The notes under the pieces: generated by a model
What the model saw: the letters and a program-made list of their open reading frames with translations, nothing else
Database searches by the model: none
What the model was told of the DNA's origin: nothing
Part shown: positions 1-34,493 of the stretch, piece by piece
Layout: each line of letters starts with the position of its first letter
Numbering within the stretch: position 1 is the stretch's first letter
Assembly: GCA_026393575.1 (NCBI GenBank)
Contig: JAPKZX010000028.1
Location: 1 to 34,493 of the forward strand
Direction: 5' to 3'
From: Actinomycetota bacterium
Lineage (GTDB): Bacteria; Actinomycetota; Acidimicrobiia; Acidimicrobiales; Ilumatobacteraceae
Length of the DNA stretch: 34,493 bases
Made by a program: the position numbers and the translations under genes

Positions 1-114
1 GGAACCTTTAGCCATGTTTCTGAACTGCTGAATCGTGTGGGAACCATCGATGAATTATTGGCTGAGCTTGGGTCTGAGGCGGTGGAGCCATATGAGCAGG
101 ACCCAGGCTGGTAG
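1..114 (+). CDS. dop: Probable Dop (Pup deamidase/depupylase), C-terminal 37 codons only
   Basis: The window opens inside an ORF that ends with TAG at 112-114, 27 nt before pup. Only 37 residues are visible. They contain the pattern G-T-x-x-H-V-x-x-L-L-x-R-x-G-T, which resembles the C-terminal end of actinobacterial Dop as I remember it. In mycobacteria dop lies directly upstream of pup-prcB-prcA, so position supports the call. Dop is a glutamine-synthetase-fold enzyme that deamidates Pup-Gln and removes Pup from substrates. The catalytic part lies outside the window and cannot be checked. Because the Pup here already ends in Glu, the expected role would be depupylation rather than deamidation (inference). 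Confidence 0.65.
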   Translation, partial: GTFSHVSELLNRVGTIDELLAELGSEAVEPYEQDPGW

Positions 115-135
115 TGCCTCCTGCGGCGAACTAGG

Positions 136-141
136 TACGGT
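136..141 (+). promoter_or_regulatory. -10-like TACGGT upstream of pup
   Basis: TACGGT abuts the first ATG of pup (142) but lies exactly 6 nt before the second in-frame ATG (148). That spacing matches the leaderless promoters elsewhere in the window. It may be an internal promoter giving a leaderless pup mRNA starting at 148. No -35 was recognised. Confidence 0.45.
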
Positions 142-339
142 ATGAGCATGCAAGAGCGAGTTCAGCAAAACAGAACGGACGCAGATTCGAAGGTCGACCA
201 GGCCCAAGACACCACGTCGCCAGCTACTCATGACAAGTTGAAAAATGATCTTGATGATCTGCTCGATGAAATTGATGAAGCACTTGAGACCAACGCTGAA
301 GAGTTCGTGAAGAACTATGTGCAAAAGGGCGGGGAGTAA
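142..339 (+). CDS. pup: Prokaryotic ubiquitin-like protein Pup, ending in Gly-Gly-Glu
   Basis: Pup is the intrinsically disordered tag that PafA couples through its C-terminal Glu to lysines of substrates bound for the proteasome. The 65-residue product has the hallmark acidic helical segment ([11 protein letters not shown] near residues 38-48), then E-E-F-V and the C-terminus V-Q-K-G-G-E. Mycobacterial Pup ends G-G-Q and must be deamidated; this one is encoded ready-made with Glu. Two ATGs lie six bases apart (142 and 148). The upstream one gives Met-Ser-Met, as in prcB and prcA; the second is supported by a -10-like TACGGT six bases before it. The stop is 2 nt before prcB, so the two are surely cotranscribed. 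Confidence 0.97.
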
Positions 340-341
340 TC

Positions 342-1124
342 ATGAGCATGCCACTGTTCACCCCGTCTAATGACCCAGGCTCAAACTTTGTGGAATTAGT
401 GAAGCGTGTAGGGCTAACGCCACCGCATGAGACATGGTCAGGTTCAGTCGATGTACCCCACGCGACAACATGTGTTGCTCTGCGTTTTTCGCACGGCGTT
501 GTGATTGCGGGCGACCGTCGCGCAACCTCAGGCAATATCATTAGTCATCGTGCTATGGAAAAGGTTGTACAAACCGACCATTACAGTGCAGTTGCCATTT
601 CTGGCGCTGCTGGTCCTGCAATGGACATGATCAAGTTGTTCTCACTGACGTTGGAACACTTTGAGAAGATGGAAGGCCGGTTGCTTTCACTCGAAGGTAA
701 GGCAAATCAGTTGTCCATCATGGTGCGAAACAATTTGCCAGCAGCCATGCAAGGCCTCGTAGTTATGCCTTTGTTTGCCGGATACGACGACGTCGATCAA
801 CAGGGCCGTATCTGGGACTACGACGCAACAGGTGGTCGATACGAAGAACGCGAGTTCGTAACTATTGGGTCTGGCGGAACTCTTGCAGGAACTGTCATCA
901 AAGTTGGATGGCGAAGTGAACTCAGCCGTGACGCAGCAGTCACGCTTGCGTGCAAGTCGCTTTGGGAGGCTGCTGATTCGGATTCTGCAACTGGTGGTCC
1001 AGATGCCTTGCGCGCCGTGTATCCGATTGTTGCAACCATTACGAACGAAGGCTGGAGCCGTGTTGATGACACAGAGTTGAGCCCAATCTTTGAATCATTC
1101 GCTGAAGAGATGAGATCACGATGA
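342..1124 (+). CDS. prcB: Proteasome beta subunit PrcB
   Basis: This is the catalytic beta subunit of the actinobacterial 20S proteasome (260 residues). A propeptide of about 41 residues precedes the N-terminal nucleophile: the sequence reads P-H-A-T-T-C-V-A-L, with Thr42 as the expected mature first residue. Downstream are the conserved G-D-R-R-A-T segment (about 57-62), which includes the Asp-Arg region of the active site, the M-V-R-x-N-L-x-A-A-M-Q-G-L segment and the S-A-T-G-G-P-D motif near residue 220. The residue before the cleavage site is Ala rather than the Gly seen in M. tuberculosis PrcB (from memory). The stop overlaps the prcA start by 4 nt (ATGA), consistent with coupled, equimolar synthesis. 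The start ATG shares the bases ATGAGCATGC with pup and prcA. Confidence 0.98.
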   Translation: MSMPLFTPSNDPGSNFVELVKRVGLTPPHETWSGSVDVPHATTCVALRFSHGVVIAGDRRATSGNIISHRAMEKVVQTDHYSAVAISGAAGPAMDMIKLFSLTLEHFEKMEGRLLSLEGKANQLSIMVRNNLPAAMQGLVVMPLFAGYDDVDQQGRIWDYDATGGRYEEREFVTIGSGGTLAGTVIKVGWRSELSRDAAVTLACKSLWEAADSDSATGGPDALRAVYPIVATITNEGWSRVDDTELSPIFESFAEEMRSR

Positions 1125-1798
1125 GCATGCCTTTCTACGTTCCCCCAGAACAGCTGGTCAAAGACAAGGCAGACTTCGCACGTAAGGGCATTTCTCGCGG
1201 ACGGGCCCTCATAGCGATGCGCTATGACGGAGGAATCGTTCTCGTTGCCGAGAATGCTTCAAACACCTTGAGAAAGATCAGTGAAATCTATGACCGCATC
1301 GCATTCGCCGGTGTTGGGAAGTACAACGAATTTGATTCACTACGTCAGTCTGGCATTCGCGCCGCTGATCTCACTGGCTACCAGTTCTCTCGTCGTGATG
1401 TGGACGGACGTAGCTTGGCTAATCAGTACGGACAAATTATTGGTCAAGCCTTTACTCATGAATCAAAGCCACTTGAGGTTGAGATTCTGATTGCAGAAGT
1501 TGGTATCACCGCCGAAAGCGACTGCATGTATCACATCTCATTTGACGGCACCGTTTCAGATGAGAAGGCCTTTTGTGTCCTCGGAGGTGATGACGCAAGT
1601 ATCACGACTCGCTTACAAGAATCGACAGTTACGGATTCAACATTGAAGTCAAGTGTTCAACGCGCTGCAGCCGCGCTAGCTGGTTCGGATAGAACCCTCT
1701 CAGCAGACGATCTCGAAGTTGCCATCTTGTCTCGAACATCTCAGAGAAGGTGTTTCAGTCGAGTGACAGACGCTGATATCAGCGAGATGTTGTCCTAA
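1121..1798 (+). CDS. prcA: Proteasome alpha subunit PrcA
   Basis: This 225-residue alpha subunit forms the outer heptameric rings and gate of the 20S proteasome. The N-terminus Met-Ser-Met-Pro-Phe-Tyr and the following P-E-Q match the gating N-terminus and P-E-Q of mycobacterial PrcA, which fixes the start at 1121. Further family landmarks are F-A-R-K-G-I-S-R-G (residues 19-27), V-A-E-N (42-45), K-I-S-E-I-Y-D-R (about 52-59) and G-K-Y-N-E-F-D (about 66-72). No catalytic Thr is expected or seen. The C-terminal tail is shorter than in M. tuberculosis. Pup recruitment by the Mpa/ARC ATPase needs a docking partner encoded outside this window. pafA begins 6 nt after the stop. Confidence 0.97.
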   Translation: MSMPFYVPPEQLVKDKADFARKGISRGRALIAMRYDGGIVLVAENASNTLRKISEIYDRIAFAGVGKYNEFDSLRQSGIRAADLTGYQFSRRDVDGRSLANQYGQIIGQAFTHESKPLEVEILIAEVGITAESDCMYHISFDGTVSDEKAFCVLGGDDASITTRLQESTVTDSTLKSSVQRAAAALAGSDRTLSADDLEVAILSRTSQRRCFSRVTDADISEMLS

Positions 1799-1804
1799 CC
1801 CACA

Positions 1805-3163
1805 ATGCAACGACGTATTTACGGTATTGAAACCGAATACGGAATTACCTGCGTACTTAAGGGTCAACGCAGACTCACTCCCGATGAAGTGGCTCGATAT
1901 TTGTTTCGCACTGTCGTTGCTTGGGGACGCAGTTCGAATGTCTTTCTTACGAATGCCGGGCGTCTCTACCTGGACGTCGGTTCACATCCTGAATTTGCCA
2001 CCCCTGAGTGTGATTCAGTTCTCGAAGCGGTGAAGTATGACAAGGCTGGCGAATTGATACTGAACGATCTTGTGGAGAATGCTGAAAAACGTCTCAAAGA
2101 TGAAGGTATCCGTGGAACAATTTTTCTCTTCAAGAACAACACTGATTCGGCGGGCAACAGTTATGGATGTCATGAGAATTTTCTTGTTCGTCGAGTCACT
2201 GAACCAAATTCATACGAAGAGTGCTTCATACCGTTTCTGGTGACCAGGCAAATTATTGCTGGGGCAGGAAAGATTGTGAATACCGTGAAAGGGCCTGCGT
2301 ACTCAATATCCCAACGTGCCGAGCATATTTGGGAAGGCATCTCGTCGGCCACAACACGGTCGCGCCCAATCATCAATACGCGCGATGAACCTCATGCAGA
2401 TGCAGAGGAGTTCAAAAGATTGCATGTAATTGTCGGTGACTCCAACATGTCCGAATACACGAGTTTCCTGAAGGTCGGTAGCGCTGCTTGCGTTCTACGC
2501 TTGATGGAAAGCGGACTTGTACATTTGCGAGACCTCACACTTGAGAATCCGATACGCGCTATCCGAGAAATCAGTTCCGACATAAGTTGCCGTCGCCCTG
2601 TGCGGTTGGCAACAGGCAAAGAGATGTCCGCGCTCGATATTCAGTCATACCTACTAGAGAATGCGCTCGCTTGTGAGTCCAAAGGCATCTTTTCCGAAGA
2701 AGAAGTACGCGCTTTACGCATGTGGGAAGAGGTGATCTCCGACCTTTCAACAGACCCTATGAAGTTAGATCGAAAGATCGACTGGGTTATCAAGAAACGC
2801 CTCATCGACAACTACTCCGAACGTCATGGCTATTCACTTGAGTCACCCGAAGTACAAATGCTTGACCTGCGGTACCACGACATTCACAGCACGCGAGGCG
2901 TGTACAATACAATGCGTAGACGCGGAGCGGTGGATACGTTGTTACTTGACACGGACGTCGATACTGCAAAGTCAGCTCCTCCACAAACAACGCGAGCAAA
3001 TCTACGAGGCAGATTTATACAAGCCGCTATCGACAAGGGCCGTGACTACACCGTCGACTGGGTGCACTTGAAGGTCAATGATCAATCGCAGAGAACTGTT
3101 GTGTGCAAAGACCCATTTCGCGCTGTAGACGAGCGAGTGGATCGCCTTATTGAGAGTTTGTAA
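1805..3163 (+). CDS. pafA: Pup--protein ligase PafA
   Basis: PafA uses ATP to form a gamma-glutamyl phosphate on the C-terminal Glu of Pup and joins it to substrate lysines. The 452-residue product has the typical length and begins M-Q-R-R-I-Y with G-I-E-T-E-Y-G-I at residues 7-14, which contains the Mg-binding glutamate (Glu9). The end is equally typical, with [13 protein letters not shown]. Internal family segments include [14 protein letters not shown] (about 50-63) and S-x-C-H-E-N-F-type sequence (here Y-G-C-H-E-N-F near 120-126). It follows prcA by 6 nt and is the last gene of the Pup-proteasome unit. In mycobacteria pafB and pafC follow; here they are missing and lepB comes next. Confidence 0.98.
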
Positions 3164-3164
3164 C

Positions 3165-3183
3165 GCTTCAGAGCAGTTGAAGC
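3165..3183 (+). other. Inverted repeat after pafA
   Basis: GCTTCA (3165-3170) and TGAAGC (3178-3183) can form a 6-bp stem with a 7-nt loop directly after the pafA stop. There is no U-run, so it is not a clear intrinsic terminator; it may only attenuate or stabilise the upstream mRNA. Confidence 0.3.
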
Positions 3184-3186
3184 AAG

Positions 3187-3192
3187 TAGCGT
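3187..3192 (+). promoter_or_regulatory. -10-like TAGCGT upstream of lepB
   Basis: TAGCGT ends 9 nt before the lepB ATG. It fits the window-wide TANNNT-then-start pattern, though the spacing is at the long end. No -35 recognised. Confidence 0.35.
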
Positions 3193-3201
3193 AAGAGTCT
3201 C

Positions 3202-3804
3202 ATGTCTGAAGAAATTGACCTTCCAGTGGAAGAAGCCACGCCTGCTCCACATCTGGGAAAGGTTCTGCGTGATTGGCTCCTTGTGGTGCTCATTGCCCTA
3301 GGCGCAGCCATGCTTGTGCGCGTCTATGTTTTGCAACAGTTCTACATCAGTGGTCCGTCCATGCAGACAACGTTGTTGGAGAACAATCGTGTTCTCGTAA
3401 ACAAGTTGAGCTATCGATTGCATGATGTGCATCGCGGTGATGTTGTTGTCTTTGATCGCGTCACAACTAATGGCGGGGTAGTGGCGCACGATGATCTCAT
3501 CAAGAGGGTTATTGCAGTTGGTGGAGACACGGTTTCCATCTCCCAATGCAATGTCATTGTGAATGGCAAGAAAATTGATGAGTCGTATCTTGACGCCAAA
3601 TCGGGCGGAAGTCAGAATCTCGTCGATCGCTGTCGAGTCGTTGATCTTGAAGAGCAGACAATCCCAAAGGACAAGATTTTTGTGATGGGAGATAACCGAT
3701 CTGAGTCTTTCGATAGCCGCAGCTTCGGACCAATCGACAAAGACCTCATCGTTGGGCGCGCTTTTGCAATTGTTTGGCCGTTGTCGAAGTTATCCGGGTT
3801 GTGA
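3202..3804 (+). CDS. lepB: Signal peptidase I (type S26A)
   Basis: This membrane serine/lysine protease removes signal peptides from exported proteins. The 200-residue product has a short cytoplasmic N-terminus, one strongly hydrophobic segment (residues about 25-45) and then the extracytoplasmic catalytic domain. The nucleophile is Ser53 in S-G-P-S-M and the general base Lys101 in L-I-K-R-V-I-A-V-G-G-D. The late boxes M-G-D-N-R and S-x-D-S-R-x-F-G are present near 169-181. All signature S26 boxes are intact and the length is normal for a small bacterial form. It follows pafA by 38 nt and its 3' end overlaps the convergent glycerophosphodiesterase gene by 15 nt. Proximity to tatB-tatC suggests a shared export theme. 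Confidence 0.96.
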   Translation: MSEEIDLPVEEATPAPHLGKVLRDWLLVVLIALGAAMLVRVYVLQQFYISGPSMQTTLLENNRVLVNKLSYRLHDVHRGDVVVFDRVTTNGGVVAHDDLIKRVIAVGGDTVSISQCNVIVNGKKIDESYLDAKSGGSQNLVDRCRVVDLEEQTIPKDKIFVMGDNRSESFDSRSFGPIDKDLIVGRAFAIVWPLSKLSGL

Positions 3805-4533
3805 TTTCGTGGGCACATGGCCCACTTCTGCTGAGTACACGTCAACTAGACGGTCTACATAGTCGCTATAAACAGCATCGACGCCCATGCGAAAGTGGTT
3901 CGTCATCACATGTTCAAATTGCATATCCCAACTGAACGCGAACAATTCAAACTTGTGTGCAAGCGTGACTAGTCCACCATTCCAGTCTGAGTGGTGCATA
4001 TTCAATGCATCGACACCATGCTCTAACAGAAGCGAGCAGCGTCGTTCTGGACCTTCCTTCATACGTGACAAACGTGTCGAATCCACAAAACGGACATCGG
4101 GATATATGCCCCGATTTCGTACCGTGACGTCCACTTTGTGATGACAGAGCCAAAGCCGGGATAGGTCAAATGAACTCTCACTACTGATTCGAACAATTGA
4201 TTCATATGCTTCTTCGTCCTTGACGTCTATGCTGAAGTGAAAATCTGTCCCAATCTCTTCATAGAACTTTTCCAGGGTGGGAATATGACTCGGAAGAGCC
4301 GTTAGTGGGACTTCGCTGATGGGCCGAGAGCGTCCCCACCGTTTCACTATGCCGTCATGGTCTAGAACGATGTGCCCATCGGCCGTGCGCCACATGTCTG
4401 TTTCGAGACCGTTAGCGCCGAGCCGCAAGGCTAAAGCGAAGGCCTCAAGGGTGTTCTCTGGAGCATGCGCCTTGGCGCCTCGGTGAGCGAACGCAATGGG
4501 GTCACCAATGAGGGAGGGAAGTCTTTGCTGCAC
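3790..4533 (-). CDS. Glycerophosphodiester phosphodiesterase (GDPD family)
   Basis: GDPD enzymes split glycerophosphodiesters from phospholipid turnover into glycerol-3-phosphate and an alcohol. The protein has the TIM-barrel signature: F-A-H-R-G-A at the start, E-N-T, then L-E-T-D and H-D-G about 15 residues later, giving the metal and catalytic residues (His, Arg, two Glu, Asp, His). There is no signal peptide, so a cytoplasmic location is likely. The start is set at GTG 4533 because TATTGT lies 7 nt upstream of it; a GTG three codons earlier (4542) overlaps that hexamer. The gene is divergent from tatB, only 37 nt apart, and converges on lepB. Substrate cannot be told from sequence. Confidence 0.9.
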   Translation of the reverse strand: MQQRLPSLIGDPIAFAHRGAKAHAPENTLEAFALALRLGANGLETDMWRTADGHIVLDHDGIVKRWGRSRPISEVPLTALPSHIPTLEKFYEEIGTDFHFSIDVKDEEAYESIVRISSESSFDLSRLWLCHHKVDVTVRNRGIYPDVRFVDSTRLSRMKEGPERRCSLLLEHGVDALNMHHSDWNGGLVTLAHKFELFAFSWDMQFEHVMTNHFRMGVDAVYSDYVDRLVDVYSAEVGHVPTKSQPG

Positions 4534-4540
4534 ACTCTGC

Positions 4541-4546
4541 ACAATA
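4541..4546 (-). promoter_or_regulatory. -10-like TATTGT for the GDPD gene
   Basis: On the minus strand TATTGT is followed by 7 nt and then GTG (4533). This is a leaderless arrangement and argues against the GTG at 4542, which overlaps the hexamer. Confidence 0.5.
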
Positions 4547-4558
4547 GGTGGTGGCTTC

Positions 4559-4564
4559 TATGCT
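4559..4564 (+). promoter_or_regulatory. -10-like TATGCT for tatB-tatC-helY
   Basis: TATGCT is followed by 6 nt and the GTG start of tatB at 4571. It lies back to back with the GDPD hexamer 12 bp away. Confidence 0.5.
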
Positions 4565-4570
4565 GGAAGA

Positions 4571-4918
4571 GTGTTCAACCTCAGCGGAAGCGAAATAGTT
4601 TTCCTCCTGCTCGCAGGACTGGTGGTTCTCGGACCCGAACGATTGCCAGGCGTGATTCGCCGTGTGGGAAAAACGTACGGCGAGATAAGGCGCGCAGCAT
4701 CTGGATTTGAACGAGAATTCCGAGACACGTTCAAAGAGCCGCTCGATGATTTCCAAAAAGCCGCCAATGACATCAGAAGTGGATTTGGGGAAGTTGACCT
4801 CGAACCATCCCCGCCATTTCGACCAGAGCGGACAGCTTTCCCCACACCAGATTTTTCACCATCCGCTCCAGTTGAAAAGCAAGACGATTCCGTCAAGAGT
4901 GACGAGTCAGATCAATGA
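4571..4918 (+). CDS. tatB: Sec-independent (Tat) translocase subunit TatB/TatA-type
   Basis: Tat subunits of this family pair with TatC to export folded proteins. The 115-residue product starts with a single transmembrane helix (residues about 6-20), then the hinge G-P-E-R-L-P (21-26), an amphipathic helix rich in Arg and Glu (about 27-75) and a Pro-rich acidic tail. The G-P-E-R-L-P hinge and the long second helix favour TatB over TatA, but the two are hard to part. An upstream in-frame ATG at 4496 would add 25 residues without family character, so GTG 4571, which gives the expected short N-terminus and follows a -10-like TATGCT by 6 nt, is preferred. The stop overlaps tatC by 4 nt. Confidence 0.9.
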   Translation: MFNLSGSEIVFLLLAGLVVLGPERLPGVIRRVGKTYGEIRRAASGFEREFRDTFKEPLDDFQKAANDIRSGFGEVDLEPSPPFRPERTAFPTPDFSPSAPVEKQDDSVKSDESDQ

Positions 4919-5676
4919 GCGACTCCAGTACGCGTACTCCTGACGCGATGCCCATCATGGAGCATCTACGAGAGCTTCGTTCACGCATCATTAGATCTTT
5001 CTTGGCTATCGCTGTTGCCTCACTGACGATGCTTACGGTCTACGACCCGGTCAAGAATTTTCTGACAGAGCCGTACAGAAACCTGTGTTCATCTCGTCCC
5101 GACTTCAATTGCGACGGATCATTGTTCTCATTAGGACCACTCGATGGTTTTTCTGCACGCATGCGTATTTGTTTGTACGGCGGCGTCGTACTGGCGCTAC
5201 CTGTCATCTTGTGGCAGATCTGGCGATTCATCGTCCCAGCATTGTCAAAGAAGGAAAAACGTTATGCAGTTCCTTTCATCGTCTCATCGATTGTGTTGTT
5301 TGCAGTCGGTTGCTCGCTTGCCTATTGGACGCTCGATAAGGCTCTGGAGTTTCTTATCTCGTGGTCCGGTACTGACGTTTCTCAGGCCTACCAAGTAACG
5401 AAATACATTTCACTTGTAGTGCTGATGATGTTGGCATTCGGTGTCGGATTCTTGAGTCCTGTCCTCTTAGTTTTTCTTCAATTGGTTTCAGTTGTTACGC
5501 CAAGAGCACTCATCAAGCAATGGAGATACGCAGTCATGGGCATCTTTGTTGCTGCAGCGGTCATCACACCATCGGGTGACCCAGTAAGTATGTTGGCGCT
5601 CGCGGTACCACTATCGGTTTTGTACCTGTTGTCAGCCTTAGTTGGTTGGCTCCTTGTGCGCCGAAGGGCCACATAA
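4915..5676 (+). CDS. tatC: Sec-independent protein translocase TatC
   Basis: TatC is the core membrane receptor for twin-arginine signal peptides. The 253-residue protein has the conserved amphipathic start M-E-H-L-R-E-L-R-S-R (residues about 15-24), containing the Glu and the L-R-E-L-R motif that contact the signal peptide. It has about six hydrophobic segments and the conserved F-I-V-P-A-L-x-x-x-E-K-R loop (about 104-116). The conserved T-P-S-G-D-P near 221-226 corresponds to the usual T-P-x-x-D-P. The start overlaps the tatB stop (ATGA) and the helY start follows 4 nt after the stop, so the three form one operon, the same order as tatA-tatC-helY in mycobacteria (from memory). Confidence 0.97.
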   Translation: MSDSSTRTPDAMPIMEHLRELRSRIIRSFLAIAVASLTMLTVYDPVKNFLTEPYRNLCSSRPDFNCDGSLFSLGPLDGFSARMRICLYGGVVLALPVILWQIWRFIVPALSKKEKRYAVPFIVSSIVLFAVGCSLAYWTLDKALEFLISWSGTDVSQAYQVTKYISLVVLMMLAFGVGFLSPVLLVFLQLVSVVTPRALIKQWRYAVMGIFVAAAVITPSGDPVSMLALAVPLSVLYLLSALVGWLLVRRRAT

Positions 5677-5680
5677 CTCA

Positions 5681-8224
5681 ATGACAAATGTTCGACAAGA
5701 GTTTCTCAGTCAACTGAGTTATGCACCAGATGGCTTCCAAGTAAAGGCTATGGATTCCATTGATGCAGACGCATCCGTACTAGTGGCTGCACCGACTGGG
5801 AGTGGAAAAACACTCATCGCTGAATACGGCATTGCTCGTGCTCGTTCTCTTGGTCTTCGGGCGTTTTACACAACACCGATTAAGGCTCTGTCTAACCAGA
5901 AGTATCGCGACCTTCAAACTCTGTATGGAGCTCACAACGTGGGTCTTGTCACAGGCGATAATGCGGTGAACCCTGAAGCACCTGTAGTTGTGATGACTAC
6001 TGAAGTGTTGCGCAACATGATCTATTCGCAGTCCACCAGGCTTGACTCGCTGGGTGTGGTGGTTCTGGATGAAGTGCACTACCTGCAGGACGCCTATCGC
6101 GGCCCAGTGTGGGAAGAAGTCATCATTCAGTTAGACCCGGAAGTACAACTTGTGTGCCTCTCTGCAACAGTTTCAAATGCTGACGAGGTTGGGGAGTGGC
6201 TGTCCACTGTGCGCGGTCGTACAGACGTAGTGGTGGAGACCACACGACCCATTGAACTCGTGAATCACTTTGCTTTGTTTGACACTGCCACCAAAAAGAC
6301 CGAAATGTTTCCCACAGTTGTGAGTGGCGAACCAAACCGACACGTTCAACGACTTCTCGCCTCCGGCTCATCAACCCGTGGCAAAGGCGGCCATATCACT
6401 GGAAAGAAGACTCGACGATTCTCACCACCATCACGACCAGAGATTGTGGACATGTTGGAAGACCACAAGATGCTGCCGGCCATAGTTTTTATCTTCAGCC
6501 GTGCACAGTGCGAAGACGCCGTGCTTTCCTGCATGCGAGCAGGCATCGTGCTCACATCTATGGACGAAGAGGCCCAGATCAGAGACATCGTCGAGCGTCA
6601 TTGCGAGAATCTGACAGCAGATGACAAAGACGCTTTGGGGTACGGGAACTTTATTGACGATGTGTCAAGCGGAATTTCGTGCCACCACGCAGGGATGATC
6701 CCCATGTTCAAAGAGGCCGTTGAAGAATGCTTTGTGAATGGGCTCGTAAAGGTTGTCTTTGCAACAGAGACGCTTGCCGTAGGTATCAACATGCCGGCGC
6801 GCGCTGTTGTCATTGAGAAGTTGACGAAGTACACGGGCGAGCACCACCAATTGTTGCGTGCATCAGAGTTCACACAATTGACAGGGCGCGCAGGTCGCCG
6901 TGGTTTAGATGAGATTGGTCACGCCATCTCACTGTGGAACCCATTTGTTAGCTTCGACCAAGTTGTGTCGCTGGCAATGAGTCGCAGTTTTCGATTGTCA
7001 TCTGCGTTTCGCCCCACTTTCAACATGGCAGTCAATATGGTGCGCAATCACTCCGAAGATGGAGCCCATCACATTCTCAATCTTTCTTTTGCTCAGTTCC
7101 AAGCCGATCGCGATGTCGTAACTTCCGAGGCGACGCTTGAAAAACGAAAGAAGGAGCTTGCACTACTCGAGCAAGCTTTTCAATCCCACGAGGCTCCGTC
7201 CGCATCTTCGGAAATGTTGGCTTCAGCCGTAGAGGCTGAGATTTCTCTACGAGCACTTCGCCCAGGAGACGTCGTTATGTTCGACGCGTCCAACATTCGC
7301 GGCAGGGGACTTGTGTTGAGTACTGCTGCTCGCCGATCGGGCATACGACTCACAGTTGTCACGCCTAGTCGAAAAGTTATTGATGTAATGGCAAAAGATC
7401 TCCGTGCTTTGCCATTGAAGGGCGGCGCGGTGGACCTTCCGGTTCCGTTCGAGCCAGCACGCACAGAGTTTATTAGAGAGGCAGCTACGCGTCTCACTAA
7501 GGCAAAGGTTGACGACATCGTTGGACGTTCGCTAGAGGTCAATGATGAAGAGCGCGTGGTTGATTCTCCACTGTCTGCCAAGAGCATCAAAAGGTTACGC
7601 AAGGAAATTGAACAACTCGAAGAACGCTCACGGCACAGATCCGGCTCCGTTGGGGCAAGGTTTATGGATGTTGTTCAACTTCTACGCGAGATGGATTACA
7701 TCAACGATTGGGAACTAACCGATAGAGGACACACGCTTGCTGGAATCTTCCACGAATCAGATCTGCTCATCGTTGAAGTGATGAATCGAGGGATTCTCGA
7801 CAATCTTTCAGTCAATGATCTTGTCGCGGTGTTGTCAACTCTGGTCTTCGAACCACGTGGCGGGGATAACGGTGGCCCTCCACGATGGCCTTCTGATTTA
7901 GTTCGGCAGAGGTTCAAGAGAGTTGAGAAGGTGAGTTTGCAGTTGCAAGATATGCAGCGTGAAAAAGGTATGCACTTGCATCGTGCTCCCAATGGTGGAT
8001 TGGCTTTTGAAACTGCCGGTTGGGCATCAGGGAAACCATTATCGCGAATTCTTGATCCCGATTTGACCCCAGGTGACTTTGTTAGGTCCATGCGACAACT
8101 CATCGACTTGCTGCGTCAAATCTCAAGCACCACTACAAACGATTCATTACGCCAAGTTGCAATCGATGCGTCACGCGCCCTCGACAGAGGAGTCGTCTCA
8201 GCTGCTGCTGGAGAATCAATATGA
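5681..8224 (+). CDS. helY: Ski2-like superfamily 2 RNA/DNA helicase (HelY type)
   Basis: This 847-residue protein is a Ski2/Mtr4-like DExH helicase of the HelY family, likely acting in RNA processing or decay. Motifs in order: A-P-T-G-S-G-K-T (residues 37-44), the T-T-P-I-K-A-L-S-N-Q-K segment (64-74), D-E-V-H (130-133), S-A-T (161-163), C-H-H-A-G-M, then T-G-R-A-G-R-R-G in motif VI. The C-terminal half carries a long helical region and a winged-helix/ratchet-type segment as in other members. An upstream in-frame start at 5642 lies inside tatC and is rejected; ATG 5681 begins Met-Thr-Asn-Val-Arg 4 nt after the tatC stop. Its stop overlaps the next gene by 4 nt. Confidence 0.95.
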   Translation: MTNVRQEFLSQLSYAPDGFQVKAMDSIDADASVLVAAPTGSGKTLIAEYGIARARSLGLRAFYTTPIKALSNQKYRDLQTLYGAHNVGLVTGDNAVNPEAPVVVMTTEVLRNMIYSQSTRLDSLGVVVLDEVHYLQDAYRGPVWEEVIIQLDPEVQLVCLSATVSNADEVGEWLSTVRGRTDVVVETTRPIELVNHFALFDTATKKTEMFPTVVSGEPNRHVQRLLASGSSTRGKGGHITGKKTRRFSPPSRPEIVDMLEDHKMLPAIVFIFSRAQCEDAVLSCMRAGIVLTSMDEEAQIRDIVERHCENLTADDKDALGYGNFIDDVSSGISCHHAGMIPMFKEAVEECFVNGLVKVVFATETLAVGINMPARAVVIEKLTKYTGEHHQLLRASEFTQLTGRAGRRGLDEIGHAISLWNPFVSFDQVVSLAMSRSFRLSSAFRPTFNMAVNMVRNHSEDGAHHILNLSFAQFQADRDVVTSEATLEKRKKELALLEQAFQSHEAPSASSEMLASAVEAEISLRALRPGDVVMFDASNIRGRGLVLSTAARRSGIRLTVVTPSRKVIDVMAKDLRALPLKGGAVDLPVPFEPARTEFIREAATRLTKAKVDDIVGRSLEVNDEERVVDSPLSAKSIKRLRKEIEQLEERSRHRSGSVGARFMDVVQLLREMDYINDWELTDRGHTLAGIFHESDLLIVEVMNRGILDNLSVNDLVAVLSTLVFEPRGGDNGGPPRWPSDLVRQRFKRVEKVSLQLQDMQREKGMHLHRAPNGGLAFETAGWASGKPLSRILDPDLTPGDFVRSMRQLIDLLRQISSTTTNDSLRQVAIDASRALDRGVVSAAAGESI

Positions 8225-8823
8225 CAATTCGGAAAGGGCAGGACTGGGGGAGCCCGTTCGTGATGCCCAGTGACTGCATGGTTGTAGCAAGCGATGCCGA
8301 TGCTGCTCGCTCAGAAACTCAAGCACCGTTTTATGTATCAAATGGCGACCTCCATGAAGCCCTCGGCAAGCCTCGTCAACCTAATGCAGGAGAAGAGTGC
8401 CAACTGTTACCGATTGATGCAATGCAGTACACGATTCAAAATTCCGACGGGGTAGAACTATCAGCTTTCGCAATCTCGAGCATCACCATTGGCCGTTGGT
8501 ATCGAGGTGCATTCTTTGTTCTATCTAATTCTGGCTTTCACCAATCTCGTCATCTCTTGCCTCGTGCTCATCCAAATGATGGGTTCTTAGATCTGCTTTC
8601 ACTTCGCAGTTCGATGCCTTTACGACAGCGTTTGCTCTTCAAAAGGAAGTCCCGAATCTCTGCACATTTGCCTCATCCAGATATTCGCGTCGAGCGACTT
8701 GATTCATTTAGCTTCACCAGAACAAAAGCACATGAATCTTTGATCATTGATGGCATCGAGATAGGCAGTTGGTCTTCAATTTCTGTGACCGTACGACCCG
8801 ATTACTGGCATACGGTCGTCTAA
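8221..8823 (+). CDS. Conserved hypothetical; resembles isolated C-terminal domain of YegS/diacylglycerol-kinase-like proteins
   Basis: A 200-residue protein translationally coupled to helY (ATGA overlap at 8221-8224). I do not recognise a named function. Residues about 100-125 (N-S-G-F-H, then P-R-A-H-P-N-D-G-F-L-D-L-L) resemble the C-terminal beta-sandwich of lipid kinases of the YegS/DAGK family, where a similar A-P-x-A-x-x-D-D-G-x-L-D segment occurs, and a later I-D-G-I-E-I-G matches the D-G-E-x-x-G of that fold. The catalytic G-G-D-G-T loop of lipid kinases is absent, so kinase activity is not expected. The N-terminal 70 residues start M-T-I-R-K-G-Q-x-W-G, and I recall similar proteins in other actinobacteria. 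A lipid or nucleotide binding role is only a guess. Confidence 0.6.
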   Translation: MTIRKGQDWGSPFVMPSDCMVVASDADAARSETQAPFYVSNGDLHEALGKPRQPNAGEECQLLPIDAMQYTIQNSDGVELSAFAISSITIGRWYRGAFFVLSNSGFHQSRHLLPRAHPNDGFLDLLSLRSSMPLRQRLLFKRKSRISAHLPHPDIRVERLDSFSFTRTKAHESLIIDGIEIGSWSSISVTVRPDYWHTVV

Positions 8824-8828
8824 GCATC

Positions 8829-8834
8829 TACGGT
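8829..8834 (+). promoter_or_regulatory. -10-like TACGGT for the MDR oxidoreductase gene
   Basis: TACGGT is followed by 6 nt and ATG 8841; no Shine-Dalgarno lies between. It supports ATG 8841 over an upstream in-frame start at 8769. Confidence 0.5.
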
Positions 8835-8840
8835 AGAACC

Positions 8841-9836
8841 ATGAAAGCATGGATTTTGAATGACTCACCCGGCACCTACTCGTGGGGAGAAATTGAAACT
8901 CCTGCATTGCGCCCAGATGAAGTGCGCATCCGAGTTCTAACTAGCGCACTGAATCACATGGACCTATGGGTCACGCGCGGTATGCCAAAGCCTCCACTTC
9001 CGCATGTCCCTGGTTGCGACGCAGCAGGAATCGTTGAAGAGATCGGAAGCGAAGTTACTTCGGTTGCAGTTGGAGACGAGGTTGTCGTTAACCCTGGGGT
9101 GTCACCAATCGAAGACATCGTGAAGTACGGGAACAATTCTCCAATGGGCCCTGGCTTCATGATTTGGGGAGAACATTGTCAAGGTGGACACGGAGCATTT
9201 GCTGTTGCCCCTGCTCGCAACGTTCGTCGTCGACCATCATCGCGTTCTTGGGAAGAATGCGCAGCGTTCCCCCTCGCATATCTAACGGCACTGCGAATGC
9301 TGAACAGAGGAAGAGTGCGCGCCGGAGACACGGTGTTGATAGTTGGTATCGGATCAGGCGTTTCCACAGCAGCACTTTCGCTGGCTCATTGGTTTGGGGC
9401 TCGCACCGTTGTCACCAGTCGCGACCCAGCAAAGCGCGAAGCAGCATTGCGCATGGGTGCATCCGCCGCCATAGACAGCAGTGATGAACGATGGCCAGTA
9501 GAAGCCGACGTCGTTATCGAAAGCGTTGGTCCAGCCACCTGGGATAAATCGGTGCGGTCGTTAGCGCCTGGTGGCCGGATGGTTGTGTGTGGTGGAACCA
9601 CTGGGCCAAAAGCTGAGATCAATATCCCTCGTCTGTTCTTTAAGCAATTCGAGATCATCGGTTCGACAATGGGCAGCTACGAAGAGTTCGACCAACTTCT
9701 AACAATTGTTGACGCAGGACTACCCATCGAGATTGACAGCGTTTATCCAATTTCCGAATACGAAGCCGCTCTCCACAAACTTGAACAGGCTGAACAACTG
9801 GGCAAGATAGTGATTACGCATGGTGACGTGAAGTGA
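8841..9836 (+). CDS. Medium-chain dehydrogenase/reductase, zinc-less (quinone-oxidoreductase-like)
   Basis: A 331-residue MDR-superfamily oxidoreductase. The N-terminal GroES-like domain includes P-H-V-P-G-C-D-A-A-G-I-V (residues 54-65), where zinc enzymes carry G-H-E-x-x-G; the catalytic zinc Cys near residue 40 is replaced (L-N-H-M-D). The Rossmann domain has V-L-I-V-G-I-G-S-G-V (165-174) for NAD(P)H binding. Missing zinc ligands suggest a reductase such as quinone or enoyl reductase rather than an alcohol dehydrogenase. ATG 8841 follows a -10-like TACGGT and starts M-K-A-W, the usual MDR N-terminus. The stop overlaps the GTG start of the next gene (GTGA, 9833-9836), so the two are cotranscribed. 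Substrate unknown. Confidence 0.9.
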   Translation: MKAWILNDSPGTYSWGEIETPALRPDEVRIRVLTSALNHMDLWVTRGMPKPPLPHVPGCDAAGIVEEIGSEVTSVAVGDEVVVNPGVSPIEDIVKYGNNSPMGPGFMIWGEHCQGGHGAFAVAPARNVRRRPSSRSWEECAAFPLAYLTALRMLNRGRVRAGDTVLIVGIGSGVSTAALSLAHWFGARTVVTSRDPAKREAALRMGASAAIDSSDERWPVEADVVIESVGPATWDKSVRSLAPGGRMVVCGGTTGPKAEINIPRLFFKQFEIIGSTMGSYEEFDQLLTIVDAGLPIEIDSVYPISEYEAALHKLEQAEQLGKIVITHGDVK

Positions 9837-11032
9837 ATTCAGATATTGAGCAATTGAAGGAGAGAGCGTGTCAATTTATTGATAAACACGCTCAAACCAT
9901 CATCGATGTGAGTCATCAGATACATGCCAATCCGGAAGAGAATTACCAAGAGCATTTTGCAGCAGAATTGCTCTGTAAAACATCAACAAACTTGGGTCTC
10001 ACCGCAGACAAAGGTGCCTACGGTGCACCAACTGGTTTTGTTGCCGACTTGGGCTCTGGCAACACAGTATGCATTATGAGTGAATACGACGCGCTGCCCG
10101 ATATTGGTCACGGATGTGGTCACAATGTGATTGCTGCTGCCGGACTTGGCGCTGCAGCAGCTCTGGCAAGTATCGCTGCAGATGCTGGCGGTCGAGTTCG
10201 GTATCTGGGGACACCTGCAGAGGAGGGCGGTGGCGGAAAGATTCTGATGGCTAAGAACGGCGCTCTTACCGATGTTGATGTCGCGATGATGGTCCACTCT
10301 GCCGATGCAGATCTAACCACTATTGATGCGATAGCTCTTCAACAATTGTTAGTTGAGTATTTTGGCGAAGAGTCGCATGCCGCAGCAGCGCCACATCGTG
10401 GACGAAATGCGCTTGATGCAGCAGTGCTCGGGTACATGGGCGTGGCCGCCCTGCGTCAACACATCCTGCCGACTGAAAGAGTGCACGGAGTATTTCGGTC
10501 TGCAGGCGAGAAGCCGAACATTGTTCCTCGCGAAGCGTCCACCGAGTGGTATGTCCGTTCGGACACCATTACCACCCTGAACGAATTGAAACCACGTGTA
10601 CTGGCCGCACTCGAGTCTGGTGCTACTGCCTGTGGCTGCACATCCAAACACACATGGGTAGGAACGCCGTACGCAGACATGATTACGAACGAAACGTTGA
10701 GTGCTTCTTATGTTCTCAATGCCGCGCGTCTCGGCAGAACAGTGACTGACCCTCGCGTCAGTGGACATAGGGTCGTGGGAAGTACAGATATGGGCAACGT
10801 GAGCCACCTGGTTGCCTCAATTCACCCGATGATTGCGTCAGCACCACATAACACTGCAATCCACACCAGTGCCTTTGCTGAACACTCCCGTGGCCCGTTA
10901 GCAGACGCGGCAGTGATCGACGGGGCAAAAGCCATGGCATTGACTGCAATCGACTTTTGGACTTCTGAACAAATGCGCACATCGGTCCAAGCCGACTTTG
11001 CGAGAGCCAACCCGGACAAGGATGTTCTGTAA
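9833..11032 (+). CDS. M20 family amidohydrolase/peptidase
   Basis: A 399-residue di-metal amidohydrolase of the M20/M40 type, which splits amide bonds in acylated amino acids or dipeptides. It shows E-Y-D-A-L-P (residues 84-89) and G-H-G-C-G-H-N (92-98), containing the metal-binding Cys/His, then G-T-P-A-E-E-G-G-G-G-K (about 125-135) with the catalytic Glu pair, and a lid-domain segment A-P-H-R-G-R-N-A-L-D-A. The composition fits the aminobenzoyl-glutamate hydrolase/PM20D2-like branch better than ArgE/DapE. No signal peptide, hence cytoplasmic. The GTG start overlaps the preceding oxidoreductase stop by 4 nt, which suggests a shared catabolic pathway, but the substrate is not evident. Confidence 0.92.
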   Translation: MNSDIEQLKERACQFIDKHAQTIIDVSHQIHANPEENYQEHFAAELLCKTSTNLGLTADKGAYGAPTGFVADLGSGNTVCIMSEYDALPDIGHGCGHNVIAAAGLGAAAALASIAADAGGRVRYLGTPAEEGGGGKILMAKNGALTDVDVAMMVHSADADLTTIDAIALQQLLVEYFGEESHAAAAPHRGRNALDAAVLGYMGVAALRQHILPTERVHGVFRSAGEKPNIVPREASTEWYVRSDTITTLNELKPRVLAALESGATACGCTSKHTWVGTPYADMITNETLSASYVLNAARLGRTVTDPRVSGHRVVGSTDMGNVSHLVASIHPMIASAPHNTAIHTSAFAEHSRGPLADAAVIDGAKAMALTAIDFWTSEQMRTSVQADFARANPDKDVL

Positions 11033-11064
11033 CTGGTATCCCCAGACGGCACTCGTCAGGCTCC

Positions 11065-11070
11065 TAGGCT
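11065..11070 (+). promoter_or_regulatory. -10-like TAGGCT for the ThyX-like gene
   Basis: TAGGCT is followed by 8 nt and GTG 11079. It lies in the 46-nt gap after the amidohydrolase gene and fits the leaderless pattern. Confidence 0.45.
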
Positions 11071-11078
11071 AAATAGCC

Positions 11079-12683
11079 GTGACTGTGTATGTTCCCGAGG
11101 AATTCACGGACGCAGAGTCAGATATCTTGCGTCGTTATTTCAGCAACTTAGATCAACCTGTATTTGCGTTAGTTAATCTGCCTGAAGTTGTAAAAGGTGC
11201 TCTATTTGCTCGTTACAGCAGAAGTCCGCGCAGCCTTCGTCGTCTGTTTCTTGATGAGTTCGTTAACGATCTAGAAATTGCTGGTGATCAAGCAGTAGAT
11301 GCCACCGTTGGCGTGGACCGTGCTGAGTCTTTGTACGAGAAAGTCTTCGTTGAATATGGCGATGACTCTGTTGCGCAATTAGGCGGTGTGCATCTTGCTT
11401 GCGAGCAAGCGTCAAACATTCTCACCAAGATTTTGGAGTGGGGTCGCTTGATGAGTTACCTCGAACAAAGCACCCGCTACATCGCCTACGACGAACGTTT
11501 GGGCGGTCGATTCAGGTATTACCGAGACCCAGATGTGGTTGCCAGCAAGTTTGGTACCCGCTATGTAGGCGATATGGATCGCATGTTCGATTCGTATAGC
11601 CAATTGGCAGAGATTGTTACAGAACACGTCCGCTCTACAGTGCCTAAGGGTGTAAAGGATTCAGACTTTGTATATCGCCAAGCGACTCGTGCGAAGGCAT
11701 TAGATGCTGTACGCGGAATGTTGCCGGCGTCGTCTCTATCAAACGTAGGCATCTATGGCAGTGGACAAGCGTTCGAGCAGTTGTTGCTGCGCATGCGTGC
11801 ACATCCACTTCCAGAGTCTCGCCTGTATGCCGACATGATGTTGACCGAGTTGCGAAAAGTCATTCCGTCTTTCTTACGTCGCGTTGATGTTGCAGAACGT
11901 GGCGGAAAGTGGTCTGAGTACCTCAGTACCAATGCGGGCAACATGTCCGAACTCATTGATTCGATGATGGGGGACACTGTCGCTAGCGATGTTGACGAAG
12001 TGACTCTCGTGGATTTTGATCCTGAGGCCGAGAACAAACTGGTTGCCGCGGCGTGTTACGCATATTCACATCTTCCTGAGTCCCAGATTCGTATGCGTGT
12101 CGAAAAGATGAGCATCGCAGAAAAGACCGAGATTCTCAACACGTACATCGGTGATCGCGATAATCGAAGGCATCGTCCTGGACGCGCGTTCGAAAGCATT
12201 GACTATCGCTTCGATGTTCTCTCTGACTACGGCGCTTTCCGAGATCTTCAGCGTCACCGTCTGCTCACCATCGAGTGGCAACCACTAACTCCGTATCACG
12301 GATACGCACGTCCAGAATTGGTGGATGCAGCAGGGGGAACTGCCTTGTTCGACGAAGTGATGGATAGGTCATCGTCACTGTATGACGCACTCGTTACCGA
12401 CTACCCACAGCAGGCTGCCTATGCCGTCTCCATGGCGTATCGCATTCGCTATGTCATGCAGTTCAACGCACGTGAGGCTATGCACATGCTGGAACTTCGT
12501 TCAAGCCCACAGGGACACCCTGCTTATCGCCGTGTGGCACTCGAGATGCACCGTCAGATCGCTGAGAAGGCCGGTCACAAGGCCGTAGCTGCGTCAATGA
12601 GCCATATGACGACCGAAGCCCCCGAGCTTGAGCGTTTGGAGTCTGAACGTCGTGCAGAGGCCAAGAGAAACAAGCATTCGTAG
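11079..12683 (+). CDS. Double-domain ThyX-like protein (FAD-dependent thymidylate synthase family)
   Basis: A 534-residue protein with two halves that each resemble flavin-dependent thymidylate synthase, about twice the usual ThyX length. The ThyX signature is R-H-R-x2-S-x-N-E-x-S-x-R-Y. Half 1 has W-G-R-L-M-S-Y-L-E-Q-S-T-R-Y (residues 121-134): it keeps the Ser, Glu, Ser, Arg and Tyr but not the first Arg-His. Half 2 has R-H-R at 392-394, followed by L-L-T-I-E-W-Q-P-L-T, where the rest is lost. Residues 457-475 resemble the ThyX helix with N-A-R-E and L-E-L-R. A composite active site in a pseudo-dimer is possible; loss of activity is the alternative. GTG start with a -10-like TAGGCT 8 nt upstream; monocistronic. 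Confidence 0.8.
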   Translation: MTVYVPEEFTDAESDILRRYFSNLDQPVFALVNLPEVVKGALFARYSRSPRSLRRLFLDEFVNDLEIAGDQAVDATVGVDRAESLYEKVFVEYGDDSVAQLGGVHLACEQASNILTKILEWGRLMSYLEQSTRYIAYDERLGGRFRYYRDPDVVASKFGTRYVGDMDRMFDSYSQLAEIVTEHVRSTVPKGVKDSDFVYRQATRAKALDAVRGMLPASSLSNVGIYGSGQAFEQLLLRMRAHPLPESRLYADMMLTELRKVIPSFLRRVDVAERGGKWSEYLSTNAGNMSELIDSMMGDTVASDVDEVTLVDFDPEAENKLVAAACYAYSHLPESQIRMRVEKMSIAEKTEILNTYIGDRDNRRHRPGRAFESIDYRFDVLSDYGAFRDLQRHRLLTIEWQPLTPYHGYARPELVDAAGGTALFDEVMDRSSSLYDALVTDYPQQAAYAVSMAYRIRYVMQFNAREAMHMLELRSSPQGHPAYRRVALEMHRQIAEKAGHKAVAASMSHMTTEAPELERLESERRAEAKRNKHS

Positions 12684-12696
12684 ACAATCTGCAACC

Positions 12697-12716
12697 GTGA
12701 CGCGTGTCACTTTTTT
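12697..12716 (+). terminator. Probable short intrinsic terminator after the ThyX-like gene
   Basis: GTGAC (12697-12701) pairs with GTCAC (12706-12710) around a 4-nt loop, followed by six T. The stem is only 5 bp, but the position, 13 nt after the stop codon and before the next promoter, fits termination. Confidence 0.45.
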
Positions 12717-12748
12717 GTAGCATTCGTCAAATCGACACAGTTTGTGCC

Positions 12749-12754
12749 TAGTAT
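12749..12754 (+). promoter_or_regulatory. -10-like TAGTAT for the acidic zinc-ribbon gene
   Basis: TAGTAT lies 37 nt before the GTG at 12792. Unlike most genes here, this one has a leader with a strong AGGAG Shine-Dalgarno at 12781-12785, 6 nt before the start. Confidence 0.4.
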
Positions 12755-12791
12755 CCCGCCGCGAGCTGTTGCGCAAAAAGAGGAGCACATA

Positions 12792-13241
12792 GTGGCAAAA
12801 GATGACATCGACCCAGAAGATATTGACGTTGATATCGATATCGAAGGTGACGAGATAGACATCCTTGAGGACCTCGGCGACGACCCATTGTTGGTCGACG
12901 AAGATGATGTTTTAGATGAAGACGATGGCGATGACGAAGACGCCGTCGGCGCCACAGTTGTGCGTAAAGCCGGAGATGACGACGACGATGACGACGACAT
13001 GGTTGCACCAGATGATGTTGAGGAGGACCTCGCGTCCATTCTGAAAGATCGTTTGGCGAGCGAGGATCTTCCTGCAGAGGAAGACGAAGTCGTCGAAACA
13101 GACGATCGCACAGCTGATGATGCACTGCAACCTAAAAAGGCCGACGAAGTGCAATGCACCAATTGCTTCTTGCTTGTTCGTAATAGTGCGCCATCGTGTC
13201 CAATGGGTGACGATACGTGCCCATTGTTCCCACCGAAGTGA
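12792..13241 (+). CDS. Highly acidic protein with C-terminal zinc-ribbon-like Cys motif
   Basis: A 149-residue protein of unknown function. The first 110 residues are very rich in Asp and Glu, including eight consecutive Asp (62-69), and should be disordered. After E-E-D-L-A-S-I-L-K-D-R-L (78-89) comes a compact C-terminus with C-T-N-C-F-L-L (Cys122, Cys125) and two further Cys (136, 143), a likely zinc site. The layout recalls the small actinobacterial DUF4193-type proteins, which end in a C-x-x-C-F-L segment, but this is longer and I do not claim membership. GTG 12792 is fixed by AGGAG at 12781-12785; an in-frame ATG at 12744 lies upstream of the ribosome site. Possible roles in binding RNA polymerase or the ribosome are guesses. 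Confidence 0.75.
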   Translation: MAKDDIDPEDIDVDIDIEGDEIDILEDLGDDPLLVDEDDVLDEDDGDDEDAVGATVVRKAGDDDDDDDDMVAPDDVEEDLASILKDRLASEDLPAEEDEVVETDDRTADDALQPKKADEVQCTNCFLLVRNSAPSCPMGDDTCPLFPPK

Positions 13242-13242
13242 C

Positions 13243-13449
13243 ATGAACCCGCTTTCGCTTGCTTCCTCAATCGTGCGTCGCATGCAGAACACATTGAGGG
13301 GCATGCAACAGCAAGCTCCAGGTGCGCGCATGGTGGGCGAGTTTGCTGTTCGCCAAGCGGTGAAGGAAGCCACGAAGACCGTTCACAACTTTCAATCTGG
13401 CCGCACTTCCAGTACAGACAACGAGCAAGGCCCTGATGTCAAACACTGA
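13243..13449 (+). CDS. Small hypothetical protein, 68 residues
   Basis: ATG 13243 lies 1 nt after the stop of the acidic protein and the ORF runs 14 nt into the following acetyltransferase gene, a packing that suggests translational coupling. The product is Met, Gln, Arg rich, basic in its first 50 residues and probably amphipathic-helical (I-V-R-R-M-Q-N-T-L-R-G-M), with no Cys pattern, signal peptide or known domain. Evidence that it is a gene is the tight spacing on both sides; no homologue is recognised. It could be a spurious reading frame. Confidence 0.45.
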   Translation: MNPLSLASSIVRRMQNTLRGMQQQAPGARMVGEFAVRQAVKEATKTVHNFQSGRTSSTDNEQGPDVKH

Positions 13450-13855
13450 CATCTTCGTGCGCCTGTCCACCGCATCTGATTCAGACGCCATTGTGAATCA
13501 CATTCAACTGGCTCGAGCAGAAGCATCCCAATACCGCGGTGCAGGAACTAGTTCTCCCGAACGGGGCCCTTTGTCACTCAACTACGTAGCTGGTGTCGGC
13601 GAGACAATCATGGCTTCTTTGTCAGCTTCAGGAGACAAAGGCACATCAGTATTTATTCACCATGTCTTTGTCATTCCCGAAGCCCGCGAGATCGGCCTTG
13701 GTGATGCTCTTGTTTTGCACTTACTTGAAGAACTTCGCACTCTCGGTGCAGCTCATGTTTCCGCGCATGCGCTTCCCGGAGACAGAGCAATGAAGAACCT
13801 ATTCGAACGTCATGGTCTAGTGGCACAGACGATCATTGTTGGAAAGAGTCTCTAG
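13436..13855 (+). CDS. GNAT family N-acetyltransferase
   Basis: A 139-residue GNAT-fold protein, which would transfer an acetyl group from acetyl-CoA to an amine. The core shows the strand H-H-V-F-V-I-P, then E-A-R-E-I-G-L-G-D-A-L-V in the position of motif A (R/Q-x-x-G-x-G/A), a helix L-L-E-E-L-R-T-L-G-A-A, and a late A-L-P-G-D-R-A-M-K-N-L-F-E-R-H-G-L, the typical motif B helix and loop. The pantetheine-binding loop is slightly altered (E-I-G-L-G-D). Substrate not predictable. It overlaps the small upstream gene by 14 nt. Its stop shares the bases CTAG (13852-13855) with the convergent enoyl-CoA hydratase gene. Confidence 0.88.
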   Translation: MSNTDIFVRLSTASDSDAIVNHIQLARAEASQYRGAGTSSPERGPLSLNYVAGVGETIMASLSASGDKGTSVFIHHVFVIPEAREIGLGDALVLHLLEELRTLGAAHVSAHALPGDRAMKNLFERHGLVAQTIIVGKSL

Positions 13856-14634
13856 CGACCCTTCCACTGCGGTGCACGCTTCTCGATGAATGCCATGAGA
13901 CCTTCTTTTGTGTCTTCTGACTGAAGGATGGGAGCGAATTCTTTGTTCGTCATCGCAATCAGTGCTTCATCGCTTTCATAAGCAGACGCCAAAATGACGC
14001 GGCGACTTGCGGCAACTGCCAAAGGTGCTGACGTCGCAATCTTTTCACCTAGAGCGATAGCGGCATCTACTTCTTCTCCTGGTGCCACCACATAATTGAC
14101 GAGACCCAACTGATGTGCGCGTTCAACTGAAAGAGGATCACCAGTCAGAATGACTTCCATCGCGACTGACTTGCCTATGGCGCGGGGAAGACGAAAAAGT
14201 CCGCCGGCTCCTGCGATGAGATTGCGCTTGACTTCTGCGAGGCCAAACGAGGAACGTGAAGTTGCAATCACCATGTCTGATGCGAGCACGATCTCACAGC
14301 CACCAGCGGTGGCGAGACCGTCCACAGCAGCGATGACGGGCTTAGTACGTTCCCGATAGACGAAACCTGCAAAGCCACCACGCTTGGTACCAAGAGTTTG
14401 TCCACCTGCATTTAGCGCTTTGAGGTCTGCGCCTGCACAAAACACAGGAGATTTATGACCCTCTGTATTTGCAGTGAGAACACCGACCCACGCTTCATCG
14501 TCTGCTTCCAACTGATCGATACATGCTTCCATGTCGGCTGCTAGTTCATCATTGACGGCATTACGCGCGTCTGGACGATTGAGAGTAATGATCGCGACTT
14601 TGCCACGACGTTCGTATGTCACCATATTTGCCAT
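13852..14634 (-). CDS. Enoyl-CoA hydratase/isomerase (crotonase) family protein
   Basis: Crotonase-fold enzyme (260 residues), probably hydrating trans-2-enoyl-CoA in fatty acid or related catabolism. The oxyanion-hole segments are F-C-A-G-A-D-L (residues 65-71) and G-L-A-T-A-G-G-C-E (106-114). Both catalytic glutamates of true hydratases are present at the expected places: Glu114 and Glu134 (in F-G-L-A-E-V-K). The C-terminus E-G-x-x-A-F-I-E-K-R-x-P-x-W is typical of the family. ATG 14634 follows TACGGT by 6 nt, so it has its own promoter although it lies 44 nt after the large gene upstream. It converges with the GNAT gene. CoA substrate range is not evident. Confidence 0.95.
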   Translation of the reverse strand: MANMVTYERRGKVAIITLNRPDARNAVNDELAADMEACIDQLEADDEAWVGVLTANTEGHKSPVFCAGADLKALNAGGQTLGTKRGGFAGFVYRERTKPVIAAVDGLATAGGCEIVLASDMVIATSRSSFGLAEVKRNLIAGAGGLFRLPRAIGKSVAMEVILTGDPLSVERAHQLGLVNYVVAPGEEVDAAIALGEKIATSAPLAVAASRRVILASAYESDEALIAMTNKEFAPILQSEDTKEGLMAFIEKRAPQWKGR

Positions 14635-14640
14635 ATCGCC

Positions 14641-14646
14641 ACCGTA
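14641..14646 (-). promoter_or_regulatory. -10-like TACGGT for the enoyl-CoA hydratase gene
   Basis: On the minus strand TACGGT is followed by 6 nt and ATG 14634, in the 44-nt gap after the upstream gene. Leaderless arrangement. Confidence 0.5.
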
Positions 14647-14678
14647 GTGGGGTAGTGGCTAGTGAAAGAAGTTGCGGA

Positions 14679-16142
14679 TTATTCGGCTGCTTCAGCAGGT
14701 GCGTCAGCAACAACAGAGGCAGGTGCTTCTGTAATGACTTCCACAGGCGCTTCAGTCACGACCGGTGCAGGTGCTTCAGCAACGGCTGGTACAGGCACTT
14801 CAGACTCAACTGGTGTACTGGTGCTCTTAGGGGCAGCAGTTACGTCTTTGTCCTTCTTGGGTCCACGTGGGCCCTTTGCATCTGCGGTCTTGTTGACATC
14901 AGACGCACGCTTGCGTGTCCCTTTGTCGTTGCGCGGTGCTTGAAGTGGACGTGGTGCACGAGCCTTCGGATCAACAACAATGCCGAACAACAATGCCAAT
15001 TGGGGCATCAGTGGTCCGAGGCGTGTGATCGTCTTTGTGAGCTCTTCAGAAACAACTGCAGGAATCGCTGGTGGCAATACTTTTCCATGGATAGGGGAGA
15101 ACGCAGCAGCCTCAAGAAGTGCGATCCATCGTTCTGCTGGTGCATCGGGTGTAAGTCCAAGAACGGTGGCGTCTGTGAGCTGTACAGCGAGTGCTGGTGG
15201 GAAAGGCAGTCCAGCCTTTGGTGGCTGTGAAGACAAACGAAGCGCACGAACAACACGACCAACGGTCATCGCTGCAGTGATGTCTTCAAACCAGTTCTTT
15301 GTTTCTGTTTCTTGACGAACGACTAACGCTTGTTTCATCTTGGCTACTAGACCACGTGTTGCTTCATCGATGGCTACCAACTGGTCAGCAGTGACAACGA
15401 TGGAACGAAGGTCCCGTACATCAACTTCTTCGATGATCTTTTCTGCAGACAAGGCTTTGTCGCGCCATTCGGCTACACGAAGACGGGGGAGCAACTGCTC
15501 AGCGATCTGAATGAGACCATCCGCTGGCACTTTCTCGCGACCTTCCGAAACAGCCTTCTTGTTTTGCTCTTCGATAGCTGCGCGAACAGCCGGTACACCA
15601 CCGATGAGGACTTTCTCGGCGATAGTGCGATGTGCCTCTGGTAATTCAGCAAGCACTGCATCGACATTGACGCGCAACGGACGAATTCGTTTTGCTTTCG
15701 GGCGCTGTGGCAACTCTGGTGGTGCGTCAAAGAACTGACGGCGAGGACGATCGGTTTTTGCATCGCCACCTTCGCGACGTGCGCCATCTTTGCGCTCACC
15801 ACGAGGGCGGTCACCATCACGACGTGGACCTTTGCGCTTGTCACCGTCACGAGGACCTTTTTTGCGCAACTGCTGAGTGACAGCTTCAAATGGCTTATCC
15901 GAAGGGAGGATCTCGAGCAGACCGCTACGTTCGGCCTTCTTTTTTGTAGGAGCGATGGCGAGCACACGTGTGCCGTCCAAGTCCTTCTCTACGTCTGCGA
16001 CAACTACGTCGTTCACTGAGGTGTTGGATGGGACAAGCGTGTCAGCAACTTCGCCTTTGGGCTCACGGGCACCGGCTGCACGCCAGGTCCATGTGCCGTC
16101 GGGGCGTTTGCTTGTGAGTTGAATCTCGAGACGACGTGACAT
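14679..16142 (-). CDS. Large charged conserved hypothetical protein with Ala/Pro/Val-rich tail
   Basis: A 487-residue protein of unknown function. Residues 1-90 form a compact, beta-rich head beginning M-S-R-R-L-E-I-Q-L-T (possibly an OB-like nucleic-acid-binding fold; inference). A linker of about 50 residues is packed with Arg, Lys, Asp and Gly (R-R-D-G-D-R-P-R-G-E type), as in RNA-binding proteins. Residues about 150-400 are helical. The last 60 residues are low complexity, with repeats of E-A-P-x-x-V-V/I-x-E-A-P-x. I recall similar proteins from Acidimicrobiia but know no experimental function. Start: ATG 16142 lies 9 nt after TAGCGT; a GTG two codons upstream (16148) is only 3 nt away and less likely. 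Divergent from the gamma-carbonic-anhydrase-like gene. Confidence 0.75.
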   Translation of the reverse strand: MSRRLEIQLTSKRPDGTWTWRAAGAREPKGEVADTLVPSNTSVNDVVVADVEKDLDGTRVLAIAPTKKKAERSGLLEILPSDKPFEAVTQQLRKKGPRDGDKRKGPRRDGDRPRGERKDGARREGGDAKTDRPRRQFFDAPPELPQRPKAKRIRPLRVNVDAVLAELPEAHRTIAEKVLIGGVPAVRAAIEEQNKKAVSEGREKVPADGLIQIAEQLLPRLRVAEWRDKALSAEKIIEEVDVRDLRSIVVTADQLVAIDEATRGLVAKMKQALVVRQETETKNWFEDITAAMTVGRVVRALRLSSQPPKAGLPFPPALAVQLTDATVLGLTPDAPAERWIALLEAAAFSPIHGKVLPPAIPAVVSEELTKTITRLGPLMPQLALLFGIVVDPKARAPRPLQAPRNDKGTRKRASDVNKTADAKGPRGPKKDKDVTAAPKSTSTPVESEVPVPAVAEAPAPVVTEAPVEVITEAPASVVADAPAEAAE

Positions 16143-16151
16143 AGGCACTTG

Positions 16152-16157
16152 ACGCTA
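16152..16157 (-). promoter_or_regulatory. -10-like TAGCGT for the 487-residue protein gene
   Basis: On the minus strand TAGCGT is followed by 9 nt to ATG 16142, or 3 nt to GTG 16148. It is part of a 71-bp divergent promoter region. Confidence 0.4.
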
Positions 16158-16173
16158 TCTCGGAAAAACCCAA

Positions 16174-16186
16174 TGACCATCGGTCA
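16174..16186. promoter_or_regulatory. Inverted repeat in divergent promoter, possible operator
   Basis: TGACC (16174-16178) and GGTCA (16182-16186) are perfect inverted arms around 3 bp. It sits between the two divergent -10-like hexamers and would suit a dimeric regulator; no regulator is identified. Confidence 0.3.
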
Positions 16187-16202
16187 CAGTGCTTCCACTT
16201 GC

Positions 16203-16208
16203 TACCTT
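16203..16208 (+). promoter_or_regulatory. -10-like TACCTT for the gamma-carbonic-anhydrase-like gene
   Basis: TACCTT is followed by 5 nt and ATG 16214. It supports ATG 16214 over an in-frame TTG at 16199. Confidence 0.45.
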
Positions 16209-16213
16209 GTGGC

Positions 16214-16732
16214 ATGCCTATCTACGCGCTCGGTGACCAAGTTCCATCCATAGACCCCACGGCCTATGTCCATCCTGATGCAGTCATTATTGGCTCTGTC
16301 ACTATCGGAGCAAATTCGTCTATTTGGCCTGGCGCAGTGTTGCGCGGGGACGACGGCGCAATCGTGATTGGTGCACGCACCAGCATTCAAGACGGAACCG
16401 TTGTGCACACAACTCCATTCAGCCACACGACCGTGGGCGATGACTGCGTGATTGGCCACATCGTGCATCTTGAAGGCTGCATTATTGAAAACGGTGCACA
16501 GGTGTCTTCAGGCTCAGTTGTTCTTCACAGGGCAGTGATCAGTTCGGGCTCCATAGTTGCGGCCAATGCAGTGGTACTGAACGACACGGTTGTTCCACCA
16601 GGGGCACTCGCAGTCGGCGCTCCAGCAGTCATCAAGGAAAATCGCGCACGGCAAGGCGATATCGATATCGCAGTGCAGGCGTACCTACACAAAGGCGACA
16701 GATTCAAAAAAGAGTTGCGTCGCATTGACTAG
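16214..16732 (+). CDS. Gamma-carbonic-anhydrase-like hexapeptide-repeat protein
   Basis: A 172-residue left-handed beta-helix protein of the gamma-carbonic anhydrase/PaaY/YrdA family. Repeats of I/V-G-x-x-x-x-I fill residues 20-135, with W-P-G-A-V-L-R-G-D and I-Q-D-G-T-V-V-H typical of the family. Zinc ligands in true enzymes are three His spaced n, n+17, n+22. Here His65 and His82 are present but the third position is Glu87 (in G-H-I-V-H-L-E-G-C), with a His at 85 nearby. Whether it binds metal or hydrates CO2 is therefore open. ATG 16214 gives the usual start M-P-I-Y. prmA begins inside its last codons. Confidence 0.9.
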   Translation: MPIYALGDQVPSIDPTAYVHPDAVIIGSVTIGANSSIWPGAVLRGDDGAIVIGARTSIQDGTVVHTTPFSHTTVGDDCVIGHIVHLEGCIIENGAQVSSGSVVLHRAVISSGSIVAANAVVLNDTVVPPGALAVGAPAVIKENRARQGDIDIAVQAYLHKGDRFKKELRRID

Positions 16733-17549
16733 CGACAACACAGAAGTTTGGTCTCTGGTTGACATCTCTCTTCCTGTGTCGCAATCAGAACTAGTCTCAG
16801 ACACTCTTTGGGCAATGGGGGTTGTAGCCATTGAGGAGATTCAGGGCGACAACGACACCGTGACACTTCGTACAAGCATGGGGGAGAACCCAACAGACGA
16901 CATTGCACTTCTCGTCCATCAGTATCCATTTGTATCGATTTCGTTAGTTGACATCGCTCGTACTGTTGCAGACACATGGCGTGCGCATGCAGAACCCACC
17001 TGGGTGACCGAAGATGTGGTGTTTGTCCCCACGTGGTTACCAGCACCTCCTGCGCTCCATCAGATTTTTATTGAGCCACTCGACACATTTGGTCTCGGCA
17101 ATCACCCGACAACTGTTGCTGCTATGCAACTTGCGTTACAGCATGTTGTTCCGGCAACTCATGTACTCGATCTTGGAAGTGGCTCAGGAATTCTTGGAAT
17201 TGCACTGAGCAAGATTCTCGGGTGCAGGGGATCAGCCTTCGATATCGCATCAGGCGCGCGCAATGTCTTGAAAGAGAACTGCAAAAGTAACCATGTTGAG
17301 AATGTCGCGTGGACTGATTCTTATGAGACCGAAACGTACGACGCCGTTATCGCAAATATCTTGGCGCCGGTACTACGTGAATTGGCTGGCGTTATTCATG
17401 ACGTTACTCAAACCAATGGTGTGATCATTTTGAGTGGTATGCGCGATGACCAAGTGGAAGATGTTCTCGCATGTTTTGATTCGTGCGTCGAAGTAGGCAA
17501 GGTTTCCATCGATGGATGGAGCGCCGTTGCTTTAGAAAAAGTGAACTAA
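16725..17549 (+). CDS. prmA: Ribosomal protein L11 methyltransferase-like (PrmA)
   Basis: PrmA trimethylates ribosomal protein L11 using S-adenosylmethionine. The 274-residue product has a divergent N-terminal substrate-recognition domain and a class I methyltransferase domain with F-G-L-G-N-H-P-T-T (the family F-G-T-G-x-H-x-T-T), V-L-D-L-G-S-G-S-G-I-L-G-I as motif I, and A-N-I-L-A-P-V-L as the N-P-P-Y-like motif. A TTG at 16725 gives a family-length protein, overlaps the preceding gene by 8 nt and has an AAGAG-like ribosome site 10 nt upstream; earlier in-frame starts from 16590 lie deep in the carbonic-anhydrase gene. The start is the least certain part. The stop shares CTAA bases (17546-17549) with whiB. 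Confidence 0.88.
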   Translation: MTSDNTEVWSLVDISLPVSQSELVSDTLWAMGVVAIEEIQGDNDTVTLRTSMGENPTDDIALLVHQYPFVSISLVDIARTVADTWRAHAEPTWVTEDVVFVPTWLPAPPALHQIFIEPLDTFGLGNHPTTVAAMQLALQHVVPATHVLDLGSGSGILGIALSKILGCRGSAFDIASGARNVLKENCKSNHVENVAWTDSYETETYDAVIANILAPVLRELAGVIHDVTQTNGVIILSGMRDDQVEDVLACFDSCVEVGKVSIDGWSAVALEKVN

Positions 17550-17851
17550 GAGATATTTCTTGCGCGCACACCAATAGGTGCGATCAATCGATAACCAGCG
17601 GCATGACGCTCTTCTTCTGATTCGCCACCCCAGAATCCGTATTCACGATTACGTCGTGCAAAGTCTCTGCATTCGAACATGACTGGACATGCGTTGCACA
17701 CTTCTCGAGCTTGTGCTTCACGTCGTTCACGGGCTTGAGGTCGTTCTGCAGCAGGGGGAAAGAACACTGCAGACAAACCACGACATTCGGCAGTGACAGA
17801 CCAGGACGTGTCGTCCCATTCTCTGAAAGAAAACAATTCTCCGATGGCCAT
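17546..17851 (-). CDS. WhiB family iron-sulfur transcriptional regulator
   Basis: WhiB proteins are small actinobacterial regulators that hold a [4Fe-4S] cluster and bind the RNA polymerase sigma subunit. The 101-residue product has the four cluster cysteines (Cys23 in A-E-C-R-G, then Cys52, Cys55 and Cys61 in V-C-N-A-C-P-V-M-F-E-C) and the G-F-W-G-G-E turn (72-77), followed by E-E-E-R. A Phe takes the place of the usual Val/Ile in G-V-W-G-G. ATG 17851 is preferred: a GGGGG Shine-Dalgarno lies 5 nt upstream; an in-frame TTG at 17887 would add 12 residues. Its clade (WhiA-E type) cannot be told here. It is convergent with prmA. Confidence 0.95.
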   Translation of the reverse strand: MAIGELFSFREWDDTSWSVTAECRGLSAVFFPPAAERPQARERREAQAREVCNACPVMFECRDFARRNREYGFWGGESEEERHAAGYRLIAPIGVRARNIS

Positions 17852-17883
17852 GGTTGCCCCCAACTTCGCCGCGCTTAGACCCC

Positions 17884-17889
17884 ACAATA
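17884..17889 (-). promoter_or_regulatory. -10-like TATTGT for whiB
   Basis: TATTGT on the minus strand lies 32 nt before ATG 17851. This gives a leader with a GGGGG ribosome site, so whiB is one of the few leadered genes here. Confidence 0.35.
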
Positions 17890-17928
17890 GCGGAATTGAT
17901 CAACCAGTCAATTCCGTGCCCCACGGAC

Positions 17929-18975
17929 TCAGAGAAGGCTACGCACGCCAGCAGCAAAACGATCGACGTCAGCCTCTGAGGTATCCCAGGAGGTCATCCA
18001 GCGCACCTGAGACCTGCTGAGGTCCCAATCCCAGAAGAAGCTCCACTCCTGCAGGGCAAGCCGTGCCTCAGACGGGAGGAGGGGGTACATGCTGTTCACC
18101 GCCGGCTTCACCATCTCGAGACTTGAGATATCTGAGAGGTGGTCATAAAGGCGAGAGGCCATGGCGTTTGCATGCGAGGCGGTTTCAAGCCACAAGCCAT
18201 CTGACAAGGCTTCAACAAACTGAGCCGCAACGTAACGCATCTTTGATGGCAGTTGCGTGTTTTGCTTGCGAATGAACTCAGCACGAGGCGAAGCAACTCC
18301 ACGGCGCAAGAGAACTGCTTCAGCACCCATCATGGCGTTCTTTGTGCCGCCGAACGAGACCACATCAACACCGGCCCCAAACGTTTGCGCACGGAAGGTA
18401 GCGGCATCACCACCAAGTGCAGCAGTTGCATTCGATATGCGTGCGCCATCTAAATGAACTCGCATTCCATACGAGTGTGCGACATCACACAATGTTTTGA
18501 TTTCGTCGATGGAGTACAACGTTCCAAGTTCAGTGGCTTGAGTTATTGAAACAACACCAGGTTGCACATGATGCACATTGCCAAGTGCTCCGGCGAGAGC
18601 GTGTACATGTTCCGGAATCACCTTTGCATCTGGCGCAGGGACGTCTTGCAATTTGATTCCCAGCGCATGTTCAGGTGCACCAGTCTCGTCAACATGAATA
18701 TGTGCCCATTCAGAACAGATCACAGACTCGGCCGGTCCGAGCAAACTTCCGAGAGCAACAATGTTTGAGCCGGTGCCATTAAAAGTGAACAAGACCTCAA
18801 CATCTTCGTCGCAGAGATTCTGGAACAGTGCGACAGCTTTCTTTGTGTGCTCGTCACCGCCATATGCGCGAACATGGCCAGCGTTAGCGCGTTGAACGGC
18901 TTCGAGATACCGCGGGTGGGTGCCACTGAAGTTGTCACTTGCAAAGAATCGTTCGGGTGCTGGAGGAAATGCCAC
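17929..18975 (-). CDS. Low-specificity threonine aldolase-type PLP enzyme
   Basis: A 348-residue fold-type I PLP enzyme of the beta-eliminating lyase/threonine aldolase family, which cleaves L-threonine or allo-threonine into glycine and acetaldehyde. The start carries F-A-S-D-N-F-S-G-T-H-P (residues 11-21), close to the S-D-N-x-x-G-x-H-P motif. H-L-D-G-A-R (174-179) holds the cofactor Asp176, and S-F-G-G-T-K-N-A (207-214) holds the Schiff-base Lys212. The GTG start has TAAGGT 7 nt upstream. Glycine formed here could feed the cleavage system encoded downstream, a pathway link by inference. It shares a 32-bp divergent promoter region with the zinc-finger protein gene. Confidence 0.93.
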   Translation of the reverse strand: MAFPPAPERFFASDNFSGTHPRYLEAVQRANAGHVRAYGGDEHTKKAVALFQNLCDEDVEVLFTFNGTGSNIVALGSLLGPAESVICSEWAHIHVDETGAPEHALGIKLQDVPAPDAKVIPEHVHALAGALGNVHHVQPGVVSITQATELGTLYSIDEIKTLCDVAHSYGMRVHLDGARISNATAALGGDAATFRAQTFGAGVDVVSFGGTKNAMMGAEAVLLRRGVASPRAEFIRKQNTQLPSKMRYVAAQFVEALSDGLWLETASHANAMASRLYDHLSDISSLEMVKPAVNSMYPLLPSEARLALQEWSFFWDWDLSRSQVRWMTSWDTSEADVDRFAAGVRSLL

Positions 18976-18982
18976 AACAATG

Positions 18983-18988
18983 ACCTTA
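18983..18988 (-). promoter_or_regulatory. -10-like TAAGGT for the threonine aldolase gene
   Basis: On the minus strand TAAGGT is followed by 7 nt and GTG 18975, with no ribosome site. It lies 7 bp from the divergent hexamer at 18996. Confidence 0.5.
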
Positions 18989-18995
18989 CCTGTCG

Positions 18996-19001
18996 TACCA
19001 T
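18996..19001 (+). promoter_or_regulatory. -10-like TACCAT for the zinc-finger/coiled-coil gene
   Basis: TACCAT is followed by 6 nt and ATG 19008. Its last two bases enter the palindrome at 19000-19017. Confidence 0.45.
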
Positions 19002-19017
19002 TTCGTCATGACGAAAT
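19000..19017. promoter_or_regulatory. 18-bp perfect palindrome over a start codon, possible operator
   Basis: ATTTCGTCA followed by its exact reverse complement TGACGAAAT, centred on the CATG that holds the ATG at 19008. A bound dimer would block initiation from the hexamer at 18996 and perhaps affect the divergent aldolase promoter. No regulator is identified. Confidence 0.45.
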
Positions 19018-19385
19018 CACCAGAGGCATCAGGACAGCGGGGGAAAGACAGCCGTTGCCGATGGTGTCGACATGTTTTGGCCCAATCCGATGGACCCGGT
19101 CGCAAGAAAGAATTCTGCAGTCAGAAATGTAGGCAATGGGATTGGGTTGCACGCCAACGAGCTACGGAACTCGAATTGTCCGAGAACGAACTTGTGGTGA
19201 CACGTGATGAGCTCGACACATTGAAAGATCAGATTTATGTTTTGCATTGTGCAGTCATTGATGCGCGCACAGATCTGGTAGCCGGACGCCATACAAAGGA
19301 CAGTCTGCTGGAGATGGTCAATTGGCTTTTGGAGGCCGCAGACCCCGTGGCCGCCGCTTCGTTATCTCCATCACTTCGCCCATAA
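19008..19385 (+). CDS. Small zinc-finger/coiled-coil protein
   Basis: A 125-residue protein of unknown function. The N-terminus holds Cys17-x-x-Cys20 and Cys37-x3-Cys41 in C-R-W-C and E-F-C-S-Q-K-C-R-Q-W, a probable zinc site. Basic residues around G-R-K-K and the following W-V-A-R-Q-R-A suggest nucleic acid contact (inference). Residues about 50-105 form a charged coiled coil. I recall similar short proteins in many actinobacteria, without a known role. The start ATG sits in an 18-bp palindrome and follows TACCAT by 6 nt, so the mRNA should be leaderless. It diverges from the threonine aldolase gene. The C-terminal 20 residues are low complexity (Ala, Ser, Pro). Confidence 0.72.
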   Translation: MTKSPEASGQRGKDSRCRWCRHVLAQSDGPGRKKEFCSQKCRQWDWVARQRATELELSENELVVTRDELDTLKDQIYVLHCAVIDARTDLVAGRHTKDSLLEMVNWLLEAADPVAAASLSPSLRP

Positions 19386-19403
19386 TCTCCGTTATGTAAT
19401 TTA

Positions 19404-19423
19404 TGTGGAAAGCAATATCCACA
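19404..19423. other. Inverted repeat in the gap 19386-19501
   Basis: TGTGGA (19404-19409) and TCCACA (19418-19423) can pair around 8 nt, 18 nt after the zinc-finger gene stop. No T-run follows, so a terminator role is doubtful. Nothing else but the hexamer at 19490 was seen in this 116-nt gap. Confidence 0.25.
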
Positions 19424-19489
19424 ACGGTTAGCCAGCCTGATATCCCCCAGACCCATGGTCTCAATGTCATGTGTCTTCGTCGCCGCACC

Positions 19490-19495
19490 TAAGGT
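19490..19495 (+). promoter_or_regulatory. -10-like TAAGGT for the PLP lyase gene
   Basis: TAAGGT is followed by 6 nt and ATG 19502. It is the same hexamer as that of the threonine aldolase gene. Confidence 0.5.
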
Positions 19496-19501
19496 CGCTT
19501 T

Positions 19502-20752
19502 ATGAGTATTCGTTCATTAGGAGACGGCCAACCAGTCGAAAAAGTTCTTGCTTCTATGGAGGCCATGCGCACAGACGACGTGCGCTGGCGCGATGGCAAA
19601 TGCTTCACATTGGCTTACAGCGCCGGACCTGAGGCTCTGGCGCTCGCTGAAGAGGCATACCGCCGATTCTCCGGTGAGAACGCTCTGAATACAGCCGCCT
19701 TCCCTTCCCTTCGCGTCATGCAACAAGATGTCGTAGACACGGCCAGTGGTTGGGTACATGGTGATGACACCACTGCAGGATTCATGACATCGGGCGGCAC
19801 AGAGAGCCTGGTGCTCGCAGTTCGAGCAGCCCAAAAACGCGCTCAACGCGAAGGACGCAATCTCTCGAATATGAACGTGGTGCTCCCCTCGTCTGCGCAC
19901 GCGGCATTGGAAAAAGGCGCGGACTACTTCCAAGTCGAAAGTCGTCGCGTTGCTGTCGGTGCAGATTGGCGAGCCGACGTCGGCGCAATGTCAAATGCAA
20001 TCGATGATGAAACAATCCTCGTTGTTGGTTCTGCACCGCAGTATCCGCAAGGAGTTGTAGATCCCATTGCCGACATCGCATCACTTGCAAAAGAGCGAAA
20101 CATTAACTGCCATGTGGACGCATGTATGGGCGGCGTAACGCTCACCTATTTGGAACGACTTGGAGAAATGATTACGCCTTGGGATTTTCGATGCGACGGC
20201 GTGACATCAATATCGATTGACTTGCACAAGTACGGATACACATCCAAAGGCTCTGGTGTACTCCTCCATCGCAACAAGCAATTGCGAAGTGACCAAACTT
20301 TCATTACGAATAATTGGCTTGGCGGCATGTACGGCTCGTCAGGAATCTTGGGAACAAAGTCTGGTGGACCGATTGCATCATCATGGGCCGTCATGCATCA
20401 CCTCGGTGACGACGGATACTTGCGCGTTACTCGCAGCGCACGAGAATCAACAGTTCGTATCGCTGAACATATTCAGAAGCACCCAGCACTCGAGTTGCGT
20501 GCGTATCCCGATTCCACTCTCCTCTCCTTCGGGGTCACCGATGTAAATCGTCATGACGTTTTTGCCATAGCAGACACCCTGATCTCGTACGGCTGGTACA
20601 TGGATCGCCAAACTCCGCCAGACAGCGTTCACCTCACTGTCAACGCAGTTCACGCTCCATTGGTGGATGAGTTCCTCGCAGACCTTGACCGGGCCGTCAT
20701 CGAGTCTGTGGGCGGCAGTGGCACAGCTGGGGCCTACGCCACCACGGAGTAA
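19502..20752 (+). CDS. Sphingosine-1-phosphate-lyase/decarboxylase-like PLP enzyme
   Basis: A 416-residue group II decarboxylase-family PLP enzyme. T-S-G-G-T-E-S (residues 96-102) binds the cofactor phosphate, H-V-D-A-C (204-208) holds the pyridine-binding Asp206, and S-I-D-L-H-K-Y-G-Y (237-245) carries the Schiff-base Lys243. The H-K-Y-G-Y-T-x-K-G pattern and the short length resemble sphingosine-1-phosphate lyases more than glutamate decarboxylases, yet bacteria rarely make sphingoid bases, so the real substrate may be another amino-alcohol phosphate or amino acid. ATG 19502 has TAAGGT 6 nt upstream. It lies upstream of the glycine riboswitch-gcvP unit but seems to have its own transcript. 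Confidence 0.85.
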   Translation: MSIRSLGDGQPVEKVLASMEAMRTDDVRWRDGKCFTLAYSAGPEALALAEEAYRRFSGENALNTAAFPSLRVMQQDVVDTASGWVHGDDTTAGFMTSGGTESLVLAVRAAQKRAQREGRNLSNMNVVLPSSAHAALEKGADYFQVESRRVAVGADWRADVGAMSNAIDDETILVVGSAPQYPQGVVDPIADIASLAKERNINCHVDACMGGVTLTYLERLGEMITPWDFRCDGVTSISIDLHKYGYTSKGSGVLLHRNKQLRSDQTFITNNWLGGMYGSSGILGTKSGGPIASSWAVMHHLGDDGYLRVTRSARESTVRIAEHIQKHPALELRAYPDSTLLSFGVTDVNRHDVFAIADTLISYGWYMDRQTPPDSVHLTVNAVHAPLVDEFLADLDRAVIESVGGSGTAGAYATTE

Positions 20753-20774
20753 TCACTCGACACGGCTCACCGAC

Positions 20775-20780
20775 TACGGT
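20775..20780 (+). promoter_or_regulatory. -10-like TACGGT for the riboswitch-gcvP transcript
   Basis: TACGGT ends 10 nt before the first riboswitch helix, which would place the start of transcription near 20787, just ahead of the aptamer. Confidence 0.45.
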
Positions 20781-20790
20781 GTAAGAAAAC

Positions 20791-20961
20791 GTCTACTTGG
20801 GAGAGTGTGTTTCATCTGAAACACCGCCGAAGGAGCAACCACCCCGGAATCTCTCAGGCACAGGGACCAGGTAGACGCCGAACGCTGGAAAGAGAGGGCT
20901 CGCCCTCCGCCGACGGGGAAAGCCACGCAAGTGGTGAAGCTCTCAGGCACAAACGACAGCG
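20791..20961 (+). promoter_or_regulatory. Tandem glycine riboswitch upstream of gcvP
   Basis: Two consecutive glycine aptamers. Aptamer 1: P1 strands GTCTAC (20791-20796) and GTAGAC (20871-20876) enclose a G-G-G-A-G-A-G segment, the core CCGCCGAAGGAGCAA and TCTCTCAGGCAC. Aptamer 2: P1 CGCTG (20883-20887) with CAGCG (20957-20961), GGAAAGAGAG, CCGCCGACGGGGAAAGCC and GCTCTCAGGCACAAACGACAG. These are the conserved bases of the family, which binds glycine and usually turns on gcv genes. The platform after aptamer 2 is only 27 nt, without terminator or T-run; the gcvP ribosome site GGAG (20980-20983) lies in it, so control of translation is inferred. Confidence 0.95.
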
Positions 20962-20988
20962 GGGGTATCAGAGTCCATCGGAGCAACC

Positions 20989-23865
20989 ATGACCTCTACC
21001 CCACGCTCACTTACCACGCCTGCATTCGAAGCAGATCACTTCGCTACAAGACATCTTGGTCTTAGCGAATCCGACCGGCACCACATGTTGCAGGCAGTTG
21101 GTTACACCTCCACGGAAGCATTACTTGATGCCACCATTCCTTCGGCCATTCGTCTTCGTGAATCAATGACATTGTCCGCACCAGTTCCAGAACATGAAGT
21201 GCACGCGTTGTTGCGTTCCAAGTTTTCGCGCGATGCACATCGAACATCACTCATTGGTCAGGGCTACTACGGAACCATCACTCCCCCTGTAGTGAAACGC
21301 AATGTGCTTGAGAATCCGGCGTGGTACACCGCCTATACGCCGTATCAACCTGAGATCAGCCAGGGCCGACTCGAAGCTCTTCTCAATTTTCAAACCATGA
21401 TCACAGAAATCACAGGTTTGCCATTGGCCAACGCTTCCCTGCTTGACGAGGCCACTGCAGTTGCCGAGGCAATCACTATGGCTCACCGAATTAGTAAATC
21501 GAAATCAGATTCTGTGTTTATCGATGCGAATACACACCCACAAACTCTTGCGGTCGTGCGCACACGCATGGAGCCAATCGGCATCGAAGTCATTTCTGGG
21601 CACATCACAACTGTGCCGGACAATTGTTTTGCAGTAGTTGTCTCGCTACCCGGTAGCGACGGAGCGTTGGAAAATCCATCTTTCCTCGCAGCACTCAACG
21701 AAAAAGTGCATGCAACAAATGGCATTGCAATCGCCATCACAGACCTACTGGCGTGCACACTCATTACTCCTCCAGGTCAACTTGGTTTTGATATTGCCGT
21801 TGGTTCGTCACAGAGATTTGGAGTGCCAATGGGTTTTGGTGGGCCTCACGCCGCATTCATGGCGACACTCACGTCTCACGCTCGCGCATTACCCGGACGC
21901 CTTGTTGGTGTCAGCACCGATACAGCAGGTCGTCCCGCATTACGGCTTACCTTGCAAACAAGAGAACAGCACATCCGTCGCGAGAAGGCGACGTCGAACA
22001 TCTGCACTGCGCAAGTCCTCCTTGCAAACATTGCGGGCATGTACGGCGTATGGCACGGTCCAAACGGTTTGAAGCACATTGCACAGAGAATTCACTCACT
22101 CGCTGCAGCAGCAGGCAATGCCTTGAAATACTCAGGAAAGACCATCTTGCATGATCAGTTCTTTGACACTGTTGCTTTCGCGTGCGATAACGCTGTTGAC
22201 GTTGCGAATTCAGTTCGTGCAGCAGGATTCAACATACGCGTCGTCAACAGAACAACAGCATCGTTCAGTGTGGACGAGACCACAACAGTTGCGGTTCTGA
22301 ATGAATTGCTGGTCACCTTAGGAGCAACAGCAGTTACCGAGACTTACAACGCGCTTCCTGCTGAATTCTCCAGACAAGACAACTTCATGGCTCAGACCGT
22401 GTTTCATAAGTACCACACCGAACATGAGATGCTTCGCTACCTGCGTTCGTTAGCCGACAGAGACTTGGCTCTCGACCGCACCATGATTCCGCTTGGCTCG
22501 TGCACTATGAAGTTGAATTCAACCACGGAGATGGAACCCATCACCTGGCCAGAGTTCTCTTCACTCCACCCATTTGTGCCGGAAGACGAATCACTAGGAC
22601 TTCGTACTGTCGTGACAGAGTTAGAGCAAATGCTTGTCGCCATCACTGGCTACGACGCAGTAAGTCTTCAACCGAATGCCGGCAGCCAGGGAGAGTTTGC
22701 AGGCTTGATGGCCATTCGCGCTTATCACCGTTCGCGAGGCGACATTGGAAGAACCATTTGCCTCATACCGTCAAGTGCTCACGGCACAAATGCAGCAAGT
22801 GCAGTAATGGCCGGCATGCAGGTTGTTGTTGTGAACTGCGACGACAACGGCAACGTCGATATTGATGACTTGCGAGCAAAAGTTCTGAAATCTGGTGACT
22901 CACTTGCTGCAATCATGGTGACGTATCCATCAACACATGGAGTATTCGAATCAGCAATCACGGAAATCTGCGCAATGGTGCACGACCAGGGTGGCCAGGT
23001 ATACGTCGATGGTGCCAACTTGAACGCGCTCGTGGGTACTGCTCAACCAGGAAAGTTTGGGGCCGATGTCAGTCACCTCAACTTGCACAAAACTTTCTGT
23101 ATCCCACACGGTGGCGGCGGACCAGGAGTTGGCCCAGTAGCTGTGCGTTCACATCTTGCGCCGTTTCTTCCCGGCAATCCCCTCGTTGATGACTCTCCTG
23201 TTGGGCCGATATCAGCAGCCAATTACGGCTCAGCCAGCATTTTGGCGATCCCTTGGGTGTACATCACCATGATGGGCGCAGACGGTCTGCTTCAAGCAAC
23301 GTCAGATGCGATTCTCTCCGCCAACTACATCGCCCACCGACTTGATGACGCGTTCCCTGTGCTGTATCGCGGTGCAGGCGGAACCGTTGCTCATGAGTGC
23401 ATCTTGAATGTTGCGCAAGTAATTGCCGGAACAGACATCGGAATTGACGACATTGCCAAGCGCCTCATGGACTACGGGCTACACGCTCCAACCATGAGTT
23501 TCCCTGTTGCTAACACATTGATGGTGGAACCAACGGAAAGCGAATCACTCAGTGAAGTCGACCGATTCTGTGAAGCCATGCTGCACATTCGCAAAGAGAT
23601 TCAGCAAGTCATCGACGGCAAAGTTGCCGCAAGCGATTCTGTTCTCCATCACGCGCCGCACACCATCGAAGACATAGCTGGTGATTGGCAACGCAGTTAT
23701 TCGCGCGAGCAAGCTCTGTTCCCAGTCTCTAGCCTGCGTAAACGTGCGTATTACCCGCCAGTATCAAGAATTGATGCTGCATTCGGAGATCGCAACCTGG
23801 TGTGCACCTGTGGCCCTATCGAGGAATACGCAATGTCCCTCGATGCGGATACTGTAACGGTGTGA
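20989..23865 (+). CDS. gcvP: Glycine dehydrogenase (decarboxylating), P-protein
   Basis: GcvP decarboxylates glycine with PLP and passes the aminomethyl group to the lipoyl arm of GcvH. The 958-residue product is the full-length fused (alpha plus beta) form. The start has F-A-T-R-H-L-G, and residue 701 is the Schiff-base Lys in N-L-H-K-T-F-C-I-P-H-G-G-G-G-P-G. M-I-P-L-G-S-C-T-M-K-L-N and Q-P-N-A-G-S-Q-G-E also match the family. ATG 20989 has GGAG 5 nt upstream and follows the tandem glycine riboswitch. The stop overlaps a coiled-coil protein gene (GTGA). gcvT and gcvH are not downstream; they lie on the opposite strand in a separate operon. Confidence 0.98.
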   Translation: MTSTPRSLTTPAFEADHFATRHLGLSESDRHHMLQAVGYTSTEALLDATIPSAIRLRESMTLSAPVPEHEVHALLRSKFSRDAHRTSLIGQGYYGTITPPVVKRNVLENPAWYTAYTPYQPEISQGRLEALLNFQTMITEITGLPLANASLLDEATAVAEAITMAHRISKSKSDSVFIDANTHPQTLAVVRTRMEPIGIEVISGHITTVPDNCFAVVVSLPGSDGALENPSFLAALNEKVHATNGIAIAITDLLACTLITPPGQLGFDIAVGSSQRFGVPMGFGGPHAAFMATLTSHARALPGRLVGVSTDTAGRPALRLTLQTREQHIRREKATSNICTAQVLLANIAGMYGVWHGPNGLKHIAQRIHSLAAAAGNALKYSGKTILHDQFFDTVAFACDNAVDVANSVRAAGFNIRVVNRTTASFSVDETTTVAVLNELLVTLGATAVTETYNALPAEFSRQDNFMAQTVFHKYHTEHEMLRYLRSLADRDLALDRTMIPLGSCTMKLNSTTEMEPITWPEFSSLHPFVPEDESLGLRTVVTELEQMLVAITGYDAVSLQPNAGSQGEFAGLMAIRAYHRSRGDIGRTICLIPSSAHGTNAASAVMAGMQVVVVNCDDNGNVDIDDLRAKVLKSGDSLAAIMVTYPSTHGVFESAITEICAMVHDQGGQVYVDGANLNALVGTAQPGKFGADVSHLNLHKTFCIPHGGGGPGVGPVAVRSHLAPFLPGNPLVDDSPVGPISAANYGSASILAIPWVYITMMGADGLLQATSDAILSANYIAHRLDDAFPVLYRGAGGTVAHECILNVAQVIAGTDIGIDDIAKRLMDYGLHAPTMSFPVANTLMVEPTESESLSEVDRFCEAMLHIRKEIQQVIDGKVAASDSVLHHAPHTIEDIAGDWQRSYSREQALFPVSSLRKRAYYPPVSRIDAAFGDRNLVCTCGPIEEYAMSLDADTVTV

Positions 23866-24302
23866 GCCAGGAACACGAATCTCCTCCTACATCGGACAAC
23901 AAAACGACAAACCCTATTGAGGTACTCCTTGGGCTACTCGGTTCGGTTGACCCGATTGATCTTGCAAATAAAGCAATCGACACATCTCGCCGCACAACCG
24001 AAGCCCTCATCGTCATGATGGAGAATCTTGCTTCCACCGTCGACAATCTGAATCGAACCACAACACGAATCAACTCGTTACTCGACGAAGTGGAAGAACC
24101 GTTACGTCGCGTGATGCCTCAGGTAGGCAACGCGATGAACGCCATGGCTTCGATGGGCGAAGTTGCTTCGCAACTCGGAGATCTGTCGAAACGCCTCGGC
24201 CCCCTAACAACGCTCGCAGAAAATGCGGGTGGGTTGTTTGGTTTTCGGCCAAGCAAGTCGGGTGGAACTACGACTTCTTCTTCGCCACAAACGGAGTCGT
24301 AA
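23862..24302 (+). CDS. Coiled-coil hypothetical protein cotranscribed with gcvP
   Basis: A 146-residue protein of unknown function. GTG 23862 overlaps the gcvP stop (GTGA), so it should be under the same riboswitch. Residues about 17-120 are helical with heptad-like runs (V-D-N-L-N-R-T-T-T-R-I-N-S-L-L-D-E-V). Met- and Leu-rich stretches near the middle (P-Q-V-G-N-A-M-N-A-M-A-S-M) give an amphipathic look that recalls phasins. The tail is Gly/Ser/Thr-rich and disordered. There is no signal peptide or Cys. An upstream in-frame ATG at 23802 is inside gcvP and rejected. The 3' end overlaps the convergent gcvT by 35 nt. Confidence 0.65.
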   Translation: MSQEHESPPTSDNKTTNPIEVLLGLLGSVDPIDLANKAIDTSRRTTEALIVMMENLASTVDNLNRTTTRINSLLDEVEEPLRRVMPQVGNAMNAMASMGEVASQLGDLSKRLGPLTTLAENAGGLFGFRPSKSGGTTTSSSPQTES

Positions 24303-25323
24303 CAACTGTTCCGGGCAACAATGTGCCGCGAACATCTAATTGCACGGCGTCTCCCACCTTCACAGATGGGTTTACAAATGCCAGGGCGATGCAATGCCCC
24401 ATAGTTGGCGAGAAGTTTCCACTAGAGATAAACCCAAAGTCATGACCAGTGGCATCAAGAACACGAGTTCCATCTCTCGCTGGGCGGCGACCTTCGATAG
24501 AGATTCCGACCAGTGTTCGTGAAACACCTCGCGCCTTCTCGTTCTCGAGTGCCGACTTCCCACGAAAATCATCCTTGCCCCAAGCAACAACCCACTCCAG
24601 GTTCGCCTGTAGAGAACTAATACCTGCACCAAGCTCATGACCATGAAGCGGCAAAGCAGCCTCCAGACGCAAGGTGTCTCGGGCGCCGAGGCCAGCGGGC
24701 TGTGCTCCGGCGGCAAGTAGTGCATACCAAATAATTGGAGCATGTGCTGAGGGAACGGCTAGCTCTAAGCCTTCTTCGCCCGTATAACCGGTACCCGCAA
24801 CGGTGCATGTGACGCCTGCGATTTCAACAACTGCAACTCTGAAACGCGGTACCGCGGCTGCTTCAGGACTGACAGCGGCAACAACCGAACGCGCCGTTGG
24901 ACCTTGTAAAGCGATAATTGCACGAGACTCGGTTGTGTCCACTCCACCAATGGCCGAGACAACACGTTCTGTATTTGAGGCGTTCGGCATGACATCGAAA
25001 ACATCGTCACTCACCCACCAAACAATGATGTCATCGAGGACTGAACCATCAGATTCATCCAACAGGTGCGTGTACTGCGCTCTACCCGGAGAGATACGCG
25101 ACAAGTCATTGGTGAAATTCTTCTGAAGAGATGCAAAAGCTTCAGGGCCTTCAACACGAACTGTTCCTAGATGAGATACGTCAAACATCGCGCATGACGT
25201 GCGACATGAAGCATGTTCGGCGAGCGTTCCACTTGGATAAGCAAGCGGCATATCCCAACCACCGAACTCAGTCATCTTTGCATCGAGCAAACGATGCTGC
25301 GCATCAAGAGGTGAATACTTCAC
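24268..25323 (-). CDS. gcvT: Aminomethyltransferase, glycine cleavage T-protein
   Basis: GcvT moves the methylene group from the aminomethylated lipoyl arm of GcvH to tetrahydrofolate, releasing ammonia. The 351-residue product begins M-K-Y-S-P-L-D-A-x-H and has the family landmarks F-G-G-W-D-M-P-L (about 20-27), M-F-D-V-S-H-L-G (about 45-52), the Asp-bearing N-D-L segment, G-Y-T-G-E-E-G (substrate pocket) and G-L-G-A-R-D-T-L-R-L-E. It lacks any obvious fusion. GTG 25323 is chosen: it gives the family N-terminus and lies 1 nt after the MerR stop; an earlier start at 25371 would overlap merR. Last gene of the pgsA-gcvH-garA-ftsR operon. Confidence 0.95.
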   Translation of the reverse strand: MKYSPLDAQHRLLDAKMTEFGGWDMPLAYPSGTLAEHASCRTSCAMFDVSHLGTVRVEGPEAFASLQKNFTNDLSRISPGRAQYTHLLDESDGSVLDDIIVWWVSDDVFDVMPNASNTERVVSAIGGVDTTESRAIIALQGPTARSVVAAVSPEAAAVPRFRVAVVEIAGVTCTVAGTGYTGEEGLELAVPSAHAPIIWYALLAAGAQPAGLGARDTLRLEAALPLHGHELGAGISSLQANLEWVVAWGKDDFRGKSALENEKARGVSRTLVGISIEGRRPARDGTRVLDATGHDFGFISSGNFSPTMGHCIALAFVNPSVKVGDAVQLDVRGTLLPGTVVTTPFVAKKKS

Positions 25324-25324
25324 C

Positions 25325-25870
25325 TCAGACTGCCTTAGAGCCAGGTGTCTCTCGCTCACCCTGCAACACAATTGGTTCAGGGCGCATTTCGATGATGTGG
25401 CGATCTATTTCGTCACGAACACCAGACATCGGCAAGATGTTTAATACACCCTGACCGTGACGCAACACGTCAATAAGTTCTTCACCGTTACAGAGCACAA
25501 CAGATGACCCACTGATAACCAAGTGTGCCGACGAAATATCGGTGTCAACATGTTCACGCATATACGCAAAAACATCTCGAATGGATTCCAGTTTGATTCC
25601 AGCATCAAGAAGATTCTTGATCACCTTTAGTTCAAGCAGGTCGCGGTACGTGTACTCGCGACGACTACCACTTCCAGTTGCATCAGTGCCCGAAGGGCGA
25701 ACTAAGTCTGTACGTGCCCAGTAATCGAGCTGGCGATAACTGATTGCAACTACTTTGGCCGCTTGTGTGCCACTGAAAGTTTCGTTCTTCATGCTTGTCC
25801 GATCTGGTCGCGATCCAGTTACATGCTGGAAACTACGCGGGTGTAAGACGCTACGGGCATCTTCACTCAT
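25325..25870 (-). CDS. MerR family transcriptional regulator (Rv1830-like)
   Basis: A 181-residue MerR-type regulator. After a poorly conserved N-terminus of about 35 residues, the winged-helix part shows A-A-K-V-V-A-I-S-Y-R-Q-L-D-Y-W-A-R-T (helix-turn-helix), G-S-G-S-R-R-E-Y-T-Y-R-D-L (wing), and L-E-L-K-V-I-K-N-L-L-D-A-G. By order and sequence it matches the second MerR gene of the mycobacterial garA cluster (Rv1830 by memory). The effector domain is short, so the ligand is unknown. Two starts are possible: ATG 25870, 11 nt after the nuclease stop, or ATG 25792 (Met27), with a weak GGA upstream; the longer form is listed. It may control the gcv genes beside it (inference). Confidence 0.9.
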   Translation of the reverse strand: MSEDARSVLHPRSFQHVTGSRPDRTSMKNETFSGTQAAKVVAISYRQLDYWARTDLVRPSGTDATGSGSRREYTYRDLLELKVIKNLLDAGIKLESIRDVFAYMREHVDTDISSAHLVISGSSVVLCNGEELIDVLRHGQGVLNILPMSGVRDEIDRHIIEMRPEPIVLQGERETPGSKAV

Positions 25871-25881
25871 TCGTCAAGGGG

Positions 25882-26379
25882 CTATTTCCCGAAGTCGTCC
25901 GGAGAGATGTTTTCAATGAAATCACGGAATTCGTCGATGATTTCGGCCTCTGCGGGTTGATCAACCTCATCTTCGACTGCCTCTCCCACTTCTTCGAGGA
26001 GAGTTTCGAGTGCATAAATGGGACACGAAGCCCGCAACGCAATGGCCAAAGCGTCGGATGGACGAGCTGAAACCGTGGTCTCTTGGCCGCCATCGGGCAA
26101 AAGCACCACATCTGCATAGTACGTACCCGACGAAACATGCGTAAGGACCACGCGCTCAACTGACACATTGATTCGCTCTAGTGCAAGCACAAACAAATCA
26201 TGAGTGAGTGGGCGGGGCGTCTTCTCATCGTCCAATGCGATTTGAATAGATGCGGCTTCGGGAGCGCCAATAAATATCTCAAATTGACGACGAGGCGACT
26301 CTTCTTCACGCAATGTAACTATTGGGGTGTTCGACATCCGGTCAAGTCGAACCGCGCGAACTGAAAGTGATTTCATCAT
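25882..26379 (-). CDS. Bifunctional nuclease domain protein (BFN/DUF151)
   Basis: A 165-residue protein of the bifunctional nuclease (BFN, DUF151) family, which in other organisms shows RNase and DNase activity. Core signatures are P-I-V-T-L-R-E, I-F-I-G-A-P-E-A-A-S-I-Q-I-A-L, the R-P-L-T-H-D-L segment and S-A-R-P-S-D-A-L-A-I-A-L. The C-terminus is acidic. In mycobacteria the gene between the two MerR genes (Rv1829) belongs to this family, so context agrees. The start ATGATG overlaps the ftsR stop by one base (TAATG), so coupling is likely; the second ATG (26376) is an alternative start. Confidence 0.92.
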   Translation of the reverse strand: MMKSLSVRAVRLDRMSNTPIVTLREEESPRRQFEIFIGAPEAASIQIALDDEKTPRPLTHDLFVLALERINVSVERVVLTHVSSGTYYADVVLLPDGGQETTVSARPSDALAIALRASCPIYALETLLEEVGEAVEDEVDQPAEAEIIDEFRDFIENISPDDFGK

Positions 26380-27185
26380 TAGCGAGGTTCTGTGAGTCGA
26401 GAGATATCGCGCATCAGCAAAGACTCGCGCAGTTGGGTACCGAGCTCCATGAACTCAGCAAGCATCTCAATAGCCTCATCACGCGCGGCAGGATTGCGCT
26501 GACGCAGCAATGGCAAAATGCGTTGCTCAAACAGGCTCAACTCACGTTCAGCAGATGTTTTCCATGCTCGCAAATGGCGAATATCAATACCCATCTCTAG
26601 GAATCGTCCCGCAGTTCTCGCAATGGATGCTGAATGGGGATCAAAGAAAGTTGTATCGCCTACTTCGTGACCACTCACCAGACCAGCAGATTCCAACTCC
26701 TTCAAGAAACCGGCATCAATATCTACTTGTTGCAGCAACTGATCACGAGGCACAGATTCTGTTTTGTCAGCATGTTTGAGCGCCAACTTACGTTGCTCTT
26801 TTGCAACTGATGCTGGAACCATAGGCTCTTGTTCAACGGGAGAAGGCACTGCAGTGGGACGCGGAACTGCTGCACGTGCTGCGGGATGACCAGATGTGGT
26901 TACGTCACTCATCTCGATATCGCGACTGATGTCCTGACTCTCGTCTTCCAACTTGTCCTTAATGACACGCAAAGGAAGGTAATTGGCCTTTTGTTCACGC
27001 AAGATAAAACGCAAGCGTTCTACCTCTGAATCCGTGAACTTCCGATAGCCAGATGGAGTGCGCTCAGGCTCAATGAGGCCTTGACTTTCTAGAAAACGAA
27101 TCTTTGAGATTGTTACATCAGGAAATTCTTCAAGCAATAAAGCAAGGACTTCACCGATGGACAAATAGTCACGATCAGTCATCAT
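26379..27185 (-). CDS. ftsR: MerR family regulator FtsR-like (Rv1828 type)
   Basis: A 268-residue MerR-type regulator. The N-terminal winged helix has L-S-I-G-E-V-L-A-L-L and P-D-V-T-I-S-K-I-R-F-L-E-S-Q-G-L-I-E-P-E-R-T-P-S-G-Y-R-K-F, whose first part is the hallmark of the actinobacterial FtsR group. A C-terminal helical domain (about 150-265) has Phe/Arg-rich dimer or effector motifs. The Corynebacterium homologue activates ftsZ; that function is from the literature on that organism, not shown here. The order garA-MerR-nuclease-MerR is as in mycobacteria. Start ATG 27185 overlaps the garA stop by 4 nt. The linker 100-150 is low complexity and may be disordered. Confidence 0.92.
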   Translation of the reverse strand: MMTDRDYLSIGEVLALLLEEFPDVTISKIRFLESQGLIEPERTPSGYRKFTDSEVERLRFILREQKANYLPLRVIKDKLEDESQDISRDIEMSDVTTSGHPAARAAVPRPTAVPSPVEQEPMVPASVAKEQRKLALKHADKTESVPRDQLLQQVDIDAGFLKELESAGLVSGHEVGDTTFFDPHSASIARTAGRFLEMGIDIRHLRAWKTSAERELSLFEQRILPLLRQRNPAARDEAIEMLAEFMELGTQLRESLLMRDISRLTEPR

Positions 27186-27670
27186 CCCTTGTCCGCACTT
27201 TCTAAAAAGACCAAGTGAAATTTTCCAACTTGCAATTCGTCTCCTTGACGAAGTTCAGCGACATCAACTCGTTCTTGATTTACGTACGTTCCATTCAGAG
27301 AACCGGCATCCTTCACCAAGTAACGACCATCCGTCTTGTGTATTTCGCTATGCCTTCTCGACACAGTGATGTCGTCGAGAACAATTGTGGACTCAGCATG
27401 ACGTCCGATTGTGGTGACAGCCGATGACAACGCGAAGTAGTCACCTTCTTCTTCCCCACTGCGGACAACGAGGATGGCCGTACCTGCGGCTATTTCATCG
27501 AGGTCAACAACTATGTCGTCGTCCGGGCCAGGCGCGTCTTGCAAAGGGTCAACCTTGGTCAAGGTAATCGTTCTATCGTCCACCAAATCAAGCACGGAGC
27601 CACAGGCCGAACAAAAACCCGAGGTTGGCGGATTTCGATGCCCGCAACGATTACAAAAGACGTAGGCCAT
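27182..27670 (-). CDS. garA: FHA-domain protein, GarA-like with N-terminal zinc ribbon
   Basis: GarA-type proteins use an FHA domain to bind and inhibit enzymes of the 2-oxoglutarate node under Ser/Thr kinase control. The 162-residue product has a C-terminal FHA domain with G-R-H (89-91), S-R-R-H (104-107) and G-S-L-N-G-T-Y-V-N (123-131), the full set of phosphothreonine-pocket residues. Unlike mycobacterial GarA, which opens with the phosphorylated E-T-T-S-V-F-R motif, this one starts with a zinc ribbon (Cys6, Cys9, Cys20, Cys23) and a D-D-R-T-I-T-L-T segment (31-38), whose Thr could serve as phosphosites (inference). Position between gcvH and ftsR is the same as in mycobacteria. Confidence 0.88.
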   Translation of the reverse strand: MAYVFCNRCGHRNPPTSGFCSACGSVLDLVDDRTITLTKVDPLQDAPGPDDDIVVDLDEIAAGTAILVVRSGEEEGDYFALSSAVTTIGRHAESTIVLDDITVSRRHSEIHKTDGRYLVKDAGSLNGTYVNQERVDVAELRQGDELQVGKFHLVFLESADKG

Positions 27671-27678
27671 CTTGATCT

Positions 27679-28056
27679 CTATGCTCCCGTCAGTGCCGAG
27701 TATTCATCGGCAGACATCAACGCGGATTCATCGATGTTGTCCACTTCCATTTCGCAGATCCAGCCAGCGTCATACGGATCAGAGTTCAGAAGTTCGGGTG
27801 TATCGACCAGTGCGGTGTTCACAACTGACACTCGACCAGACACAGGCGCATACACATCGTTCACGCTCTTTGTGCTTTCAATCTCTCCGAGACCTTGGTG
27901 AATCTCAACCATTGAATCAATCTCTGGGAGCTGAATAAAGACGATGTCACCGAGAGCGTCTTGCGCGTAATCAGTAATACCTACTCGCACAGTGGTGCCA
28001 TTGATTTGCACCCACTCGTGGTCCTTGGTGTAACGGAGGTTTGCTGGAACTTTCAC
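27679..28056 (-). CDS. gcvH: Glycine cleavage system H-protein
   Basis: The lipoyl-carrying shuttle of the glycine cleavage complex. The 125-residue product starts K-V-P-A-N-L-R-Y-T-K-D-H-E-W (residues 2-15), the family N-terminus. It carries the lipoylation Lys63 in E-S-T-K-S-V-N-D-V-Y-A-P, and ends with W-I-C-E-M-E-V type sequence and E-Y-S-A-L-T. No anomaly seen. The start overlaps the pgsA stop by 4 nt, and garA follows 8 nt after its stop. No riboswitch precedes this operon, so glycine control of gcvP and gcvH appears separate. Confidence 0.97.
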   Translation of the reverse strand: MKVPANLRYTKDHEWVQINGTTVRVGITDYAQDALGDIVFIQLPEIDSMVEIHQGLGEIESTKSVNDVYAPVSGRVSVVNTALVDTPELLNSDPYDAGWICEMEVDNIDESALMSADEYSALTGA

Positions 28057-28637
28057 TCCCCCAACGGTACTCGCTTGGCCCTTCTGCCTGATGCCAAGTG
28101 CGCACGTACCGAAGGCAAATAATCAAAAAACGACTTATACGAGACAATGATTCCAGGAATACCCGCTGCCCATCCCATGAAGGTGAAGATGGTCCAGTTG
28201 CCACCGGCAGAGCCCAAGGTAATCCATGGCACCGCAGCAAGCAGAGCAAAAGTTGCCCACTTGCCAAGGCGGGTCACCGGGAATCGCTCCATACCCATTG
28301 CTGTAGCACCGACCATGAGAAGAGCGATCGACACTTCTCGGACCAAGATGACAACGCCAAACCACACGGGCAGATAGTCGTAATACATGGCCGCAGTGAT
28401 TCCTACAAAAAAGACGGCCCTATCTGCAATCGGGTCAAGAATCTTTCCCAACTCGCTTACCTGATTGAACCTGCGTGCGATGTACCCATCCACGAAATCA
28501 GTTGCACCCAGCAATCCAAAGAACCAGCTACCGGCTACCACGCGGCCATCGGCGAAGAGACTCACAAACGTAGGCAACATCGCCAAACGCAACAACGATA
28601 GGAAATTGGGAATAGTCAGGTTTTCACGAATTCGCAC
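28053..28637 (-). CDS. pgsA: CDP-alcohol phosphatidyltransferase (PgsA-like)
   Basis: A membrane enzyme that transfers a phosphatidyl group from CDP-diacylglycerol to an alcohol, probably glycerol-3-phosphate. The 194-residue product has the signature D-x2-D-G-x2-A-R-x8-G-x3-D-x3-D: Asp47, Asp50, Gly51, Ala54, Arg55, Gly64, Asp68 and Asp72. Several hydrophobic helices follow. The C-terminal tail is basic (R-R-A-K-R). In mycobacteria a pgsA-type gene lies near gcvH-garA too. The GTG start has TACCAT 7 nt upstream, making this the head of the seven-gene operon ending in gcvT. Precise alcohol substrate is not certain. Confidence 0.92.
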   Translation of the reverse strand: MRIRENLTIPNFLSLLRLAMLPTFVSLFADGRVVAGSWFFGLLGATDFVDGYIARRFNQVSELGKILDPIADRAVFFVGITAAMYYDYLPVWFGVVILVREVSIALLMVGATAMGMERFPVTRLGKWATFALLAAVPWITLGSAGGNWTIFTFMGWAAGIPGIIVSYKSFFDYLPSVRAHLASGRRAKRVPLGE

Positions 28638-28644
28638 ACCGCTG

Positions 28645-28650
28645 ATGGTA
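28645..28650 (-). promoter_or_regulatory. -10-like TACCAT for the pgsA-gcvH-garA operon
   Basis: On the minus strand TACCAT is followed by 7 nt and GTG 28637. Divergent from the SDR hexamer, 32 bp apart. Confidence 0.5.
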
Positions 28651-28682
28651 GTCCGAGTGTTCCTCTGCTTCCGTGAAGCACC

Positions 28683-28688
28683 TAATGT
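28683..28688 (+). promoter_or_regulatory. -10-like TAATGT for the SDR gene
   Basis: TAATGT is followed by 6 nt and ATG 28695, with no ribosome site. Leaderless pattern. Confidence 0.5.
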
Positions 28689-28694
28689 TCCACT

Positions 28695-29507
28695 ATGACT
28701 CTTTCACTACAAGGCCAAGTCGCATTCATTACTGGTGGGGGATCCGGTCTAGGGGCCGCAGCCGCACGACGACTGGCAGCAGATGGCGCAATCGTTGCCA
28801 TTAATGACCTCAGTTTGGAAGCAGCAAAGAAGGTCGCAGATGAACTTGGTGGTCTCGCGTTCGCATTCGACGTCACTGATTCAACGGCATTTCAGAACGC
28901 GGTAGACACATGCGTGGCTCAGTTGGGCCGTCTTGACATCATGATCAACAATGCGGGCATTGCCCCGCAAGACGCAGCATCAAAGATGGACCTAGTTATG
29001 GACAACATGGGAAAACGAATGGCTGGAAACATCTCAGATATGGCACCCACCAATTATCTCTTGGACCTCAGTGACGAAAACTGGGACCGCATGATCAAAG
29101 TGCATCTCTATGGAACTTTCTATGGTTGCAAAGCAGCACTAAAGCACATGCAACCTCAACGGTCTGGTCGCATCATCAACATCTCATCTGTGCTTGGTTT
29201 GTATCCAGCAGCGGGGGCCCCTCACTACTCCGTTGCAAAAGCAGGAATCATTACTTTGACCAAATCAGTAGCTGCTGAAGTTGCCGCACTAGGAATCAAT
29301 ATCAATGCAGTGTGCCCCGGATACATACGCACGCCGTTACTCACTCCATTCAGCGAGACCATGATGGCCGGAATCACGATGCGAATCGGCAAGGGTCGAC
29401 TTGGTGAACCTGAAGAGCTTGCTGAAATGATTCGTTTCCTTGCAGGTCCAGAATCTGAGTACTGCACAGGAGACGTATTCAGCGTGTCAGGCGGCTACAC
29501 CGGATGA
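28695..29507 (+). CDS. Short-chain dehydrogenase/reductase (SDR, classical)
   Basis: A 270-residue NAD(P)-dependent oxidoreductase. The cofactor motif T-G-G-G-S-G-L-G (13-20) differs by one residue from T-G-x3-G-x-G, N-N-A-G (84-87) is intact, and the catalytic set is Ser164, Tyr177 and Lys181 in I-S-S and Y-S-V-A-K. N-D-L-S after the second beta strand (Asp near 37) suggests NAD rather than NADP preference. A 25-residue insert after N-N-A-G (about 95-122) is longer than in most family members. The C-terminus has V-S-G-G-Y-T-G. The start follows TAATGT by 6 nt, and the stop overlaps the HIT gene (ATGA). Substrate unknown. Confidence 0.95.
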   Translation: MTLSLQGQVAFITGGGSGLGAAAARRLAADGAIVAINDLSLEAAKKVADELGGLAFAFDVTDSTAFQNAVDTCVAQLGRLDIMINNAGIAPQDAASKMDLVMDNMGKRMAGNISDMAPTNYLLDLSDENWDRMIKVHLYGTFYGCKAALKHMQPQRSGRIINISSVLGLYPAAGAPHYSVAKAGIITLTKSVAAEVAALGININAVCPGYIRTPLLTPFSETMMAGITMRIGKGRLGEPEELAEMIRFLAGPESEYCTGDVFSVSGGYTG

Positions 29508-29905
29508 CAACTATTTTTACACGCATCATTCAGGGCGAGATTCCTGGCACGTTCGTGTACAAGGACGAAGCATGTGTTGCCTTCATGTCAATAAACCCGA
29601 TGGCCGACGGACACGTACTGGTTATCCCCCGCGATGAAGTTGATCACTGGGTGGATTTATCTCCGTACATCGCATCTCACCTATTTGAAGTTTCACATCG
29701 CATTTCTCGTGCACTCAGCGTTGCATTCCCGTGTGAAAAGGTCGGGCTAATTATTGCGGGCTACGAAGTGAACCATTGCCACATTCATCTCATTCCAACA
29801 ACGAATATGGGGCAACTAAGTTTCGCTAACGCAGCTACAAGTGTTGAGCGTTCTACCCTCGAAGCACACGCTGAGAAAATAACGGCAGCACTCGCCACGC
29901 TCTAG
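29504..29905 (+). CDS. HIT family protein (histidine triad hydrolase)
   Basis: HIT proteins hydrolyse nucleoside phosphoramidates or dinucleotides. The 133-residue product has F-T-R-I-I-Q-G-E-I-P (residues 5-14), the usual family start, D-G-H-V-L-V-I-P (35-42) and the histidine triad H-C-H-I-H-L (His91, His93, His95) with the nucleophile at His93 expected. The triad has Cys and Ile between the histidines, which is within family range. The start overlaps the SDR stop by 4 nt and the stop shares the CTAG (29902-29905) with the SRAP remnant. Cytoplasmic; physiological substrate unknown. Confidence 0.94.
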   Translation: MTTIFTRIIQGEIPGTFVYKDEACVAFMSINPMADGHVLVIPRDEVDHWVDLSPYIASHLFEVSHRISRALSVAFPCEKVGLIIAGYEVNHCHIHLIPTTNMGQLSFANAATSVERSTLEAHAEKITAALATL

Positions 29906-30407
29906 AACAGAGTCAGGTCATTGCTCTCAGTCGGCTCATCATCTGGCAGCACAAGAGACGCATCGTTGTTACGCACACTATTCACGCGACTCGACACTCG
30001 GAGGGTTGCAAAACGAGGTTGATGATCTGGGTGAAACAGTTCAAGCGGTGGCTCCGAAGACGACAACCACTCCAGTGCTTCTTGTGCATGGAACTCGACC
30101 GGACTTCTGTCGTGAATGAAATCTAGATCGCCAATGCTGTCTCTGGTGATCAACGCGCACGTCCGTTCTTCCTCCACAATGGGTGACTCGCTCCACAGTC
30201 CCGCCCCGAGCATGAGGTGTCCATCACTTCGAGTGACGAAATACGGAATCTTTACTTTCGGATTACTGCGCTCCCATTCGTAAAAGCCCGTCATCGGAAT
30301 GATGCATCTATGCCCTTTTACCAGGCCGCCCCAGTACCAGATACTGCATCATTCATCTCGTTAAAGAGATCTTGAGTATTGAAGTTGCCAACAAATCTTC
30401 CACACAT
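29902..30407 (-). pseudogene. SRAP (YedK/HMCES-type) DNA-protein crosslink gene, internally deleted and frameshifted
   Basis: SRAP proteins shield abasic sites in single-stranded DNA through a covalent link to Cys2. At 30407 (minus) an ORF starts M-C-G-R-F-V, exactly the family N-terminus with Cys2, but stops with TAA (30318-30320) after 29 codons. The other frame, open below 30348, reads R-C-I-I-P-M-T-G-F-Y-E-W and on through A-G-L-W and I-H-D-R-S-P-V to 29902, the C-terminal half with its catalytic His. The middle part (roughly 60-70 residues, including N-V-A-P-T and the W-G-L-x-P region) is missing. So the gene has suffered a deletion plus a frame change. An assembly error is the alternative. 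ATG 30294 could still start a 130-residue fragment without Cys2. Confidence 0.85.
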
Positions 30408-30437
30408 GCGTTCATCAGCCTACGAGAAAACTCTCAC

Positions 30438-30515
30438 TGGTCGGGCTGGCGGGATTTGAACCCACGACCTCTTGTCCCCCAGACAAGCGCGCTAACCAAG
30501 CTGCGCTACAGCCCG
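30438..30515 (-). tRNA. tRNA-Pro (GGG anticodon)
   Basis: A 78-nt cloverleaf on the minus strand. The acceptor arm CGGGCTG (30509-30515) pairs with CAGCCCG, and discriminator A plus an encoded CCA end at 30438. The anticodon arm reads CTTGT-CTGGGGG-ACAAG, a 7-nt loop with anticodon GGG (Pro). The T-arm has GGTTCAAATCC. The D-arm G-C-G-C-A-G-C-T-T-G-G-T-T-A-G-C-G-C is normal. It lies 30 nt upstream of the SRAP remnant start. Confidence 0.97.
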
Positions 30516-30526
30516 AATAGCTATGA

Positions 30527-30532
30527 ACTCTA
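30527..30532 (-). promoter_or_regulatory. -10-like TAGAGT for tRNA-Pro
   Basis: On the minus strand TAGAGT ends 11 nt before the mature tRNA 5' end, which would give a leader of a few nucleotides. Confidence 0.3.
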
Positions 30533-30534
30533 TC

Positions 30535-30551
30535 GGCTCTGCGGCAGAGCC
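30535..30551 (-). terminator. Stem-loop after the zinc-ribbon membrane protein gene
   Basis: GGCTCTG and CAGAGCC form a perfect 7-bp stem with a 3-nt loop, 2 nt after the stop codon at 30554. There is no T-run, so it may be a U-tract-less terminator or a processing element before tRNA-Pro. Confidence 0.4.
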
Positions 30552-30553
30552 AT

Positions 30554-30796
30554 CTAAACGAAAATCTGGACTACACGCCAGCCCAAATATAAACACAACA
30601 GACCTACAAGAAGTTTGAAATGCCAAGGCGTTTTCTCATTGTCCAAACCAGCAAGTTTCTTCAGATCAAGAGTGTCCGCGGTAACTCGACCAGACACCGA
30701 GATCACTTCCAATGTTTCTTTGCATTGCGGACAACTTCCGTCGTCCATCAAGGCGGACGGAGCAAAGTATTTTGCGCACGGTTCACACCATGGCAT
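30554..30796 (-). CDS. Small zinc-ribbon membrane protein
   Basis: An 80-residue protein of unknown function. The N-terminus starts M-P-W-C-E-P-C with Cys4 and Cys7, then Cys22 and Cys25 in S-C-P-Q-C, a zinc ribbon. A polar segment follows, and residues about 59-78 form one hydrophobic helix (L-L-V-G-L-L-C-L-Y-L-G-W). The protein should be tail-anchored in the membrane with the ribbon in the cytoplasm. ATG 30796 lies 2 nt after the der stop, so it is in the der operon. I recall short M-P-W-C-x-x-C proteins in many actinobacteria. A stem-loop follows the stop. Confidence 0.75.
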   Translation of the reverse strand: MPWCEPCAKYFAPSALMDDGSCPQCKETLEVISVSGRVTADTLDLKKLAGLDNEKTPWHFKLLVGLLCLYLGWRVVQIFV

Positions 30797-30798
30797 TA

Positions 30799-32124
30799 CT
30801 AATCGCCCTTTTTCCTGACGCGCATCTTCAAAGGTGTAGATCCAAATTGAAATGCTTCACGGATGGAACGCTCGAGATAACGAATGTACGGCTGAGGCAA
30901 CTCACGATTCACGAACAACGTGAACGTTGGTGGATCATTCGAACCCTGCACAGCAAACAACACACGTGCTCCCCCGCCGGCTGGTTGCTTCTGCTGGGCT
31001 TCCGCAATGATGCGATTCACGTCACGTGTCGGAATTTTGCGATGGTATTGCTCGATAGTTTCTTGCAACACAGGACGGAGTTTGTGCACACCCATACCTG
31101 TGAGCGCACTCAGTTTCAACACCGGTGCATCGTCGATGAAATACAGCATGCGAGCAAGATCTGCTTCAACTGAACGACGATCTTCAGACTCCAACAGTTC
31201 CCATTTGTTGAGAACAACAAGAATCGGGCAGCCAGCAACGTCGATGCGTTCGGCCAGGCGCTGATCTTGACTAGTCACGCCAACAGTTGCGTCGATAATC
31301 AACATCGCAATGTCTGCACCATCAATTGCCTTCAATGCGCGAACCAACGAGTAATACTCAGTCGAATCGTCAATCTTGCTGCGACGGCGCATACCTGCAG
31401 TGTCAATGAAAACTAAAGGACCTTCAGGTGTCTCTACCAAGGTGTCAATGGCATCGCGCGTAGTTCCTGGCATGTCGTGCACTACTGAGCGCTCTGCACC
31501 TACAAGACGGTTAAACAATGTGCTCTTACCTACGTTTGGTCGACCCACTAGGGCAACACGGGGAACCCCGTCAGGCTTAATCGCTTCTATCTCTTCAACA
31601 GGTGCTTCAACGTGTGGAATACGCGCAACAACTTCATCTAAGAAATCACCTGAACGACGACCATGCAAAGCAGATACCGACAGGGGCTCACCAAGACCGA
31701 GAGACATGAACTGCCAGCGCTCTTGTTCGCGACGATCGTTGTCAGACTTGTTAGCGGCCAGCAACACGGGCACATTTGTACGACGTAACCAAGCTGCAAT
31801 CAACTCGTCCTCATCAGTGACGCCAATCGCAGCATCCACCATGAAAATCACAAGGTCTGCTTCACGAACAGCTTCCTCGACTTGACGGGAAACTTTGTCG
31901 TCGAGTTCGCTACCACTCGGCATCCAACCGCCCGTGTCGACAATCCAAAAGTCAACACCTAGCCAGGCGGCCATACGGCGATGGCGGTCTCGCGTGATAC
32001 CAGGACGATCTTCAACGATGGCGGCTTGCTCACCAATGACACGGTTGAACCAAGTGCTCTTTCCCACGTTGGGACGGCCGACGATTACCACTACCGGGTA
32101 ATTGACAATCTCTTCCTCAGACAT
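30799..32124 (-). CDS. der: Ribosome biogenesis GTPase Der (EngA)
   Basis: Der is a double-GTPase needed to mature the large ribosomal subunit. The 441-residue product has two G domains: P-loops G-R-P-N-V-G-K-S-T at residues 16-24 and 194-202, each with its own D-x-x-G (D-T-G-G and D-T-A-G) and N-K-x-D-type base motif (N-K-S-D in the first; N-K-W-E in the second). A C-terminal KH-like domain ends the protein with a basic tail. No anomaly in length. It starts 8 nt inside the DUF512 gene, so the two are translationally coupled, and the zinc-ribbon gene follows 2 nt after its stop. Confidence 0.98.
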   Translation of the reverse strand: MSEEEIVNYPVVVIVGRPNVGKSTWFNRVIGEQAAIVEDRPGITRDRHRRMAAWLGVDFWIVDTGGWMPSGSELDDKVSRQVEEAVREADLVIFMVDAAIGVTDEDELIAAWLRRTNVPVLLAANKSDNDRREQERWQFMSLGLGEPLSVSALHGRRSGDFLDEVVARIPHVEAPVEEIEAIKPDGVPRVALVGRPNVGKSTLFNRLVGAERSVVHDMPGTTRDAIDTLVETPEGPLVFIDTAGMRRRSKIDDSTEYYSLVRALKAIDGADIAMLIIDATVGVTSQDQRLAERIDVAGCPILVVLNKWELLESEDRRSVEADLARMLYFIDDAPVLKLSALTGMGVHKLRPVLQETIEQYHRKIPTRDVNRIIAEAQQKQPAGGGARVLFAVQGSNDPPTFTLFVNRELPQPYIRYLERSIREAFQFGSTPLKMRVRKKGD

Positions 32125-33553
32125 GGGCTAACTCTTCCTTGGCTGCTTCCAACCTCTTACGCAATATTGCGCCGCTTGTAGCGATGACTTCGACGTCAAA
32201 CTCACTAGAAAGCGCTTCAAAGGTACCTCCGTCTAGGAAGACTCCATCGTTTAGGCACACATCAGGCACTAAATAGCGACGATTGTCACTCCGTCGGCGT
32301 AAAACAGCACAAATATCTTCATAAGTGAGGAGTCCAGCTACACCAGTGTTGCCACCGAAATATTCATTCTTCACTTCAACAACATCGACATCGGCAAAAC
32401 CCTCTGCTTCCAAAACAGACGAAAGAATTACTGCCCCATAAGAACCTGTGATGACAGCCAAAGGCTTAGGCGCCTTCTTCTCACGTACGCGCAACGTCAC
32501 CGATGCAACTGATTGAGTGCGTAATCCAGTATCGCTTGCAGGGTTCACAAGTCGTACATAATCCGTTGGTGAATCAACAGACGAAAAGAAACCATCGCTC
32601 CGACCTGAGTGGTCGGGACCAACTCCAGTAAATGAGTTCATAAACGAACGAGCAAGACCGACACCGTCTTCCAGCATCGGAAACTCGCCATAGTGCTCGG
32701 CTTCAGGTAATTCAATTTCTGCTACCAGATAGAACTCGTCGGCTAAGTGAATCACATCACGACCAAGAAGCGATTTATAACGTGACTGCCACTTCTCCAC
32801 CGTTGCAATGGTCTCCACAGCCTCATCCTTGGACTGCACCCTCATTCGGCTTTCTGTGTTGAACCGAGACAGCCCCAATGGAACGATCGCAATTGATTCA
32901 ATCTCGGGACATTCTTCTAAAAGCCCAGCAAGCGTCTCCGAAAGATGGTCTTTGTCGTTTACGCCTGGACAAAGAACAATCTGCGCACGAACTTGAATAT
33001 CGTTCTGCGCAAGAATCTTCATCCAACGAAGACTGAAACCACCTCGATCATTTCTCAGCATTTCGGAACGAAGATGCGGACTGTTGGCGTGAATGCTCAC
33101 ATAAATCGGCGACAACCGCTCTTCAAGAACTCTCTCAAGGTCCGCCTCAGTGAATCGTGTCAGCGTGGTGAAGTTGCCAAACAAAAAACTCAACCGATAG
33201 TCGTCGTCCTTCAAATACAAACTGCGACGCATTCCCTTCGGCAATTGGTAAATGAAACAGAACTCGCAATGGTTATCGCATGTGTGAATGCGATCGAATA
33301 CGGCACTAGAAATTGAAACCCCAAAAGGAGAACCTGCGACATTGTGCACCAAGACATCGATTGACTCGTTCCCACGCAGAAGCATCAACTCGACTTCATC
33401 GGAATCGACCAACTTCTGCCATTCAAGAATGTCGCGGGGCACCACACCGTTTACAGACACGACTTTGTCGCCCGGAAGCACTCCAGCAGATGCCGCATTC
33501 GACCCTTGTTCGACGCCAGCAATCACTGGGTAAGAATCGGTCACTGCTTTCAC
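32117..33553 (-). CDS. PDZ/radical SAM-type DUF512 protein
   Basis: A 478-residue protein of the DUF512 family, which often sits beside der in bacteria. An N-terminal PDZ-like domain (residues about 10-70, G-V-L-P-G-D-K-V-V-S-V-N-G) is followed by a radical-SAM-like part with Cys92, Cys96 and Cys99 in C-D-N-H-C-E-F-C-F, the C-x3-C-x2-C cluster motif, and G-V-N-D-K-D and S-I-H-A-N-S-P. The C-terminal DUF512 domain includes G-x-Y-G-A-V and N-x-Y-F-G-G-N. Biochemical role unknown; a ribosome-related function is inferred from gene neighbourhood. GTG 33553 has TAGCCT 7 nt upstream. Der is coupled to it by an 8-nt overlap. Divergent from ispH. Confidence 0.92.
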   Translation of the reverse strand: MKAVTDSYPVIAGVEQGSNAASAGVLPGDKVVSVNGVVPRDILEWQKLVDSDEVELMLLRGNESIDVLVHNVAGSPFGVSISSAVFDRIHTCDNHCEFCFIYQLPKGMRRSLYLKDDDYRLSFLFGNFTTLTRFTEADLERVLEERLSPIYVSIHANSPHLRSEMLRNDRGGFSLRWMKILAQNDIQVRAQIVLCPGVNDKDHLSETLAGLLEECPEIESIAIVPLGLSRFNTESRMRVQSKDEAVETIATVEKWQSRYKSLLGRDVIHLADEFYLVAEIELPEAEHYGEFPMLEDGVGLARSFMNSFTGVGPDHSGRSDGFFSSVDSPTDYVRLVNPASDTGLRTQSVASVTLRVREKKAPKPLAVITGSYGAVILSSVLEAEGFADVDVVEVKNEYFGGNTGVAGLLTYEDICAVLRRRSDNRRYLVPDVCLNDGVFLDGGTFEALSSEFDVEVIATSGAILRKRLEAAKEELAHV

Positions 33554-33560
33554 CAGTCAT

Positions 33561-33566
33561 AGGCTA
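33561..33566 (-). promoter_or_regulatory. -10-like TAGCCT for the DUF512-der operon
   Basis: On the minus strand TAGCCT is followed by 7 nt and GTG 33553. Leaderless pattern. Confidence 0.5.
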
Positions 33567-33583
33567 TCGCTGGCCATAATCGC

Positions 33584-33589
33584 TAGTCT
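33584..33589 (+). promoter_or_regulatory. -10-like TAGTCT for ispH
   Basis: TAGTCT is 11 nt before ATG 33601; this is longer than elsewhere, so a leader of a few nucleotides is more likely than a strictly leaderless mRNA. Confidence 0.3.
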
Positions 33590-33600
33590 GTTATCAACGT

Positions 33601-34493
33601 ATGACAGTGCAAAAGGTTCTCCTTGCCTCACCAAGAGGATTCTGCGCTGGCGTTGAGATGGCGATCAAAGCATTGGCATGGATGGTCAGAACTTTTGACA
33701 AACCTGTGTACTGCTACCACGAGATAGTGCACAACAAAATTGTTGTCGACCGTTTCATATCTCAGGGCGTCATATTTGTTGACTCCATCGATGAAGTACC
33801 AAATGGTGCCCCAATCATGTTGTCTGCACATGGTTCGGCACCTGAAGTTGTTTCGGCTGCACGCTCGAAAGGGAGTTACGTTGTAGACGCTGTATGCCCG
33901 CTCGTCACCAAAGTGCATCACGAAGTAAAGACTCGTGCAGCGAAGGGCTATCACATTGTCTATGTGGGTCATGAAGGTCATGAAGAGGCTGTAGGAACAA
34001 TGGCCGTGGCGCCTCTTGCAATATCTCGTGTTGAATCTGTTGCAGAAGTAAACGCGTTACCAGAATTTGATACCCCAGTAGCGATGTTGGCGCAAACAAC
34101 ATTGTCGCATCGCGAATGGAATGAAGTTGCAGTTCAAGTTCGAAGTCGATTCCCCGATGTGTGGACTCCAGGTCGCAGCGACCTTTGTTTTGCGACGACG
34201 AACAGACAATCAGCACTTATGTCAATTGCTCCTCGCGTCACAACGTTCATCGTGATTGGATCTTCAAACAGTTCCAATACACGCGCACTAGAACAGCTTG
34301 CACATGAAGCCGGGTGTGAGCGTGTGCTTCGTATCAATTCGGCCAACGAGTTACCTTCAGATTTAGACGGCATAGTCGGCATTACAGCGGGCGCCTCTGC
34401 ACCAGAGGAATTAGTGGAGCAGGTCATCAACGCGTTATCGCCCACAGACGGAGTTGAAGAGATCTTCGTTACAGATGAGGACGAGTACTTTCC
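33601..34493 (+). CDS. ispH: 4-hydroxy-3-methylbut-2-enyl diphosphate reductase IspH, 3' end cut by the window
   Basis: IspH carries out the last step of the methylerythritol phosphate pathway, making isopentenyl and dimethylallyl diphosphate with a [4Fe-4S] cluster. The 297 visible codons start M-T-V-Q-K-V-L-L-A-S-P-R-G-F-C-A-G-V (cluster Cys15), then A-V-C-P-L-V-T-K-V-H and D-L-C-F-A-T-T-N-R-Q hold the second and third Cys. E-I-V-H-N and S-A-H-G-S also match the family (substrate His), as do G-H-E-G-H-E-E and S-S-N-S-S-N. The frame runs open to the last base and is near the usual end of the protein (about 310-330 residues). Start ATG is 47 nt from the divergent DUF512 gene. Confidence 0.96.
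   Translation, partial: MTVQKVLLASPRGFCAGVEMAIKALAWMVRTFDKPVYCYHEIVHNKIVVDRFISQGVIFVDSIDEVPNGAPIMLSAHGSAPEVVSAARSKGSYVVDAVCPLVTKVHHEVKTRAAKGYHIVYVGHEGHEEAVGTMAVAPLAISRVESVAEVNALPEFDTPVAMLAQTTLSHREWNEVAVQVRSRFPDVWTPGRSDLCFATTNRQSALMSIAPRVTTFIVIGSSNSSNTRALEQLAHEAGCERVLRINSANELPSDLDGIVGITAGASAPEELVEQVINALSPTDGVEEIFVTDEDEYF

What the first reader, a model, noticed from the sequence alone, without database searches (positions are those of the whole stretch)
4541..33566. Window-wide leaderless promoter code: TANNNT 5-9 nt before start codons
At the heads of most transcription units a TANNNT hexamer sits a fixed short distance before ATG/GTG with no Shine-Dalgarno. Spacings: GDPD 7, tatB 6, MDR 6, ThyX-like 8, enoyl-CoA hydratase 6, 487-residue protein 9, gamma-CA 5, threonine aldolase 7, zinc-finger 6, PLP lyase 6, pgsA 7, SDR 6, DUF512 7. 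A TANNNT is expected about once in 64 positions by chance, so hits in a four- to five-base window at nearly all heads are far above expectation. Leadered exceptions are the acidic protein, WhiB and gcvP. No common -35 was seen. Leaderless mRNAs are known in actinobacteria; the density here, usable to correct start sites, is notable.
Basis: partly seen in the sequence, partly recalled or inferred. Interest (0 to 1): 0.7.

Follow-up and report, generated by a model that had tools for sequence, protein, structure and literature searches.

The report
Leaderless gene starts in an actinobacterium
Many genes in this uncultured actinobacterium appear to be copied into messenger RNAs that begin exactly at the start codon, marked by a promoter signal about six bases ahead; the pattern is real and conserved, but of a kind already known from other actinobacteria.

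Summary
In detail: all 13 listed TANNNT hexamers are present at the stated spacings. The window is a contig of a MAG related to Ilumatobacteraceae and other Acidimicrobiia. In a 619-kb genome sample, TANNNT 6-8 nt before a candidate start occurs at 121 of 339 heads against about 21 expected, and ranks first of 64 patterns; E. coli shows no excess (10 of 116, about 17.5 expected). Orthologous starts keep it in 82 of 86 distinct pairs, against 16 of 95 at other heads. SD cores are rare (5 of 173 vs 89 of 392), no -35 is shared, and a pyrimidine precedes the start in 138 of 173. With longer spacers, pyrimidines fill the extra positions, as expected if transcription starts on the start codon. Best reading: ordinary sigma-A -10 elements making leaderless mRNAs, already described for Actinobacteria (PMC3160421, PMC3898074). 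The window is denser than its own genome (12 of 20 heads vs 95 of 319); overall about 27-30% of genes fit, near published values. Modest additions: a GC-rich hexamer middle, purine-poor spacers, and a conserved palindrome centred on one leaderless ATG. No RNA data exist here.

The parts
4541..4546 (-). TATTGT, -10 of GDPD, 7 nt before GTG 4533
   Evidence: TANNNT kept in 3 of 3 distinct relatives
4559..4564 (+). TATGCT, -10 of tatB, 6 nt before GTG 4571 (protein begins MFNLSG; longest-ORF start 4496 not favoured)
   Evidence: 3 of 3 relatives
8829..8834 (+). TACGGT, -10 of the zinc-binding dehydrogenase (MDR), 6 nt before ATG 8841
   Evidence: 4 of 4 relatives
11065..11070 (+). TAGGCT, -10 of ThyX-like gene, 8 nt before GTG 11079
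   Evidence: 7 of 7 relatives, all at gap 8
14641..14646 (-). TACGGT, -10 of enoyl-CoA hydratase, 6 nt before ATG 14634
   Evidence: 11 of 11 relatives
16152..16157 (-). TAGCGT, -10 of the 487/489-residue protein, 9 nt before ATG 16142
   Evidence: 10 of 10 relatives, at gap 8 or 9
16203..16208 (+). TACCTT, -10 of gamma carbonic anhydrase-like gene, 5 nt before ATG 16214
   Evidence: 11 of 11 relatives, 8 at gap 5 and 3 at gap 6
18983..18988 (-). TAAGGT, -10 of threonine aldolase-like gene, 7 nt before GTG 18975
   Evidence: 16 of 16 relatives
18996..19001 (+). TACCAT, -10 of zinc-finger gene, 6 nt before ATG 19008
   Evidence: 15 of 15 relatives, all at gap 6
19490..19495 (+). TAAGGT, -10 of PLP decarboxylase-like gene, 6 nt before ATG 19502
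   Evidence: 14 of 15 relatives, L035-type exception being L135, whose aligned position is not a start codon
28645..28650 (-). TACCAT, -10 of pgsA, 7 nt before GTG 28637
   Evidence: no orthologous head among the fetched relatives
28683..28688 (+). TAATGT, -10 of SDR, 6 nt before ATG 28695
   Evidence: no orthologous head among the fetched relatives
33561..33566 (-). TAGCCT, -10 of DUF512 protein, 7 nt before GTG 33553
   Evidence: no orthologous head among the fetched relatives
3187..3192 (+).
   Evidence: the single relative hit does not align to a start codon
28064..28069 (-). TACCGT, possible internal -10 of gcvH, 7 nt before GTG 28056, inside pgsA
   Evidence: not tested by conservation
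23850..23855 (+). TACTGT, possible internal -10 for ORF 23862, 6 nt before GTG, inside gcvP
   Evidence: the four relative hits do not align to a start codon, so weak
12749..12754 (+). TAGTAT, likely -10 of the leadered acidic protein (GTG 12792 with GAGGAG at 12780-12785)
   Evidence: sequence; inferred
20775..20780 (+). TACGGT, likely -10 of the leadered gcvP transcript, 7 nt before the riboswitch
   Evidence: sequence; inferred
20788..20879 (+). glycine riboswitch aptamer (RF00504) in the gcvP leader

Best explanation
The hexamers are sigma-A -10 promoter elements placed so that RNA polymerase starts transcription on the A or G of the start codon, giving leaderless mRNAs that are translated without a Shine-Dalgarno sequence. 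Shown here: the hexamer, its spacing (mode 6 nt, so the start codon is the 7th base after the -10), its conservation, scarcity of SD, no shared -35, and the pyrimidine before the start. Inferred: that the TSS is the first base of the start codon, and that ribosomes initiate there directly. The same -10 type also appears to serve leadered genes (gcvP, acidic protein, WhiB), where the TSS would lie further upstream.
For: Position: at coding-score starts of 245 G000 heads, TANNNT counts at gaps 5-10 are 3, 31, 16, 11, 11, 5 against 1.47 per position in the background; same-genus G001 has 0, 22, 10, 6, 7, 2 for 168 heads, background 0.81. E. coli (GC 0.508): 2 of 94 at gap 6-8, 5.5 expected. Any-candidate-start test, gap 6-8: 121 of 339 (about 21 expected), rank 1 of 64 patterns; G001 86 of 226 (about 12), rank 1; E. 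coli rank 54. If only hexamers with C or T as third base are counted, so that none makes a stop codon, the order holds in G000+G001: 38 at gap 6, 20 at gap 7, 7 at gap 8. Conservation: 96 of 100 orthologue pairs, 82 of 86 when identical DNA fetched twice is counted once (30 genes, 27 with a TA-led orthologue), against 16 of 95 pairs for other heads; control spacing 4 of 86. For ten window heads, 94 of 95 distinct relatives keep TANNNT at gap 5-9. SD core 5 of 173 vs 89 of 392 in G000+G001. Starts: 123 ATG, 50 GTG, 0 TTG of 173; M. smegmatis leaderless translation needs ATG or GTG (PMC4633059 passages). Pyrimidine at -1: 138 of 173 vs 239 of 392, p 1e-5. For gaps 8-9, pyrimidine from hexamer +6/+7 to start 99 of 130 vs 100 of 208 at +2 to +5, again 70 of 86 vs 77 of 156 in related loci L013-L081. 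A preference for TSS 7 bp downstream of -10 and for a pyrimidine just upstream on the coding strand is known for bacterial RNAP (PMC5730371 passages).
Against: No RNA data: no TSS was mapped. Operon-internal genes also show some hexamers (11 of 157, 1.0 expected, in G000; 11 of 119, 0.7 expected, in G001; gap 6-8), which would have to be internal promoters. The pyrimidine test gave nothing in the small G059+G046 set (7 of 13 vs 9 of 20, p 0.73). Fewer G in the discriminator at longer spacers held in G000+G001 (92 of 255 vs 35 of 156, p 0.004) but not in L013-L081 (117 of 267 vs 51 of 117, p 1). Of heads with gap 8-9, 18 of 52 (G000+G001) and 12 of 39 (L013-L081) still have an earlier YR step. 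In columns, bases just before TA and the last two middle bases are conserved almost as well (0.55-0.60) as T, A, T (0.64, 0.69, 0.71). Three genomes outside the genus show little or no excess in small samples: G020 5 of 155 (1.2 expected), G041 2 of 34 (3.4), G055 2 of 30 (3.4); others do: G028 10 of 67 (1.6), G059 12 of 61 (2.1), G046 11 of 46 (1.8), G052 4 of 45 (0.4). My gene calls at the GC of G020 (0.755) look poor, so it is inconclusive. The EM mixture fraction was unusable: 0.557 against 0.38-0.49 in shuffles.
Confidence: 0.92

Rival explanations
1. The hexamers are -10 elements but transcription starts 1-5 nt upstream of the start codon, so mRNAs have tiny leaders rather than none.
For: Gaps of 8 and 9 are present (11 and 11 of 245 heads), and 18 of 52 such heads in G000+G001 keep an earlier YR step.
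Against: The mode is gap 6, where position 7 after the hexamer is the start codon; pyrimidines replace purines between the hexamer and the start at gaps 8-9 in two data sets.
Confidence: 0.06
2. The hexamer is a translational or compositional feature (AT-rich ribosome site, upstream stop codons, or chance), not a promoter.
For: TAG/TAA stops could enrich TA near starts, and a start caller may favour the first start after a stop: the chosen start is the first in frame in 64 of 86 cases at gap 6.
Against: The signal is strong at divergent heads, which have no upstream co-directional gene (98 of 254), weak at operon-internal genes, first of 64 patterns, without excess in E. coli, and it persists without stop-forming hexamers.
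Confidence: 0.02

Closest known systems
TA-led leaderless genes of Actinobacteria (Zheng et al. 2011, PMC3160421; abstract, section 7 and passages seen)
   Same: TANNNT with its first T about 12 bp upstream of the start, SD scarce, a fifth or more of genes.
   Different: Zheng ties the weak middle (TAnnnT) to GC above 60% and TAtaaT to medium GC; here GC is 0.515 yet TATAAT is at none of the 173 TA-led sites and the middle is GC-rich (0.74 against 0.55 further upstream).
Leaderless transcriptomes of Mycobacterium (Cortes 2013 PMC3898074; Shell 2015 PMC4633059; passages seen)
   Same: TANNNT -10, no conserved -35, RTG at +1, leaderless and SD genes in one genome.
   Different: Measured there by TSS mapping; only sequence evidence here. 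The base before TA is G or C here in 144 of 173, whereas the preference reported there is [G/C][A/G]N.
-10 region adjacent to ORFs in Deinococcus-Thermus (PMC12340547; passages seen)
   Same: Same architecture, with experimental support.
   Different: Different phylum.
Bacterial bidirectional promoters (PMC10268837; abstract and outline seen)
   Same: Closely spaced divergent promoters.
   Different: Here each start codon appears to be the TSS; divergent pairs that are both TA-led lie as close as 22 nt.

Membership tests
TA-led leaderless genes of Actinobacteria | TANNNT about 12 bp (first T) upstream of the start codon at many genes | tested here: met
   Mode at gap 6, so first T at -12
TA-led leaderless genes of Actinobacteria | No SD at those genes | tested here: met
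   SD core 5 of 173 vs 89 of 392. The hexamer occupies the SD position, so part of this is exclusion by space.
TA-led leaderless genes of Actinobacteria | Around 20% or more of genes | tested here: met
   Excess fraction 0.27 of 519 genes (G000), 0.30 of 356 (G001)
TA-led leaderless genes of Actinobacteria | Transcript 5' end is the start codon | not testable with these tools
   No RNA data; indirect support from the pyrimidine at -1 and purine-poor spacers
Mycobacterial-type leaderless initiation | Only ATG or GTG as leaderless start | tested here: met
   123 ATG, 50 GTG, 0 TTG of 173; other heads 9 TTG of 392. TTG is rare throughout, so the test is weak.
Mycobacterial-type leaderless initiation | -10 without a conserved -35 | tested here: met
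   TTGAC + 16-18 nt + TANNNT at 2 sites in 108 G000 TA-led heads (0.8 expected) and 0 in 72 of G001 (0.2 expected); other heads 3 in 254 (0.8) and 0 in 165 (0.2)
Mycobacterial-type leaderless initiation | 16S anti-SD retained alongside | not tested
   The own 16S was found only to model position 754 of 1533; PMC10783764 lists UCACCUCCUU for Acidimicrobiia (passage)

The most novel reading that the evidence does not exclude
In Acidimicrobiia the leaderless start is a single composite element, roughly sTAsssT-N5..8-Y-RTG, in which a GC-rich -10 middle and a purine-poor run before the start codon are selected together to fix transcription on one exact base, so that start codons can be read from DNA to the nucleotide; regulators then bind on the start codon itself, as at the palindrome over the zinc-finger ATG.
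Probability: 0.3. Interest if true: 0.45.

Novelty: new member of a known kind. Interest (0 to 1): 0.27.

Why it matters
It extends a known actinobacterial mode of gene expression to an uncultured lineage for which two limited searches showed nothing specific (one paper, on anti-SD; 10 of 57 papers listed, none of the ten holding 'leaderless'). It gives a practical rule for correcting start codons: 5 of 13 starts in this window differ from the longest reading frame. The purine-poor spacer is a sequence-only sign that could help to call leaderless genes where no RNA is available.

Tried and rejected
EM mixture model for the leaderless fraction: it kept a TANNNT motif in G000 and G001 and turned into an SD motif in E. 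coli, blurred in G059 and G046, and its fraction was unreliable because shuffled data gave 0.38-0.49. Discriminator-G rule: not replicated in L013-L081. A shared -35 (TTGAC or TTG[AC] 16-18 nt ahead): near expectation. Palindromes as a general feature of leaderless heads: arms of 8 or more in 7 of 180 TA-led and 18 of 419 other heads, so no link to leaderless starts, although 25 of 599 exceeds the 7 of 599 in shuffles. Divergent pairs both TA-led: 21 of 109 pairs under 400 nt, close to the 18 that independence of the two heads would give by my arithmetic; such pairs are only closer together (medians 56.5 vs 94 nt, 22 and 105 pairs of all distances, p 0.005). Zinc-finger protein: no hit in PDB sequences or NCBIfam, nothing over cut-off in Pfam; AlphaFold model mean pLDDT 77.6, pTM 0.49, mostly helical; I ran no fold search on it. 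A DNA search of the window's Der gene against E. coli genomes was not used. The first gene caller (codon usage only) was replaced and its counts are not used.

Rows dropped before counts: genes within 150 nt of a stretch end; genes classed edge or far, except and the ALL rows; heads leave out the class 16-59 nt from the upstream gene, later calls include it. In L013-L081 identical heads and 27 heads that a rough pattern took for the query family were dropped, but not, so those fractions are somewhat inflated by one orthologous head. These loci are titled Acidimicrobiia, Actinomycetota, Actinomycetes or just bacterium; a few carry a wrong genus name. The first count of orthologue pairs held five contigs twice; one search counts them once.
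Full report
WHAT IT IS. The window is contig C105 of a 1.92-Mb, 129-contig MAG, 82% complete. Relatives found with one window protein are titled Ilumatobacteraceae and other Acidimicrobiia or Actinomycetota. It encodes a proteasome-Pup ligase cluster, tatBC, a ThyX-like protein, glycine cleavage genes and others.

THE OBSERVATION. All 13 hexamers and spacings are as stated. A gene caller using only coding statistics chose the implied starts in 12 of 13; it missed the zinc-finger gene. In the window, 12 of 20 called heads carry TANNNT at gap 5-9; DUF512 (classed as edge) and the zinc-finger gene lie outside that count. Shuffled upstreams give a mean of 3.43 and a maximum of 10 in 1000 trials. 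Some of the eight misses look like wrong starts for operon genes (tatC, merR, FHA), which is my inference.

GENOME SCALE. I sampled 619 kb of the own genome, 400 kb of a same-genus genome (G001), smaller pieces of others, and 200 kb of E. coli K-12 as a GC-matched control. TANNNT peaks at gap 6 in G000 (31 of 245 heads) and G001 (22 of 168), background 1.47 and 0.81 per position. E. coli has no peak (2 of 94 at gap 6-8, 5.5 expected). Letting every candidate start count, to avoid dependence on start choice, gives 121 of 339 and 86 of 226 at gap 6-8 against about 21 and 12; TANNNT is the top pattern of 64 in both, and rank 54 in E. coli. Related loci L013-L081 in three GC bands show 43 of 93, 102 of 261 and 99 of 280 against 3.8, 12.8 and 11.5; they share one orthologous head, so they are somewhat inflated. 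Four other genomes outside the genus show an excess (G028, G059, G046, G052) and three do not (G020, G041, G055), in samples of 30-155 heads. The excess fraction of all genes is 0.27 (G000) and 0.30 (G001); of divergent heads 0.48 and 0.46.

CONSERVATION. For 30 TA-led head genes with orthologues in the fetched relatives, 82 of 86 distinct pairs keep TANNNT at gap 5-10 (96 of 100 before duplicates were removed); other heads 16 of 95; control spacing 4 of 86. 27 of the 30 genes have at least one TA-led orthologue; pairs of one gene are not independent. For ten of the window's 13 heads, 94 of 95 distinct relatives keep it at gap 5-9 (alignments). pgsA, SDR and DUF512 had no orthologous head in hand. 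By column in 75 pairs, T, A and T match at 0.64, 0.69 and 0.71, the spacer at 0.25-0.37, but the two bases before TA and the last two middle bases also stand at 0.55-0.60.

MECHANISM. SD cores are at 5 of 173 TA-led heads and 89 of 392 others. No -35 stands out; a TGN extended -10 is at 2 of 173. The base before the start is a pyrimidine in 138 of 173 vs 239 of 392. When the spacer is 8 or 9 nt, pyrimidines make up 99 of 130 positions from the seventh base after the hexamer to the start, against 100 of 208 nearer the hexamer, and again 70 of 86 vs 77 of 156 in L013-L081, though not in the small G059+G046 set (7 of 13 vs 9 of 20). RNA polymerase prefers to start 7 bp after the -10 with a pyrimidine just upstream (PMC5730371 passages), so removing purines from the extra positions is what a fixed start at the codon needs. 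At gap 9 ATG outnumbers GTG 23 to 3 in G000+G001 (gap 6: 61 to 24, p 0.12) and 8 to 0 in L013-L081 (gap 6: 39 to 50, p 0.002). A related prediction about G in the discriminator failed to replicate.

MOTIF. The three middle bases are GC-rich: 0.74 at gap 6-9 vs 0.55 at gap 20-100 in G000; 0.79 vs 0.61 in G001; 0.80 vs 0.58 in L013-L081; 0.77 vs 0.53 in G059+G046. TATAAT is at none of the 173 sites in G000+G001. This departs from the GC trend described in PMC3160421. Why the middle is GC-rich is not explained here.

EXCEPTIONS. The acidic protein (GTG 12792), gcvP and WhiB each have a TANNNT further upstream; the first has an SD, the second a riboswitch leader, the third a G-run before ATG 17851 and a TTGAC at 17 nt. 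This fits one -10 type serving both modes.

PRIOR WORK. Leaderless genes with TANNNT in Actinobacteria are in print (PMC3160421, PMC3898074, PMC4633059), and gene finders model them (PMC9581028 passages). The searches 'leaderless' + 'Acidimicrobiia' (one paper, where the class appears in an anti-SD table) and (10 of 57 papers listed, none of the ten with 'leaderless') showed nothing on this class; that is a limited search.

VERDICT. Real, conserved, correctly interpreted, and of a known kind. Interest is modest; the spacer and hexamer-middle statistics and the palindrome over a start codon are the parts a specialist may not expect.

Noticed in passing
window 19000-19017: Perfect 18-bp palindrome ATTTCGTCATGACGAAAT centred on the ATG of the leaderless zinc-finger gene, between divergent leaderless promoters of that gene and a threonine aldolase-like gene. 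With up to 1 mismatch its 16-bp core lies at this junction in 12 of the 18 same-genus genomes searched and at two loci (C105, C60) of the own genome; two further genus hits (G010, G016) lie elsewhere; G007 has a weaker form. Possible operator.
   Followed up: partly
window 19008-19385: Conserved 125-aa protein with a CRWC...FCSQKC zinc finger and long predicted helices; no family over cut-off.
   Followed up: partly
window 17891-17916: Inverted repeat CGGAATTGACT...GATCAATTCCG over the TTGAC of the WhiB-like gene, recognisable in relatives.
   Followed up: no
G000:C60:1328-2359 (L148): A second threonine aldolase/zinc-finger locus in the same bin, 79% identical in protein and resembling relatives L010 and L128; the bin may hold pieces of a sister species.
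   Followed up: no
L006, L008, L032, L045, L049: Records titled Bifidobacterium breve that encode relatives of this acidimicrobial protein; the names look wrong.
   Followed up: no
L084:1747-2808, L100:9604-11047: Similar palindromes CTACCTAC..GTAGGTAG ahead of TA-led genes, perhaps a shared regulator site.
   Followed up: no
window 11079-12683: ThyX-like protein of 534 aa with two Thy1 stretches, longer than the usual ThyX (recalled).
   Followed up: no
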